Below are positions 1 to 64,000 of a stretch of 64,000 nt of DNA, in pieces; position 1 is the stretch's first letter, and each line of letters starts with the position of its first letter. Source of the stretch: Pseudomonadota bacterium. GTDB lineage: Bacteria; Pseudomonadota; Gammaproteobacteria; Burkholderiales; Methylophilaceae. The position numbers and the translations under genes were made by a program. The notes below the pieces were generated by a model. That model was not told where the DNA came from. It saw only the letters and a program-made list of their open reading frames with translations, and searched no databases. The stretch is taken from contig JAKQIT010000074.1 in the NCBI GenBank assembly GCA_029556915.1, positions 310,001 through 374,000 on the forward strand, in the 5' to 3' direction.

Positions 1-280
1 GTTCAAGCGCATTCGTCCATACGAGCTTTTCATTGGGGATAATTTCTAGATAACAACCCTGATTAGGAAAAGTTTGCCCTTCTGGCGATTGCATCACCGT
101 GTAAAACCTTCCACCTAGGCGCAAATCAATTTCACATTTCACGGTTTTCCAAGGCAGCGGACAAAACCAAGGCATCAACTTTTCAGGCGTCGTCCACGCT
201 TGCCATATTTTTTCACGCGGCACGTCCACCACGCGTTCTAACATTAGGTCTAGCTCCGGATTGAATGTTGCAATAGACAT
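1..280 (-). CDS. SRPBCC/AHSA1-family protein, partial (C-terminus outside window)
   Basis: The minus strand is open from an ATG at 280 to the window edge, giving 93 codons. The N-terminus reads [20 protein letters not shown], followed by an '[20 protein letters not shown]' segment. That segment is the hallmark start of activator-of-Hsp90-ATPase-like (AHSA1) START-fold proteins, which bind hydrophobic ligands in a helix-grip pocket. A good Shine-Dalgarno (GGAGGT) lies just upstream. The gene lies downstream of the ribosomal operon terminator and is probably transcribed separately. Substrate and role cannot be read from the sequence. The family call is fairly secure; the end of the gene is not visible. 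Confidence 0.8.
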
Positions 281-371
281 GTGACCTCCAGTGACTAAAA
301 ATAACGGCAAAGGCTATGTTGCTACGAATGGTGTGCATAGTCAACCAAAGCGGTTGAAATTAATATGCAAT

Positions 372-400
372 AAAAAAGGCGACTAAAAGTCGCCTTTTTT
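372..400. terminator. Bidirectional Rho-independent terminator after rplI
   Basis: A perfect hairpin has the stem AAAAAAGGCGACT/AGTCGCCTTTTTT and a three-base loop. It lies just past the rplI stop codon and carries runs of A and T on both sides, so it could work in either direction. It closes the rpsF-priB-rpsR-rplI operon. Confidence 0.9.
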
Positions 401-421
401 ATTGTCGTTTAAGACTAAGTC

Positions 422-871
422 TTAGGCTTCGGCAACTACCGTTACAGTAATATCCACTACTACATCATGGTGCAATGCCACCGTTACAGGGTGATCACCA
501 ATCGTTTTTAATGGACCATTTGGCATACGAACATCCGCTTTAGCCACTTCATGACCCGCTGTTTTTAAGCTTTCAGCAATATCGCCATTGGTCACAGAAC
601 CAAACAAACGACCATCTACGCCTGCTTTTTGTGCGATAGTCACAACAAAACCAGTGAGTTTTTCACCACGCGCTTGCGCAGCTACCAAGATAGCAGCTTG
701 TTGTTTTTCTAACTCAGCACGACGGGCGGCGATTTCCGCTTTGTTCGCTTCAGTTGCGCGTTTTGCCTTGCCTTGTGGAATCAAAAAGTTGCGACCAAAA
801 CCGTCTTTAACTTTAACGATGTCGCCCAAGTTGCCGAGTTTACCTACTTTTTCTAACAAAATAACTTGCAT
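422..871 (-). CDS. rplI: 50S ribosomal protein L9
   Basis: The 149-residue product has the L9 N-terminal RNA-binding domain ([36 protein letters not shown]), a long connecting helix around residues 40-75, and the C-terminal domain. L9 binds 23S rRNA domain V and helps maintain reading frame. Length is normal for the family. It is the last gene of the operon rpsF-priB-rpsR-rplI and ends just before a strong terminator. An AGGAG-like site precedes the ATG. Confidence 0.98.
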
Positions 872-883
872 GGGTTTCTCCTA

Positions 884-1117
884 TTAGCCTGGGTGCTTGT
901 CAGTGTATGGAAGCAAAGCCAAGAAACGCGCTAATTTAACAGCGGTGGTTAATTGACGTTGATAACGTGCTTTTGTGCCCGTCATACGTGCTGGAATAAT
1001 TTTATAGTTTTCAGAAATAAAGTCTTTTAATAACTCTACATCCTTGTAATCCACTTCTTTAATGCCTTCTGCAGAAAAACGGCAGTAACGGCGGCGTTTG
1101 TACATATCTCTTGCCAT
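884..1117 (-). CDS. rpsR: 30S ribosomal protein S18
   Basis: The 77-residue basic protein contains the conserved [31 protein letters not shown] core of S18. S18 forms a heterodimer with S6 on the platform of the small subunit. The gene lies between priB and rplI, 12 bp from rplI, in the standard proteobacterial order. The length is typical. Confidence 0.98.
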
Positions 1118-1142
1118 GATGTAACTCCTAATTTTTTTAATG

Positions 1143-1445
1143 TCAGCTAGTTGCTGGCATGTTAACTATTTCAATTTGGTTAATATGCATCACCAGTTGT
1201 GTGCTTTTAAGGCTGCGATTGGCTAAAAAACCAGAGGCTTGAATATGTGCGCCAACCTGCAAATTCACTTTGGTTAAATCACCCAAAATTACTGCATTCA
1301 CTTCACACGCTACTCTTCGCCTCATGCCTGCCTCGACTTGCTCAGACACATGTTGCAACACAACACTTAACAACGGGATGCCTGCTGGTGTGTAACGAAG
1401 CGGCGCGATATGCACCACCTGCGCTTGCAACAGCAGCTTATTCAC
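1143..1445 (-). CDS. priB: Primosomal replication protein PriB
   Basis: The 100-residue OB-fold single-strand DNA-binding protein acts with PriA and DnaT in restarting stalled replication forks. The sequence has the family pattern 'N.L.L.A.V....[10 protein letters not shown]', then a basic 'MRRRVACEV' stretch and '[13 protein letters not shown]'. It starts directly at the rpsF stop (adjacent coordinates 1445/1446), which suggests translational coupling. Location inside the S6-S18-L9 operon is characteristic of beta- and gammaproteobacteria. Confidence 0.95.
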
Positions 1446-1823
1446 TTATGCAGCTGCAGCCTCAGCAGCTGGTGCGGCTTCTTTATTCAACACTGATTTA
1501 GATTTTTCTTCTTTCATCATTGGTGATGGCGCTGTTACTGCTGCTTTTTTAGAGATTAACAAATGGCGTAAAACGGCATCGTTAAATTTAAAGCCGTGTT
1601 CTAACTCAGCAAGCACTTCAAGGCTGCACTCAATGTTCATGAGCACATAATGCGCTTTGTGGATTTTTTGGATTTGGTAAGCCAATTGACGACGACCCCA
1701 GTCTTCTAAACGATGCACTGCACCACCGTTGCTGGTAATCAGTGTGCGATAACGTTCAATCATCGCTGGCACTTGTTCGCTTTGGTCTGGATGAACAATA
1801 AATACGAGTTCATAATGACGCAT
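1446..1823 (-). CDS. rpsF: 30S ribosomal protein S6
   Basis: The 125-residue product begins [25 protein letters not shown] and contains '[14 protein letters not shown]', both diagnostic of S6. S6 binds S18 and 16S rRNA on the platform. An Ala-rich tail after residue 105 extends the conserved core, as in many proteobacterial S6 proteins. The start is supported by AAGGAG nine bases upstream. It is the first gene of the operon and follows a structured leader and a strong promoter. Confidence 0.98.
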
Positions 1824-1849
1824 AGATAATACTCCTTTTGGGTTAAAGC

Positions 1850-1904
1850 CACCTGCAAAGCCCTTTAAAATCTGGGCAGCAACCGTATGTTGCGTTGCAG
1901 TGTG
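1850..1904 (-). promoter_or_regulatory. Folded 5' leader of rpsF, possible autoregulatory element
   Basis: Read on the minus strand, an outer stem CAC(a)CTGCAA/TTGCAGGTG encloses two hairpins, GCAAC-loop-GTTGC and GCCC-loop-GGGC. The result is a three-way junction about 26 bases before the rpsF start. A separate 9-bp hairpin (CTTGCCTTT/AAAGGCAAG, 1919-1947) precedes it. S6:S18 is known to repress its own mRNA in several bacteria through a leader structure. Assigning this fold to that class is inference: I cannot match the conserved CCG bulge with certainty. Confidence 0.4.
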
Positions 1905-1953
1905 ACAAGGTTAAATTTCTTGCCTTTATTTCAATAGCAAAGGCAAGCGCGCG

Positions 1954-1982
1954 ATTATAGGTAAATTCGCATCTCAGTGCAA
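1954..1982 (-). promoter_or_regulatory. Sigma-70 promoter of the rpsF operon
   Basis: On the minus strand, -35 TTGCAC (1977-1982), a 17-bp spacer and a perfect -10 TATAAT (1954-1959) lie about 130 bp upstream of rpsF. The -35 box is only about 12 bp past the terminator of the neighbouring autotransporter gene. Confidence 0.8.
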
Positions 1983-1993
1983 GTAAAACAATT

Positions 1994-2023
1994 AAAAAAG
2001 CCCGCAACTGCGGGCATTTTTTT
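1994..2023 (-). terminator. Rho-independent terminator of the autotransporter gene
   Basis: The stem GCCCGCA/TGCGGGC (2000-2015) has a two-base loop. On the minus strand a T-rich tract (2000 down to 1994) follows it. It sits about 20 bp after the autotransporter stop and insulates the rpsF promoter. Confidence 0.85.
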
Positions 2024-2037
2024 ATAGAAGTAAAGAC

Positions 2038-3519
2038 TTAGAAGTTTGCGCGCAACCCAGCCGTTACACCCCAGTTATTATCGCCACCACCTGTACCTGC
2101 ATTCAAGCCTACTGTTACTAACATATCATCGGTAAAGCGGTGGTCAAGGTCTGCCGTTGCACGAACCCAGCTTTGCTTAATGTCTTTACCTTGATAACTA
2201 AAGCTGTTTAAACCCAACACTTTGCCACTGGCCGTGTTGTCTTCAAAACGATGTACAAATTCTGCACCAATGCGCACATTGCTATTGGTTGTTGCGGCAA
2301 AATAAGCCGCTGCCCCTAAACGCACATCGTTGGTTGTCCAGTGGTTATTATCATATTGCACGGGAAAGCCACCGCCAGTTTCTGTATAACCATCAAGGTT
2401 GGTGCGCATCCAAGTATAAGCGGCATAGGGCGTAATGCTGGCACTACCTATTTGCACTAAATCTTTCCAGTCCAAGCGTAAACGAATCGCTTTGGATGTC
2501 GCTTCAGTTGAGCCATGTGAGCTATCTAGGTTGCCTGCATTTTGGTAATGACGGCTCACATCCGCATCAAAGCGGCCATAATAGCCAACAATGCTGGGTT
2601 GTAAGCCATTTTTAAAGGCATTAGCCGCTTCAATCAACACATGCTGGCCGTTGTATTTGGCTTCGCCACCCATATTTAAATCTTGTTTTGCCCAATCCAA
2701 GCCAAAGCCGATGCCAATACGCGCGGTACCTAAATCTTTACATATGCCCATTTCTGCCAAACCCATTTTGGCATCACTTTCATAGTTGCGGCCAAAATCG
2801 CCAGTAGCCCATGCACAGCCATTGTTTTCTGCGCTACGCATCAAACCATTATCTAAAATGGTACGATGATGTGCGCCAAATAACACCATATTGGGCAAAT
2901 ACACTGCAGTTTGCAAGGTACGAACGCCCGCTTCTATCACATTTTGCGTATTGGCAACGGGGTTAATTGCGCCCGAACCCTCGCGTGCCAAAAATGCTTC
3001 AAACCCATTAGGTCCATTAGCTCTTCCTACAACGACTTTCCCATCGGCAGACACCCCATTAGCATACTGCATCGTATATTCCGGTGCGATGGTCACGCCG
3101 GAAGCGGTCAGCCAATCTGCTACAGTTACCATACCACCTGCTTGCGCCCAACGAAAAGCCTCGTAGCCATTCGCAGACTCACCAACTCCCACTACAACAC
3201 TGCCATCGGCACTCACGGCAAATGCCTCACTATAAAAGCCACCTCCCGGCAAATCCCCCAAGCCAACCATACCACCTGTTTGCGTCCAACGAAAAGCCTC
3301 GTAGCCATTCGCAGAATCACTGGTTCCCACTACAACACTGCCATCAGCGTTCACGGCAAATGCCTCACTATAAAAGCCACCTCCTGGCAAGTCGTCCTGC
3401 GGAGTAAAGCTACCTGCAGCATAAAGCGGCAAGCTCGATGTGCATAATGCAGCTAGTGTAGTTAAGACCACTGGATGTAAATGATTATTTTTTCTGTTAC
3501 CTGTTGATTTGACTATCAT
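2038..3519 (-). CDS. Autotransporter with N-terminal HAF repeats
   Basis: The 493-residue protein opens with an N-terminal signal peptide, roughly residues 1-35, ending near 'SLPLYAAG'. Two nearly identical HAF-type repeats follow (DLPGGGFYSEAFAV.ADGSVVVG..., starting at residues 43 and 89), then a third diverged one (about 152-178). A beta-barrel domain occupies about 215-493 and ends in ANF, an aromatic C-terminus typical of outer-membrane beta proteins. By family knowledge the barrel inserts in the outer membrane and exports or displays the short passenger. The passenger's function is unknown. The gene is flanked by its own terminator and an AT-rich upstream region; GGAGG precedes the ATG. 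Only about two and a half HAF repeats is few for the family. Confidence 0.85.
   Translation of the reverse strand: MIVKSTGNRKNNHLHPVVLTTLAALCTSSLPLYAAGSFTPQDDLPGGGFYSEAFAVNADGSVVVGTSDSANGYEAFRWTQTGGMVGLGDLPGGGFYSEAFAVSADGSVVVGVGESANGYEAFRWAQAGGMVTVADWLTASGVTIAPEYTMQYANGVSADGKVVVGRANGPNGFEAFLAREGSGAINPVANTQNVIEAGVRTLQTAVYLPNMVLFGAHHRTILDNGLMRSAENNGCAWATGDFGRNYESDAKMGLAEMGICKDLGTARIGIGFGLDWAKQDLNMGGEAKYNGQHVLIEAANAFKNGLQPSIVGYYGRFDADVSRHYQNAGNLDSSHGSTEATSKAIRLRLDWKDLVQIGSASITPYAAYTWMRTNLDGYTETGGGFPVQYDNNHWTTNDVRLGAAAYFAATTNSNVRIGAEFVHRFEDNTASGKVLGLNSFSYQGKDIKQSWVRATADLDHRFTDDMLVTVGLNAGTGGGDNNWGVTAGLRANF
3118..3393 (-). repeat. Tandem 138-bp repeat encoding HAF units
   Basis: Two 46-codon units (3393-3256 and 3255-3118) encode nearly the same peptide, and the DNA is also highly similar over long runs. 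This suggests recent duplication or ongoing homogenisation. Copy-number change here would lengthen or shorten the passenger in frame. Confidence 0.8.
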
Positions 3520-3715
3520 TAATAGCCTCCATATTTAATTTAGGGTAAATCAATCTGATAAAAATAAACAATCGGATAAAGTAACTGATTTAAAAAATAT
3601 TTAAATATAAAACACAAAGTTACATGATGTTCTTATAACATCCCACTTTTAAAAAAACTGTCTAAAATAACTAAACGATTAGCTGATTTTTTATATGTAT
3701 TCAATTAGACGTTAT

Positions 3716-4168
3716 TTACTTGCTAAACGCAAAGGTATGTTTAGACAAATATATCTCGCGCAAAAAGCAACCCAAACCGGCAATCAGGCTAAACATGGCA
3801 ATAATAAAAATAGGTGGAATCATCCAAGTTAAGTTCAAACTCAAGGCTGCGCCTAAAAACAACACCCCAATGACAATAGCCACAAGCAAAAGTGAAACGG
3901 TACATAAAGTAATTGCCCAATGCACCCACTCACCGCGATTAGCCAAAATCTGCAACTCTCGTTTGTAATTCACACAAGCTACATTTTCGGCTTGCGCAAT
4001 AGGCGAATCACACTTTTCATTGAGCGAGCGAAATCTATCCACCACACGCCCCAAGCGACTAGTCAGCACGCCTAACAAAGTGCTCACGCCCATCAGCAAA
4101 AAAACTGGCGCAACCGCTTGTTGAATCACCTCAGAAGCTGTGCTTACACTATGGATAATAGTTTGCAT
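3716..4168 (-). CDS. DUF2721 membrane protein
   Basis: The 150-residue protein has the DUF2721 signature: an N-terminal 'VIQQAVAPVFLLMGVSTLLGVLTSRLGRVVDRFR', then two C-terminal hydrophobic segments (about 85-108 and 112-137). It therefore has about three membrane spans. Function of the family is unknown. AAGGA lies seven bases before the ATG. It appears monocistronic. The 3520-3715 stretch between it and the autotransporter is AT-rich and presumably holds the autotransporter promoter. Confidence 0.8.
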   Translation of the reverse strand: MQTIIHSVSTASEVIQQAVAPVFLLMGVSTLLGVLTSRLGRVVDRFRSLNEKCDSPIAQAENVACVNYKRELQILANRGEWVHWAITLCTVSLLLVAIVIGVLFLGAALSLNLTWMIPPIFIIAMFSLIAGLGCFLREIYLSKHTFAFSK

Positions 4169-4230
4169 GTTATGTTCCTTTTTTGGCTATTTTAAATGGC
4201 ATTTTTTCGGGGCATTTTAGCACCAAATCA

Positions 4231-4294
4231 TTTCACCGCCTCTGAACGCCGCATGCAGACTGGCTCGCAGAGGCGAAAAAATTTCTCGGGGCTA
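4231..4294. repeat. Palindromic intergenic repeat, copy 1 (inverted hairpin)
   Basis: The arms CCTCTG...CAGAGG bound a 35-bp hairpin core at 4239-4273. The outer flanks (TTTCACC on the left, TCTCGGGGCT on the right) are in the forward orientation used by copies 4-7 and 9. The loop (GCCGCATGCAGACTGGC) is in the reverse orientation. The stem-loop thus appears flipped within its flanks. Confidence 0.9.
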
Positions 4295-4362
4295 AAAACG
4301 CATCAAAAAAACGTTTTTTATATCTCCAATTTTGTGCAAATTATCAGCGCAAAAAGCACTGA

Positions 4363-6396
4363 TTATTTTAAATCCGGCATATTTGCGCCAAAAATTCTGA
4401 GCTTGAGTTTTTTGAGCTGGTCGCGATATTCGGCAGCCTTTTCAAACTCCAAGTTTTGTGCGGCATCATGCATGGCTTTTTCAATGCGTTTCAGTTCTTT
4501 AGTGAGTTGTTTTTCACTCAAACTTTCAAAGTTGGCTTGCTCTTTGCGGGATTTACGCTCGCGGTCTGCCTCATCTTTGTCATACATGCCTTCGGTCATG
4601 TCTTTGATGCTCTTGGTGACGCCTTTGGGCACAATACCGTGCGCTTCGTTAAACGCCAATTGCACCGCGCGTCTGCGTTCCGATTCATCTATCGCCAGTT
4701 TCATGCTGCGTGTCACGGAGTTGGCGTAAAAAATCACCGAGCCGTTCAGGTTACGCGCTGCGCGTCCGGCGGTTTGAATTAAGCTACGCTCAGAACGCAA
4801 AAAACCTTCTTTATCTGCATCCAGCACTGCCACTAATGACACTTCAGGAATATCTAAACCTTCACGTAGCAAGTTAATGCCCACCAGCACGTCAAACTCG
4901 CCCAAACGTAAATCGCGGATAATTTCCACGCGCTCAACGGTATCAATATCAGAATGCAAATAGCGCGTTTTAACGCCATGCTCGGTGAGATAATCAGTTA
5001 AATCCTCCGCCATGCGTTTGGTGAGCGTAGTGGCGAGCACGCGTTCTTTAACCGCCACACGTTTTTTAATTTCACTCAATAAATCATCCACTTGCGTGTC
5101 AGCAGGTTTCACGATGATTTGCGGATCAACCAAACCTGTAGGCCGAGCAATCATCTCCACCACTTGCTGTTGGTGATTTTTTTCATATTCAGCCGGCGTG
5201 GCTGAAATAAACACACATTGGCGCATGACTTTTTCAAATTCTTCAAACTTGAGTGGGCGATTATCCACGGCCGAAGGTAGGCGCCAACCATAATCCACCA
5301 AGTTTTCTTTACGCGCGCGGTCACCTTTGTACATGCCGCCCACTTGCGGCACGGTCACATGGCTTTCATCAATTATCAGCAAGGCATTTTGTGGCAAATA
5401 ATCCATTAAGGTTGGCGGCGGATCGCCAGGTTTTGCCCCCGTGAGATGCCGGCTGTAGTTTTCAATGCCCTTACAAAAGCCGATTTCATTCAGCATTTCC
5501 AAATCAAAACGTGTGCGTTGCTCAATACGTTGTGCCTCTACTAATTTTTGCTCTTTGATATAAAAGCTGACGCGGTCACGCAGCTCTTCTTTAATGGTTT
5601 CAATCGCGCGCAAAGTCGCCTCGCGGGCGGTGACGTAATGACTGGATGGGAAAATTCTAAAATTGTGAATTTTGTTAAAAATTTGCCCTGTGAGTGGGTC
5701 AAACAATTGAATGCTATCAATTTCGTCATCAAACAAACTAATGCGCACCGCAGTTTCGCTATTTTCGGAGGGAAAAACGTCAATCACATCGCCGCGCACG
5801 CGAAATGTGCCGCGCCCAAAATCAAAATCGTTGCGGTCATATTGCATGGCAATCAAGCTCGCCACCACATCACGCTGGCTCATTTTTTTGCCCAAATGAA
5901 TGTGCAACACCATGCCATGATATTCACTCGGGTCGCCAATACCATAAATGGCTGAAACCGTCGCTACCACGATGCAATCTTCACGCTCCAACAAGGCTTT
6001 GGTGGCAGAAAGCCGCATCTGCTCGATATGCTCGTTGATGCTGGAATCTTTTTCAATAAACAAATCGCGGCTTGGCACATAAGCTTCTGGCTGGTAATAG
6101 TCGTAATAGCTGACGAAATATTCCACCGCATTATTAGGAAAAAACTCTTTAAACTCGCTATACAGTTGCGCGGCCAATGTTTTATTGGGCGCCATGACAA
6201 TGGCTGGTTTTCCAGTGCGGGCAATCACGTTAGCCATGGTAAACGTTTTGCCCGAGCCAGTAACACCAAGCAGGGTTTGAAACTTCAGGCCATCATTAAT
6301 GCCCTGCGTGAGCTTATCTATCGCCTGCGGCTGGTCACCCGCTGGCGCAAATGGCTGGTGAAGTTGGTATAAACTGTTCGGAAAAGTGACTTGCAC
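4363..6396 (-). CDS. uvrB: UvrABC system protein B
   Basis: UvrB is the damage-verifying helicase-like subunit of nucleotide excision repair. It is loaded by UvrA and recruits UvrC. The 677 residues have a Walker A GVTGSGKT at 44-51, the beta-hairpin region [13 protein letters not shown] near 95-107, LLIIDESHV (Walker B), helicase motifs V-VI ('[44 protein letters not shown]'), and a C-terminal UVR domain that contacts UvrC. The start is GTG. No LexA-type CTG-N10-CAG box was found upstream. Confidence 0.98.
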
Positions 6397-6539
6397 GTGC
6401 GTCTTTATGAAATAAAATAGTTGCCATTTTAGCAGTAATCAGCGGGCATGTTTGCGCATTCGCTCAGTCAATGGATAACACTTACAACGTAAAAAGTGAT
6501 TGCGGCATCCAGCCAATTGAGCGACAATCAAGGTTCATT

Positions 6540-6560
6540 TATTGAGTTGCACACTCAATA
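6540..6560. promoter_or_regulatory. Perfect inverted repeat upstream of the channel-like gene
   Basis: TATTGAGT-TGCAC-ACTCAATA is a perfect 8-bp dyad with a five-base spacer. It lies about 90 bp upstream of the gene at 6650 and inside the 250-bp gap to uvrB. It is not followed by a T-run, so an operator or an RNA hairpin is more likely than a terminator. The binding factor is unknown. Confidence 0.4.
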
Positions 6561-6649
6561 GCGATTGAAAATAAGCAATAAAATAGGCGAGTCAGCCGTC
6601 AATCTGCGTCAAAATCCATTCAGGGGAATTACTATTTCAGGAGTTCTTT

Positions 6650-7318
6650 ATGCAAGACCAAATTAACATTTTTTTAGCTTCAATGAATCAATTCTGGCGT
6701 GAAGTAGTCGCCTTTTTTCCTAAGTTACTCGCCGTTATTATTATTTTATTTTTTGGCTGGATTATCGCCAAGGTGTCACAAATTGCCATTAAACGTTTTT
6801 TAAAATGGGTTAAATTTGACCAATTTTCTGACCGCTCAGGCCTAGAATCTTATTTGCAAAGTGATGAGTATGATGTTTCGCTCAGCGGCATCATTAGTAA
6901 AATTATTTTTTGGTTAGTTATTTTGCTGTTTGTCATCACAGGCGCAAACGCACTAGGCTTAACTGAAGTGGCTGACATGCTCAAACAGTTGGCGAATTAC
7001 TTGCCAAAAATCATTGTGGCCATTGTCGTGCTCATTTTTGGTACTTTATTGGGCCGCTTTATTAACCGCTTGGTGTTTGCTTGGTTACACGGCATTAAAT
7101 TTGCAGGTGCGCTTCAAGTCAGCACTTCTGCCGAATATTTAGTGCAGATTTTTGCCATTTTTGTCGCACTAGAGCAGTTGCAAATTGGCTCACAGCTTGT
7201 AACCGCGCTGTTTATTATTATGTTTGGTGCGGTGTTTTTAGCGTTGGCAATTGCCTTTGGCCTAGGTGGTAAAGATTGGGCAGCCAAAATTATCGAAGAT
7301 AGACATAATAAAAGCTAG
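6650..7318 (+). CDS. CmpX/MscS-like small membrane protein with conserved TM helices
   Basis: The 222-residue, highly hydrophobic protein has about four membrane spans (near 21-43, 79-103, 114-137 and 180-210). Two 'FFPKLLAVIIILFFGWIIAK' / 'YLPKIIVAIVVLIFGTLLGRF' segments are the repeated TM-helix motif found in CmpX and in MscS-related proteins. It lacks the cytoplasmic beta-domain of MscS. The C-terminal 'IAFGLGGKDWAAKII' matches the family end. A role in osmotic or mechanical stress is inferred from the family. A strong SD (CAGGAG) precedes the ATG and a terminator follows. Confidence 0.75.
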   Translation: MQDQINIFLASMNQFWREVVAFFPKLLAVIIILFFGWIIAKVSQIAIKRFLKWVKFDQFSDRSGLESYLQSDEYDVSLSGIISKIIFWLVILLFVITGANALGLTEVADMLKQLANYLPKIIVAIVVLIFGTLLGRFINRLVFAWLHGIKFAGALQVSTSAEYLVQIFAIFVALEQLQIGSQLVTALFIIMFGAVFLALAIAFGLGGKDWAAKIIEDRHNKS

Positions 7319-7346
7319 ATTTGTTTTAATTTAGACTCGCGTTTAC

Positions 7347-7380
7347 ACAGCCACTTGGTAACCTAAGTGGCTGTTTTATT
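7347..7380 (+). terminator. Rho-independent terminator
   Basis: The stem ACAGCCACTT/AAGTGGCTGT has an eight-base loop and is followed by TTTATTTT. It lies 30 bp after the channel-like gene and just before the convergent ion-channel gene. Confidence 0.85.
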
Positions 7381-7389
7381 TTAATATTC

Positions 7390-7815
7390 CTATTTATCTT
7401 TCCAGAGTTTTTGCATCTCAATAAACATAAAAGAGGCTGTCCAAGAAATTAGCACCAAGCCTGTCAGCGCTTCAAGCCCAGCTAGAAAGCGAATATCCCC
7501 TTTAGCGACAATATCACCAAAGCCTAATGAAGTATAACTAACAAACGAAAAGTAGATGCAATCCATCAAACTATTGTCAAAATGCCCTTGCAGGCTGCCA
7601 AAACCATCATGATGAATCATGTAAAAATAACCAAAGGCAAAGGCCCAAATTTCAACTACGTGGGCAAATAGTGCCCCAAAAACACCAAACAAAATGCGTA
7701 GTCTTGGCTTAATAGTGAGTGTTGGAATGAACTTGGTGAGCAAGTTGAGCGCTTCAAAATGGATGAGCACTGCCGCTGCTACTAAAAAACCATTCAGCAC
7801 ATATGTGATTAACAT
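7390..7815 (-). CDS. Two-TM ion channel with K+-type selectivity filter
   Basis: With the ATG at 7815 the protein is 141 residues. It has an N-terminal hydrophobic segment, a second span near 41-66, a pore loop with SLGFGD at 96-101 (a variant of the K+ filter TVGYGD) and a last span at 108-132. This is the Ion_trans_2 arrangement of a small potassium-channel-like protein. I chose 7815 because it lies one base after the stop of the upstream permease gene, giving a coupled start. An open frame continues to 7923, but that stretch overlaps the permease and is not channel-like. Ion specificity is inferred only from the filter. Confidence 0.75.
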   Translation of the reverse strand: MLITYVLNGFLVAAAVLIHFEALNLLTKFIPTLTIKPRLRILFGVFGALFAHVVEIWAFAFGYFYMIHHDGFGSLQGHFDNSLMDCIYFSFVSYTSLGFGDIVAKGDIRFLAGLEALTGLVLISWTASFMFIEMQKLWKDK

Positions 7816-7816
7816 A

Positions 7817-8848
7817 TCAAACCAAATCTCGTGCCCGTAGTTCAGATTTGATATAAGCATAATAAATCGGCGCAGCAATAATGCCAGCAATGCCAAAAAT
7901 CGCCTCCATGAGCAGCATGGCAATCAGCAGTTCCCACGCGTTAGCACGAATTTGCCCACCCACAATACGCGCATTTAAAAAGTATTCTAGCTTGTGTATC
8001 ACCACCAAATAAACTAACGAAGCCACCGCCACCATCAATGATTGGCTTAAGCTAATAATCACAATCATGGTGTTAGAAATCAAATTACCCAACACTGGAA
8101 TCAATCCCACCAAAAAAGTAATGGCAATCATGGTTTTTACCAAAGGTAAATGCACACCAAACATAGGCAACACAATCGCTAGATAAATGCCGGTAAATAC
8201 GGTATTGATGGCAGAAATGCGTAGTTGGGCAAATACAATACGTCTAAAAGCATCGCCAAACATTTCGCCACGTGTAGCCAACGCCCGCGCAAATGGCTTG
8301 TAGCTGTCTTTTTGCGTGGCATCGCGCACCGCCACCAAGCCGCCTACCACCATGCCAATCAGCACATGCGCTGTTGCGCGCCCCGCTTCTTTACCCACGA
8401 CTTGCAGTTCATCGGCATGGCTACGCAACCAATCGGCCGCTTGCGCTTTAAAGGTGGAAGCATCTGCCGGCAAATGTTCAAGCAACCAAATTGGCAACAC
8501 TTTGCGCGAGTCATCCAAAATTTGCGCCATTTTTGCTAAAAGCACCGTTACGCTACCTGCATCAGACCGTAAAAAAGCCGTTAAAGCTGCGCTGGCAAAA
8601 GCCAGCAGCCCGACAATAATGGTTACCAAAATACCTACTGCCCACAGTTTGGCACGGTTACTCGGTTTTTTGGTAGGAAAACGCCTAGCAATGTGCGGCG
8701 TAATGATATGCACCAACTCAAACACAAACAAACCCGCAATCACAGCGGGCAATAAATGAAACTTCAGTACCAGAAATAATGCCAGCGCCGTGAGTGTCCA
8801 GGCGGCAATTTCATAAACTGATGGTGGAGATTTTAGTGTTTTGCTCAT
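7817..8848 (-). CDS. AI-2E family transporter (PerM/YdiK-like permease)
   Basis: The 343-residue multi-span protein has an N-terminal pair of spans, a soluble middle part (about 100-165) and a C-terminal membrane block. That block includes 'FLVGLIPVLGNLISNTMIVIISLSQS' and 'HKLEYFLNARIVGGQIRANAWELLIAMLLMEAIFGIAGIIAAPIYYAYIKSEL', the classic AI-2E-family end. Members export small molecules or Na+ in different bacteria, so the substrate cannot be assigned. It overlaps or abuts the downstream channel gene, indicating a two-gene operon. Confidence 0.85.
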   Translation of the reverse strand: MSKTLKSPPSVYEIAAWTLTALALFLVLKFHLLPAVIAGLFVFELVHIITPHIARRFPTKKPSNRAKLWAVGILVTIIVGLLAFASAALTAFLRSDAGSVTVLLAKMAQILDDSRKVLPIWLLEHLPADASTFKAQAADWLRSHADELQVVGKEAGRATAHVLIGMVVGGLVAVRDATQKDSYKPFARALATRGEMFGDAFRRIVFAQLRISAINTVFTGIYLAIVLPMFGVHLPLVKTMIAITFLVGLIPVLGNLISNTMIVIISLSQSLMVAVASLVYLVVIHKLEYFLNARIVGGQIRANAWELLIAMLLMEAIFGIAGIIAAPIYYAYIKSELRARDLV

Positions 8849-9150
8849 ACGTGTATTAAACCTTAAATTTGGTTTTGTTACGATAGAATTATGCAGTACG
8901 TCTTCGTGAATGTATAAAAAAGACTTCCATACGGAGATGCTTAAAAATTAAATAGTTCATAGCAAATCTCGCGTTTTTTTGATTTCAACAATACCGACAT
9001 TTGCGCGTAATCAAAAGTTGAAAAGTCCTATTTTATCCACAGCCCATGAAGGCCGAGAGATTTTAATGCCTCTGTAAGCCGCATACAGACTGGCTTACAG
9101 AGGTGCTAAAATGATATAGTGCCAAATTGATTAAAAATTAAGCAGTCATT
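8849..9150. other. Intergenic gap upstream of the permease gene
   Basis: About 300 bp without a gene, between the yigZ stop and the permease start (both minus strand). The distal part holds palindromic repeat copy 2. The rest is AT-rich and presumably contains the permease promoter; no convincing -35/-10 pair could be fixed. Confidence 0.6.
9052..9116. repeat. Palindromic intergenic repeat, copy 2
   Basis: Reverse-orientation copy: GCCGAGAGA flank on the left, then the hairpin core CCTCTGTAAGCC-loop-GGCTTACAGAGG at 9069-9103 with a perfect 12-bp stem, then TGCTAAAATGAT. The loop is GCATACAGACT. Confidence 0.93.
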
Positions 9151-9723
9151 TTACTGCGGATACGCTTTAAAACGATTCAAAAAATTGGCGGTTTCATGCA
9201 CGGGCAGCGACAGCACCAAATCCACCTGTTCGTTAAAATTTTTGCTCACAATACTGCCATTTATTTTGGTTAGTGCGCTGGTCATCATGTCCATTTGTTT
9301 ATAGCTGATGGTGAGTTTGACGGTGTGCATCTCGACAAATTCAGCCATTTTTGCATTATCCAGCGCCATTTTTGCTGTGCCGCCATACGCTCGCACCAAG
9401 CCGCCTGTGCCCAAATTCACACCGCCGTAGTAGCGAATCACTGCCACACACACGTTAATTAAATCGCGCCCTTCTAACAACTTGGCAATCGGCAAACCCG
9501 CGGTGCCAGATGGCTCACCCGCATCAGAAAATCTCGGCACAATGCCTTCAGGAGTTTTAATGCGAAATGCATACGCCAAGTGGTGCGCGCTTGGATGCTG
9601 CGCGGCAAAAGCGCGTAAAGCGGCACCAATTTCGCGCTCATCTTTACACGGCAACGCTGCGGCAATAAAGCGGGATTTGGTGATGGTTTGCTCTGCAAAG
9701 CCAGCTTGAGTGATGATTAACAA
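9151..9723 (-). CDS. yigZ: IMPACT/YigZ family protein
   Basis: The 190-residue protein has the UPF0029 N-terminal domain: 'SRFIAAALPCKDEREIGAAL', 'HPSAHHLAYAFRI', 'RFSDAGEPSGTAGLPIAKLLE', 'VIRYYGGVNLGTGGLVRAYGG'. A short C-terminal domain follows. The family is related to eukaryotic IMPACT, a regulator of GCN2; the bacterial role is not settled. The best start is TTG at 9723, two bases after the fhs stop, with no clear SD, so it is probably translated by coupling to fhs. Confidence 0.9.
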   Translation of the reverse strand: MLIITQAGFAEQTITKSRFIAAALPCKDEREIGAALRAFAAQHPSAHHLAYAFRIKTPEGIVPRFSDAGEPSGTAGLPIAKLLEGRDLINVCVAVIRYYGGVNLGTGGLVRAYGGTAKMALDNAKMAEFVEMHTVKLTISYKQMDMMTSALTKINGSIVSKNFNEQVDLVLSLPVHETANFLNRFKAYPQ

Positions 9724-9725
9724 CG

Positions 9726-11414
9726 CTAATTTAGCCCTGTGATGATACCTGATTTATTTACGCCAATTCGCACGCTCGCAGGTTGTTTAGGCAAGCCCGG
9801 CATGGCCATAATATCGCCACAAATCGCCACAACAAAACCAGCACCGCGCGATAATCTTAACTCACGTACAAACAGGACATGCCCTGTGGGCGCACCACGC
9901 AAAGCAGGGTCGGTAGAGAATGAATACTGCGTTTTAGCGATACACACAGGAAAATGATTATAGTCTTGCGCCAAAGCCGCTAATTTTTCTTTGGCGGTTG
10001 CAGAAAATTCTACTCGGCTTGCGCCATAGATTTTTTGCGCAATTGTTTCAATTTTCTGCGTTATAGGCGCGTTATCAGCATACAAAAACTGTATTGGCTT
10101 GCTTGGCTGTTGCGTGATAGTTAATATTGCCTTTGCCAAATCAAGCGCGCCTGCCCCACCCTGCGCCCAATGTTTGCAAACTATCGCCGTTGTACCTAAC
10201 TTGGCTACTTCACTTTGCAACAGGGATATTTCCGCTTCGGTATCGCTGACAAAATGGTTAATTGCCACTACCACTTGCAAACCAAAATGCTGTTGCAAGT
10301 TTTGAATATGCTTGTTTAAATTGGCTATGCCAAGCTTTAGTGCTACTAAATTTTCACTATTTAAATCAGGCACATCTACGCCACCATGATATTTTAGCGC
10401 GCGCACGGTGGCTACCAGCACCACAGCGGCTGGCTGCAAGCCAGAACTTCTGCATTTAATATCGATGAATTTTTCTGCGCCTAAATCCGCACCAAAGCCA
10501 GCTTCTGTCACCACATAATCGGCCAGTTTTAGCGCAGTTTTGGTGGCTACCACCGAGTTACAACCATGCGCAATATTGGCAAAAGGGCCGCCATGCACAA
10601 AGGCTGCTGTGTGCGCCAGCGTTTGCACCACCGTGGGTAAAAAAGCGTTTTTCAGCAAGGCCGTCATTGCGCCTTCTGCTTGTAAATCACTGGCAAAAAT
10701 TGGTTTTTTTGAGTTGCTTAAACCAATTTGAATATTGCCCAATCTTGTTTGTAAATCTTCCAGTGAGTTTGCCAAACAAAAAATCGCCATCACTTCACTG
10801 GCAACAGTAATATCAAAACCCGTTTGGCGGTCATAGCCCGCTTCATTGCCTTTCATGCTGTTATGTATCGTAATGTTGCGCAAAGCACGATCATTCATAT
10901 CCATACAGCGCCGCCATGAAATGCTGGCAGGGTCGATGTTTAAGGCATTGCCTTGGTAAATATGGTTATCAATCAAGGCCGCGAGCAAATTATTGGCGCT
11001 GGTAATCGCGTGAAAATCACCCGTAAAATGTAGATTAACATCTTCCATCGGCACCACTTGCGCAAAGCCGCCACCCGTTGCGCCGCCTTTCATGCCAAAC
11101 ACTGGGCCAAGTGATGGCTCACGGATGCAAACCACGGCAGTTTTTTCACTGTCAGCCAACTCTAAATTAAGCGCATCCGCCAAGCCAATGGTGGTAGTGG
11201 TTTTACCTTCACCTGCGGGCGTGGGGCTAATGGCGGTGACTAAAATAAGCTTGCCATCGGTAATTTGTTGATTTTTTTCAATAGCTTGCGCACTCAGTTT
11301 AGCGATGTGATGCCCATAAGGGATTAAATCCTCGCTAGTCAGCTTAAAACGCTGCACCACTTTTGCGATGGGTTTTAGCTTGGCCGCTTGCGCGATTTCT
11401 ATGTCGGATTTCAA
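9726..11414 (-). CDS. fhs: Formate-tetrahydrofolate ligase
   Basis: The enzyme makes 10-formyl-THF from formate, THF and ATP in the cytosol, feeding purine synthesis and C1 exchange. In methylotrophs it links formate to the serine and THF pools. The 562 residues have the P-loop TPAGEGKT at 65-72, '[36 protein letters not shown]' and '[15 protein letters not shown]', all strictly conserved in the family. The start appears to be TTG at 11414 with AAGG ten bases upstream; the N-terminus MKSDIEIAQ aligns with other Fhs proteins. It is followed directly by yigZ and preceded by a HerA-like gene on the same strand. Confidence 0.97.
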
Positions 11415-11426
11415 CGTAAAAAAACC

Positions 11427-12908
11427 TTATTTACGGCCTAAAATACTGCCCAATACGCCGCGAATAATTTTGCGGCCTAGCTCGGAACCAATCGCACGGG
11501 CAGCTGATTTTGTTGCCGCTTCAATCGCGTTATCTGAGCGCTTATTGCGGCCGGTAAAAATATCGCCCCACTGAAAACCTCTATCATCCTCTTCTTTTGC
11601 GTCGGCTTGAATTTGGTCAGCTGCGTTTTTCTCGGCGCGGACTTTTAAAATTTCGTAAGCAGATTCTCTATCAACCGTTTTGTCATACACCCCCAGCACA
11701 ATAGAGGTTTTCATCACTTCCGCGCGTTCCGCATCGGAAATCGCACCAATGCGGCTAGCTGGTGGACAAACAAAAGTACGTTCTACTGGGGTAGGAATGC
11801 CTTTTTCATCGAGAAAAGAAATCAACGCTTCGCCCACGCCAAGCTCGGTAATGGCGGTAGCAACATCCACTTTTGGATTGCTTCTAAAGGTTTCTGCCGC
11901 CACGCTCACCGCTTTTTGGTCGCGCGGGGTAAAAGCGCGCAAAGCATGCTGTACGCGATTGCCTAACTGACCAAGCACTAAGTCGGGAATATCAATCGGG
12001 TTTTGCGTGACAAAATACACGCCTACGCCTTTTGAGCGAATCAGCCGCACTACTTGCTCGATTTTTTGCATCAAGGCTTGCGGTGCATCGGTAAACAGCA
12101 AATGCGCCTCATCAAAGAAAAATACCAGTTTTGGTTTGTCTAAATCCCCTACTTCAGGTAATTTTTCAAATAATTCTGAGAGCAGCCACAGCAAAAATGT
12201 AGCGTAAATACGTGGCGAATTAAACAATTTATCGGAGGCCAAAATGTTCACCACACCACGCCCTTGGCCGTCGGTTTGCATTAAATCATCTAAATTTAAC
12301 GCTGGCTCGCCAAATAATTGGTCTGCGCCTTGGGTTTCCAACTCAAGCAAACTGCGCTGCACCGCACCCACGCTGGCGGCTGAAATATTGCCATATTGCG
12401 TTTGATAATTGGCAGAATTTTCTGCCGCATGCTGCATCATGGCACGTAAATCTTTAAGGTCGAGCAATAGCCAGCCGTTGTCGTCGGCAATCTTAAACAC
12501 CGAGTTCAACACACCGCCTTGCACCTCATTTAAATTGAGCAAGCGCGCCAATAATAACGGGCCCATTTCAGCAATCGTGGTACGCACTGGATGGCCTTTT
12601 AGGCCAAAAACATCCCAAAAAGTGACTGGGCTTTTTTTGTAGCTAAATTCCGTTAAGGCTAATTGCTGAATGCGTGCTTCCACCTTGGGGTTGCCGCCGC
12701 CCGTTTGACTCATACCGGCTAAATCGCCCTTCACATCGGCCATAAATATAGGCACGCCGATATTAGAAAAACCTTCTGCCAGCGTTTGCAAGGTAACTGT
12801 TTTACCTGTACCAGTAGCGCCTGCAATTAAGCCATGACGATTGGCCATTTTGGGTAATAAAAAGTTAGTCGTTTCAGTATTTTTGGCGATTAAAATCGGT
12901 TCGGCCAT
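11427..12908 (-). CDS. HerA/YjgR-like ATPase (DUF853 family)
   Basis: The 493-residue P-loop ATPase has Walker A GATGTGKT at 30-37, '[11 protein letters not shown]', the segment 'FDEAHLLF' (Walker B) and '[29 protein letters not shown]'. These match the DUF853 group of HerA/FtsK-type ATPases represented by E. coli YjgR, whose biological role is not defined. A Gly/Arg-rich C-terminus ([15 protein letters not shown]) is typical. The frame is open to 12983, but the ATG at 12908 ([10 protein letters not shown]) fits the family start, so I used it. It is 12 bp from fhs, so the two are likely co-transcribed. Confidence 0.87.
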
Positions 12909-13160
12909 GGGGTGGATTCTCAAAAAATTAACAAAGAATACTATACCGCAAACCCGCCTCAGCGAGCGAAAAACTTCGCGCAACTAGACATGCTTTTTAA
13001 CCGTATTTTTAGCGCAATATCATTTAGCCTATCCGCGAATGGCTTGTGGATGTGCCCTGCAGGCCGATGAAATTTATCAGGGATTTTTTTGACGTTAAAA
13101 TAACCCAAAAAAATTGGGCATCGGCGTATAATTTATGCTCGCCATTTCTAAAGGCCAACC

Positions 13161-13733
13161 ATGAAAAAGACAGCCATTTTCAGCGCAATCATTTTGGGCG
13201 CATGCGCACACCAAGTCCTCGTGGACACCACCGCGTATCTGCAAGATAGCCAAGCCACTGCCAAGCAATTTGTTGAACAATTGGGCGGCACTTTAAAAAA
13301 ACAAATTGAAACTGGCGGCGTGCCTAGTGCTATCCCTGTGTGTAAAGAAATCGCCCCAGCGCTTGCCAAACAGTATTCCACCGAAAGTAAATTGGTCAAA
13401 CGCGTTTCAAACAAAGCGCGTAATGTGAAACTAGGCACACCGGACGCATGGGAGCAAGACGCGCTCACCAAACTCACTGCGCAAATTGCCGCCAACCCGG
13501 CCGGGCAAAGCTTTGAAGTGAGCGAAGTGGTGCGCGAAAATGACGGGCAATATTTCCGCTATGCCAAGGCGATACGCGCACAACCAATGTGCCTGCAATG
13601 CCACGGCCAAGCCCAAGATATTAAGCCAGAAATAAAACAGGCTTTAGACGAACATTACCCCAACGACGTTGCCACCGGCTATAAAGCAGGCGATTTACGC
13701 GGCGCGGTTTCAATAAAACACAAAATAAAATAA
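13161..13733 (+). CDS. Secreted DUF3365 (Tll0287-like) haem protein
   Basis: The 190-residue protein has a signal sequence of roughly 16 residues with a lipobox-like LGAC (residues 12-15), so it may be a periplasmic lipoprotein. DUF3365 features are visible: 'IPVCKEIAPALAKQYS', 'KARNVKLGTPDAWE' and a single c-type haem motif CLQCH at 144-148. By family knowledge it binds haem covalently and may act as a sensor or redox module. The partner is unknown. It is divergent from the HerA-like gene and convergent with the Cpx kinase. Confidence 0.85.
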   Translation: MKKTAIFSAIILGACAHQVLVDTTAYLQDSQATAKQFVEQLGGTLKKQIETGGVPSAIPVCKEIAPALAKQYSTESKLVKRVSNKARNVKLGTPDAWEQDALTKLTAQIAANPAGQSFEVSEVVRENDGQYFRYAKAIRAQPMCLQCHGQAQDIKPEIKQALDEHYPNDVATGYKAGDLRGAVSIKHKIK

Positions 13734-13763
13734 GCTAAATTTTTGTTTTTTTCAGCGATCTCT

Positions 13764-13884
13764 TTTCACCTCCCCGCTAAGCCAATATCCATGCGGCTTA
13801 TCGCATTCGACTTAGTCCTTTAGCACTTAGCGAGAATGGTGATGCCAAGTACTGGTACAGAGGCATAAATTTTTCTCGAAGCTA
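13764..13884. repeat. Palindromic intergenic repeat, copy 3, interrupted
   Basis: Forward-orientation copy. The left half (TTTCACCTCCCCGCTAAGCC...GCGGCTTA) runs to 13800 and the right half (TACAGAGGCATAAA...CTCGAAGCTA) resumes at about 13856. About 55 bp are inserted precisely inside the right hairpin arm. The insert contains CTTAG motifs resembling the element's own arm, so it may be a degenerate nested copy. Confidence 0.75.
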
Positions 13885-13892
13885 TTTTAGGC

Positions 13893-14991
13893 TTAAGAAC
13901 GCGGCAAACGAATGTTAACGCTCAAGCCACCAGCGAGCAGATTTTGTGCAAATATTTGGCCACCGTGTGCTTCAATAATTTGCTTGGTAATCGCTAGCCC
14001 TACACCATAACCATCGGTTTGTTGGGTTTTGCTGCCTCTAAAAAATGGCTCAAAAAATGTGTGCAAGTTCATTTTCTGTCACGCCTAGACCAGCATCGTT
14101 GACGATGATACTTATCAGCTTATTTTCTTGATGGGTGCTAATGGTGATTGTTGATGGGCTGGGGCTAAATTTAAGCGCGTTACGCACAACGTTATCAATG
14201 GCGCGATGCAGTAAATCAGCTTGTCCCAGCAATTGAAGTGGCTTATTATCTGCTTGATGCTGCGAAGAATATTCAATGTGGATGTTTTTTGCATCGCCCT
14301 CGAAACGCGCATCTTCTAACACATGCTTAAGTAGTTCATTTACGTCAACAGTGGTTTTTTCAAGTGTTATCATGCCAGATTCTAAGCGTGAAAGTGTTAG
14401 CAGTTGACCAACCAAATCATCCATACGCTCAGATTCACGCTCAATTCGCGTGAGCGATGATTCAATTTTATCGGGCTGCTGGCGTGCTAAACCCACCGCA
14501 ATTTGTAAGCGCGCTAAAGGTGAGCGTAGTTCGTGTGACACTTGATGCAAAAGCCGTGTTTGGCTTTGTAGCAGTGCACCTAAACGCGTCGCCATCACAT
14601 CAAAATCGTTGCCTAAATCTACCAATTCATCGCGCCGCCCGCCCATGCTCGCGCCAACTCGCACATCTAAATTGCCATTTGCTGCATTATCAAAGGCAAG
14701 CCGTAATTGTTTAATCGGTTTTGAAAAATACCACGCTAAAATGGCCGCAAAAATAAAGCTGGCAATCGCGCCTATTAATATAGGAATAAGTGGGAGCCCA
14801 CGTTTATGTTTAGATGGCGGATGGTGAGACGGTTGCGCTGCCGGCGCCTCAGAAGCTTGCATCTGCACGGCTTGCTCGCGCCGCATTTCATCACGCTCTC
14901 GCTCTATTGAAAACGCAATACTCACACCGATGACCGAAGTTAATTGCGCTAAAAAAAAGAAAATAAAAAATTTCCAATACAAACGGCCCAT
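13893..14991 (-). pseudogene. cpxA: CpxA-like sensor histidine kinase, frameshifted
   Basis: The protein has two TM segments (about 8-26 and 67-88), a HAMP region, the H-box HQVSHELRSPLARLQIA and the N-box RAIDNVVRNALKFS. The frame then stops (TGA, 14050-14052) right after 'ELAHIF'. In the next frame the missing part follows at once (EPFFRGSKTQQTDGYGVGLA..., ending LPRS), carrying the G-box and ending at 13893. The join is a run of six A on the plus strand (14052-14057). Removing one base restores a 365-residue kinase. As written, the ATP lid is lost and the kinase should be inactive. It could be a real mutation, slippage-based switching or a sequencing error. Gene order and Cpx boxes support the CpxA call. 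Confidence 0.85.
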
Positions 14992-15018
14992 GTGCTGTCC
15001 TTAATTTACGCGCATCGC

Positions 15019-15726
15019 TTAGTGCTTGATGAGTTGATAACCAGAGCGAAAAACGGTTTGTATGCAATGCCGCCCATCAGGTAGCAAGCCTAATTTATGC
15101 CGAATGCTGCTAAGGTGCACATCAATGCTGCGGTCAAATCTGGCGAGTGGGCGTCCAAGCGCTTGGATAGATAACTCTTGTTTTGTAACCACTTGCCCGG
15201 CATTTTTAGCTAAAATTTCAAGCAGGCTGTACTCAGTGCTAGTGAGCACCACTGGCGTATCGGCCCAAGTCACGCGTCGTTCTGCAGGCCACATACTAAG
15301 TGCACCGATACGCATTATTTCACCGTGCATATTGGGCGCTTCTGACGGCTTAACGCGCCGTAATATCGCCCGAATGCGTGCCACAATTTCACGCGGGCTG
15401 CTCGGTTTTGGCACATAATCATCTGCACCCAGTTCAAGTCCAATAATACGGTCGGTATTATCGCCTTTGGCAGTCAACATGATGACAGGCAAATTGCTGT
15501 GCTGGCGAATCACCTTGAGTGTTTCAATACCGTTTAATTTAGGCATCATCACATCTAGCACTACAATATCCACCGCATGTTGCGTGAGCATTTGCGCCCC
15601 TGCCATGCCATCGTGCGCGGTCAGCACAGCAAAGTTTTCTTGCTCGATATACTCTTTGAGCATTTCGACCAGTACAACATCATCGTCAATCAGCAATACC
15701 GTTTGCATTTTTGGTGTTTCATTCAT
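15019..15726 (-). CDS. cpxR: CpxR-like OmpR-family response regulator
   Basis: The receiver domain has the acidic pair in 'LLIDDD', the phospho-acceptor Asp in 'VVLDVMMPKLNG' and the conserved Lys in 'DDYVPKPSSPRE'. A winged-helix DNA-binding domain follows ('LTSTEYSLLEILAKNAGQVVTKQELS...RSIDVHLSSIRHKLG'). The 'LGADDYVPKP' and 'RARAIxRR'-type linker most resemble CpxR. Possible starts are TTG 15750, ATG 15726 and ATG 15708; the last fits the family N-terminus best, and none has a strong SD. The kinase gene follows 27 bp downstream, and cpxP is divergent. Confidence 0.88.
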   Translation of the reverse strand: MNETPKMQTVLLIDDDVVLVEMLKEYIEQENFAVLTAHDGMAGAQMLTQHAVDIVVLDVMMPKLNGIETLKVIRQHSNLPVIMLTAKGDNTDRIIGLELGADDYVPKPSSPREIVARIRAILRRVKPSEAPNMHGEIMRIGALSMWPAERRVTWADTPVVLTSTEYSLLEILAKNAGQVVTKQELSIQALGRPLARFDRSIDVHLSSIRHKLGLLPDGRHCIQTVFRSGYQLIKH

Positions 15727-15796
15727 CCATTTAAGGCCATTTGCCAGCAAAATTATTGAGTAGCATCATAACCAGCATGATTAAAAGTCACAATGC

Positions 15797-15823
15797 TTTA
15801 CATCAGCCTTTACGCAGATTTAC
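15797..15823 (-). promoter_or_regulatory. CpxR-type operator between cpxR and cpxP
   Basis: Three TTTAC units (15797-15801, 15809-15813, 15819-15823) occur as direct repeats. Read on the minus strand, the last two form GTAAA-TCTGC-GTAAA, exactly the GTAAA-N5-GTAAA CpxR consensus known from enteric bacteria. The third unit is at N7 spacing. Two further TTAAC-like motifs follow downstream (15830-15845). The position in the divergent cpxR/cpxP gap fits autoregulation plus control of cpxP. Confidence 0.8.
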
Positions 15824-15948
15824 ATATGCTTAACGCCGTTTAACATTGCATCAATGCACAATGGCATCGTCTTAAAACAGCGTTGAAATTGAGGCAAGTT
15901 CGCCAACACCCTGCTTTAAGCTTTTTTTAATATGACAAAGGATTTATC

Positions 15949-16500
15949 ATGAACAAACCATTAAAAAGCACCCTAATTGCAGCATTTTTAGCTATTACCC
16001 TGCCTGCCGCCAATATAGCATTAGCCGAACATGGCGATAACAAAGGCGCACGCTGTGAAAAAGGCCAATCCCACTTTGGCAAACATCAAGGCAGACATGA
16101 TGGCGCGCCCTATTTACATGGGCTAGATTTAAGTAGTGCCCAAGAAGACCAATTATTTGCTTTAAATCACGCACAAGCGCCTATTTTGCGAGAGCATCAC
16201 AAACAGCACCAACAATTACGAGAAGATATGCGTGCAACAGCGCAAGCGGATAAATTTGATGAAAGCAAAGCGCAACAATTGGCTGACAAAGCGGCTAAAT
16301 TAGAGAAAGAAAAAGTGCTGGCATTTGCCCGCCATGAAGCCAAAGTGTTTGCCTTACTCACCCCGGAGCAACGCAAAAAAGCGCGCGAATTTAAAATGGA
16401 ACAGCGTGGTTTTGGTCATCATGAAGGCCGCGACGATGACAATAATCGCCCAGCTAAATTCAAACGTCATCACCGCCATGCTGAGTCACGCAACATTTAA
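15949..16500 (+). CDS. cpxP: CpxP/Spy-family periplasmic chaperone-like protein
   Basis: The 183-residue secreted protein has a signal peptide to about residue 26 (ALA-EHGD). Two LTxxQ-type motifs, LSSAQ (61-65) and LTPEQ (137-141), flank a long helical region rich in His, Gln and Lys. This is the Spy/CpxP cradle. In Cpx systems CpxP binds the sensor kinase and delivers misfolded proteins to degradation. The His/Glu/Asp-rich tail (HHEGRDDDNN..KRHHRH) may bind metal, which is inference. An AAAGGA SD precedes the ATG, CpxR boxes lie upstream and a terminator follows. Confidence 0.88.
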   Translation: MNKPLKSTLIAAFLAITLPAANIALAEHGDNKGARCEKGQSHFGKHQGRHDGAPYLHGLDLSSAQEDQLFALNHAQAPILREHHKQHQQLREDMRATAQADKFDESKAQQLADKAAKLEKEKVLAFARHEAKVFALLTPEQRKKAREFKMEQRGFGHHEGRDDDNNRPAKFKRHHRHAESRNI

Positions 16501-16537
16501 AATTTAGCAAGCATCAAAAACACCCCTAAAACCCTAA

Positions 16538-16578
16538 AGCGCCAGTTGATTAAACGCCAACTTGGCGCTCTTTTTTTG
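16538..16578 (+). terminator. Rho-independent terminator of cpxP
   Basis: The long stem AGCGCCA-GTTG/CAAC-TTGGCGCT has an eight-base loop and ends in CTTTTTTT. It is located 38 bp after the cpxP stop. Confidence 0.88.
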
Positions 16579-16633
16579 CAAGTAAAAAAACAGATTTTTT
16601 CAACATGATTTTAATGCGCTTTTTTACACAAAT

Positions 16634-16699
16634 CATTTCACCTCCCCGCAAAGCCAGTATCCATGCGGCTTACAGAGGAATAAAAATCTCTCGGGGCTA
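16634..16699. repeat. Palindromic intergenic repeat, copy 4
   Basis: Forward-orientation copy between convergent cpxP and tesA: TTTCACC, then CCCCGCAAAGCC-loop-GGCTTACAGAGG (left outer arm diverged), AATAAAAA, and TCTCGGGGCT. The loop is AGTATCCATGC. Confidence 0.9.
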
Positions 16700-16754
16700 A
16701 CAATGCGTAAAAAAACAGTTTTTTTAAGTGATAAAGCCTTGGCTATTGCGCCGT

Positions 16755-17441
16755 TTATTTTTGCTGCGTTTGCAATAAACCTTTTAGCTGCAACCAGACA
16801 TTATTTAATAATTGTGGCTGCGCAATTGCCAGCGGATGCAAGCCATCATTTTGAATTAAACTTGGTTTGCCAGCCACGCCTTCTAGCAAAAACGGCACGC
16901 GTTTGATGCTGTGCTGTTTGGCGAGAACTGCGTAAGTTTCACTAAAATCTTGGGTGTACTTTTTGCCATAATTAGGTGGAATTTTCATTCCGAGTAACAA
17001 AATTTTGCTGTTAGCGGCTTTGGCTTGCGCAATCATGGTGCCTAAATTGCTGCGCATTTCACTGATTGGCAAGCCGCGTAAACCGTCGTTGGCGCCAAGC
17101 TCTAGGATGACAATATCAGGTTTGTGGGTTGTGAGCATTTGGTTAAAACGCGCTAATCCACCGCTGGTGGTTTCGCCGCTAATGCTGGCGTTGATAATGC
17201 TGTAAGGCAGTTTTTGCTGCGCAATGCGCGCTTGTAATAAGGCCACCCAGCTTTGGTTTTGCTGCATGCCGTAGCCAGACGATAAGCTATCGCCAAATAC
17301 TACAATGGTTTGCGTATTAAGTTTTATTAGCTTGGCAGATGCAGGTAATGCAACCAAAGCCGTTACAATAGCACTAAGCATCACAAAGCCATTTAAAACA
17401 CGATTGTTAAAAGCCTTAAAATTGATAAAAAGAGAATGCAT
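16755..17441 (-). CDS. tesA: TesA-like GDSL esterase/lysophospholipase
   Basis: From ATG 17441 the protein is 228 residues, with a signal peptide to about 36 (LVALPASA). SGNH/GDSL blocks follow: I 'VVFGDSLSSGYG' (catalytic Ser 52), II 'SISGETTSGG', III 'LELGANDGLRG', and V 'QNDGLHPLAIAQP' with the catalytic Asp-His. TesA is a periplasmic thioesterase/protease I/lysophospholipase; the true substrate here is not shown. The frame is open to 17492, but that stretch overlaps the divergent ATPase gene, so I used 17441. A tesA/ybbA-ybbP divergent pair also occurs in enteric bacteria. Confidence 0.92.
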   Translation of the reverse strand: MHSLFINFKAFNNRVLNGFVMLSAIVTALVALPASAKLIKLNTQTIVVFGDSLSSGYGMQQNQSWVALLQARIAQQKLPYSIINASISGETTSGGLARFNQMLTTHKPDIVILELGANDGLRGLPISEMRSNLGTMIAQAKAANSKILLLGMKIPPNYGKKYTQDFSETYAVLAKQHSIKRVPFLLEGVAGKPSLIQNDGLHPLAIAQPQLLNNVWLQLKGLLQTQQK

Positions 17442-17443
17442 GC

Positions 17444-18169
17444 ATGTTACTTTCTGAAGTGAGTGATTTAAAGCGTCAAACCAGTTCATCAACGCAAAAC
17501 AATGCTATTTTAGCGACAAACTTAGTTAAACGTGTGGGCGAAGCTGAACACACGATTGAAATTTTACGCAATTTGAACTTAGCCGTAGCCCAAGGTGAGA
17601 GCGTTGCAATTGTCGGAAGTTCAGGCTCAGGAAAATCCACCTTACTGGGTTTATTAGCAGGGCTGGACAACCCCACCAGCGGCAGCGTGACAGTAGAAGA
17701 TGCACCATTTAGTGCGCTAGATGAAGATGCGCGCGCGGCCATACGTGGCAAACGCATGGGCTTTGTGTTTCAGTCTTTTCAATTGCTCGGCACCATGACA
17801 GCGCTTGAAAACGTGACGCTGCCCTTACAATTAGCTAACCGCACAGATGCTAAAACCATAGCAATCGCCACGTTAGAAAAAGTAGGTCTGGGTGAACGGC
17901 TACAGCATTATCCCAAGCAACTCTCTGGCGGTGAGCAGCAACGCGTTGCCATAGCACGCGCTTTTGCGCCGCAACCGGCCATTTTATTTGCTGACGAACC
18001 GACGGGCAACCTTGATATGCAAACGGGTGAGCGCATTATTGAGCTGTTATTTAGCCTCAACCATGCTTCAAAAAGCACACTGATTTTAGTGACGCACGAT
18101 GAAAAATTAGCACAACGTTGTGGGCGTGTGTTAGTGCTCAGCCAAGGTAAGCTTACGGGGCCAACTTAA
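17444..18169 (+). CDS. ybbA: YbbA-like ABC transporter ATPase
   Basis: The 241-residue protein has Walker A GSSGSGKST (58-66), the Q-loop 'FVFQSFQLLGTMTALENV', signature 'LSGGEQQRVAIARAF', Walker B 'ILFADEPTGNLD' and the H-loop 'LVTHD'. This is the LolD/MacB-type ATPase class. It pairs with the FtsX-like permease starting at the next base. Its ATG lies three bases from the divergent tesA ATG, so both genes must be read from promoters inside the other's 5' region. Confidence 0.93.
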   Translation: MLLSEVSDLKRQTSSSTQNNAILATNLVKRVGEAEHTIEILRNLNLAVAQGESVAIVGSSGSGKSTLLGLLAGLDNPTSGSVTVEDAPFSALDEDARAAIRGKRMGFVFQSFQLLGTMTALENVTLPLQLANRTDAKTIAIATLEKVGLGERLQHYPKQLSGGEQQRVAIARAFAPQPAILFADEPTGNLDMQTGERIIELLFSLNHASKSTLILVTHDEKLAQRCGRVLVLSQGKLTGPT

Positions 18170-20659
18170 ATGAATTTCAAGCTGGCGTGGCAACAATTAG
18201 TTTCACAATACCAATCTGGCGATTTACGCGTATTGCTATTTGCACTGGTGCTAGCGGTCACCTCGATGACTGCCGTGAGTTTTTTCACCAATCGCATCGC
18301 ATTACACTTAAATAGCGAAGGTGGCTTGCTACTGGGTGGCGACTTGGTGATTTTAAGCGATCACGCCCTACCAAATAACTACCAAGCGCTAGCCCAACAA
18401 TATGGCTTGCAAACCAGCGTGACTTTTGAATTTCCTAGCATGGCAATCAATGGTGATAAAAATCTGCTCGCCGAGGTAAAAGCACTCAGTGATGGCTTTC
18501 CCCTACGCGGAGATTTAGGCGTGCAATTTAGCCAGCATAGCACTGCGCAAAGTATTCAACACATTCCCCACGCTGGGGAAGTGTGGGTAGAATCTCGGCT
18601 CGCCAATGCCATCAATGTGAACATTGGCGACCCAATAGAACTAGGTGCTAGCACATTTAAAGTGGCTGGCATCATCACGCGCGAGCCTTCACGCGGCGGT
18701 GATATGTTTGGCTTTGCGCCAAGGCTGATGATGAATAGTGCGGACCTTGCAGCCACCGAGCTAATTCAGTTTGGTAGTCGTGTGAAATATCAACTATTAG
18801 TGGCGGGCGAGCCGCAAAAAGTACAGCAATTTTCAGATACGGTGTCTCCTTTGCTGCAACGCGGTGAGCGCATTCAAGATGTTAAAAATGCGCGCCCAGA
18901 AATTAAAAGTGCGCTAGATAAAGCTGAAACTTTTCTGGGCTTAAGTGCCATGGTGAGCGTCGTGTTATCGGTAGTTGCCATGCTACTTGCCAGCGGTCCA
19001 TTTGTGGCGCGCAGCCTTGAAACAGCCGCTTTATTGCGCTGCTTTGGCGCGAGTAAAGCCACCATTCAAACCATTATGTTGCAGCAAACCGCGCTATTGG
19101 CGCTCATTGGCGGGGTATTGGGTTGCGTCATCGGTTTTTTGGTGCAGTCCATCTTGGCATATTTTGCAGGCAGGTTATTTTTTCAAGCGTTGCCAGCGCC
19201 AAATTATTTACCTGTTGCCATTGGCATGGTGATGAGTTTTTCAATTTTGTTTGCCATGATGTGGCCACATATTCAAGCCATTAAAAACGTGCCGACCATG
19301 CGCATTTTGCGTAACGATGTGTCAGTGCAAGCCAATAAAATTTGGCTGCAATATTTACCCGTGGCTTTGGTGATTGCCGCGCTCATCTTATGGTTAGCCA
19401 AAACATGGAAGTTAGCAGGCGCATTTTTAGTGGGGATATTAAGCATTTGCCTACTAGCAGGCATATTGGCTTATGCCATGTCGCTATTACTGTCTAAAGT
19501 TAGCCAAAATATTCGCAACAACGCCGTGAGTTTAGGCTTGGCCAATCTTAAGCGGCGCTTGAGGCTAACCCTTGCGCAAATGATAGGTTTTAGTCTAGGT
19601 GCGATGGTGCTCATGCTATTGCTAATGACTAAAAATGATTTAATGCAATCTTGGCAATCATCCCTGCCAACGGACGCGCCGAATCGTTTTATTATTAACA
19701 TTCAAGCTGCGCAGATTCCACAACTGCATGATTTTTTTAAAGAAACAGGCGTGAATGAAACGCAGGTTTTCGCCATGATTCGTGGCAGGCTAGTTGCAAA
19801 AAATGGGCAAACTTTAACAGAAGATATGTTTGAGAGCGAACGCGCCAAGCGTTTATTTACGCGCGAGACTAATTTATCCACCGCCGCAACCATGCAAGCC
19901 GATAACAAGCTACTAGCAGGCCGCTGGTGGCGCGCAGATGAAGCAGATGCGGCTTTGTTATCATTAGAATATGACGTTGCCGATGCGCTCAATATCAAAC
20001 TTGGCGACACGGTCACCTACGACATTGCCGGCAGCCAAATTGACTTAAAAGTGACCAGCATCAGAAAAGTGGAGTGGGACACGATGCGCCCCAACTTTTT
20101 TGCGCAAACACCGCCCAATACCTTAGCAAACTTCCCAGCCAGCTATATGACAGCGTTTTATTTGCCTAAACAGCAAGAAAACGCCTTAAATGTGCTGCTA
20201 CAAAAGTTTCCTAATTTCACCGTGATAGATGTGGCAAGTTTAATGCAACAAGTACGCGGCATTATGCAAAAAATGAGCTTGGCGATTGGCTTTGTGTTTA
20301 CCTTTTGCATCATCGCCGGCTTGGTCGTGCTGTATGCAGCGTTGGTGGCCACGCGCGCATCGCGCATTAAAGAGTCTGCCATGTTACGTGTGCTGGGGGC
20401 ATCGCGCCGCCAAACTGCGCTGGCGATGCTTACTGAGTTTGCCTGCATTGGCGCAGTGGCAGCTAGCGTGGCTATCATCGTTGCCAGCAGCTTGGCGTAT
20501 TATTTAAGCCGTTATGTACTTGAAATTCCCTACCAATTTAACGTGAGCCTAGCGCTCAGTGCGCTACTCGCCGCCCTTGTGCTAGTGCCGCTGGCTGCTT
20601 GGTGGGTCATTCGCGCTTATTTAAATGTGCCGCCAAAACAACTGCTCAATAGCATTTAA
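18170..20659 (+). CDS. ybbP: YbbP-like ABC permease (FtsX/MacB type)
   Basis: The 829-residue inner-membrane protein has an N-terminal span, a periplasmic MacB-like domain and a first FtsX block (about 255-375, 'FLGLSAMVSVVLSVVAMLLASGPFVARSLETAALLRCFGASK'). A central membrane pair, a second periplasmic domain and a final FtsX block (about 700-815, 'TRASRIKESAMLRVLGASRRQTALAMLTEFA') follow. The duplicated architecture is that of YbbP, thought to export or extract lipophilic substrates with YbbA and TesA. The substrate is unproven. The ATG begins directly after the ybbA stop. Confidence 0.92.
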   Translation: MNFKLAWQQLVSQYQSGDLRVLLFALVLAVTSMTAVSFFTNRIALHLNSEGGLLLGGDLVILSDHALPNNYQALAQQYGLQTSVTFEFPSMAINGDKNLLAEVKALSDGFPLRGDLGVQFSQHSTAQSIQHIPHAGEVWVESRLANAINVNIGDPIELGASTFKVAGIITREPSRGGDMFGFAPRLMMNSADLAATELIQFGSRVKYQLLVAGEPQKVQQFSDTVSPLLQRGERIQDVKNARPEIKSALDKAETFLGLSAMVSVVLSVVAMLLASGPFVARSLETAALLRCFGASKATIQTIMLQQTALLALIGGVLGCVIGFLVQSILAYFAGRLFFQALPAPNYLPVAIGMVMSFSILFAMMWPHIQAIKNVPTMRILRNDVSVQANKIWLQYLPVALVIAALILWLAKTWKLAGAFLVGILSICLLAGILAYAMSLLLSKVSQNIRNNAVSLGLANLKRRLRLTLAQMIGFSLGAMVLMLLLMTKNDLMQSWQSSLPTDAPNRFIINIQAAQIPQLHDFFKETGVNETQVFAMIRGRLVAKNGQTLTEDMFESERAKRLFTRETNLSTAATMQADNKLLAGRWWRADEADAALLSLEYDVADALNIKLGDTVTYDIAGSQIDLKVTSIRKVEWDTMRPNFFAQTPPNTLANFPASYMTAFYLPKQQENALNVLLQKFPNFTVIDVASLMQQVRGIMQKMSLAIGFVFTFCIIAGLVVLYAALVATRASRIKESAMLRVLGASRRQTALAMLTEFACIGAVAASVAIIVASSLAYYLSRYVLEIPYQFNVSLALSALLAALVLVPLAAWWVIRAYLNVPPKQLLNSI

Positions 20660-20704
20660 TCGCTTCTTATTTATAAAAACGGATTCAACTAATAGTTTAT
20701 TTAC

Positions 20705-21001
20705 TCAAATTTTTTCATACTTTATAGAACCAAGCCAATTTCTTTTGTACTTTACGAAAGTGACTTTTTCTCCAGCTTGCAATTGTTGAAGGCTTGAAAA
20801 TTCGGCAATATGACCATCATCAAGTGTTGCCAAACAAATGGTATTTCCACCATAAGTATGTTTCGAGATAGCTAGATAACATCGAATCACAGAACCGTTA
20901 ACAGAATTTTGATATTCAAACTTATCAAGGAAGCCAACAAGAATAAAAAATGTAAATACTACAATAATAAAACCAATATAAATTTTATAGATTTTCTTCA
21001 T
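20705..21001 (-). CDS. Hypothetical single-span membrane protein
   Basis: The 98-residue protein has a basic start (MKKIYKIY), one hydrophobic segment (about 8-25) and a small extracytoplasmic part likely to be beta-rich ('RCYLAISKHTYGGNTICLATLDDGHIAEFSSL'). No family recognised. The gene is distinctly AT-rich compared with its neighbours, has a weak SD and sits alone between ybbP and repeat copy 5, so it may be a late arrival. Confidence 0.6.
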   Translation of the reverse strand: MKKIYKIYIGFIIVVFTFFILVGFLDKFEYQNSVNGSVIRCYLAISKHTYGGNTICLATLDDGHIAEFSSLQQLQAGEKVTFVKYKRNWLGSIKYEKI

Positions 21002-21076
21002 ATTTAACGTTTCAAAACATCTATAATATTCATTACTATATATCTTAATTTTCTAACCTATATCCTACAAACTTCT

Positions 21077-21140
21077 TTTCACCACCTCTGTAAGCCAGTA
21101 TCCAAGCGGCTTGCAGAGGTATGAAAATCTCTCGGGGCTA
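21077..21140. repeat. Palindromic intergenic repeat, copy 5
   Basis: Forward orientation: TTTTCACCA, core CCTCTGTAAGCC-loop-GGCTTGCAGAGG with one G-T type mismatch, then TATGAAAATCTCTCGGGGCT. It lies between two minus-strand genes. Confidence 0.92.
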
Positions 21141-21163
21141 AAAACGCGTTTTAAAACTGAAAT

Positions 21164-21721
21164 TTAAACGTTCTCAAAAGCCTCACAAAGCTGGCTGAGT
21201 AATTGCCCAAAAATTGGTAATAACTCTTCTTTTTCATGCGGACTTTCATCATCTGTGCCCGCCACAATAAAGGCCACCATCAGTTTATCGATGTTTTCTC
21301 TAAACTCGCGCCAATGTTCTGATTCCGCTTCAGCAATCAGCTGAAACTTTTGCAAACCAGATGAAATGACTTCAATCAGTTCGGCATCTGGCAAGCCTGC
21401 AAATAAGGTTTTAGCAATAGTAATTTGCGCGGTTTGAAAGTTCGGTTTAATGTCGTCCGCGGCCAAAGGCGTGGTAAAAAACGCATACGCAAATAGCGCA
21501 AAGGTTTGATAAACACTGAGCATATCAAAATTTTCTGTCCGCTCGGCAGAGGGTGAGCGCTCGGCCGCTTGGATGGCTTTAAAAGTGACATAGCAGCTTA
21601 AAAACTCGGCTGCTGCCAAGGCATCGTATTGGTTTAAGTCGGTGCTGGGCTTTTCAGCTGAAGTTTCTGCCAAACAAATGGCGTGCATCATTTTAAGGCG
21701 TTTTGAGAATTGCATTTCCAT
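21164..21721 (-). CDS. Conserved-looking hypothetical protein, all-helical
   Basis: The 185-residue soluble acidic protein is predicted mostly helical by inspection, with a charged C-terminus (DDESPHEKEELLPIFGQLLSQLCEAF). No signal peptide, no membrane span and no recognised motif. It follows the ABC-F gene by 20 bp on the same strand, so the two are probably co-transcribed. Codon use matches the surrounding genes. Confidence 0.7.
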   Translation of the reverse strand: MEMQFSKRLKMMHAICLAETSAEKPSTDLNQYDALAAAEFLSCYVTFKAIQAAERSPSAERTENFDMLSVYQTFALFAYAFFTTPLAADDIKPNFQTAQITIAKTLFAGLPDAELIEVISSGLQKFQLIAEAESEHWREFRENIDKLMVAFIVAGTDDESPHEKEELLPIFGQLLSQLCEAFENV

Positions 21722-21741
21722 GGTTATTCTTTCATTTTTGT

Positions 21742-23646
21742 TTAATCAATTGCTGGGATAGCTTCTAATTGCTCATGCAGGGTAAGCCAACGCTCTTCCG
21801 CAGTCTCTAGCTTGCTGGTCAATTCTGCTTGCTGTTTCAATAAGTTTTGCAGTTCAGTCTTGTCCGTAGCACTATACAGCGTGCTATCGTTTAAGCGTTC
21901 GTCACAAGTAGTTTTGTCAAGTTGCCATTGTGCCATGTTGCTTTCAATTTGCTCAATCTCTTTCAGTAATGGCCTGCGCTCAGCGATGCGTGCTTGACGC
22001 TCTGCTTTATTGGCCGCCCGGTTGTTATTATTAGGCTTTTCTTCAAGCACTGCCGCGTTGGCCTGTTTTTCTTTTAAGCGTTGCTCGTTTAACCATGCGC
22101 TGTAAGCTTCCAAGTCGCCATCAAAGGCCTGCGCTTTGCCATCAGCCACTAAAATAAACTCATCACAGGTGGCGCGCAATAAGGCGCGGTCGTGCGAAAC
22201 CAAAATCACACCGCCTTCAAAATCTTGCAAAGCCAGCGTCAGCGCGTGGCGCATTTCGAGGTCTAAATGGTTGGTCGGCTCATCTAACAAGAGTAAATTT
22301 GGTCGCGTCCAAATCAGCAAGGCTAAAGCTAAGCGTGATTTTTCGCCACCCGAAAAATTTTCACAAGGTGCTCGCGCCATATCGCCTTTAAAATCAAAGC
22401 CGCCCAAATAATTAAGGTGCTCTTGCTCGCGCGTGAGCGGGTCTAGCTTCATCATGTGTTGCAGTGGTGATTCATCCGGGCGCAACTGTTCGAGTTGGTG
22501 CTGGGCAAAATAACCAATATTTAAATCTTTGCCTTCCACACGCTTGCCGCTCATGGCAGTGAGTTCGCGGGCGAGCAATTTAATGAGTGTGGTTTTACCT
22601 GCACCATTCTTACCCAACAAACCGATGCGTTCATTGGGGCGAATCGCCAATTCAATATTGCTAATCAGTGGCTTGTCGCCATAGCCCACGCTCATGTTAT
22701 CGAGCACCAGCAACGGGTCTGGCGCGGCAATGGGCGGGCGAAATTCAAAACTAAATTGCGAATCCACATGCGCGGCAGAAATCATCTCCATACGCTCAAG
22801 CGCTTTTATGCGGCTTTGCGCTTGGCGCGCCTTGGTGGCCTGCACTCTGAAGCGGTCAATATAACTTTGCAAATGGGCGACTTTACGCTGTTGTTTTTCA
22901 AACATGGCTTGTTGCAAAGCGAGTTTTTCTGCACGTTGGCGCTCAAAATCTGAGTAGCCACCTTTATATAGCGTGAGCGTTTGCTGCTCAATATGCGCAA
23001 TGTGGTTCACAATCGCATCTAAAAAATCACGGTCATGGGAAATCAGCAATAAAGTACCGCGATAGCTTTGCAGCCAGCCTTCAAGCCAAATCACTGCATC
23101 TAAATCTAAGTGGTTGGTCGGCTCATCGAGCAATAATAAATCAGAGCGGCACATCAAGGCGCGAGCTAAATTAAGCCGCACGCGCCAACCGCCAGAAAAT
23201 GTTGAAACGGGTTGTTGCAAAGCGGCTTGGCTAAATCCTAAGCCGTTGAGCAGCTCCGCAGCGCGCGCTTTAGCACTGTAACCATCAATGTCGGTTAGGC
23301 GTTGATGCAACTCGCCAATCAGCTCGCCTTGATGATTCGCCTCAGCTTTGGCTAATGCAGCTTCAATCTCGCGCAGTTCAATATCACCATCCAGCACATA
23401 CTCAATGGCTGGCATGGGTAGTGCTGGGGTTTCTTGCGCCACATGTGCCACCACCCAGCTGGCTGGCATGTCACAATCGCCTTTTTCTGGGTGTAGCTCA
23501 CCCCGCAGTAATGCAAATAATGAAGACTTACCCGCGCCATTGGCACCGGTTAAGCCGACTTTATGGCCGGGGTGCAGTTGAAAAGACGCGCCTTCAACCA
23601 ATATTTTGATGCCGCGCGAGAGAGTAAGTTGTTTAAATTGAATCAA
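21742..23646 (-). CDS. yheS: ABC-F ATPase (YheS-like)
   Basis: The 634-residue protein has two ABC domains and no membrane segment. Walker A motifs are GANGAGKS (34-41) and GKNGAGKT (about 345). Signatures are 'FSGGWRVRLNLARAL' and 'FSGGEKSRLALALLI'. Between them is the arm/P-site linker 'KQQRKVAHLQSYIDRFRVQATKARQAQSRIKALERM'. The C-terminal charged coiled coil (about 540-630) is typical. ABC-F proteins act on ribosomes to resolve stalled states. The start is TTG at 23646 (MIQFKQLTLSRG), which fits the family. Confidence 0.92.
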   Translation of the reverse strand: MIQFKQLTLSRGIKILVEGASFQLHPGHKVGLTGANGAGKSSLFALLRGELHPEKGDCDMPASWVVAHVAQETPALPMPAIEYVLDGDIELREIEAALAKAEANHQGELIGELHQRLTDIDGYSAKARAAELLNGLGFSQAALQQPVSTFSGGWRVRLNLARALMCRSDLLLLDEPTNHLDLDAVIWLEGWLQSYRGTLLLISHDRDFLDAIVNHIAHIEQQTLTLYKGGYSDFERQRAEKLALQQAMFEKQQRKVAHLQSYIDRFRVQATKARQAQSRIKALERMEMISAAHVDSQFSFEFRPPIAAPDPLLVLDNMSVGYGDKPLISNIELAIRPNERIGLLGKNGAGKTTLIKLLARELTAMSGKRVEGKDLNIGYFAQHQLEQLRPDESPLQHMMKLDPLTREQEHLNYLGGFDFKGDMARAPCENFSGGEKSRLALALLIWTRPNLLLLDEPTNHLDLEMRHALTLALQDFEGGVILVSHDRALLRATCDEFILVADGKAQAFDGDLEAYSAWLNEQRLKEKQANAAVLEEKPNNNNRAANKAERQARIAERRPLLKEIEQIESNMAQWQLDKTTCDERLNDSTLYSATDKTELQNLLKQQAELTSKLETAEERWLTLHEQLEAIPAID

Positions 23647-23802
23647 GTTTAAAGCCGTTATGCAAATGGATTGGTCAACGAAATATGACCAAAAACGCTA
23701 TTCTAATGGAAGCATTTACAATTGCGCAGCCAATAATGCAGTAAAATGTTTCTTTTGTAGTTAATTGCCTCACATTTAAAGTTCATAGCACGCAACACAC
23801 GC

Positions 23803-26800
23803 ATGGTAAAAAAATCATTGTCTCTAGTTTATCGTATTGCCAAATGGCTTATTATTGCCTGCATACTGATTGTGTTAGTTGTTGCACTAGGTATTCACTT
23901 TTACGTATTTCCGCACATTAATGAATATAAAAATAAAATTGCCAGTTATGCTAGTGTAGCCGCCAAGCAAAAAGTAGAAATTGGCAATATCCAGGCAGAT
24001 TGGCTTGGATTTAACCCGCATCTAACTGTGGCTAATATTGTTATTTATGATGCTGAAAACCGCCCTGCATTACAACTCAATAATACCGATGCCACTTTTT
24101 CATGGTTAAGTATTCCAAAGCTTGAACCGCATTTAGCCGCATTTACCATACGCGCTCCTGAGCTTACGATTCGCCGAAACATACACGGAAAAATTTTTAT
24201 TGCAGGGATCAACACCGAGGGCGAATCTAAACCTGATTTACCCAACTGGTTATTACGCCAAACCCAGTTTGATGTTCAAAATGCTAAAGTAGTTTGGCTG
24301 GATGAGTTGCGTAACGCACCGCCTATAAGCCTCAACAACCTAAATTTACAAGTACAAAGCCCGCCTTGGGCAAGTTTACTCAAAAAACATCGTATTAGTT
24401 TTAGCGCGCTACCCAGTGCTGGTACCAACCACCCAGTTAACATCAGCGCAAATGTCTATGGCAATGATGTGAGTAAAATTGCGCAATGGCGAGGCGAAGC
24501 GCAAGCGCATTTGAAAGATGCTGACATTGCTGCATTTAAAGCTTGGATAGATTACCCAGCACTTACCCACCCAATGAATCTGCTGGCAGGAAATGGCAGT
24601 GCTGATGTCCACTTACAATTTGCTGAACAGAAAATACAAGCGCTTGATGGCGAAATTGCCTTAGAAAACGTTAAAATTCAGCTCAGAAGTAAAGCTGAGC
24701 CTGTTGAACTCAACAAAGTTGCAGGCAAACTGGGCTGGCTAGGGACAGAGAATTCGCAAAAATTAAGTGTAGAAAATCTCACGTTAAATGCTAATAATGG
24801 CTTAACCATTGATGGCGTGAATGGCAACTTTAGCGAAACGGCCACCGGCAAACGGTCACTAAACTTTAAATTAAATCAGCTTGATTTAGCCTTAGTTCAA
24901 CCGTACTTGTTGCAATTGCCAATTCCTGCTGAACCTTTGCAGAGACTTTCACAGTTGGCACCTAAAGGTAAGCTAGAAAAGCTCTCGTTTAGCTGGGCAG
25001 GTGATAAAACAGCAACCAGTAGCTATAAAATAAGCTCCGTTTTTAATGGATTGAGTATCGCTGCACATGACAAAATACCTGGTTTTAGCAATTTAACTGG
25101 CTTAATTAGTGCTGATCAAAACGCGGGTAAAATTACCCTTTATAGCACTAATAGCTTCTTAGACTTCAAAAATATTTTACGTTGGCCGATACCTGCCGAT
25201 AAGCTAGATGGCGATATAACTTGGAGCGTAAATGATAAAAACATCAAAATCCAAACTAGCCACTTAGCTATTAGTAACGCACATTTAGCGGGTACGCTTA
25301 ATGCAAGCTACTTGATAGATGGCGTTAAAGGGGGAATGTTAGATTTAAGTGCAAAATTTGGCAATGGCAATGCTAAGTTCGCCCCCTTTTATTACCCCAT
25401 TATTTTAGGTGAAAAAACCACGCAATGGTTAGACTCATCAATTCTAAGTGGCAAGGCTGAAGATATTCAACTCACAGTAAAAGGTCGCTTAGCCGATTTC
25501 CCCTATGTGAACACAAGAAATAATCAGCCTGACCCTAAATTAGGTCTGTTTCGCGTCAGCGCCAACATTAGCAGCGGCGAACTCGAATTTGGTAAAAACT
25601 GGCCAAAAATTGAAGGTATAGCCTTAAAACTGCTGTTTGAAGGTAAACGCATGGAGTTAAATGCGCAAGCTGGGCATCTTTTAGGTAACAAAATTCAACA
25701 AGCAAAAGTAGCAATAGCCCAGCTTGATTCGCATTCACCCATTTTAGAAATTGACGGTATCGTCAATGGCGATATCAAAGACGGTATTCAGTTTGTCAAC
25801 AAAAGCCCAGTAGCTTTGGTGACGCAAGGCTTTACAGAAGACTTAAAAGCCAGTGGACAAGGCAAGCTTACGCTGAATGTAAAAATCCCTTTACATAATA
25901 TTGAAGCATCCCAATATAAGGGCGCATATCAAATTAGCAATGGTAATATGGCATCTGATAACATTCCAACGCTTAGTAATATTAACGGTATTTTGGCTTT
26001 TACCGAAAGTAGCTTTACCGCACAAAACCTTAATGCCAACGCATTTGGCGCGCCCGTTATATTGGCGATTAACAGTAATAAAGATAAGTCCGTCCACGTA
26101 ACTGCCAAAGGCAAAATGAACGATGCTGCAATTAAGCAGGCTTTAACCAGCGTGACTGCAGACGTGCCATCATTGACCAAAGTGGCTAATTACTTCACTG
26201 GTAGCACTGACTGGATAGGTGACATTGTGATTCAAAAACCCAATGTTAATATCAATATTCAATCAGATTTGGCAGGTATCAGCTCTAATTTACCCGCCCC
26301 TTTTAACAAAGGTGCAAATGAAAAATTAAGCTTGAATGTAGAGAATAAACAAACACCCAATAGCAACGCACTGGTAATTACGCTAGGCAATAAGCTTGCT
26401 GCAAACATGGTGATGACGGGTCAACAAGGGCAACTGGCGTTTAATCGGGGCAATATCCAAATTAACGCCAGCGCTAATCCAACCTCACTCAACAGTAAAT
26501 TTGATAACAATAGTAAAGGGTTACAAATTACTGGCAACTTAGATTATTTAGATGCCGATGCTTGGCGCAAAGTAGTGCAAGAGGTAATAGGTGAAACAAA
26601 ATCAAACAAAGCTTCGACCATAGCTATCAATAAAATGGTTATTGATATTAAAACGCTCGACATCTTTGATAAGCGCATTAACGACTTAACACTCAGCCAT
26701 AGCACGAATAAAGACGGCCTAAGCGCCTCCATCAAAAGTCGTGAGTTAGCTGGCGATATACAGTGGGTGAGCCAAGGCAATGGTAAACTAGTAGCCCGTT

Positions 26801-27732
26801 TAAGCCATTTAACAGTGCCTGATGCAACGCCAAATCGTGTAAAACAAGGCAATATTGATAGTCAAAATATTATTAAAAAAGAAACGCAAGATTACCCCGC
26901 GCTTGATATTACCGCAAATAGCTTTACTGTGAATAAAAAGCAACTTGGGGCACTCGAATTAGTGGCATTTCCGCAAGGTGATAACTGGAATATAGAAAAA
27001 CTCAAGCTATCCACACCCGATAGCGTGTTGACAGCTAACGGTCAATGGAACAATTGGACTAAAAATCCGAATACTTTTTTAAATATTACTTGGGACATTA
27101 AAAATTTAGGCAAAACACTGAATGGTGTGGGTTACCCAGAAACCATCAAAGGTGGCGAAGGAACGCTTAATGCACAATTGCACTGGCCTGGCAGTCCAAC
27201 GCAATTTAACCCTAAAGGTTTAAATGGTGACTTACAGCTCGATTTGAAAAAAGGACAATTTTTAAAAGTGCAGCCAGGTGTGGGGCGATTACTTGGCTTA
27301 CTCAGTTTACAAAGTCTGCCACGCAGGTTGACGCTTGATTTTAGAGATTTGTTCAGCAACGGTTTTGCTTTTGATAGCATCACTGGGACTGCTAAAATCA
27401 GCCAAGGAATTATGCGTAGCGATAACTTTGCCATGTCAGGCCCCGCTGCTGATGTCGCCATCAAGGGTGAAACTAACTTGCAAACTGAAACACAGCATTT
27501 AAATGTTAAAGTATTGCCACATGTGAGTGATAGCCTTTCACTCGCCGCCCTTGCAGGTGGGCCTTTAGCGGGTGCTGTCGCATTTTTAGCGCAAAAAATA
27601 TTAAAAGACCCTTTGAATAAAATCGCTTCAAGCGAGTATGAAATCATCGGCACTTGGGATAACCCGCAAGAAGCAAATGCGCCTAAAGCAAACACAGAAA
27701 GTACGCAACAATCACCACTACAACAAAAGTAA
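23803..27732 (+). CDS. yhdP: YhdP-family AsmA-like envelope protein
   Basis: The 1309-residue protein has one N-terminal membrane anchor (about 12-38), then a very long periplasmic region of repetitive beta strands, and an AsmA/DUF3971-type C-terminal region ('PGVGRLLGLLSLQSLPRRLTLDFRDLFSNGFAFDSITGTAKI'). YhdP-like proteins are bridge-like lipid-transport candidates spanning the periplasm; the direct role here is inferred. It is followed by nit and tldD, the usual betaproteobacterial order. Confidence 0.93.
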   Translation: MVKKSLSLVYRIAKWLIIACILIVLVVALGIHFYVFPHINEYKNKIASYASVAAKQKVEIGNIQADWLGFNPHLTVANIVIYDAENRPALQLNNTDATFSWLSIPKLEPHLAAFTIRAPELTIRRNIHGKIFIAGINTEGESKPDLPNWLLRQTQFDVQNAKVVWLDELRNAPPISLNNLNLQVQSPPWASLLKKHRISFSALPSAGTNHPVNISANVYGNDVSKIAQWRGEAQAHLKDADIAAFKAWIDYPALTHPMNLLAGNGSADVHLQFAEQKIQALDGEIALENVKIQLRSKAEPVELNKVAGKLGWLGTENSQKLSVENLTLNANNGLTIDGVNGNFSETATGKRSLNFKLNQLDLALVQPYLLQLPIPAEPLQRLSQLAPKGKLEKLSFSWAGDKTATSSYKISSVFNGLSIAAHDKIPGFSNLTGLISADQNAGKITLYSTNSFLDFKNILRWPIPADKLDGDITWSVNDKNIKIQTSHLAISNAHLAGTLNASYLIDGVKGGMLDLSAKFGNGNAKFAPFYYPIILGEKTTQWLDSSILSGKAEDIQLTVKGRLADFPYVNTRNNQPDPKLGLFRVSANISSGELEFGKNWPKIEGIALKLLFEGKRMELNAQAGHLLGNKIQQAKVAIAQLDSHSPILEIDGIVNGDIKDGIQFVNKSPVALVTQGFTEDLKASGQGKLTLNVKIPLHNIEASQYKGAYQISNGNMASDNIPTLSNINGILAFTESSFTAQNLNANAFGAPVILAINSNKDKSVHVTAKGKMNDAAIKQALTSVTADVPSLTKVANYFTGSTDWIGDIVIQKPNVNINIQSDLAGISSNLPAPFNKGANEKLSLNVENKQTPNSNALVITLGNKLAANMVMTGQQGQLAFNRGNIQINASANPTSLNSKFDNNSKGLQITGNLDYLDADAWRKVVQEVIGETKSNKASTIAINKMVIDIKTLDIFDKRINDLTLSHSTNKDGLSASIKSRELAGDIQWVSQGNGKLVARLSHLTVPDATPNRVKQGNIDSQNIIKKETQDYPALDITANSFTVNKKQLGALELVAFPQGDNWNIEKLKLSTPDSVLTANGQWNNWTKNPNTFLNITWDIKNLGKTLNGVGYPETIKGGEGTLNAQLHWPGSPTQFNPKGLNGDLQLDLKKGQFLKVQPGVGRLLGLLSLQSLPRRLTLDFRDLFSNGFAFDSITGTAKISQGIMRSDNFAMSGPAADVAIKGETNLQTETQHLNVKVLPHVSDSLSLAALAGGPLAGAVAFLAQKILKDPLNKIASSEYEIIGTWDNPQEANAPKANTESTQQSPLQQK

Positions 27733-27757
27733 TCTTACCCATATAGGAAGTAGCACT

Positions 27758-28570
27758 ATGTCACAAGAAATCATCAAAATCGCCGCCATTCAAATGGCTT
27801 CTGGTCCTTATGTTTCGGCTAACCTAAGTGAAGCAGCTCGGCTGATTGAAGTTGCCGCCAAACAAGGCGCTAAGTTAGTGGTATTGCCAGAATACTTTGC
27901 GATTATGGGCTTAAAAGATACCGATAAAGTTGCCGTGCAAGAGGTGGATGGGCAAGGCCAGATTCAAGATTTTTTAAGTAGCATGGCAAGAACCCACGAA
28001 ATCTGGCTAGTGGGTGGTACTGTGCCTTTGGTAAGTGGTAATCCTAAAAAAGTGCGAAACAGTTGCTTGGTCTATAACGATGCGGGTGAGCGCGTGGCGC
28101 GCTACGATAAAATTCACCTGTTTGGCATGAATTTGGGCAACGAAAGCTACCATGAAGAAAACACCATTGAAGCAGGCGATGCGATTACCGTTGTTGAAAC
28201 GCCATTTGGTAAAATCGGTCTATCGGTTTGCTATGATTTGCGCTTTCCTGAGCTTTATCGCGCAATGGGCGAAGTCAATATTATTGTGATTCCTGCGGCC
28301 TTTACGGATACTACGGGTAAAGCGCATTGGGAGCCACTCATCCGCGCACGTGCGATAGAAAACTTAAGTTATGTGGTGGCCTCGGCACAGGGCGGTTACC
28401 ATATTTCTGGCCGTGAAACGCACGGCAATAGCATGATTGTTGACCCATGGGGCACGGTTTTAGACAGGTTGCCACGCGGCTCAGGGGTTGTGATTGCCAA
28501 CTATAGCCCCAAATACCAAGAGAGTATGCGCAACAGTTTACCCGCTTTAAAACATCGCGTGATTAAATAG
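27758..28570 (+). CDS. Nit-family carbon-nitrogen hydrolase
   Basis: The 270-residue enzyme has the nitrilase-fold triad: Glu45 (VVLPEYFA), Lys118 (YDKIHLFGM) and Cys158 (LSVCYDLRFPEL). The cluster pattern is that of Nit1/Nit2-type amidases, which hydrolyse deaminated glutathione or alpha-ketoglutaramate. Which of the two cannot be decided here. The frame extends upstream into yhdP, but ATG 27758 has AGGAAG at the right distance and matches the family N-terminus. It is 25 bp after yhdP and probably in one operon with it. Confidence 0.93.
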   Translation: MSQEIIKIAAIQMASGPYVSANLSEAARLIEVAAKQGAKLVVLPEYFAIMGLKDTDKVAVQEVDGQGQIQDFLSSMARTHEIWLVGGTVPLVSGNPKKVRNSCLVYNDAGERVARYDKIHLFGMNLGNESYHEENTIEAGDAITVVETPFGKIGLSVCYDLRFPELYRAMGEVNIIVIPAAFTDTTGKAHWEPLIRARAIENLSYVVASAQGGYHISGRETHGNSMIVDPWGTVLDRLPRGSGVVIANYSPKYQESMRNSLPALKHRVIK

Positions 28571-28590
28571 GCAATTAAATTGGCTATTAT

Positions 28591-28733
28591 GGAAACACGT
28601 AATAAGTGAGCGTGCGGGATGAAGTGCGAGGCGCACGGAACGCAAAAACCGAGATAGTACGCGGTGTACAGCGAGGTTGTGAGTACCGCGCAACGATGCA
28701 ATTCGCCCGCGCAACCACTTATTCCTCGTTTCC
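28591..28733 (+). repeat. Long multi-hairpin repeat, copy A (between nit and tldD)
   Basis: An outer stem of 18 nt arms (28591-28608 with 28716-28733, 15 of 18 paired) encloses a core also found at 62451-62557. Core hairpins are GTGCG-AGG-CGCAC, GTAC-GCGGT-GTAC and GTTGTG-loop-CGCAAC (with one G-T wobble). The element carries no plausible gene; a minus-strand open frame across it gives only the repeat-derived peptide. It lies inside an apparent operon. Confidence 0.88.
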
Positions 28734-28755
28734 TTATTTAAGTATCGGATAAAAC

Positions 28756-30213
28756 ATGAGCAACCCCAATAAACCATTAGGCACACATTTTGATTTAGCC
28801 ACGCAGGCTTTACTCACCCCTGCCAGCTTAGATGTCGCTAACCTGCAAAATGTATTGGGCAGCATGATGCACCACCACATTGATTATGCCGATTTGTATT
28901 TTCAATACAGCCGTTCAGAAAGCTGGGGGCTAGAAGAAGGCCAAGTGAAATCTGGCAATTTTTCGATAGACCAAGGCGTGGGCGTACGTGCAGTCAGTGG
29001 TGAAAAAACCGCCTTTGCCTATTCTGACGATATTAGCCTCAACGCCTTGCAAGAAGCAGCAAAAGCCACCAAAGCGATTGCCAGCTTGGGCAGTGAGCAA
29101 ACCGCAAAATCAGTGATTACCCGCCAAAATGCACCGCTTTATATGCCAAACGACCCCATCGCATCGCTCTCGGCAGATGCTAAAGTAAAGTTGCTAGAAC
29201 GCTTAGAACAATACGCCCGTAAGCTAGACCCGCGCATTACACAAGTCACCGCCTCTATCGCAGGGGAATACGAAGTGGTGATGGTGGCACGCCATGATGG
29301 CGTGATGGCGGCGGATGTGCGCCCTTTGGTGCGCGTGGGCATTAGCGTGATTGCCGAAAGCAATGGCAGACGCGAACAAGGCTCCGCAGGTGGTGGTGGA
29401 CGTTTTGATTACAGCTATTTTACCGATGAAGTATTGCACAACTACGCGCAAAAAGCCGTGCATCAAGCGATTGTTAACCTTGATGCGCGCCCTGCCCCCG
29501 CTGGCAGCATGACGGTTGTGCTTGGTGCGGGCTGGCCGGGCATTTTGCTGCATGAAGCCATTGGCCACGGGCTAGAGGGCGACTTTAACCGCAAAGGCAG
29601 TTCGGCTTTTTCAAATATGATAGGCCAACAAGTGGCGGCTAAAGGCATCACCATTGTAGATGATGGCACGATTGCAGATAGGCGTGGCTCACTGAGCATG
29701 GACGATGAAGGCAACCCAACCCATAAAACTGTGCTGATTGAAGATGGCATTTTGCGCGGCTATATTCAAGACACGCTCAACGCCCGCTTGATGAACATGC
29801 CAATAACAGGCAACGCGCGGCGTGAAAGCTACGCGCATATCCCCATGCCGCGTATGACCAACACTTACATGCTTAACGGCACCACGCCGCCCGAAGAAAT
29901 TATTAAATCTGTCAAAAAAGGCTTATACGCGGCCAACTTTGGCGGCGGGCAAGTGGATATTACCAGCGGCAAATTTGTGTTTAGCGCAGCCGAAGCCTAC
30001 ATGATTGAAGATGGCAAAATCACCTACCCCGTCAAAGGTGCCACACTGATCGGCAACGGCCCAGAAGTGCTTAAACGCGTGAGCATGATAGGCAACGATA
30101 TGGCGCTAGATTCTGGCGTGGGCACTTGCGGAAAAGAAGGTCAAAGCGTGCCAGTGGGCGTGGGGCAGCCGACATTGAAAATTGATGGTTTAACTGTCGG
30201 CGGAACGGTTTAA
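28756..30213 (+). CDS. tldD: Metalloprotease TldD
   Basis: The 485-residue TldD/PmbA family protein has the zinc motif HEAIGH (266-271) and downstream 'GLEGDFNRKGSSAFSNMIGQQVA'. The C-terminal conserved 'NFGGGQVDITSGKFVFSAAEAYMIEDGKITYPVKGATLIGNGPEVL' is also present. TldD with TldE (PmbA, not in the window) degrades unfolded peptides and matures modified peptides such as microcins. It is preceded by a long hairpin repeat that separates it from nit. Confidence 0.96.
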   Translation: MSNPNKPLGTHFDLATQALLTPASLDVANLQNVLGSMMHHHIDYADLYFQYSRSESWGLEEGQVKSGNFSIDQGVGVRAVSGEKTAFAYSDDISLNALQEAAKATKAIASLGSEQTAKSVITRQNAPLYMPNDPIASLSADAKVKLLERLEQYARKLDPRITQVTASIAGEYEVVMVARHDGVMAADVRPLVRVGISVIAESNGRREQGSAGGGGRFDYSYFTDEVLHNYAQKAVHQAIVNLDARPAPAGSMTVVLGAGWPGILLHEAIGHGLEGDFNRKGSSAFSNMIGQQVAAKGITIVDDGTIADRRGSLSMDDEGNPTHKTVLIEDGILRGYIQDTLNARLMNMPITGNARRESYAHIPMPRMTNTYMLNGTTPPEEIIKSVKKGLYAANFGGGQVDITSGKFVFSAAEAYMIEDGKITYPVKGATLIGNGPEVLKRVSMIGNDMALDSGVGTCGKEGQSVPVGVGQPTLKIDGLTVGGTV

Positions 30214-30248
30214 TTTAGCAAAAATACAGCGTTTTTAGCATTAAATCA

Positions 30249-30310
30249 TTTCACCACCCCGCTAAGCCTCTTGGTAGGCGGCTCACAGAGGTATAATTTT
30301 CTCTCGGATG
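30249..30310. repeat. Palindromic intergenic repeat, copy 6 (diverged)
   Basis: Forward orientation: TTTCACCA, core CCCCGCTAAGCC-loop-GGCTCACAGAGG with a changed loop (TCTTGGTAGGC), then TATAATTTTCTCTCGG. It lies between tldD and the convergent integrase gene, at the edge of the integron. Confidence 0.85.
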
Positions 30311-30421
30311 AGTTTTATTTGATATAACTAAAATTTTATATTGAATAAATGGTGAGTTTTCGCATGAATTTTTGCGCGGTTTTAAACGGATTTTTCCATG
30401 ATTTTTTAATGCCAAAACTGC

Positions 30422-31408
30422 TTAACCCAAAACATCCAGCGGACTGCTCACACCCTTGCCACCTTTGTTCAAAACGTGCGTGTAAATCATGGTGGTGCTC
30501 ACATCGCTATGCCCCATTAACTCTTGCACGGTGCGAATATCGTAGCCGCCTTGCAACAAATGCGTGGCAAAACTGTGGCGCATGGTGTGCGGCGTGGCAA
30601 GCTTGTTAATTTTGGCAAAGTTTGCCGCTTTTTTAACCGCGCGTTGCACGGTTTTTTCATCGGCATGGTGACGGCGTACTAGCTTGCTACGCGGGTCAAC
30701 TGATAACTTGATGGAAGGAAACACATACTGCCAAGCCCAGCTTTTACCACCGTTTGGATATTTTTTATCCAAAGCCATTGGCATAAATACATCCCCATAA
30801 CCCGCTGCTAAATCTTCATTGTGCAAGGCTTGCGTTTTTTGCAGATGCGTTTTTAGCGGCTCGACCAAACTTACCGGCAGCATCGTCACCCTATCTTTAA
30901 AGCCCTTACCCTCGCGCACCAAAATCTCACGGCGGGCAAAATCAATATCTTTTACGCGCAGACGCAGCGCTTCCATTACACGCAGACCACTACCGTAAAG
31001 CAAACTCACAATCAGCCACATAGTGCCATCTAAGCGGCTTAAAATCGCCTGCACTTCCGCTTGTGTCAGCACCACCGGCAACCGCTTGGGGACTTTGGCT
31101 TGGGTCACATTATCTAGCCAAGGCAACTCCACCCCCAGCACTTCTTTATAGAGAAACAACAAAGCGCTTTTAGCTTGATTTTGCGTACTGGCAGAAACAT
31201 TACGTGCCACCGCCAAATGGCTTAAAAACGCTTCAACCTCCGTCGCACCCATATCAAGCGGGTGACGCTTGCCATTTTGCAAAATAAAGCGTTTAATCCA
31301 ATCTACATACGCCTGCTCGGTGCGGATGCTGTAATGCTTAACACGCAACTTAGCCACCACTTGCTCAAGCAGTTTTGGCGGGTGTGTTTGGCTAGCAGTT
31401 TTCGACAT
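30422..31408 (-). CDS. intI: Integron integrase IntI
   Basis: The 328-residue tyrosine recombinase has catalytic Arg143 ([12 protein letters not shown]), His274/Arg277 ([12 protein letters not shown]), His300 ([10 protein letters not shown]) and Tyr309 (MIYTHV). The extra block between the catalytic boxes, '[21 protein letters not shown]' (about 211-232), is the insertion that separates integron integrases from XerC/D. By family knowledge it recombines attI with attC of gene cassettes. The gene is divergent from the cassette array at 31527-34290, as in all integrons. No truncation is seen, so it may be active. No SD is evident. A TATAAT (31446-31451) lies about 40 bp upstream. Confidence 0.93.
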
Positions 31409-31445
31409 AAATAGGTGTGATAAATAAATACTTGTAATTGATTTA

Positions 31446-31451
31446 ATTATA
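31446..31451 (-). promoter_or_regulatory. Probable -10 box of intI
   Basis: Minus-strand TATAAT sits in a very AT-rich gap upstream of intI. The -35 partner is weak (TTTTCA-like at 17 bp), and no LexA CTG-N10-CAG operator was found. The same gap must hold the cassette promoter on the plus strand; I could not fix one. Confidence 0.45.
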
Positions 31452-31514
31452 CAATAAAGTAATCAGTATGAAAATTTTAACCAGCCCAGATAAAAAATTA
31501 AGTTTTTATTTGGG

Positions 31515-31532
31515 GTCTACTTTACGTTAGAC
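31515..31532 (+). other. attI: attI-like integron recombination site
   Basis: The core GTTAGAC (31526-31532) matches GTTRRRY, with an inverted GTCTA (31516-31520) six bases upstream. The pair of inverted simple sites next to the first cassette is the attI arrangement. The predicted crossover is between G31526 and T31527. The first cassette ORF begins 26 bp later, after a strong AGGAGG. Confidence 0.7.
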
Positions 31533-31557
31533 TGCTCTAAACTCACAGGAGGAACTC

Positions 31558-32082
31558 ATGCTCAACCTTATCGTTCTCGTCATTTTTGCGCTTATCGCTG
31601 GGATACTCATTTACGCCGCGACCAAGCCAGACATTTTTCGTGTCGAACGCTCAATTAATATCAAAGCATCTCCAGAAAAAATATTTCCCCTCATCAACGA
31701 TTTTCATTCGTGGCAGGCATGGACACCTTACAACAAAGACCCTGCGATGAAAAAAACCTACAGTGGCAGCGACAGCGGGAAAGGCGCGCATTATGCGTGG
31801 GAAGGCAACCAAGATGCTGGTGTAGGTGACATCACAATTTCTGAATCCACACCGCCCAACAAACTGGTTTTTGATTTGCACATGGTTAAGCCATTTGAAG
31901 CACGTAATGTTGCAGAAATCAGCCTCAATGCGACTGGCGACTTTACTACCGTTACTTGGAGCCTCGTTGATAAGCATAATTTAATGTTGAAAACCATTTC
32001 TTTGTTTGTAAACTTGGACAACACTATTGGAAAAGATTTTGAGGTTGGTCTTGCCAATTTGAAGGCTATCGTTGAACAGTAG
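31558..32082 (+). CDS. Membrane-anchored SRPBCC protein (cassette ORF)
   Basis: The 174-residue protein has an N-terminal membrane span (about 3-22) and then a polyketide cyclase/START-type domain ('ERSINIKASPEKIFPLINDFHSWQAWTPYNK', 'MKKTYSGSDSGKGAHYAWEGNQ'). Such proteins are common integron cargo; the ligand is unknown. It is the first ORF after attI and has the best SD in the array (AGGAGG). Confidence 0.85.
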   Translation: MLNLIVLVIFALIAGILIYAATKPDIFRVERSINIKASPEKIFPLINDFHSWQAWTPYNKDPAMKKTYSGSDSGKGAHYAWEGNQDAGVGDITISESTPPNKLVFDLHMVKPFEARNVAEISLNATGDFTTVTWSLVDKHNLMLKTISLFVNLDNTIGKDFEVGLANLKAIVEQ

Positions 32083-32114
32083 GCCAATGCCCAGCCCACC
32101 GAATTTTTATTGTC

Positions 32115-32510
32115 ATGATTGAATACCGCCACAATTCCCCCCTTGAAGCTGCTGATGTTGCAGCGGTTTTCGACGCTTCCGGCATTCGCCGCCCCACCAA
32201 TGATTTAGCGCGGATTGAGCGTATGTTTGCTAATGCCAACCTTGTTCTCTCCGCTTGGTATGAAGGCAAACTTGTAGGAGTGTGCCGCGCCCTGACCGAT
32301 TTCAGTTACTGCTGCTACCTTTCCGACTTGGCGGTAGATAAGGCTTATCAAAACCGTGGAATTGGGCAGCAACTTATTGCCAACGTTCGTTCGGCCATTG
32401 GGGAGGAGGTAGCACTTATCCTAGTATCCGCACCAGAGGCGATGGCGTATTACCCCAAGGTAGGATTCGAGAAAATAGAAAATGGCTTCATCATCAAACG
32501 AATTCGGTAA
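32115..32510 (+). CDS. GNAT N-acetyltransferase (cassette ORF)
   Basis: The 131-residue GNAT fold has the acetyl-CoA loop 'QNRGIGQQLIANV' (about 76-88) after a strand 'YLSDLAVDKAY' and ends 'AYYPKVGFEKIENGFIIKRI'. The substrate is unknown. It lies 32 bp after the SRPBCC gene with no attC between them. Codon use is richer in G and C than in the preceding ORF, suggesting a different donor. Confidence 0.87.
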   Translation: MIEYRHNSPLEAADVAAVFDASGIRRPTNDLARIERMFANANLVLSAWYEGKLVGVCRALTDFSYCCYLSDLAVDKAYQNRGIGQQLIANVRSAIGEEVALILVSAPEAMAYYPKVGFEKIENGFIIKRIR

Positions 32511-32575
32511 ATTAAAACCTGACCGAGCGTATCCTCAGAAAGACCCAATCACCTGATTCCATATTAGACCTTTCC

Positions 32576-32971
32576 ATGCTCGTACTCGACCACGTTTCCA
32601 TTTCCGTTCCAAGTATCGACAATGCCCGTCCATTTTACGATGCCGTGATGGCCGCACTTGGCGTTGACAAAGTCTATGATCTCCCTGGTGCGCTTGGCTA
32701 CGGTGTGCGATGTAACGGCATTGAAGACTTCCATTCTTGCTTGGCTGTTTATGAATCGGCCGAGGCCAATTTCGACGAAAAGCGCCACTGGTGTTTCAAA
32801 GCAACTACCAGAGCACAAGTCGCAGCCTTCTATTCTGCCGGTCTGGCTCATGGCGGCAGGGATAATGGTGCGCCCGGCCTTCGTCCGCATTATCATGCTG
32901 ATTATTTTGGTGCCTTTCTGTATGACCCGTTTGGCAACCGAATAGAAGCTGTTTGTCATCGTGCGGAATGA
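32576..32971 (+). CDS. VOC-fold (glyoxalase/bleomycin-resistance-like) protein (cassette ORF)
   Basis: The 131-residue protein has one VOC module pair: 'LDHVSISVPSIDNARPFYDAVMAALG' at the start, 'RHWCFKATTRAQVAAFYSAGL' in the middle and 'FGAFLYDPFGNRIEAVCH' at the end. Metal ligands would be His5 of 'DHVSI' and the final Glu. The enzyme activity is unknown. It is the third ORF of the first cassette block, just before the clear attC. The 65-bp gap before it holds a mutated core-like ATTAGAC (32563-32569). Confidence 0.87.
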   Translation: MLVLDHVSISVPSIDNARPFYDAVMAALGVDKVYDLPGALGYGVRCNGIEDFHSCLAVYESAEANFDEKRHWCFKATTRAQVAAFYSAGLAHGGRDNGAPGLRPHYHADYFGAFLYDPFGNRIEAVCHRAE

Positions 32972-32974
32972 TAG

Positions 32975-33041
32975 GTCTAACAAATCATTCCACCGGACCT
33001 GCGCGAAAAGCCGCGCAGTCCGGTGAATTCAAACGTTAGGC
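32975..33041 (+). other. attC: attC site 1 (cassette recombination site)
   Basis: A 67-bp site has the 5' core GTCTAAC (32975-32981) and 3' core GTTAGGC (33035-33041), exactly complementary apart from one position. The internal hairpin CACCGGACCTGCGCG / CGCGCAGTCCGGTG has few mismatches. Unpaired bases on one arm (AATCATTC versus GAATTCAA) are of the kind that set strand choice. It is located immediately after the VOC ORF. Confidence 0.92.
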
Positions 33042-33047
33042 AAACCA

Positions 33048-33398
33048 ATGTCCATCAAGACCGCTCCACCTAAGCCCCTACCAAAATTGGTCATACCCCT
33101 AGGGTTAATAATTGCTGGTTTCGCCATTTATGGTTTCTTCAATGATTTGTGGCATTTATATTCATTTGGTACGGTCGTAAAAGAATATCGCACCGGAGGT
33201 GGCATCGGAGTGACAAAACCAAATTTCACTGAAATTAGCGGTATTGCCGCATGGCTGCAATTATTCGGCGAAGCTGGTTTGGCTGCTACAGGGCTAAGTG
33301 CTGTTGTCTTATGGCTTAGAAAGAGATTTTTATATTTTTTCCCTCTCACAATTGCACTGTTAATTTTTTCAAACTACTTGTCTGGCTATGGCAACTAG
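33048..33398 (+). CDS. Hypothetical membrane protein (cassette ORF)
   Basis: The 116-residue protein has about three hydrophobic segments (15-33, about 67-87 and about 95-110) with basic residues between them, indicating an inner-membrane protein. No family recognised. Its ATG is seven bases after the attC core, and a second attC follows it, so it is a single-gene cassette. No SD is obvious. Confidence 0.75.
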   Translation: MSIKTAPPKPLPKLVIPLGLIIAGFAIYGFFNDLWHLYSFGTVVKEYRTGGGIGVTKPNFTEISGIAAWLQLFGEAGLAATGLSAVVLWLRKRFLYFFPLTIALLIFSNYLSGYGN

Positions 33399-33404
33399 AA
33401 CTTT

Positions 33405-33460
33405 GCATAACCTATCATTCAAGCGGTGCGCCTAAAGATGCCCTCATGCAAACGTTATAG
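33405..33460 (+). other. attC: attC site 2 (degenerate)
   Basis: The 5' core GCATAAC (33405-33411) faces a 3' core-like GTTATAG (33454-33460). The 5' half TATCATTCAAGCGG is a classical attC R''-L'' segment, but the central stem is weak. It probably marks the end of the membrane-protein cassette; ability to recombine is doubtful. Confidence 0.6.
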
Positions 33461-33467
33461 CTCAATC

Positions 33468-34289
33468 GTGCCCAAAGTTTTTTACATCCGTTTTTGCACT
33501 TTGCTTGTGTTATTGTTGGGCAGTTGCGCCACGCACAACGCGCCTGAAATCATCTCTGCTAATTCAGCTAACGTGCACAGTGCTGGTTGCGGAATTAAGC
33601 ACATTGGCACAAACAAATTTAAGGCCACGCAACTTACGATTCAAGACCAAACGCGTAATTATCATTTGCACGTACCTGCTGGCTATAATCCTGAGCGCGC
33701 GTACCCGCTTATTTTTCTCTTTCATGGCTATGGTGGCAACGGTTTAAGCGGTGGATTGGGTATTGAGCACAATGCAAAAGGTAACGCGCTAATTGTTGGC
33801 GCAGATGGACTTAATAACCAATGGAATCAATCGACTAAAGAAAATGATTTGCACTTTTTTGACACTATGCTTGAGACAATTTCTAGTCAATATTGCGTAG
33901 ATAAAAACCGTGTTTTTAGCTATGGTTTTAGCATGGGCGGGTATTTTACAAACTTACTGGCTTGCGAGCGTGGTAATGTGTTGCGTGCAAGTGCATCTAT
34001 TGCGGGCGGGCCGCGTGGCAATGATTGCAAAGGCAAAGTGGCTGCTTGGTTTTTGCACGATACCGATGATAAAGCGATTAATATCTCGCAAGGAATAGCC
34101 GCGCGCGATAAAGCCATTGCAACGAACGGCTGCTCGCAAGAGACTATTGAACTAGAAAATGGCTGTGTACAATACCAAGGTTGCCAAGAAACCCCTATCG
34201 TTTGGTGCCAAACGTCAGGCTTTGGGCACGATATTCGTGGCGATGTTGCCCCAGCAAGAGTTTGGAAGTTTTTTCAACAATTTCGTTAA
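33468..34289 (+). CDS. Lipoprotein esterase, PHB depolymerase/feruloyl esterase-like (cassette ORF)
   Basis: From GTG 33468 the protein is 273 residues. The start gives a lipoprotein signal ('RFCTLLVLLLGSC'), whereas the longer frame from 33426 would run through the attC. An alpha/beta-hydrolase domain follows: oxyanion 'LIFLFHGYGGNG', nucleophile elbow 'YGFSMGGYF' (GxSxG), an acid in 'LHDTDDKAI', and His in 'SGFGHDIRG'. This matches the secreted LpqC-type esterase group; the natural substrate is unknown. There are many Cys residues (likely disulfides). It is the last ORF of the array; no convincing attC follows it. Confidence 0.82.
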   Translation: MPKVFYIRFCTLLVLLLGSCATHNAPEIISANSANVHSAGCGIKHIGTNKFKATQLTIQDQTRNYHLHVPAGYNPERAYPLIFLFHGYGGNGLSGGLGIEHNAKGNALIVGADGLNNQWNQSTKENDLHFFDTMLETISSQYCVDKNRVFSYGFSMGGYFTNLLACERGNVLRASASIAGGPRGNDCKGKVAAWFLHDTDDKAINISQGIAARDKAIATNGCSQETIELENGCVQYQGCQETPIVWCQTSGFGHDIRGDVAPARVWKFFQQFR

Positions 34290-34310
34290 AATTAAGCCTA
34301 ATCGATTTGC

Positions 34311-35888
34311 TTAAATTTTAGTCATATTATTGAGTAGATATTGCGCGCGTGCTTGCACTTCTGCCACGTCCGCTTCACTAAATCGGTCTACATTTTTAGC
34401 CATTAAGGCGGTGCGTGGGTTGCGGCTGAAGGTGTCGTAATGTTTAATTAAAAAATTCCAATAAAGCGTGGTGGTTGGGCATGCGTTTTCGCCCGTTTTG
34501 AGCTCTGGCTTGTATTTGCAATTGCTGCAGTAGTTGCTCATGCGCTTGAAGTAAGCACCACTGGCAACATAAGGCTTGCTGGTAAAGCGCCCACCATTGG
34601 CGTACAAGGCCATGCCAGCCACGTTTGGTAACTCCACCCACTCCACGGCATCTACATACACGGCTAAATACCAAGCTTCCACTTCGCGCGGGTTTAGTTC
34701 TGCCAATATGCCAAACATGCCAGTAACCATTAAGCGCTGAATATGGTGTGCGTAACCATGCTGCATAGTGTCGTTGATGGTTTGCCTCATGCAATTCATG
34801 TGGGTATCGCCCGTCCAATACCAGCTTGGTAATGGGCGCGTATGCTGGTAATGATTGGCCTCGCTCATTTTTGGCATATCTAGCCAATAAACGCCGCGTA
34901 TAAACTCACGCCAGCCTAAAATTTGCCGAATAAAGCCTTCTACACTTGCTAACGGCAATTGGTTCTTTTTATAAGCAGCAACTGCTGCCGCAATGACTTC
35001 ACGCGGGTTAAGCAGTTTTAAATTAAGTGAGCTAGAAAGTAGCGAATGCCATAAATACGGGCTTTGCTTACTATCGGCGGATTGCCACATCGCATCTTGA
35101 TGCTCGCCAAAACCTGCCAGCTTGTTGTTGATAAAATCAGCTAAAAAATCAAGCGCAGCTGTGCGGGATACCGGCCAAATAAAGTGCTTTAATGACCCTG
35201 GATGATGAGGGAAATATTGTTCAACATCCGCGATAACTGCTTGGGTGAGCGCATCAATACTCACTTGCGGCGCCATTGGCACATTTTGCGGACCCGCTTT
35301 ACCAAAGGTTTTGCGATTTTCCGCATCGTAGTTCCACGCACCTCCTTCTGGCACTTCACCTTGCATTAGCACATCATATTTTTGGCGCATTTTGCGATAG
35401 AAGAATTCCATGCGTAATTGCTTATTGGCTTTTGCCCAATGGATAAAATCCGCTTTGCTACACATAAAATGTGTGTCATCGCGCACGACTAATTTGGTGT
35501 TAGTTTCTTTACACAGCACAATTAAATCTTGCTCTAGGCGATATTCACCAGGCTCGCAAATAATGATTTTTTGTGGTTTTAGATTGGCAATTTGGTGCGC
35601 CCAAGCAGCTTTTAGCGTCGCAAAATCATGCTCACCGAGCTTTAAATAGATGCTCCAAGATTTTAAATCATGAGCACCGCATGGATATTGGGCTGCAAGG
35701 GCATCATAAAAATGCCGCATAGCCGACAAAAATAGCACAATGCGTGCTTTGTGACTCCATACCTGCGTAGCTTCATGGCTCACTTCTGCCATCATAATTA
35801 CATCTTGCGCAGGGTCAAAACCTTCTAAGGCTGGGTTATCAAGATTTAACTGATCGCCCAAAATTAAAATGAGGTGTCTTGTCGTCAT
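34311..35888 (-). CDS. FeS-type cryptochrome/photolyase (CryB/PhrB family)
   Basis: The 525-residue protein begins 'HLILILGDQLN' and has the FeS-BCP features. Four Cys, 366 (HMNC), 454 and 457 (NYCSNC) and 470 (ENACP), are placed to bind a 4Fe-4S cluster. FAD-site elements are 'GFIRQILGWREFIRGVYW' and 'HHIQRLMVTGMFGILAELNPREVEAWYLAVYVDAVEWVELPN'. The family repairs (6-4) photoproducts in light. The gene starts with ATGA, overlapping the stop of the DUF2256 gene upstream, so the two are translationally coupled. Confidence 0.95.
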   Translation of the reverse strand: MTTRHLILILGDQLNLDNPALEGFDPAQDVIMMAEVSHEATQVWSHKARIVLFLSAMRHFYDALAAQYPCGAHDLKSWSIYLKLGEHDFATLKAAWAHQIANLKPQKIIICEPGEYRLEQDLIVLCKETNTKLVVRDDTHFMCSKADFIHWAKANKQLRMEFFYRKMRQKYDVLMQGEVPEGGAWNYDAENRKTFGKAGPQNVPMAPQVSIDALTQAVIADVEQYFPHHPGSLKHFIWPVSRTAALDFLADFINNKLAGFGEHQDAMWQSADSKQSPYLWHSLLSSSLNLKLLNPREVIAAAVAAYKKNQLPLASVEGFIRQILGWREFIRGVYWLDMPKMSEANHYQHTRPLPSWYWTGDTHMNCMRQTINDTMQHGYAHHIQRLMVTGMFGILAELNPREVEAWYLAVYVDAVEWVELPNVAGMALYANGGRFTSKPYVASGAYFKRMSNYCSNCKYKPELKTGENACPTTTLYWNFLIKHYDTFSRNPRTALMAKNVDRFSEADVAEVQARAQYLLNNMTKI

Positions 35889-36049
35889 TTAGCCAACTTA
35901 GAGGTTTTGCGACATTTGTCTGAGCAATATTTAATGTCATTCCAATTTTTTGCCCATGACTTTCGCCAAGTCATGCTTAAGCCGCATTGCGCGCACATTT
36001 TGCTTGGCAAGTTACTTTTATTGCCCTTAAATGTTTGATGAATTTTCAC
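35885..36049 (-). CDS. DUF2256 zinc-ribbon-like small protein
   Basis: The 54-residue protein reads from GTG 36049: 'SNLPSKMCAQCGLSMTWRKS' then 'YCSDKCRK'. Two CxxC pairs (Cys19/22 and Cys42/46) with 'WRKSWAKNWNDIKYC' between them match DUF2256. The stop overlaps the photolyase ATG by two bases (ATGA). DUF2256 genes often sit next to photolyase/CryB genes; a shared role is inferred. It begins 15 bp after the MORN-repeat gene's stop. Confidence 0.87.
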   Translation of the reverse strand: MKIHQTFKGNKSNLPSKMCAQCGLSMTWRKSWAKNWNDIKYCSDKCRKTSKLAK

Positions 36050-36064
36050 CTGATACTTGCAGCA

Positions 36065-36511
36065 TTATTGTGCAACGACTTTACCATCTTTGTAGCGTGT
36101 GCTTGATTTTAAGCTGCCATCTTTAGTCCAAGCTTGCTCCACGCCATCTTTTTTGCCCTGTATAAAATTGGCTTCCACCCTCTTTTGGCCGTTATCGTAC
36201 CACTGTATAAATACGCCATGCTCTTGCGCCTCTAATTTAAGCTGACCATTTTCATACCATTGATTCCAAATACCGTCTTCTTTATCATCCACATAGTTTG
36301 TTTGAATCTGCTTGCTGCCACTAGGGTAATAAAAAATTTCTAATCCTTCTTTTTTGCCTTGCTTAATATTAACCTCGTATTTTGGCTTGCCATCTGCAAA
36401 ATAATCTACATGCTTGCCTGTAAAGTTTGCATCAAAAAATGTTTGCGCACCTGCTACGCTACTCACTAACAATAATAAAACAGTGGATAATTTTAAACCT
36501 ATTGAATGCAT
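36065..36511 (-). CDS. Secreted MORN-repeat (YwqK-like) protein
   Basis: The 148-residue protein has a signal peptide to about residue 22 (VSSVAGA). Then 'YFADGKPKYEVNIKQGKKEGLEIFYYPSG', 'NYVDDKEDGIWNQWYENGQLKLEA' and 'GVFIQWYDNGQKRVEANFIQGKKDGVEQAW' are MORN-variant repeats seen in the YwqK family. The molecular role is unknown. It is the first gene of the cluster that continues with DUF2256 and the photolyase. Confidence 0.8.
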   Translation of the reverse strand: MHSIGLKLSTVLLLLVSSVAGAQTFFDANFTGKHVDYFADGKPKYEVNIKQGKKEGLEIFYYPSGSKQIQTNYVDDKEDGIWNQWYENGQLKLEAQEHGVFIQWYDNGQKRVEANFIQGKKDGVEQAWTKDGSLKSSTRYKDGKVVAQ

Positions 36512-36874
36512 GGTATTGTCGCCAAAAATATAATTTCAATAGATGTTGATAACCGTTAAATGTTCCCAATCAGTTTTAAATTTAGGGCAGAAATATTGTG
36601 CAAATCCATTACAATAAATCATTATTTTTGTCGTAAAAAAACCAACAAATCAATTCACCACCTCTGCAAGCCAGTATCCATGCGGGTTACAGAGGCATAA
36701 AATTCTCTCGGGCAAATTTTTAGTAAATTTACACACTTTTGAATAATAAAAATCAGCAGCAAAAATTTAGCGCATCACCTGCAAAAATACGCGTCATAAA
36801 TTTACGCAAATAACCGCGTTTTACCAAGCTCAGCCGTTATAATCTAACCTTCAAAAATCCACGTAAAAGTATTC
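36512..36874. other. Divergent intergenic region between MORN gene and mfd
   Basis: About 360 bp. It contains palindromic repeat copy 7 at 36653-36713. A TATAAT at 36838-36843 lies 30 bp before the mfd ATG and is the likely mfd -10 box, although no good -35 is visible. The rest is AT-rich. Confidence 0.6.
36653..36713. repeat. Palindromic intergenic repeat, copy 7
   Basis: Forward orientation: TTCACCA, core CCTCTGCAAGCC-loop-GGGTTACAGAGG with a two-base mismatch in the stem, then CATAAAATTCTCTCGGGC. Confidence 0.92.
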
Positions 36875-39800
36875 ATGTCGCAGACTTCACTGCCAATACC
36901 AAAGCAAAGCACTGCCAGCCGCGCAACATTAGCCAACCACGGTGAAGACGCGTTAGCGCTAGCTGATTTGTCGCTTCGCTTAAAAACAAATAAGCAGCCG
37001 CTCGTCATTATTAGCGCCAGCGCTTTTGATGCGCAACGTTTGCTGGAAGAAATCCCCTACTTTGCCCCCAGCTTAAGCGTACATTTATTGCCCGATTGGG
37101 AAACGCTACCTTACGACCAGTTTTCGCCACACCCTGATTTAATTTCTGAGCGACTCACCACGCTGTATCACATTGCGCAAAACGCCTGCGATGTCATTAT
37201 TGTGCCGCTCTCCACCGCGCTCATTCGCCTGAGCCCCAAAGCGTATTTGAGCGCCAATACCTTTATGCTCAAAAAAGGCCAAAAGCTAGATATTGAGGCT
37301 TTGCGCTTGCAATGTGCAGAAGCAGGCTACCACCATGTGACACAAGTGATTTCACACGGTGAATTTAGCGTGCGCGGCGGTTTGGTGGATTTATTCCCCA
37401 TGGGTTCTGCCCTGCCTTACCGCATTGATTTGTTTGATGATGAAATTGAAACCATCCGCACGTTTGATGTAGATACCCAGCGTAGCCTTTACCCCGTGCC
37501 TGAAATTCGGCTTTTGCCAGCACGCGAGTTTCCGCTAGATGAAACGGGTATTGCGCTATTCCGCAGCCAATTTCGCGAAGCGTTTGAGGGTGACCCGCAA
37601 CGCGCCAAAATTTACAAAGATGTCAGCAAAGGCATTGCCTCAGGTGGTATTGAATGGTATTTGCCGCTGTTTTTTGAGCAAACTGCGACCCTGCTAGATT
37701 ATCTACCCGCCGACGCGCTACTTTGCTTACATGGCGATTTAGACCATAGCGCCCAGCAGTTTTGGCGGGAGGCTCAAACCCGTTATCGTAACTTGGCGCA
37801 CGATAGCGAGCGCCCAATTTTGCCGCCTGAAACATTACTGATTAAAACCGAAGATTTTTTTGCCGCCACCCACACATTTTCCCGCATCGCGCTTAGCATC
37901 ACCAAAGCAGGCAATGGCTTACCCACGCTAGAAATTGAGCGCCGTGCTGAAAAACCCTTACATAAATTAGCTGACTTTATTAGCCAATTTACTGGTCGCA
38001 CACTGATTGTGACAGAAAGTTTAGGCCGACGTGAAACTATGCAACAGCTATTTAACGAGCATGGCTTAACCGTGAGCATCTGTGAAACTTGGGCAGATTT
38101 TGTGCAATCAAAAGCGGCGGTTTTACTTGGTGTTGCGCCACTTCATGCGGGGTTTGTGCTCAATGCTGAGACTAAAAAGGCCATCGCTATCATTACCGAG
38201 GCCGAGCTTTACGCCGCCACCGTGCGGCAACAACGTCGTCGCGAAAAAGAAAAAGCCCGCAGCACAGAGGGCATGCTCAAAGATTTATCTGAGCTACGCT
38301 TCAACGACCCAGTAGTGCATGAGCAACACGGCGTGGGGCGCTACAAGGGCTTGGTAAACTTAGACTTTGGCGAGGGCGAAACTGAGCTTTTATTATTAGA
38401 ATATTATGGTGATGACAAGCTTTATGTGCCTGTTTCACAACTTTTCCTCATCTCACGTTACTCTGGCGGCCCGCCAGAAAGCGCCCCACTGCACCGCTTA
38501 GGCAGCGGTAATTGGGAAAAAGCCAAGAAAAAAGCGTTGAAGCAAATCCGCGATACTGCGGCTGAATTACTCAATTTATATGCACAACGCGCGGCACGGC
38601 GAGGCCATGCGTTTACGCTCAGCTTGCAAGATTACGAAGCCTTTTGCGAGGGCTTTCCATTTGAAGAAACACCAGACCAACTAGAAGCTATTGAAAATGT
38701 CATTAAAGACATGCAATCTGGCCGCCCGATGGATAGATTGGTGTGTGGCGATGTGGGCTTTGGCAAAACCGAAGTTGCCCTGCGCGCGGCTTTTGTGGCG
38801 GTGATGGGCGGCAGACAAGTGGCCGTGCTGGTTCCCACCACTTTATTGGCCGAGCAACACTTTAATAATTTTAGTGACCGTTTTGCCGAATGGCCCATAA
38901 AAGTAGCAGAAATTTCGCGCTTTAGAACCGCTAAAGAGCAGGCCGAAGCCTTACGAGGCTTGGCCGCTGGAGAAATTGACATTATCATCGGCACGCACCG
39001 GCTGATTCAAAAAGATGTGAAGTTTAAAAACTTAGGCTTGGCGATTTTAGATGAAGAGCACCGCTTTGGTGTGCGCCAAAAAGAGCAACTTAAGGCTTTG
39101 CGTGCAGAAGTGGATGTACTCACGCTCACCGCAACACCGATTCCGCGCACACTCAGCATGGCGATGGAAGGCCTACGCGAATTTAGCGTGATTGCCACAC
39201 CACCGCAAAAACGCCTAAGCATTAAAACCTTTCATACCGAATACTCTGAAGGTATTATTAAAGAAGCGGCTATGCGTGAATTTAAACGCGGCGGCCAAGT
39301 CTATTTTTTGCATAATGAAGTGGATACCATCCATAGCATGCGCGAAAAGCTAGAACGCATGCTGCCCGATGCCCGCATTGCCGTGGCGCATGGTCAGCTA
39401 CGCGAGCGCGAACTTGAGCATGTCATGCGCGATTTCTACCATCAACGCTACAACTTGTTGCTTTGCACCACCATTATTGAAACGGGCATTGACGTGCCCA
39501 CCGCCAACACCATTATTATGAACAAGGCCGACATGTTTGGCCTCGCGCAAATGCACCAGTTACGTGGCCGCGTAGGACGCAGCCATCACCAAGCCTACGC
39601 GTATCTGCTGACCGATGCTGGGCGCAAAATCACGCCTCAAGCACAAAAACGCTTAGACGCCATTCAACTGATGGAAGACCTAGGTGCAGGCTTTCACCTT
39701 GCCATGCATGACTTGGAAATTCGCGGTGCGGGCGAGTTGCTAGGCGATAGCCAAAGTGGCGAAATGCAAGAAATTGGCTTTCATTTATATGCCGACATGC

Positions 39801-40294
39801 TCAACCATGCCGTGAAGCAACTGAAAGCTGGCAAAGAGCCTGATTTAGACGCGCCACTGGGTGTGACCACAGAAATCAACCTGCACACACCCGCGCTATT
39901 ACCCACTAAATATTGCCCCGATGTGCATGAGCGATTGGTGATTTACAAACGCCTAGCGAACTGTGAAGACGAAGATGCGCTGGATAATATTCAAGAAGAG
40001 CTGATTGACCGCTTTGGCTTGCTGCCAGAGCAAGGCGAAGCGCTTATGGCTTGTCACCGTTTGCGGATTGCCGCTAAAAACATTGGCATTATCAAAATTG
40101 ATGCGAGCGACGCGGCAATACAACTGCAATTTAACGTTAAAGCTGATATTGACCCGATGAAACTCATCAACTTACTACAGCGTGACAAACGCTGCCGCAT
40201 GAACGGGCCTGATAAATTGCGCATCACAGTTAGCTTAGCTGATATACAATTACGCACGGACTTTGTGAAAACTATTTTGAAAGAATTTAAATAA
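36875..40294 (+). CDS. mfd: Transcription-repair coupling factor Mfd
   Basis: The 1139-residue DNA translocase removes stalled RNA polymerase and recruits UvrA. The UvrB-homology part is at the N-terminus ('LLPDWETLPYDQFSPHPDLISERL', 'GEFSVRGGLVDLFPMGS'). The RNAP-interacting domain is near 480-550 ('DPVVHEQHGVGRYKGLVNLD'). RecG-like motors have Walker A 'GDVGFGKTE', 'ILDEEHRFGV' and 'LTATPIPRTL', and the TRG motif and C-terminal TRCF domain end near 1130. Length is normal. It shares the repair theme with uvrB at 4.4 kb. Confidence 0.98.
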   Translation: MSQTSLPIPKQSTASRATLANHGEDALALADLSLRLKTNKQPLVIISASAFDAQRLLEEIPYFAPSLSVHLLPDWETLPYDQFSPHPDLISERLTTLYHIAQNACDVIIVPLSTALIRLSPKAYLSANTFMLKKGQKLDIEALRLQCAEAGYHHVTQVISHGEFSVRGGLVDLFPMGSALPYRIDLFDDEIETIRTFDVDTQRSLYPVPEIRLLPAREFPLDETGIALFRSQFREAFEGDPQRAKIYKDVSKGIASGGIEWYLPLFFEQTATLLDYLPADALLCLHGDLDHSAQQFWREAQTRYRNLAHDSERPILPPETLLIKTEDFFAATHTFSRIALSITKAGNGLPTLEIERRAEKPLHKLADFISQFTGRTLIVTESLGRRETMQQLFNEHGLTVSICETWADFVQSKAAVLLGVAPLHAGFVLNAETKKAIAIITEAELYAATVRQQRRREKEKARSTEGMLKDLSELRFNDPVVHEQHGVGRYKGLVNLDFGEGETELLLLEYYGDDKLYVPVSQLFLISRYSGGPPESAPLHRLGSGNWEKAKKKALKQIRDTAAELLNLYAQRAARRGHAFTLSLQDYEAFCEGFPFEETPDQLEAIENVIKDMQSGRPMDRLVCGDVGFGKTEVALRAAFVAVMGGRQVAVLVPTTLLAEQHFNNFSDRFAEWPIKVAEISRFRTAKEQAEALRGLAAGEIDIIIGTHRLIQKDVKFKNLGLAILDEEHRFGVRQKEQLKALRAEVDVLTLTATPIPRTLSMAMEGLREFSVIATPPQKRLSIKTFHTEYSEGIIKEAAMREFKRGGQVYFLHNEVDTIHSMREKLERMLPDARIAVAHGQLRERELEHVMRDFYHQRYNLLLCTTIIETGIDVPTANTIIMNKADMFGLAQMHQLRGRVGRSHHQAYAYLLTDAGRKITPQAQKRLDAIQLMEDLGAGFHLAMHDLEIRGAGELLGDSQSGEMQEIGFHLYADMLNHAVKQLKAGKEPDLDAPLGVTTEINLHTPALLPTKYCPDVHERLVIYKRLANCEDEDALDNIQEELIDRFGLLPEQGEALMACHRLRIAAKNIGIIKIDASDAAIQLQFNVKADIDPMKLINLLQRDKRCRMNGPDKLRITVSLADIQLRTDFVKTILKEFK

Positions 40295-40407
40295 TGCTTT
40301 TAATAAAACGCTGGGCTGTCAGATTTTGTGTGGCTTATACCATCATCAGCATAGGCTATATTTTATATTTAATACTCACCAACGACGGTGCAACTGCAGC
40401 TTGTTAA
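40294..40407 (+). CDS. Possible 37-residue membrane peptide after mfd
   Basis: The ATG overlaps the last base of the mfd stop (TAATG), the classic coupled arrangement. The product MLLIKRWAVRFCVAYTIISI... has a basic N-terminus, one hydrophobic segment (about 10-28) and a short polar tail. It matches no family I know. It ends 15 bp before dedA. The coupling and composition favour a real small protein but do not prove it. Confidence 0.45.
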   Translation: MLLIKRWAVRFCVAYTIISIGYILYLILTNDGATAAC

Positions 40408-40422
40408 TTTAGGGAAAAAATA

Positions 40423-41037
40423 ATGATAGAAAAACTACTTGCCGCTGTTGCCGCGTGGATTATGGGCGTGATTTCAAGCATGGGTTATGGCGGCATTGTG
40501 CTGCTAATGGCGATTGAATCTGCCTGCATTCCACTACCTTCAGAAATTATTATGCCGTTTGCTGGCTTTTTGGTTTCAAAAGGTGAAATGACCTTATTTG
40601 GCATTGCAATGGCTGGGGCAATTGGCTGTGTGGTAGGTTCTATTCCCGCGTATTACGTAGGCATGTTTGGCGGCAGGCCATTGGCAGAAAAATACGGCAA
40701 ATATGTGCTGATTAGCAAAAAAGATTTGGATTGGGCAGATAACGCTTTTGCCAAGCATGGCGAAATTATTATTTTTATTGGTCGCATGTTGCCCGCAGTG
40801 CGCACGTTTATTGCATTCCCAGCAGGCGTGGCCAAAATGAACATGACTAAATTTTGTGTTTATACGTTTATCGGCTCATTTATTTGGTGCTGGATTTTAG
40901 GTTACGCTGGCATGAAAATGGGCGAACACTGGGAAGATTTAAAAGTCTATTTCCACGAATTTCATTATGTGATTATTGGCGCGGGCGTACTCTTTTTGGC
41001 TTGGTATATCCGCCGCCATTTTAAACATGCAGAATAA
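40423..41037 (+). CDS. DedA-family membrane protein
   Basis: The 204-residue DedA (SNARE-associated/VTT) protein has 'ESACIPLPSEIIMPFAGFLVSKG' with the conserved E and 'PLPSE', and 'GRMLPAVRTFIAFPAGVAKMNMTKFCVYTFIGSFIWCWILGYAGMKMGEHW'. About five hydrophobic segments are visible. DedA members are proposed undecaprenyl-phosphate or phospholipid flippases/scramblases. An AGGGA site lies before the ATG. It overlaps the next gene by 11 bp. Confidence 0.92.
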   Translation: MIEKLLAAVAAWIMGVISSMGYGGIVLLMAIESACIPLPSEIIMPFAGFLVSKGEMTLFGIAMAGAIGCVVGSIPAYYVGMFGGRPLAEKYGKYVLISKKDLDWADNAFAKHGEIIIFIGRMLPAVRTFIAFPAGVAKMNMTKFCVYTFIGSFIWCWILGYAGMKMGEHWEDLKVYFHEFHYVIIGAGVLFLAWYIRRHFKHAE

Positions 41038-41530
41038 ACTTATCTGCCAATTTAAAAGTCTTTTAAGTGCGATAGTTTTATCTATTTTTACATTTCCGGC
41101 ATGCGCCAAAGATAATTTTCCACGCGCATTTGACCCCACGCCAATTGCGCGCTTTAAGCCAAGCAATACTTTTGTTTATGGGCCAAGTAAATCGCAGTTA
41201 CATCTTAAAAAGCTATTATTGACTGAACATAAAAATAAACGTAACAACCATTTTTGCGTGATTGGCTATGTTTGGTCAGACAACGAAATTGCTTGGGTGC
41301 ATTGGGTAGAAGAAAAACGCCTTATTTTGTGGGAACAAAGTGATGATATGCGTTCTTTTGAAACCAGCCTAACAAACAGCCGACGCGATTTAAAACTGGG
41401 AGTAGATACTGTTGAAAAGCCTGAAGATATTAACGGTAGTACTTATTTAGTGACTCGTGAATGGTGGCAAGCGGTAGCGCAAGATTGCGCAAAACATGGG
41501 CAAAAAATCACATTAAAACCATTCATATAA
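41027..41530 (+). CDS. Secreted hypothetical protein
   Basis: From ATG 41027 the product is 167 residues, with a signal peptide to about residue 26 (FTFPACAKD). A mature domain follows, containing 'FVYGPSKSQLHLKKLLLTEHKNKRNNHFCVIGYVWSDNEIAWVHWVEEKRLILWE' and two further Cys that may pair. No family recognised. It is translationally overlapped with dedA. The frame is open from 40976, but the signal peptide supports 41027. Confidence 0.7.
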   Translation: MQNKLICQFKSLLSAIVLSIFTFPACAKDNFPRAFDPTPIARFKPSNTFVYGPSKSQLHLKKLLLTEHKNKRNNHFCVIGYVWSDNEIAWVHWVEEKRLILWEQSDDMRSFETSLTNSRRDLKLGVDTVEKPEDINGSTYLVTREWWQAVAQDCAKHGQKITLKPFI

Positions 41531-41533
41531 ATC

Positions 41534-41598
41534 TGCCGAGAGAAAATCACGCCTCTGGAAGCCGCATAGAATAAGGCTTGCAGAGATGCATAAAAGAA
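41534..41598. repeat. Palindromic intergenic repeat, copy 8 (diverged)
   Basis: Reverse orientation: GCCGAGAGA, GCCTCTGGAAGCC-loop-GGCTTGCAGAGATGCATAAA, with loop GCATAGAATAA. It sits between the convergent secreted protein and carbonic anhydrase genes. Confidence 0.85.
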
Positions 41599-41653
41599 GA
41601 TGGTCTAAAATTGGCTATTTTTTGAGTATTTTTAGCACAAAAAATCCGTGTGA

Positions 41654-42964
41654 TTATTCCACCACCAAGCGTCCATTTAATGGTTGCACGGGGCGATTAT
41701 TATGGTGATGCATCACTTCTTCAAACGCTGCAATTTGCTCTTTTGAGGCCGTCATCGGGGTTTTGAGCAGCAACCAGCGCACGCCTTCTGAGCAAGGTGG
41801 CGTGGTGAGCGAGCCACTAAAACGATAATAATCGCGATTATCAGGAATCATTTCACTCGCACTCACTTTAGCTTTTAGCGGAATCGGTGCACCAGCCTCT
41901 TTGGGCATTTGCGCCCATAATTTCTCTAGGCCAGTATTAGCCTTGCCCTCTTTAAACATCACACCAATCACCGTGAGATTACCAGCTTTATCCGCATGCA
42001 CAAAATGCGCTTCTAGCGGATATGACTTGCCTTTAATGGTATTTTCGCTCGGCGCGTGAAAATGCACTTGCTTCATTTGATAAGGCACATCATCTAGCAG
42101 CAGCATATTGCCAAACTTAAAATTAGCCTGCACGGTGTGGCCGTTATTCAAAATTTCCTTCGCTGTCACTTTTTGTATGCCTTTGAGCGGCTTGAGCGGT
42201 GCATCTATTGCTTCATCAATATTGATGGGCGACTGATTGCGCCCAACATCGCAGGTGGCAAATTCTGGCTTAAGTTTTGCCCAATTTTCTGGGCCTTCTT
42301 TGCCTTCATAAGCCCAATGAGCACCGTGTTTTTCCTCCTTAGCTGATTTTTCTTTAGCAGATTTAGTTGGCTCAGGTTTTTCTTGCGCTGTTTTTACTTC
42401 CGTTTTCGTCTCAGGTTTAGCTTCAGCTTTCACTTCTGGCGTTTTAGCCTCTGGCTTTGCTTCTGCGGTAGCCTTGTCAATTTCTGCCGATTTGGCATCC
42501 GTCTTTTTTTCTGCTGCGGGCTTAGCTAAGGGTTTGCTCGCTGCGGCCACCACATTTTCTGATTTCGCTGGTTTGCGTGCGCACACATAACGCATGGCTA
42601 CATCGAGCTCGGTTTCTGGCACGGGTTCAATAAATTCTGCACTTTTCACATCTATCGCCGCAGAAAATACTGTTTCTGTATTTAAATATTGAAAAACTTG
42701 CGAAGTGGCTGACTTTTGCGCGTTGCAATCAAAATACCATAACAATTTTGAGAGATTGTAGGTTTTATCTGCGCTATCGGCGTTAACCTGTGGCGATTTA
42801 TATTCTATTTTTACCCAGGCGCGAGAAAGCGCATCCTTTTGCGTAATAGATTGTTTATCGAGCAGCAATTTTGCATTACCGTTTTCGTGTAATTTCACCC
42901 AAGTGGCAGCCTCACCATCTGACATGATGAGCACTACCAATAAACAAAACATAAATTTTCGCAT
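41654..42964 (-). CDS. Alpha-carbonic anhydrase with extra N-terminal domain
   Basis: The 436-residue protein comes from ATG 42964 (GAGG at the right distance; the GTG 12 bp further upstream is part of the SD). It has a signal peptide to about residue 19 and an N-terminal surface-adhesin-E-like domain (about 21-130, 'TWVKLHENGNAKLLLDKQSI', Cys80 and Cys128). A low-complexity K/A/E/P linker (about 131-214) and an alpha-CA domain (216-436) follow. Zinc ligands His301, His303 (QVHFHAPSEN) and His320 (EAHFVHAD) are present. It hydrates CO2 in the periplasm. The N-terminal fusion and long charged linker are unusual for the family. Confidence 0.92.
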   Translation of the reverse strand: MRKFMFCLLVVLIMSDGEAATWVKLHENGNAKLLLDKQSITQKDALSRAWVKIEYKSPQVNADSADKTYNLSKLLWYFDCNAQKSATSQVFQYLNTETVFSAAIDVKSAEFIEPVPETELDVAMRYVCARKPAKSENVVAAASKPLAKPAAEKKTDAKSAEIDKATAEAKPEAKTPEVKAEAKPETKTEVKTAQEKPEPTKSAKEKSAKEEKHGAHWAYEGKEGPENWAKLKPEFATCDVGRNQSPINIDEAIDAPLKPLKGIQKVTAKEILNNGHTVQANFKFGNMLLLDDVPYQMKQVHFHAPSENTIKGKSYPLEAHFVHADKAGNLTVIGVMFKEGKANTGLEKLWAQMPKEAGAPIPLKAKVSASEMIPDNRDYYRFSGSLTTPPCSEGVRWLLLKTPMTASKEQIAAFEEVMHHHNNRPVQPLNGRLVVE

Positions 42965-43108
42965 CAAACACCTCACCTACAGGTTGCCCTGAAAATTAGC
43001 AAAACTGCGTTAATGAACATGGGCAATAATTTCCCATGCCAATTATGGCAAATTTGTTTGGGGTTTAAATCATCAAAAAGTGTGCATTTTAGGGCTTAGT
43101 TTGAGGTT

Positions 43109-46100
43109 TTACGCGGTTTGTTTAAGCTCTACCAGTTTACCTAGATTTAAAAACAATACGCCTAAGCGTAACGGTAAACCTTCATCTGCAAAAAGCTGCG
43201 CGTAACTTTCAAGTTGTTGACGATGCAATTCTGCGGCTGAGCTAAGCTCTGACATCGTGAGGTTATTTTCTAATGCGGACGTTTTGTAGTCAACAATCCA
43301 ACGTACGCCATACTCAACAAAAGTGCGGTCAATCACATAGTTTTTAGCATTTGTATGTTGCTGTGCTGTTAGCGCCAATTCACTGGCTGCATTTGTGTGA
43401 GCTTTTAGCACCCATTGCCCTGCCTGACTGGCGATGGTGGTGTGCAACATGTTCAACACTATTGCTGCACCGTGTTGTGCATTCGTTTCGTCATGTCCTT
43501 GTTGGATTAGCCATTTTTGCATGGCAGGCAAACATTGCTGCAAGCGCGCCCCTTGCCAAGTTTGCAAGTCGGCATTAGCCATTAATTCCATATAAAGATG
43601 CGCCAGCGTGCCGCAGTGCTTTTGTAAATCTTGCACAGTGAGTGCTGTATCAAAGCTAATTTCAACGCTTTCGTTTTGTGTATTCTCTATATTTTTCGAG
43701 GTCATTTCGGTCAGCGCTGACTTAAGTTGAGGCAAAAATGACTGTAAAAAATGTTCACTTGGCAGGCGCTGTAGCTGCGATTTAAATTGGCTAATATCTA
43801 GATTTTTGTTCGCTGTTTCATTTAACAAAATCGCAGACTGCTTAAACTGCGCCTCAACCGCAGGCCAAAGTACTTGCAGCAATGAATTGGCTAGCGGCTT
43901 AATTTGCCCTTCTTTATCGGTCTGCATACTTGCCACGATATGCAGTTGCCGTTGCGTGCGCGTAGCGGCGACATAAAGCAAACGCACCACCTCGTTACTA
44001 GCACGGGTTTTTTCTAAGGCTTTAATGTAGTCATAAATACTAGGTGGTGGATTTTTTTGCTGGGCATTTTTAGTGCGCAAGGGTGCTGCAATAAGGCGCA
44101 AATGATTGTCCACCATCACTTCTTGCCACAGCACTAAGGCGTTGTCATCGTTACGGGGTTTGCGATTAAGTGCTGGCAGAATAACCGTGTCAAATTCTAG
44201 CCCTTTAGATTTATGAATGGTTAAAAATTGCACACTGCCATCCGCATCTATATCAGGCTTGGCATAGAGTTTTTTCAACCCTTCTTCTAAAACAGCAATA
44301 TCAAGTGTGCCACGCCGTGCGGTTTTTTCAACTAAGTCAAAAAAAGCTTGCACATCGCGGTTATCTCCGGCATCTACCAAACATTTTCCACCACCTAATT
44401 GCAGCCACGTGCTTTCAACCCAACGACGCGCGGGCTGCCGCCCTTGTGCGCTAAATGCATGGGTAAACACATTTTTAACATGGTTTAAACGTAGCAGACC
44501 ATCAGCACTTAAACGCTGTAAACGCGCATATTCATGCATCAATTGCCAAATGGTGGCTGAGTGATTATCCGCCGCTAAGGTATGCAAATCTGCCAAGGTG
44601 AGCCCGCACCAAGGCGCGCGTAGCACGTTGAGCCAGTGCGTTCTATCTGCACGATGGTGCAATGCACACACCAACGAAAACGCATCTTGCACGGTTTGCC
44701 TTGCGTTTAACTGCTCAATTTCTACTGCCTGAAAAGCCAAGCTGGCATGATTGCGCCGAATTTCAGATACCAACTCGCGCAAATGGCTGCGGCTACGCAC
44801 CAACACAGCGATGCTTTGTGGCTTTTCGGCCTTTAGTTTAACCAGCAGATTAGTCACATAACGCGCTTCTAACTGCTTGATATTTTCACTGACACCCTCG
44901 TCATTTTCAATGTCAATATGTTCAGCCTTATTCTGAGCATCTAACACCAAGGGATGCATCACCACGCCTTCACCAGCTACTGTATCTCGTGTAGCAGTAA
45001 ACGCACGATAGCTAATCGCCCCTTGGTCAATATCATCTTTTACAGGAAAAACTGTTTGAAACGCTTGATTAATCCAGCTCACCACCGCAGGGTGCGAGCG
45101 ATTGTTTTTGCTCAATTGCAAACGCGTGAGTGGCAAATGCCCAATGCCCTTGGTGGCAGCCTGCAAAAACAAACTGACATCCGCTTTACGAAAACGATAA
45201 ATAGATTGCATGGGATCGCCCACGCAAAACAAAGTACGGCCATCGCCGTGTTGCCAGCCAGCAATCAGCTTTTCTATCAAGCCCATTTGCACAGGGCTGG
45301 TATCTTGAAACTCGTCCACCAGCAAGTGTGAAATTTTATAATCCAGCTTTAACGCCAAATCTGTCGCACCTTGCTCGTTTTCAAGTGCTAGTTCTGCACT
45401 TTGCGCAATCGCGATAAAATCCACCTCGCCCGCTGCTTGAAACACCAGCCATAAATGCTCGCTCGCCAACATTAGCAATTTAGTCAGTGACAGAATTATT
45501 TGCTCGTTCTCAGCCAGTAAATGGATGGATGGCAAACTCAACACTTTGGCAACCGCTTCGCTATTTTCTAGCGTATTCACAATTGCTAAAAATGCATCTT
45601 TTTTGTCTTTATGCTCTTTCTCTGCAGGAAAGCCGTTATTTTTATTGACGGATTTGCGATAAGTTTGCTCAGATTTTGTCACCAACAAGTTTGCTAGCGC
45701 TTGCCACTGCACTATATTGTCTGCATCTGCCGTTAAAGGCGTTTGCCAATCTAACAATGGTGCAATTTCGGCGTTAGTCTCTAAATTGCTTGCGGCAAAA
45801 CGGGCTAACGGCATGAGCGCAGCTTGCACATTTGTCGGCACAGCATTTAGCGCGGCCTGTAAATCTGCCGCCATTAAATGCCGCAAGGCACGCGCGTTAT
45901 TGGCCAACATTTGCGCGCTATCAAACTGGTGCAATTGCACTGCTAAGGGCAGCCATTGGTCGCGCATCGCCAGCATGTTGGCAAGCAAAGATGTTAACTT
46001 TTCGCTGTTATTATCCAAATAGCTTAATGCCTCCGTCACCACGCCATCTGCTTCAGTTTCATCCACAATATGGGCAATCGCGCGGCGCGCGGCCTCGTTA

Positions 46101-46555
46101 TAATGCACATTCGCATCGTCACTCACCGCTGGCTGGCCGCCAAATTTGCTTAGCAGCGGCATTTGCCGCGTTAAGCTGCTGCATAGTGCATCAATAGTTA
46201 AAATGCGCAAACGGCTAGGCTGCGCGAGAATATCCCAGCCTTGCACTTGCGAGCGTGCTAAAGCGGCATTGGCTAATTCGCGGGTTTTAAGCTTATGCGC
46301 AGCGGTTTCGGATGTTTGATTTTGCGCATTTTCAAGGCTCAACATAATGCGGTTACGCATTTCCGCCGCCGCTTTATTGGTAAACGTCAGCGCGATGATT
46401 TCTTCAGGCTCGTTCACGATAGCCAATAATTTGAGGTAACGTTGCGTTAACAGCTCCGTTTTACCTGCCCCCGCCGGCGCTTCGACAATAAACGACTCAA
46501 GTGCTAGCGCACGCTCTCGGTTAGCGGCATCTAATATGTTTAAATCTATTGTCAT
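43109..46555 (-). CDS. addA: AddA-like helicase-nuclease (UvrD family)
   Basis: The 1148-residue protein has Walker A 'APAGAGKTELL', motif Ia 'ALTFTNKAAAEMRNR', motif II 'LLVDEFQDTSPVQ', motif III 'VGDPMQSIYRFRKADV', motif V 'TIHKSKGLEFDTVILP', motif VI 'LYVAATRTQRQLHI' and a C-terminal nuclease core 'RWIVDYKTSAL'. This is the AddA arrangement for double-strand break processing. AddB lies directly upstream on the same strand. A palindromic repeat separates the two genes. Confidence 0.92.
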   Translation of the reverse strand: MTIDLNILDAANRERALALESFIVEAPAGAGKTELLTQRYLKLLAIVNEPEEIIALTFTNKAAAEMRNRIMLSLENAQNQTSETAAHKLKTRELANAALARSQVQGWDILAQPSRLRILTIDALCSSLTRQMPLLSKFGGQPAVSDDANVHYNEAARRAIAHIVDETEADGVVTEALSYLDNNSEKLTSLLANMLAMRDQWLPLAVQLHQFDSAQMLANNARALRHLMAADLQAALNAVPTNVQAALMPLARFAASNLETNAEIAPLLDWQTPLTADADNIVQWQALANLLVTKSEQTYRKSVNKNNGFPAEKEHKDKKDAFLAIVNTLENSEAVAKVLSLPSIHLLAENEQIILSLTKLLMLASEHLWLVFQAAGEVDFIAIAQSAELALENEQGATDLALKLDYKISHLLVDEFQDTSPVQMGLIEKLIAGWQHGDGRTLFCVGDPMQSIYRFRKADVSLFLQAATKGIGHLPLTRLQLSKNNRSHPAVVSWINQAFQTVFPVKDDIDQGAISYRAFTATRDTVAGEGVVMHPLVLDAQNKAEHIDIENDEGVSENIKQLEARYVTNLLVKLKAEKPQSIAVLVRSRSHLRELVSEIRRNHASLAFQAVEIEQLNARQTVQDAFSLVCALHHRADRTHWLNVLRAPWCGLTLADLHTLAADNHSATIWQLMHEYARLQRLSADGLLRLNHVKNVFTHAFSAQGRQPARRWVESTWLQLGGGKCLVDAGDNRDVQAFFDLVEKTARRGTLDIAVLEEGLKKLYAKPDIDADGSVQFLTIHKSKGLEFDTVILPALNRKPRNDDNALVLWQEVMVDNHLRLIAAPLRTKNAQQKNPPPSIYDYIKALEKTRASNEVVRLLYVAATRTQRQLHIVASMQTDKEGQIKPLANSLLQVLWPAVEAQFKQSAILLNETANKNLDISQFKSQLQRLPSEHFLQSFLPQLKSALTEMTSKNIENTQNESVEISFDTALTVQDLQKHCGTLAHLYMELMANADLQTWQGARLQQCLPAMQKWLIQQGHDETNAQHGAAIVLNMLHTTIASQAGQWVLKAHTNAASELALTAQQHTNAKNYVIDRTFVEYGVRWIVDYKTSALENNLTMSELSSAAELHRQQLESYAQLFADEGLPLRLGVLFLNLGKLVELKQTA

Positions 46556-46587
46556 TTTGGGTAATTTTTACACATCTTCATTGTAGA

Positions 46588-46642
46588 TGCTCTGCAAGCC
46601 AGTATCCATGCGGCTTGCAGAGGCATGATTTTTTCTCGGGCG
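46588..46642. repeat. Palindromic intergenic repeat, copy 9 (between addB and addA)
   Basis: Forward orientation: TGCTCTGCAAGCC-loop-GGCTTGCAGAGGCATGATTTTTTCTCGGGC, loop AGTATCCATGC. The left flank is truncated. It fills the 100-bp gap inside the two-gene nuclease operon. Confidence 0.92.
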
Positions 46643-46657
46643 TTTTCGGTGCATATT

Positions 46658-49399
46658 TTATGACTTTTTTTCAGCGTTAATTTGCGTTCTTTCAAACTGC
46701 AAAGCGCGCTCTGGAATTCGCAATAATGGACGCACATCGCAGTAATCCAAATTGGCCTCATTGGCGAAAATCACGCTCGCCTCGCCAGTTTTAATTTCCA
46801 GCGCGATATTGGTAAGACTGCTGCGCCAATGCACCAACAATGTTTGCCAATCTTGAAAACGGCCATTAAACGGCGAACTTTGGCCAAGTTTGTGGAGCGG
46901 TTTTACGGAAGGGAGCATGCCTTCTTCTGCCGACAAGCCGATAAATTTAGTATCGTCCATGCGCACTTTGGCAAAAGCCACTGCGCTCACTTGCGCGTGA
47001 TTAAGCGCAAGCACGGCGTAAATGGGCAGTTGCGGCTCGGCGATGCGTTCGTCAGCCCAGCTTTTATTCGTGACTTGGTTGCTGGATTTATAGTCCAACA
47101 CCACTAAACTATCATCGTTTAAATGGTCAATGCGGTCTATGGTGAGTTTTAATGTGAGGCCTTCAATGTTTAGCTCAAATTTTTTCTCGCAATCTTGTAC
47201 AGCAAAATCAGCGCGTTGCTGCTCAACATCTAGCCACATTTGCATTAAATTGAGTAGGCGCTTTTGCTCAATTTGAAGCACTTGCGGCGGCATTTGGTAG
47301 CTGAGTGCTTGGCTGAGTGCTTGAATACTTTTTTCAATCGCGTGTTTAATTTTGCTTGCGCGTTGCGCGTTATCTAGCGCCTTTAAGGTGCTCAAATTTT
47401 TGCAATCTTGCCAAAAATGCTGCAACACAAGATGGAGCAAACTGCCGCGCGACAATGTATCTAGACCATCAACGGGGGTTTCTAATTTACCCGCCCCTAG
47501 CCGATATTGGTAAAACGCCCATGCTGGGCATACTGCTTGCGTGGCAAACAAATTCACACCACCGCGTACGTTTTCAGTCTCTGCAATGGCTGGTGCAATA
47601 TCGTCATCTAGTAATTGCATCGTAGCTGGCTGCGCTAATTGTTCTGCCAGTGTTGGTGCAAGTGCGGTTGGCTCACTCACTGGGTGTTGCGCAATCAGTG
47701 GCGATGGTCGTAATTCACGTTCATCTTCACTGATAGCATAAGAAAATATCACCTCAGGTGCGCAGTGCAATATGCGTTGTTGTACGAGCGTAGCGAATTT
47801 ACTTTGCACGGCAGCACTGGCGTTAGGCGTGCCATATTTGCGCTGAATATCGGCTGGCAAAAGCGGGTTTAGATTCACTGGCGGCGGCCAGTGGTGGTCG
47901 TTCATATTCATTGCCCATACGGCATCTAGCTGCACGGCGGGTGTTTCGAGCAGGCCTAAAATTTGGATACGAATATTGCCTTTAGCTTCAGGCTGAAACA
48001 TGGTGGTGTTGCAGATTTCTGTCAACTTTTGCACAGCTTCCTGCGCAGTAATATTGCCCACAATAGGTGTTAAGTACGCTAATTCATTTAAACACTGATA
48101 AAAAGCCTGCTGCGCTTGATATTCATGACTGGATATTTCACGGCTTTGCGCCCAATCAAGCGCTACCAATAAATTTTTAAGTATTTGCGCCCATGCTGAA
48201 GGGCTTTGCTTTGGCTTATTCTGTGTTTGAAAAGCCGCAATTGTTTCTAAATAACCAATGACATGATGCAAAGCCACTCCGCGGTTATGCAATAAATTAG
48301 TCTGCTTTATCAACGTGTCTAAGCTATAAGTCGCACTTAAGTGCTTGCGCAAGTGCGCGTCAAGTTGCGCGCGCGCATCAAGGTCATCCGCCTTGCCCCA
48401 ATAGGTATTTTGCAACAGCGAGGTTATCACATCAAAACGCATACTGGTTTGATGACAAGCCAAGCGCAATAACTGAATAGCAGAATGTATGATTGGATAT
48501 TCCGTCAGGGTAAACCCTAAGGAAAAATCGTAACAGCGTGGTTTCTCTATATGGGCAAAATGTAGCGTTTCTGGGTGAAAGGCATCATCAAGTAAATCAG
48601 CCAGCTCGCGACGCACGCTGCCCAGCGCAGGGCTAATAATGGCTAATTGTGCTTGTGGATTTTCTTGCAACTTTTGTTTTGCCCAAGCCACTGCAGCGCG
48701 GCATTCTGCATTAGCATTTTCAACTGCAACATATTGCACATGCGTGTTTTGCTGAGGAATTGATGGCACTTTCACTTGCACGCCACACTCCTTTAGCGTG
48801 TCAAACAAGCATGTTTCAAGCGGAGTAATGCGGTCAAATCCAGCCAGTTGTATTACTTTTGGCAATGTTAATTGCGCCATGATTTGCGCCCGATATTGCC
48901 CTACCAGTGCAATCTTAGTTGCAGTGAGTCGTGCGAGTTCTATAGCATTTTGTTTGCTGCATAATGCCGCAAACGTATGTTGCCAACGCAAAAACTGCCG
49001 TGTTTCTTGCGTGATAAAAGCGTGGTTAATTTCAGTTTCAGGAATTTGCCAATGCAACATGAAATTATTGGCCTCCATGGCTGATTTTGCCATGGCGCGA
49101 ATATCAAATAAATCTTTTGCCTCATGTTTTTCTAAGCAAGTTGCTATTGCTTGCTCCCACAAGGTTGCCTCAGCTACTGGACTTAGCGTGAGGGATGGCA
49201 AGCTGTCACTCGGAATAATTGCCAACAAAGATGCATCACTGATGAGTTTATCTAACCAAGCTTGTAAAGTATAAATGGCCGCCGTTTGCCAGCGGTTTGC
49301 TCGCTTTGCAAGCTGCGTTTGCACTTGCTGCAAGGCAAGACCGCGAGCAAGGCGGGTTGTAGCACAAATGGTGATTTCTTGAGGATTTTGCAAACACAT
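46658..49399 (-). CDS. addB: AddB-like PD-(D/E)XK nuclease
   Basis: The 913-residue protein has an inactivated-helicase-type N-terminal region ('ICATTRLARGLALQQVQTQLAK') and a C-terminal PD-(D/E)XK nuclease: 'GSLLHLVLQHFW', 'LKLTIDRIDHLND' and 'SLVVLDYKSSNQ'. A Cys in 'ATQAVCPAWAFYQYRLGA' is at the place of the AddB cluster ligand. The group is known in betaproteobacteria as a probable DNA repair protein paired with AddA. The start is the ATG at 49399; no SD is evident. Confidence 0.9.
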   Translation of the reverse strand: MCLQNPQEITICATTRLARGLALQQVQTQLAKRANRWQTAAIYTLQAWLDKLISDASLLAIIPSDSLPSLTLSPVAEATLWEQAIATCLEKHEAKDLFDIRAMAKSAMEANNFMLHWQIPETEINHAFITQETRQFLRWQHTFAALCSKQNAIELARLTATKIALVGQYRAQIMAQLTLPKVIQLAGFDRITPLETCLFDTLKECGVQVKVPSIPQQNTHVQYVAVENANAECRAAVAWAKQKLQENPQAQLAIISPALGSVRRELADLLDDAFHPETLHFAHIEKPRCYDFSLGFTLTEYPIIHSAIQLLRLACHQTSMRFDVITSLLQNTYWGKADDLDARAQLDAHLRKHLSATYSLDTLIKQTNLLHNRGVALHHVIGYLETIAAFQTQNKPKQSPSAWAQILKNLLVALDWAQSREISSHEYQAQQAFYQCLNELAYLTPIVGNITAQEAVQKLTEICNTTMFQPEAKGNIRIQILGLLETPAVQLDAVWAMNMNDHHWPPPVNLNPLLPADIQRKYGTPNASAAVQSKFATLVQQRILHCAPEVIFSYAISEDERELRPSPLIAQHPVSEPTALAPTLAEQLAQPATMQLLDDDIAPAIAETENVRGGVNLFATQAVCPAWAFYQYRLGAGKLETPVDGLDTLSRGSLLHLVLQHFWQDCKNLSTLKALDNAQRASKIKHAIEKSIQALSQALSYQMPPQVLQIEQKRLLNLMQMWLDVEQQRADFAVQDCEKKFELNIEGLTLKLTIDRIDHLNDDSLVVLDYKSSNQVTNKSWADERIAEPQLPIYAVLALNHAQVSAVAFAKVRMDDTKFIGLSAEEGMLPSVKPLHKLGQSSPFNGRFQDWQTLLVHWRSSLTNIALEIKTGEASVIFANEANLDYCDVRPLLRIPERALQFERTQINAEKKS

Positions 49400-49493
49400 A
49401 AAGCAGATTGTAGCGTTAAAATCGCATATAATTGTGTTGAAAATTTAATTATTTACCCCATTTTTTGTATGTCACTATTCAGAAAGTACCATT

Positions 49494-49925
49494 ATGTTAT
49501 CTAAACTCATGCAGCTTTTTAAATTCTCTATTTTGCTGCTCTTTGTGCCTCTGGCTTTATTAGCGCTTTACACATGGGCAACGCTCACTTGGGTGTACTC
49601 ATCTGGCGAGCGCGCGGGCTATGTGCAAAAACTCAGCGAAAAAGGTTGGGTGTGCAAAACTTTTGAAGGTGAGTTGGTGCTAGTTTCTATGCCCGGCACG
49701 CAGGCTGAAAAGTTCTTTTTTACAGTGCGTAACGAAGATGTTGCCAAAAAAATCAATGAATCTGTAGGTAAACGTGTACGCCTGATTTATGAAGAACATG
49801 TCGGTGTACCAACCACTTGCTTTGGTGAAACAGGTTATTTTGTGCATGATGTGCAATTGCTTGACCAAGCGCCATTACAACCCTTAGTTGAAGGTGCATC
49901 TGCAAGCCCGCAAGAAATTCAATAA
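49494..49925 (+). CDS. Conserved-looking hypothetical membrane-anchored protein
   Basis: The 143-residue protein has one N-terminal span (about 10-33) and then a periplasmic domain with two Cys ('GWVCKTFEGELVLVSMPG...' and 'VGVPTTCFGETGYFV'), which probably form a disulfide. The family is unclassified to me. It is followed by greB after two bases, so the pair is likely one transcript. Confidence 0.75.
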   Translation: MLSKLMQLFKFSILLLFVPLALLALYTWATLTWVYSSGERAGYVQKLSEKGWVCKTFEGELVLVSMPGTQAEKFFFTVRNEDVAKKINESVGKRVRLIYEEHVGVPTTCFGETGYFVHDVQLLDQAPLQPLVEGASASPQEIQ

Positions 49926-49927
49926 CC

Positions 49928-50437
49928 ATGGTGAAGGCAAAATCAGCCGCGTCTGATGAAAAAAACTACATCACCCCAGAAGGCCACGCTACACTTGAAG
50001 CGGAATATATTCAGCTACTAAAAGTAGAGCGGCCAGAAGTGGTACGCACAGTTTCATGGGCAGCGGGTAATGGCGACAGGAGCGAAAATGGCGACTACAT
50101 TTACGGCAAGCGCCGTCTGCGCCAAATTGACAGCCGCTTGCGCTTTTTAATGCAGCGCATGGACTTAGCCGTGATTGTCGATTCCGCTCAACAAATTGGC
50201 TTAGAAAAAGTCTTTTTTGGCGCTTGGGTAACGCTGTTTAATTTAAACGACGACACTGAACACTTATACCGTATCGTGGGTAAAGACGAACTTGACCCGA
50301 GCAAAGGCTATATCAGTTGGATTTCACCACTATCTAAAGCCATTTTAGGCAAAACCATCGGTGATACCGTACGTGTTACAACGCCAAAAGGCGAGGAAGA
50401 ATACGAAATTATTGATGTAACTTATACTAAACCTTAA
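49928..50437 (+). CDS. greB: Transcription elongation factor GreB
   Basis: The 169-residue protein has an N-terminal coiled coil ('ITPEGHATLEAEYIQLLKVERPEVVRTVSWAAGNGDRSENGDYIYGKRRLRQIDSRLRFLMQRM') with the acidic tip, and the FKBP-like C-terminal domain ('IVGKDELDPSKGYISWISPLSKAILGKTIGDTVRV'). The 'GNGDRSENGDYIYGKRRLR' tip is GreB rather than GreA. It stimulates RNAP cleavage of backtracked transcripts. Confidence 0.96.
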   Translation: MVKAKSAASDEKNYITPEGHATLEAEYIQLLKVERPEVVRTVSWAAGNGDRSENGDYIYGKRRLRQIDSRLRFLMQRMDLAVIVDSAQQIGLEKVFFGAWVTLFNLNDDTEHLYRIVGKDELDPSKGYISWISPLSKAILGKTIGDTVRVTTPKGEEEYEIIDVTYTKP

Positions 50438-50466
50438 AAACTAATAATAATCAGAAAGATAGCGAT

Positions 50467-51429
50467 ATGTATTGTCAAAAATGTGGCACACAAAATGATG
50501 ACGTAGCAAAATTATGCTCTAAATGTGGCGCGCAATTAAATCAAAGCAGTGCCAATGAAGCGCAAACTGAACTCACAAATGATGAAGCTTTTAAAGCCTT
50601 AATTGGTGACAAAAATCAAGATTATTATTTAAACAAATTTAACAAATTTGAAGCAGATGGCAAAACCAGTGCCACTTGGCATTGGCCAGCATTTTTTGTC
50701 ACGTTTTTTTGGTTGTTATATAGAAAAATGTGGCCTAGCGCGGCGTTATATTATATGGCGCCTACGATCGCTTTGATTATCATCGGGATAATAAGTGCAA
50801 TTTTTGGCGCAATTTTTGGTTTCGGTACTGCAACTTTAGTTTTTGCTTGTGTACTCTTTATTTTATTTGTCTTGGCAGAGTTTTTACTGGCAGCCATGTA
50901 TGCTGACGCGGTTTATTACAAACATTGTAAAAATCAAATTGCTAGAATTCACTATAGAAAAACTGATAAGCAAAAAAAACTTGAGGAACTGGTCGATAAC
51001 GGCGGCACCAGTTCAATGGTGCTTGTTATTGGTCTATTATTAGCTGTTATTCCTACGATTGGTATTTTGGCTGCAATCGCTATTCCTGCCTATCAAGACT
51101 ATGTGGTTAAAGCACAGGTTGCGCAAGCTTATTCCTTAGAAAAAGAGGCAGCAAATGCAGTGAGCAACTATTACAGACAACACAAAATAATACCTGAAAC
51201 TTTAAGTGAGGCTGGGTTCACAAAACCTGTTCCGCCACAAGTTGGCTCACTCACTATCGTTGACCCAGTGCATGGCACAATAGGATTAGCTTTGATGTCT
51301 GGTGTTACCAAAATCGGGGAAAGAACCTTACTACTAATTCCATCGCTTGAAGATACTGGCGAAATCACATGGACTTGTAGAAGTAATATTGACAAAAGGT
51401 ATTCGCCGCCAGATTGCGTAGCATTCTAA
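50467..51429 (+). CDS. Zinc-ribbon + DUF2628 + pilin-like fusion protein
   Basis: The 320-residue protein starts with a zinc ribbon (Cys3, 6, 17, 20). A DUF2628-type block follows (about 60-160: 'WHWPAFFVTFFWLLYRKMWPSAALYY', two long spans). A type IV pilin-like segment begins near 192 ('AVIPTIGILAAIAIPAYQDYVVKAQVAQAYS') and ends with two Cys in 'TCRSNIDKRYSPPDC', the pattern of the pilin C-terminal disulfide loop. The prepilin cleavage motif (GFTLIE) is absent. The pilin part therefore sits after the membrane spans and is unlikely to be assembled. Function unknown. Neighbours are greB and earP. Confidence 0.8.
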   Translation: MYCQKCGTQNDDVAKLCSKCGAQLNQSSANEAQTELTNDEAFKALIGDKNQDYYLNKFNKFEADGKTSATWHWPAFFVTFFWLLYRKMWPSAALYYMAPTIALIIIGIISAIFGAIFGFGTATLVFACVLFILFVLAEFLLAAMYADAVYYKHCKNQIARIHYRKTDKQKKLEELVDNGGTSSMVLVIGLLLAVIPTIGILAAIAIPAYQDYVVKAQVAQAYSLEKEAANAVSNYYRQHKIIPETLSEAGFTKPVPPQVGSLTIVDPVHGTIGLALMSGVTKIGERTLLLIPSLEDTGEITWTCRSNIDKRYSPPDCVAF

Positions 51430-51454
51430 TTGCGCAAGCGGCAATTAAAATCAG

Positions 51455-52540
51455 ATGCACTACGATATTTTTTGCAAAATTGTTGATAACTTTGGCGACA
51501 TTGGTGTTTGTTGGCGGCTGGCAAAACAACTGGCGAATGCGCATGATTTGCGCATTCGGCTTTTTATTGATGATTTTTCGGTTGCCAGCAAAATCATCCC
51601 TTCTCTGAATATCAATAAAACTACGCAGTTTATTGAAAATGTTGAAATTTCCCCTTGGCCAGTTGATTCAACGCAACCTGCAAATGTGGTGATAGAAACC
51701 TTTGCTTGCGGCCTACCTGAAGCCTATTTGCACCGCGCCGCACAACAAAAAAGCCTTTGGATTAACCTTGATTATTTATCTGCTGAAGATTGGGTGAATG
51801 TTTTTCATGCCAAACCATCGCCCCACCCTACGCTACCCATCACCAAGCACTTTTTCTTTCCTGGTTTTACTGCAAATACTGGTGGCTTAATTCGTGAAAA
51901 AAATCTACTTGTTGAGCGTGATGCTTTTCTAGCTTCAACACAACAACAAGCTGCATTTTGGCAAAAGCTAGGCGTTCAGCCGAATGAACATGCCATTAAA
52001 ATCTCGCTTTTTTGTTATGCGCAAGCTGATTTGGCAGGTTTATTTTCTGCACTAAATCAATACAGCCAACCCATACAGCTGGTTGTGCCAGAAAACAGCT
52101 TGATTGCGAATTTTATTGCCAACAATATTCAATTGGCTAAAAACATTCAGATTTGCCAACTGCCTTTTTTATCGCAAGATGATTATGACAAATTATTGTG
52201 GGCGTGCGACCTCAACTTTGTGCGTGGTGAAGATAGCTGGATACGCGCGATTTGGGCGGGCAAACCGTTTATTTGGCAGCCGTATATTCAAACGGAAAAT
52301 ACCCATTTAACGAAGCTAGAAGCCTTTATTAATTTATACTATAAAAGCTACGAGCAAAAAGAGATGGTCTGGAAGGCGCATAAACACTGGGCTGCAGGGC
52401 ATGGCTTTGGAAGTGCATTAGAAAACTACTTAAAAACACTCAAAAATACTGCCGCTTTTTGCCAGCAACAAAGCATGCTTTTAGCGCAACAAACAGACCT
52501 CGCCACTAGGCTGGTCGCTTTTGCAAACTGCAATACTTAG
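51455..52540 (+). CDS. earP: EF-P arginine rhamnosyltransferase EarP
   Basis: The 361-residue protein has the EarP (DUF2331) blocks: 'YDIFCKIVDNFGDIGVCWRLAKQLA', 'ETFACGLPEAYLH', 'LWINLDYLSAEDWV', 'KHFFFPGFTANTGGLIRE', and 'NFVRGEDSWIRAIWAGKPFIWQPYIQTENTHLTKLEAF'. The Asp in 'NFGDIG' and the Glu/Asp of 'RGEDS' are the known catalytic and substrate-binding sites. It transfers rhamnose from dTDP-rhamnose to Arg32 of EF-P. It is followed by efp, its only known target. Confidence 0.96.
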   Translation: MHYDIFCKIVDNFGDIGVCWRLAKQLANAHDLRIRLFIDDFSVASKIIPSLNINKTTQFIENVEISPWPVDSTQPANVVIETFACGLPEAYLHRAAQQKSLWINLDYLSAEDWVNVFHAKPSPHPTLPITKHFFFPGFTANTGGLIREKNLLVERDAFLASTQQQAAFWQKLGVQPNEHAIKISLFCYAQADLAGLFSALNQYSQPIQLVVPENSLIANFIANNIQLAKNIQICQLPFLSQDDYDKLLWACDLNFVRGEDSWIRAIWAGKPFIWQPYIQTENTHLTKLEAFINLYYKSYEQKEMVWKAHKHWAAGHGFGSALENYLKTLKNTAAFCQQQSMLLAQQTDLATRLVAFANCNT

Positions 52541-52548
52541 GGTATAAT
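52521..52548 (+). promoter_or_regulatory. Sigma-70 promoter of efp
   Basis: TTGCAA (52521-52526), a 16-bp spacer and TATAAT (52543-52548) span the end of earP and the start of the intergenic gap, 40 bp before the efp ATG. efp can therefore be expressed independently of earP. Confidence 0.75.
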
Positions 52549-52588
52549 GCGCGGTTTACAATTTTTAGCAAATATTTAAGGCAATCTC

Positions 52589-53149
52589 ATGAAAACAGCA
52601 CAAGAGCTACGCGCAGGCAACGTGATAATGGTGGGCGACCAACCATTAGTGGTGGTGAAAGCGGAATACAATAAATCTGGCCGCAGCACAGCTGTGGTGA
52701 AAATGAAGTTTAAAAACTTGCTTACTGAAGCCCCAAGCGAAACGATTTACGGCGCGGGCGATAAATTTGATGTGATTGTGCTTGAGAAAAAAGAAGCGAC
52801 TTACTCATACTTTGCTGACCCAACTTATGTGTTTATGGATGCTGACTATAACCAATATGACGTTGATGCAGAGTTTATGGAAGACGTTTTACCCTACCTT
52901 GAAGATGGCATGGCAGTGGATATTCGTTTCTATAACGAAAAAGCGATTTCAGTAGAATTACCTACCACGGTCATTCGCGAAATTACTTATACTGAGCCAG
53001 CCGTTAAAGGCGACACCTCAGGCAAGGTAATGAAACCAGCTAAAATTGCCAGTGGCTTTGAATTGCCAGTGCCTTTATTTTGCGCACAAGGTGACAAAAT
53101 TGAGATTGATACACGCACTGGCGAATATCGCAACCGCATTTTAAAATAG
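52589..53149 (+). CDS. efp: Elongation factor P
   Basis: The 186-residue protein has three beta-barrel domains. The modification loop has Arg32 in 'KSGRSTA' (residues 29-35), the rhamnosylated type of EF-P, matching the adjacent earP. EF-P relieves ribosome stalling at polyproline. The C-terminal '[21 protein letters not shown]' is conserved. A terminator follows 40 bp downstream. Confidence 0.98.
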
Positions 53150-53189
53150 TGGTAAATACACCAAAAGTGTAACAAGTTGTAAAAAAATA

Positions 53190-53210
53190 GGGCGCTAAGC
53201 GCCCTTTTTT
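53190..53210 (+). terminator. Rho-independent terminator of efp
   Basis: The near-perfect palindrome GGGCGCT-A-AGCGCCC is followed by six T, 40 bp past the efp stop. Confidence 0.9.
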
Positions 53211-53277
53211 GTGTCCAAAACCACCCATTCGGGCTATGATAACGCTTGGTTTTAGCTAAAAACTAGGTGAGCGCATC

Positions 53278-53955
53278 ATGAACGATAAGCAATTGGTCGC
53301 CTTACACGCGGCAAAATATGTTAAAAACGGCATGTTAGTTGGGCTAGGTACAGGCTCCACCGCTAACTATTTTATTGACGAATTGGCGCGTCGCCAAAAT
53401 GACGAAGGTCTAAAAGTCACCACCGTCGCCAGTTCTACTGTCAGTGCGCAACGCGCGCAATCGTTAAATTTACCCATCGTAGCGCTTGAGCACATTAGCC
53501 AAATTGATTTATATGTGGACGGTGCTGACGAAATTACCCCTGAGATGACTTTGCTAAAAGGCCGTGGCAGCGATTTGGTAAAAGAAAAACTGCTCGCCAA
53601 AGCCGCCAAGCAGTTTATTGCTGTGGCAGATGAAAGCAAGCTGGTCAGCCGTATTGGGCAAAACTTTGTCATTCCGATTGAGGTCATTCCGTTTGCATGG
53701 CAACTCGCACAAAGAAGTTTGGCCGATTTAGGCGCGCAGGGCGAGTTACGTCCCAATGCTGCAAAAGATGGTTTTTGGGTGACCTCGCATGGCAGTTATG
53801 TATTGGATATGCGTTTTGATGCTGACTTTAGCGCCGAAGTGCTCAACCAAATTATCAACAACACGCCTGGCGTGGTAGAGCACGGCATTTTTATTGGCTT
53901 AACCGATGCTATTTTTATCGCCGCTAACGGCACTGTGCGAGAACAGTGGGCTTAG
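53278..53955 (+). CDS. rpiA: Ribose-5-phosphate isomerase A
   Basis: The 225-residue enzyme interconverts ribose-5-P and ribulose-5-P in the pentose phosphate (and, in methylotrophs, ribulose monophosphate) pathway. Motifs are 'MLVGLGTGSTANYFID', 'DLYVDGADEITPEMTLLKGRGSDLVKEKLLA' and 'GVVEHGIFIGLTDAIFIA'. The catalytic Asp and Glu sit in the DGADE segment and Lys in LKGRGSDLVKEK. Length is normal. A weak TATGAT lies 40 bp upstream. Confidence 0.97.
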   Translation: MNDKQLVALHAAKYVKNGMLVGLGTGSTANYFIDELARRQNDEGLKVTTVASSTVSAQRAQSLNLPIVALEHISQIDLYVDGADEITPEMTLLKGRGSDLVKEKLLAKAAKQFIAVADESKLVSRIGQNFVIPIEVIPFAWQLAQRSLADLGAQGELRPNAAKDGFWVTSHGSYVLDMRFDADFSAEVLNQIINNTPGVVEHGIFIGLTDAIFIAANGTVREQWA

Positions 53956-53972
53956 TTTAAGCCATTTTCATC

Positions 53973-55436
53973 ATGCACGATTTTTTAAAAACATGGTGTT
54001 ATGCACTCGCATTCAGCCTGATTTTGGTAGCGTGCTCAGCGCAAAACAAGCAAGTCCCTACTAGCGAAATTCCACCCGCGCCAGAAATTGCGGCTTTAGC
54101 CACTGACGAAATTGTATTTGTCACGCACCTCAGCCGAGCATCTTATTATTTAAATGGCAATAATGAATGGGCTGGGATTGATCATGATTTAGCCCAACTA
54201 TTTGTTAAGCAATTTGCGCCTGAGTACAAAATTCGTTTTGTGGTTGCGCCGCAACTAAACGAAATTATTCCAACTTTGCTAAAAAACCAAGCCCACATTG
54301 CGACAGGTTTAAGCATCACTGATTTGCGCAAAGAACTGATTCTATTTGCAACGCCTTTTTACGACACGCAACAGCAGTTGATTTATAACAACGAAAATAC
54401 AAAAACATATAAACCAAAAAGAGCTGCTCCATTAGTTAGTTTTATCCAAGATAAAAACCTCAGTGTACCTGCGGGCTCTAGCGCGATTGAGCGTTTAGAA
54501 AAAATGCAGCAAGCGCAACCACAACTCCAGTGGCAGGCCAGCCCAACGGCTAATGCTGACGTACTTTTAGAAAAAGTTGCGCTTGGCGGGCTAGATTTAA
54601 CCATTGCTAATAGCCATTTGGTGGATATTATGCAAAATTTTCACCCACAACTATCTGTCGCTTCGTCGTTAGGTGAACCCGAAAAAATGGCTTGGGCTTT
54701 CTCAAAAAATGCCGACCCAAAACTGATTGAAAAAGTGAATAAATTTTTCAAAAAAATTCGCAATGATGGCACCTTACACAATTTAATAGACCGCCACTAC
54801 GGCCATGCCAACCGACTCAGTAGTGACGATATAAACGTATTTTTAGCGCGTACAGATAACTTGCTGCCGCAATATGCGCCTTTATTTAAAGCCGCCCAAC
54901 AACAAACCGGCATAGATTGGCGCTTGTTGGCTGCGCTGAGTTACCGCGAATCACATTGGGATACGCACAACACCTCGCCCACAGGCGTGCGCGGCTTGAT
55001 GATGTTGACCGAAAATACCGCGAATCTCATGGGCGTCACTGACCGACTAGACCCAATACAAAGCGTGCCTGCCGGCGCAAAATACATTGCTAAACTGATT
55101 GATTTGATTCCAGAAAATGTGCCTGAACCAGATCGCACCTACATGGCGCTGGCGGCTTACAACATTGGCTACGCGCATTTGCAAGATGCACGCGCACTTA
55201 CCAAGCGCTTGAATTTAAACCCAGATAATTGGGTAGATGTGAAAAAAGCCCTGCTTAAACTGAGTGACCCCGATTATTACAGCACCACCAAATACGGCTA
55301 CGCCAGCGGCGGCGCACCTGTAGTTTTTGTAGAAACAGTGCGTAGCTATCAGCGCATTTTAGAACATATTCAGCCAGGTGTTGATGTCAGCGAGCAAGCA
55401 ATTATTGCGCAAAATGATGCTGAAATTACACCATAA
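53973..55436 (+). CDS. mltF: Membrane-bound lytic transglycosylase F-like protein
   Basis: The 487-residue lipoprotein has a lipobox-like LVACS (about 17-21), then a substrate-binding-protein-type domain (SBP_bac_3, about 45-275). A C-terminal lytic transglycosylase domain follows, with catalytic Glu in 'LSYRESHWD' and 'SPTGVRGLMMLTENTANLMG'. MltF cleaves peptidoglycan glycosidic bonds from the outer membrane with release of 1,6-anhydro sugars. Length and order of domains fit MltF. Confidence 0.94.
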   Translation: MHDFLKTWCYALAFSLILVACSAQNKQVPTSEIPPAPEIAALATDEIVFVTHLSRASYYLNGNNEWAGIDHDLAQLFVKQFAPEYKIRFVVAPQLNEIIPTLLKNQAHIATGLSITDLRKELILFATPFYDTQQQLIYNNENTKTYKPKRAAPLVSFIQDKNLSVPAGSSAIERLEKMQQAQPQLQWQASPTANADVLLEKVALGGLDLTIANSHLVDIMQNFHPQLSVASSLGEPEKMAWAFSKNADPKLIEKVNKFFKKIRNDGTLHNLIDRHYGHANRLSSDDINVFLARTDNLLPQYAPLFKAAQQQTGIDWRLLAALSYRESHWDTHNTSPTGVRGLMMLTENTANLMGVTDRLDPIQSVPAGAKYIAKLIDLIPENVPEPDRTYMALAAYNIGYAHLQDARALTKRLNLNPDNWVDVKKALLKLSDPDYYSTTKYGYASGGAPVVFVETVRSYQRILEHIQPGVDVSEQAIIAQNDAEITP

Positions 55437-55453
55437 AAAATCACTTAATTTCA

Positions 55454-55518
55454 CCCGAGAGATTTTTATGCCTCTGCAAGCCGCATGCAGACTGGCTTAC
55501 AGAGGTGCTGAAATGATT
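55454..55518. repeat. Palindromic intergenic repeat, copy 10
   Basis: Reverse orientation: CCGAGAGATTTTTATG, CCTCTGCAAGCC-loop-GGCTTACAGAGG, TGCTGAAATGATT, loop GCATGCAGACT. It lies 17 bp after mltF, just before the shared terminator. Confidence 0.93.
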
Positions 55519-55524
55519 TGATAT

Positions 55525-55552
55525 AAAAAACCGGTTTTTAACCCGGTTTTTT
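55525..55552. terminator. Bidirectional terminator between mltF and serS
   Basis: The stem AAAAAACCGG/CCGGTTTTTT lies between the two convergent genes, with A and T tracts on both sides. Confidence 0.85.
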
Positions 55553-55562
55553 GTACTAATTT

Positions 55563-58320
<2,758 letters not shown>

Positions 58321-58338
58321 AATGTTTATGTTGTCGGG

Positions 58339-58947
58339 TTATTCGCCAACAATATCTACACCTTTTGGCGGTGTAAATATAAAGACTGAATTTTGCAACG
58401 CAGGGTTACGCTCAACCGCTTTAAAGCTAATGTGGGTAATATGCTTGAAGCTATCGTGCAGTTCCATTTTCTGCAATTTATCCGCTTTAAAGCCTAAAAA
58501 AACTTTATCGAAGCCACTGTCTTTTTCTTTAGGCAGCACTTGCACCCAAGTTAAATCATCTGAGCGAGCTTCATTACTTAAGGTGAAATTTTCATCCAGT
58601 GCCGCACCGCCTGCCAACAATGAAGCTGGGCTAGCACTCAGCGCTTTGCTTATTTCACGCACGGTCACTTGCTGCAAGTCCACATCATATAAAAACACTT
58701 GTTTGCCATCACTGACAATTTGTTGCTCGTACGGTTTTTTATAATCCCAGCGGAATTTATTTGGGCGATATAGCTGCATGGTGCCTTGCACTTCTTGTAT
58801 TTTACGACCTTGCGCATCGTTCACCACTTGGCTAAATTGCGCGCGCATGGCGTTGGTTTTGCTATAAAAATCACGCAAACTTGAAACGCCATCTGCCAAA
58901 GCAGCTTGGCTAAAAAAGACTAAGCCTGCAAATATTATTTTCTTCAT
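58339..58947 (-). CDS. lolA: Outer-membrane lipoprotein carrier protein LolA
   Basis: The 202-residue periplasmic protein has a signal peptide ending near residue 18 (ALA-DG). The LolA features 'MRAQFSQVVNDAQGRKIQEVQGTMQLYRPNKFRWDYKKPYEQQIVSDGKQVFLYD' and a beta-sandwich follow. It ferries lipoproteins from LolCDE to LolB. AAAGGG precedes the ATG. Downstream genes are rarA and serS; ftsK lies upstream. Confidence 0.95.
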   Translation of the reverse strand: MKKIIFAGLVFFSQAALADGVSSLRDFYSKTNAMRAQFSQVVNDAQGRKIQEVQGTMQLYRPNKFRWDYKKPYEQQIVSDGKQVFLYDVDLQQVTVREISKALSASPASLLAGGAALDENFTLSNEARSDDLTWVQVLPKEKDSGFDKVFLGFKADKLQKMELHDSFKHITHISFKAVERNPALQNSVFIFTPPKGVDIVGE

Positions 58948-58971
58948 TCAACCCTTTCAATTGCTTGTAAA

Positions 58972-59087
58972 AATGCTTTATTTCGAGCACAGTTCAAGGC
59001 GCACGGAACGCAACACCACAGACAGTACACGTAGTACGGCGAGGATGTGAGTACCGCGCAACGCCGAAATGTGCCGATAGAAACATT
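58972..59087 (+). repeat. Long multi-hairpin repeat, copy C (diverged)
   Basis: The core shares CGCACGGAACGCA, AGTAC, TAGTAC and GTGAGTACCGCGCAACG with copies A and B. The GTAC-ACGTA-GTAC hairpin is kept, the first hairpin is lost and the third is weakened. Outer arms (58972-58991 with 59070-59087) pair only in part, mainly GCACA/TGTGC and AATG/CATT. It lies between ftsK and lolA, in the opposite direction to their transcription. Confidence 0.75.
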
Positions 59088-59089
59088 AT

Positions 59090-61405
59090 TTACTCTTCTG
59101 AGCCACCACTTTTTACCAGCACCTCACGATTACCATTGCTCTGCATCGCTGATACCAACCCTGCACGCTCCATATCTTCAATTAAACGCGCAGCGCGGTT
59201 ATAACCAATCCGTAACTGGCGCTGCACCGCAGAAATACTCGCACGGCGGGTTTTTAGCACAATGGCAACGGCTTCATCATAAAGCGGGTCTGCCTCTGCG
59301 CCGCTAGGTTGCCCACCTGCAACAAAGTCTCCGCCACCCTCTTCTACTTCGTTGGTTAGGATGCCCTCAATATAATTTGGTTCACCTTGCGCTTTAAGGT
59401 AGTCCACCACTTTATGCACTTCGCGGTCTGACACAAATGCCCCGTGAATGCGCAGTGGGTAACCCGTGCCGGGTGGCATGTATAACATATCGCCTTGACC
59501 TAATAACGCTTCAGCGCCCATTTGGTCTAATATGGTGCGTGAGTCAATTTTGCTCGACACCTGAAATGAAATACGCGTTGGCACGTTCGCCTTAATCAAA
59601 CCTGTGATGACATCCACCGATGGACGTTGCGTAGCTAACACTAAATGGATGCCACAAGCACGGGCTTTTTGCGCTAAGCGAGCAATCAACTCTTCCACTT
59701 TTTTGCCCACCACCATCATCAAGTCGGCTAGCTCATCAATCACCACTACAATTAATGGCAGCTCTTCTAATGGTTCTGGTTCATCTGGCGTTAAGCTAAA
59801 TGGATGCGGAATTTTTTCACCAGCTTTATCAGCCTCTTTAATTTTTTGGTTATAGCCCGCTAAATTACGCACGCCTAACATTGACATTAATTTATAGCGG
59901 CGCTCCATTTCAGCCACACACCAATTGAGCGCGTTAGAGGCTTGGCGCATATCCGTCACTACAGGCGCAAGTAAGTGCGGAATACCTTCATAAACTGAAA
60001 GCTCTAGCATTTTGGGGTCGATTAAAATCATGCGCACTTGGCTCGCATCGGCTTTATACAGCCAGCTTAAAATCAGTGCGTTGATGGCGACAGATTTACC
60101 CGAACCCGTGGTACCTGCTACCAAAACGTGCGGCATTTTGGCTAAATCAGCTACGGCAGGGTTGCCCGCAATGTCTTTACCTAAAGAAATAGCTAAAGGC
60201 GAATGAATATCCGCATAAGCTTGGCTACTCATAATTTCAGATAAATGCACAATTTGCCGTTTGGGGTTAGGAATCTCTAAGCCCATGCAAGTTTTGCCAG
60301 GAATGGTTTCTACCACGCGCACGCTAATGACTGAAAGCGCACGGGCTAAATCTTTAACCAAATTGGTAATTTGGCTGCCTTTCACGCCTGCTGCTGGCTC
60401 TAGCTCAAAGCGTGTAATCACCGGGCCGGGTTGCGCGGTAAGCACTTTTACCTCAATGCCAAAATCACGTAATTTTCGTTCTATCAAACGTGAGGTAAAA
60501 TCGAGCGTTTCAGCAGAAGGTAACTCCACAGTGCCTGTTGGTGCGTCAAGCAAATGTAATGGCGGCAAACTTGAATCTGGCAGGGCTTCAAAAAGTGGGG
60601 CTTGTTTTTCTTTTTGCACACGCTCACTTTTTTCAATTTCTACTTTAGGCGTTTTAATTTCGACAGGGGCGCGGTCTTCAAAATGTTTACGCTCATTTTC
60701 AACAAAGGCTTCGCGCTCTTGCAACACCACTTTACCCGCTTTTCTGTCTTGCCAGTCTTGCCACTTAAAAATCACCCATTCATAAGCGGCGATTAAATTT
60801 GCGCCTAACTTTTCAATCATCATGATCCATGACCAGCCAGTGAACAGGCTAAAGCCGACCATAAACAAACCAATCAATAACATGCTTGAACCTGTAAACC
60901 CAAGCAAACTGCGCAAGCCAGCATCCACGGCTGTGCCTATCATGCCGCCCGCTTTATCTGGCACAAGGGCGGGCAAACTGACTACATGCCCTGCTTCTAA
61001 AGCGCTAGAAGCCACCAGTAACAGGCCAAAACCAATAAAATTAAATAGCAAAAAAGGCTTTTCGTGCTGATTAACCGTATCTAATTTTAAATACACCAGC
61101 CACATGGCGTAAAAAGCTAAAATTGTCCACCACCACGCTGAAAAACCAAATAAATACAACAAGATATCAGATAGCCAAGCACCTACATTGCCACCACTAT
61201 TATGAATGATGGCATCATCCGCCGCTTGATGCGACCATGAAGGGTCTTCAGGGTGATAAGTAAATAAAATCACAGAAATAAACAGCCCAGCCAGCACCAG
61301 CACCAGCCACCAAGCTTCTTTAATCAGCGATTTACCTATCACGTGCGATGGTGAAACTTCTGCCTCTAAGCGCGCATTTTTAGGGGTCGATTTTTTGAAA
61401 ATCAA
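59090..61405 (-). CDS. ftsK: DNA translocase FtsK
   Basis: The 771-residue protein has about four N-terminal membrane spans (29-50, about 75-100, 117-135 and 165-190), a short linker, then the motor: Walker A '[22 protein letters not shown]' and '[18 protein letters not shown]'. The C-terminal winged-helix gamma domain ('[41 protein letters not shown]') reads KOPS sites. The linker is short compared with E. coli FtsK. It moves DNA through the septum and activates XerCD at dif. The start is TTG at 61405 with TAAGG ten bases upstream. Confidence 0.97.
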
Positions 61406-61868
61406 GATAGAAAAACCTTACTTTTTTAACTGAAGTTGAATTATAGCAGTATCAAAGTTTCTGCGTAGTCTATGCTGCATCATCCATAACAGTGTTTTAA
61501 AGTTTAAGCAGGTGACATGACGCATTTAAGCTAAAAATTAACAGGATAAAAACAACGATTTTTCATCATCATATTAAACAATAAAACGCCCGAGCGATTT
61601 TTATGCCTCTGTAAGCCGCATGGATACTGGCTTACAGAGGCATGCCAATGATATTGGTATAATATTGTCTCAAAATAGTATTATTTTAACTGTAACAAAT
61701 TTGAATATTTTCTGCGCTGCATTGTTTGTTATCGCTCGCGTGTAAGCAAACCATATAGATTAAAAAAAGTTATCAGCACAATATAAACAATCAATGATGA
61801 TGCCCTGATAATTTAAGCTAAAATGTGGTCTTAGCGTTTATACACATTTGTCACTTAAGGAGAACATC
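61406..61868. other. Divergent intergenic region between ftsK and dps
   Basis: About 460 bp, AT-rich. It holds palindromic repeat copy 11 (61587-61653) and the presumed dps promoter; TAAAAT near 61820 and AAGGAG at 61857 are visible. No OxyR or Fur site could be fixed with confidence. Confidence 0.6.
61587..61653. repeat. Palindromic intergenic repeat, copy 11
   Basis: Reverse orientation: GCCCGAGCGATTTTTATG, CCTCTGTAAGCC-loop-GGCTTACAGAGG (perfect 12-bp arms), CATGCCAATGATATTGG, loop GCATGGATACT. Confidence 0.94.
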
Positions 61869-62333
61869 ATGGATACAGGCATCAACGAAAAAGATCGAAA
61901 ATTGGTTGCTGAAGGATTGTCACACTTGTTGGCTGATAGTTACACGCTTTATCTTAAAACCCATTATTTTCATTGGAACGTGACTGGGCCGATGTTTAAC
62001 ACCTTGCATTTGATGTTTGAGGCACAATATAACGAGCTAGCACTAGCGGTTGACTTAATTGCAGAGCGGATTCGTGCGCTTGATTTTTACGCGCCAGGTA
62101 CTTATCGTGACTTCGCTAAACTATCCAGCATTGCAGAAAGTGAAAGCGTGCCAAAAGCCAATGACATGATTGCAGAGTTAGTGGCTGGGCATGAAGCAGT
62201 TTGCCGCACCGCAAGAAAAGTTTTTCCTGCGGCTGAAAAAGCTGCTGATGAAGCGACTGCTGATTTGCTCACGCAACGTTTACAGTTACATGAAAAAACC
62301 GCATGGATGTTGAGAAGCTTACTTGAAAAGTGA
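61869..62333 (+). CDS. dps: Dps-family ferritin-like protein
   Basis: The 154-residue protein has the Dps ferroxidase site formed between subunits: His35 (HWNVTG), His47, Glu51, Asp62 and Glu66. It stores iron by oxidising Fe2+ with H2O2 and can bind DNA. The ATG at 61869 is supported by AAGGAG; a TTG at 61848 is in frame but lies before that SD. The C-terminus ([12 protein letters not shown]) is duplicated in the DNA just downstream. Confidence 0.95.
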
Positions 62334-62339
62334 GTTTCG

Positions 62340-62438
62340 TGTGCGGTTTTTCGGCGCAGGCTAACTCGCGTAGCGATGTTAAGCAGAGCGGCCGAAGCCA
62401 AAAAACAGCTTCGATGCTTAGAAGCTTATTAGGGAAAC
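62340..62438 (+). repeat. Palindrome plus degenerate duplicate of the dps 3' end
   Basis: After the dps stop there is a long imperfect hairpin (about 62346-62405: TTTTTCGGC...GCCGAAGCCAAAAAA, with apex TCGC-GTA-GCGA). A segment at 62399-62438 follows that resembles the last 38 bases of dps (about 70 percent identical by eye) and would encode KTASMLRSLLGK against [12 protein letters not shown]. It is a direct repeat of the gene end flanking the hairpin. Confidence 0.65.
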
Positions 62439-62575
62439 ACTTCATGCGTGAGCGAGCGGGATGTAGTGCGAGGCGCACGGAACGCAGAAACCGAGATAGT
62501 ACGCGGTGTACAGCGAGGTTGCGAGTACCGCGCAACGATGCAATACGCCCGAGCAGCCACGCATGAAGTGTTTCC
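62433..62575 (+). repeat. Long multi-hairpin repeat, copy B (between dps and trxB)
   Basis: The perfect 18-bp outer arms GGAAACACTTCATGCGTG / CACGCATGAAGTGTTTCC lie at 62433-62450 and 62558-62575. The core shares nearly all bases with copy A, including the hairpins GTGCG-AGG-CGCAC is changed here to AGTGCG-AGG-CGCAC, GTAC-GCGGT-GTAC and GTTGCG-AGTACCG-CGCAAC. The arm middle differs from copy A in both arms together. Confidence 0.9.
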
Positions 62576-62613
62576 TTAGAAAAATAAGCTATTTGGTTGC
62601 CTGCCGGATACTT

Positions 62614-63599
<986 letters not shown>

Positions 63600-63602
63600 C
63601 GA

Positions 63603-63637
63603 TTTTGTAGGGGCGATTTATAGTCGCTCCTACAAAA
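63603..63637. repeat. REP-like inverted repeat after trxB
   Basis: The arms TTTTGTAGGGGCGA / TCGCTCCTACAAAA (14 bp, one mismatch) have a 7-base loop. The shape and the GTAGG start resemble dispersed REP elements. It may also serve as the trxB terminator, although no T-run follows on the plus strand beyond the A tract. Confidence 0.6.
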
Positions 63638-63652
63638 ACCAGCGGTGCAGAA

Positions 63653-64000
63653 ATGAAGACAACATCTTCTGACGAAAGTGAAAACCATCTGTTTTCTGAA
63701 GCAGTGAAAGACGCGCGACCATTGCCCGCGAGTAATCGCGCTATTCACCCCAGCAAAAAACCCAAACCGATTCCCAAACATTTCATTCGCGATGAGCAAC
63801 AAGCGCTGCGCGATTCACTAAGTGATGACTATATTCCTGCACATGAGTTAGAAACTGGGGAAGAGCTTCTGTATTTGCGTGAGGGGCATTCGCCCGATAT
63901 TTTGCGTAAATTAAGGCGCGGCCATTGGGTGATACAAGCGCAAATTGATTTGCACGGTTTAATCTCGGACGATGCTCGCATGTACGTAGCCGACTTTTTA
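63653..64000 (+). CDS. Smr-domain protein, partial
   Basis: The ATG at 63653 opens 116 codons to the window edge. The sequence has a charged N-terminal extension and 'ELLYLREGHSPDILRKLRRGHWVIQAQIDLHGL', the entry to a Smr (MutS2-related endonuclease) domain with the conserved DLHGL. Such small Smr proteins cut nucleic acids, in some cases at collided ribosomes. Position after trxB is common in betaproteobacteria. The C-terminus lies outside the window. Confidence 0.85.
   Translation, partial: MKTTSSDESENHLFSEAVKDARPLPASNRAIHPSKKPKPIPKHFIRDEQQALRDSLSDDYIPAHELETGEELLYLREGHSPDILRKLRRGHWVIQAQIDLHGLISDDARMYVADFL

Follow-up and report, generated by a model that had tools for sequence, protein, structure and literature searches.

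The window (the whole stretch of 64,000 nucleotides that was analysed) contains two copies, A and B, of a 143 bp element with nearly identical cores and different outer arms. Within each copy, the change in one outer arm is answered by a change in the opposite arm. This locus raises the question of whether the element is a structured RNA, a mobile element or both, and what keeps its core.

The element belongs to a widespread family

The earlier note had given the coordinates and the 143 bp lengths of A and B correctly, and the pairing that it reported between the outer arms of each copy could be read off the sequence (Table 1). It had described a third copy, C, as a decayed relative. This description stands, with a longer extent than the note had stated; C reaches 53.7 bits with the profile HMM.

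Table 1. Features of the three copies in the window.
Feature	Coordinates	Strand	Remarks
Copy A, whole element	28591..28733	+	143 bp; 143.5 bits full length
Left target-site duplication of A	28587..28590	.	TTAT
Left terminal inverted repeat of A	28591..28608	+	GGAAACACGTAATAAGTG
Right terminal inverted repeat of A	28716..28733	+	15/18 complementary to left
Right target-site duplication of A	28734..28737	.	TTAT
Copy C, decayed	58956..59103	+	86 bits over full 147-position model
Copy B, whole element	62433..62575	+	143 bp; 156.6 bits full length
Left target-site duplication of B	62429..62432	.	TTAG; single TTAG in L276 empty site
Left terminal inverted repeat of B	62433..62450	+	GGAAACACTTCATGCGTG
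Right terminal inverted repeat of B	62558..62575	+	18/18 complementary to left
Right target-site duplication of B	62576..62579	.	TTAG

Genomic copies were gathered, as had been suggested, and blastn gave 21 places in the 3.28-Mb genome. L005 and L016 (C16:20902-21092), which are pieces of one interrupted copy, are both among these 21. A search of relatives found matches in 24 of 61 genomes, with the own genome counted, and a species collection contained at least 111 matching stretches. Among the matches listed were Methylotenera, Methylophilus, Gallionella, Sideroxydans and Ferrigenium, and also Polaromonas, Rhodoferax, Rhodocyclaceae, Tepidiphilus and Salinicola. Methylophilus methylotrophus ATCC 53528 is one of the carriers (L120). 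Copy B had no match in the plasmid and phage collections. The family is widespread in the phylum: using the full 147-position model, the E-values of which are rough, it was present in 73 of 398 genomes and in 43 of 213 genera.

The profile search gave 189 matches in 180 loci, of which 141 were nearly full length, and yielded 125 distinct full copies with flanks. From these, 122 were kept after the exclusion of copies longer than 160 bases or near an end. Alignment A1 consists of 88 copies, which are the 91 representatives minus the insertion variants L077, L137 and L164. A strand bias of genome G056 was set aside (14 of 34 candidates scored).

The outer arms are the terminal inverted repeats of a transposable element

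At the site of B, the sequence reads GCTTATTAGAAAAATAA in the relative L276 and GCTTATTAG-[B]-TTAGAAAAATAA in the own genome. Because this empty site is exact, the arms and the core of B must have entered as one unit with a TTAG duplication. The outer arms are the terminal inverted repeats (TIRs) of a transposable element. A core match was absent from 29 other loci listed at site A, and likewise from 29 at site B. The exact empty site and the target-site duplications bear out the earlier suggestion of a mobile non-coding element, and mobility is well supported.

It is known that IS5-group insertions duplicate YTAR. In 25 of the 125 copies YTAR was found at both TIR edges, compared to 0 at the control 30 bases further out, and the 4-mer was identical at both edges in 14 copies (control 30 bases outward: 0). 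YTAR was at neither TIR edge in 71 copies, and the flanks of A, TTAT/TTAT, are not YTAR.

The outer arms of the 125 copies fall into many TIR types (Table 2). Pairing was 0.615 for the arms of the same copy and 0.381 for swapped arms. We compared TIR types 1 and 3 with printed ends of IS5-family elements. The start of type 3 is identical to the 15 printed bases of the end of ISNme1, of the IS5 family (GAGACCTTTGCAAAA; accessible part of PMC4596501). Type 1 agrees by eye at 12 of 17 positions with the end of the IS5-like element ISEc68 (GGAAGGTGCGAATAAGT; printed in an excerpt of PMC6763765). One TIR string also matched in a Kingella paper, where it was a primer, and this match was rejected.

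Table 2. TIR types and copies with a stop codon at the right end.
TIR type	Sequence	Stop codon at right end
1	GGAAACrCkGAATAAGT	5/12
2	GGAAGCACTGATTAAAT	1/6
3	GAGACCTTTGCAAAAGT	3/12
4	GGGCACTTCTATAAATAC	1/7
6	GAAGCTGTCTTAAAAAT	5/13
Other		42/75

The matched changes in the outer arms had been taken as covariation that shows a conserved fold. The conserved fold itself holds and rests on the inner stem and the head (see below). The arms, on the other hand, change together because both ends must serve the transposase, and their 'covariation' is mainly TIR evolution. Independent variation of the arms, which the earlier note had named as an observation against its reading, was seen in L002 and L022, which carry one arm of each type.

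The same TIRs enclose other cores

Exact type-1 arms were found in 9 of 250 genomes of the order. In the regions around some of the type-1 arms, we found 17 type-1 arm pairs without a core-motif match, 106-272 bases apart; this control is really smaller than 17, as one L221 arm is counted twice, and two of its elements (L228 and L229) seem to be long variants of the sX9-related hairpin family that have diverged. The 4-base flanks were identical in 10 of the 17 pairs. Because type-1 arms enclose other cores, the association of TIR and core is to some extent variable.

Many TIR types flank one core, and arms that flank this core also occur around other cores. Moreover, the TIR pair of L231 encloses no core, and further hairpins are nested in the head of long variants. 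All of this would fit a core that acts as a cassette and inserts into existing palindromes (hairpins or other MITEs, for example), the arms then being part of the target. We consider such a cassette hardly credible. L231 also fits a deletion between short repeats, and the TTAG and TTAT duplications lie outside the arms. For B, a cassette in a host palindrome was rejected, as the empty site is without arms.

A search of 41 genomes of the genus for four transposase families did not turn up an autonomous element with these TIRs, which counts against the reading as an IS5-type MITE that we favour below. PF01609 was present in 17 and PF05598 in 12 of these 41 genomes, and PF13340 and PF13586 were present in 0 of 41. 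From one transposase set, 6 of 20 loci were examined; the remainder were mostly genes already seen. The regions fetched around type-1 arms likewise contained no autonomous element.

The core forms one conserved hairpin

When folded as single-stranded RNA, B reached -69 kcal/mol (z -6.65) and A -54.9 kcal/mol (z -3.32), and for either copy 0 of 200 shuffles folded as well. The core had been described as three hairpins. In the predicted folds, A and B each form one long interrupted hairpin instead.

We then scored the 88 copies of A1 with a single-hairpin structure of 47 pairs. The shuffles used here leave relatedness in and the covariation statistic ignores phylogeny; read in this way, 83.1% of the cells were paired compared to 68.4% after shuffling, 664 cells were double-changed compared to 249, and covariation was 0.419 compared to 0.180 (0 of 500 shuffles in each case). 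When the structure was slid along the alignment, 33-42% were paired. Double changes occurred at 40 of the 47 pairs, mostly in the TIRs and the subterminal stem, and some also in the head, which is the best conserved part of the element. For instance, the head pair 54:102 is A-U in 44 copies, G-C in 41 and G-U in 2. The strong double-sided covariation inside the TIRs of 88 diverse copies indicates that the fold is conserved, and a core that forms one conserved hairpin is well supported.

Compensatory change can be mimicked by template switching, in which one arm serves as the template for the other. A MITE without any function, in which such quasi-palindrome correction keeps the stem and stop codons are simply sites where insertion does little harm, could therefore produce part of this picture, and the mobility that such an element needs is shown. 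However, such correction would be expected to remove imperfections from the stem, and the copies instead keep their unpaired positions; columns 42:116, for instance, pair in only 10 of 88 copies. In addition, the head sequence is maintained between many TIR types, and the copies, rather than decaying freely, are scattered through one core family. We return to this explanation with the placement of the copies.

Wobble pairs were counted on the plus strand, leaving out the poorly paired pairs 42:116, 63:94 and 67:89. In the inner stem and head, G-T exceeded A-C by 108 to 28 without pair 34:124, and at that pair the difference went in the same direction (53 to 5). In the arms, the numbers were 127 G-T and 107 A-C. 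The folding energy of the whole element favoured the plus strand in 73 of 121 copies and the minus strand in 37 (p 4e-5), and for the inner part the numbers were 57 and 46 (p 0.32).

Rfam sX9 matches one half of the hairpin

The earlier note had proposed a comparison with Rfam, and at gathering scores this gave 0 matches in the window. For sX9 (RF02228), the minus strand of B scored 12.2 bits (E 4.6) against a gathering score of 44, which counts against the reading that we favour. With permissive thresholds, 5 of 9 loci had an RF02228 match on the minus strand of the element, at 22.2-41.2 bits under the cut-off of 44, and the best sX9 match in the own genome, at 35.1 bits, was under it as well. 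Matches to sX9 were found in 13 of 398 genomes of the phylum, in 3 of them above the cut-off. Genome G624 has 11 matches of up to 87.8 bits, and its copies carry arms such as AGAGCGGCTAACAAAAC / AGAGCAGCTAACAAAAC.

In the opposite direction, the core profile found 26 of 30 fetched sX9 loci at an E-value of 0.001 or better. The full 147-position model covered the sX9 place in 27 of the 30; the exceptions were L325 (partial), L334 (none) and L343 (only elsewhere in the locus). The alignment behind the model contains no locus above the sX9 cut-off. Model R1, made without the above-cut-off loci, found L317, a locus with 87.8 bits for sX9, with 68.2 bits over 147 positions. In the locus sequences, sX9 is accompanied by the second half of the hairpin. 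In a test of 14-base arms on the 30 sX9 loci, at least 12 of 14 positions paired in 12 of 30 own pairs and in 28 of 569 swapped pairs, a partial separation.

Judged by these matches, what Rfam lists as sX9 is one half of the hairpin, read on the minus strand, and descent of the two from a common ancestor is well supported. The proposal of a structured RNA gains support from this homology, and a function as RNA is inferred. The element shares the head and the minus-strand half with sX9 of Xanthomonas. They differ in that sX9 in Rfam is a small RNA of 76 positions on one strand, whereas the unit described here is a palindrome of roughly 143 bp with TIRs.

In the accessible text of PMC9029176, sX9 is among the 20 most prevalent annotated bacterial small RNAs, and an excerpt of PMC10924375 reports that sX9 genes change in the copper-stress transcriptome of Xanthomonas. 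The portions of the open-licence literature that we consulted contained no link of sX9 to mobile DNA. The entry of sX9 in Rfam as a small RNA, the changes of its transcripts under copper stress and the strong conservation of the head would all suit trans-acting small RNA genes that spread as cargo of a MITE, each with its own promoter. We find this improbable, as sX9 spans just half of the long hairpin and many copies adjoin a stop codon (see below), which leaves no room for an own promoter on the minus strand.

The right end of the element often adjoins stop codons

For the right end, 57 of 125 copies had the stop codon of a long frame in the interval from -6 to +4 bases, and for the left end 15 of 125 had one in this interval (binomial p 6.5e-7, relatedness ignored). 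With a wider interval, 79 stops were counted at the right and 49 at the left end, and intervals of equal width placed 100-700 bases away gave 3-15; all placement counts ignore common descent. The numbers for each TIR type are given in Table 2. Using neighbour frames from a simple open-frame caller, no gene finder, 83 of the 91 representatives had both neighbours, and these were arranged as antisense tandem (37), sense tandem (20), convergent (14) and divergent (12).

In the window, the right end of C overlaps the stop codon that ends the minus-strand frame 59090-61405. A begins 20 bases after a plus-strand frame and B about 100 bases after a frame that is dps-like by inspection; because of these distances from the preceding frames, A and B lack the stop-abutting arrangement. 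Where the right end adjoins a stop codon, the neighbouring gene would read into the sX9 strand.

A stop codon lies at an end of 64 of the 125 copies, and the same holds for 5 of the 17 type-1 MITEs that enclose other cores. This small control counts against the reading that we favour and speaks for the MITE without function introduced above. Random tolerance of insertions at stop codons, however, leaves the difference between 57 right ends and 15 left ends unexplained, and taking this together with the conserved imperfections and head, we regard an element without function as rather unlikely.

Very probably, the element is an IS5-type MITE whose hairpin would become the 3′ end of mRNAs. A role as 3′-end RNA element is the explanation that we tentatively prefer for the biased orientation and for the persistence of the core. 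As a YTAR target includes TAA or TAG, insertion at stop codons would be tolerated. Once inserted, the element would serve the upstream gene as its 3′ untranslated region, with transcription running along the minus strand of the element. There, the hairpin may shield the mRNA, pause the polymerase or be cut, releasing an sX9-like RNA. Selection on the fold would keep the core, and the TIRs would follow whichever transposase is present. An intrinsic terminator was rejected, as there is no T-rich tail outside either end. The minus strand is the one used by sX9 and by the genes that end at the element; the wobble asymmetry described above favours the plus strand and counts against the favoured reading.

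It is possible, if somewhat short of probable, that the hairpin module is a portable 3′-end element that uses many TIR types of different IS5-like transposases and one preferred orientation at stops, and that provides unrelated genes across the phylum with the same structured RNA end. In that case, the 'sX9 small RNA genes' would themselves be copies of a mobile element. Should sX9 indeed make up half of such a transposable hairpin, transposition would account for its abundance, and transcription that continues from adjacent genes may account for its changes under copper stress. With a core that persists while the TIRs around it change, nature would also provide a way to test whether its RNA is the reason for which a mobile element is kept.

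Comparison with other palindromic elements

The element shares with IS5-family MITEs its ends (ISNme1-like for type 3, ISEc68-like for type 1), the short target duplications and the lack of room for a transposase gene. Unlike these MITEs, it has one hairpin core that is common to many TIR types. REP/REPIN sequences are palindromes of 20-40 bp tied to the RAYT tyrosine transposase, and the size and the target duplication of the element argue against this class. Literature searches with core strings, with YTAR and stop codon, and with Gallionella and miniature inverted repeat found no related report.

By description alone, the element also resembles NEMIS/Correia and ERIC. According to the accessible parts of PMC2229807 and PMC2267715, these are small hairpin MITEs that are found in transcripts, and NEMIS RNA is a proposed target of RNase III.

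YPAL/RU-2 of Yersinia is, like the element here, a long palindromic miniature insertion with target duplications, and it prefers stop codons. Excerpts of PMC2229807 describe these insertions as expressed with upstream genes and print target duplications of 3-26 bp, in which they differ from the element here. Membership in YPAL/RU-2 by sequence was rejected, as the core profile gave no nhmmer match to the printed RU-2 (E 100). A 16-base stretch of the printed RU-2 matched the TIR region of one copy with an E-value of 0.18.

Flanks and variant forms of the element

The stretch between the dps-like gene and the element copy B contains a second repeat, after which the 3′ end of the dps-like gene is present again as a duplicate, and B is inserted inside this duplicate. 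This arrangement looks like an attachment-site-like 3′-end duplication. In relatives (L271, L280, L292 and L294), the same gene is likewise trailed by similar repeats.

Other gene ends also recur among the copies. Those at L041, L077, L079 and L133, from several genera, lie at the apparent groEL 3′ end, upstream of the groEL terminator, and the 3′ flank of one other gene is common to L040, L137, L149, L164 and L184. Both recurrences could reflect either retained sites or repeated insertion. A match to the anti-hemB RNA was found close to the L144 element.

In nine long variants, a further hairpin is nested in the head of the element, and at the identical place L178 and L230 carry a different hairpin. 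Two copies, L002 and L022, are chimeric, with left and right arms from different terminal inverted repeat (TIR) variants, and one type-1 TIR pair has no core between its ends.

Repeats, hairpins and RNA match associated with the element
Feature	Locus	Positions	Detail
Second repeat plus duplicated 3′ end of the dps-like gene	Window	62334-62432	repeat: GGCGCAGGCTAAC...GCCGAAGCCAAAAAAC
Anti-hemB RNA match	L144	636-728	54.6 bits; ~70 bases from element
Coreless type-1 TIR pair	L231 (genome G190)	88-135	~47 bases
Nested hairpin	L069, L070, L085, L086, L099, L116, L136, L141, L142		AACGAAGTT..GGCT...GCCGAAGCC
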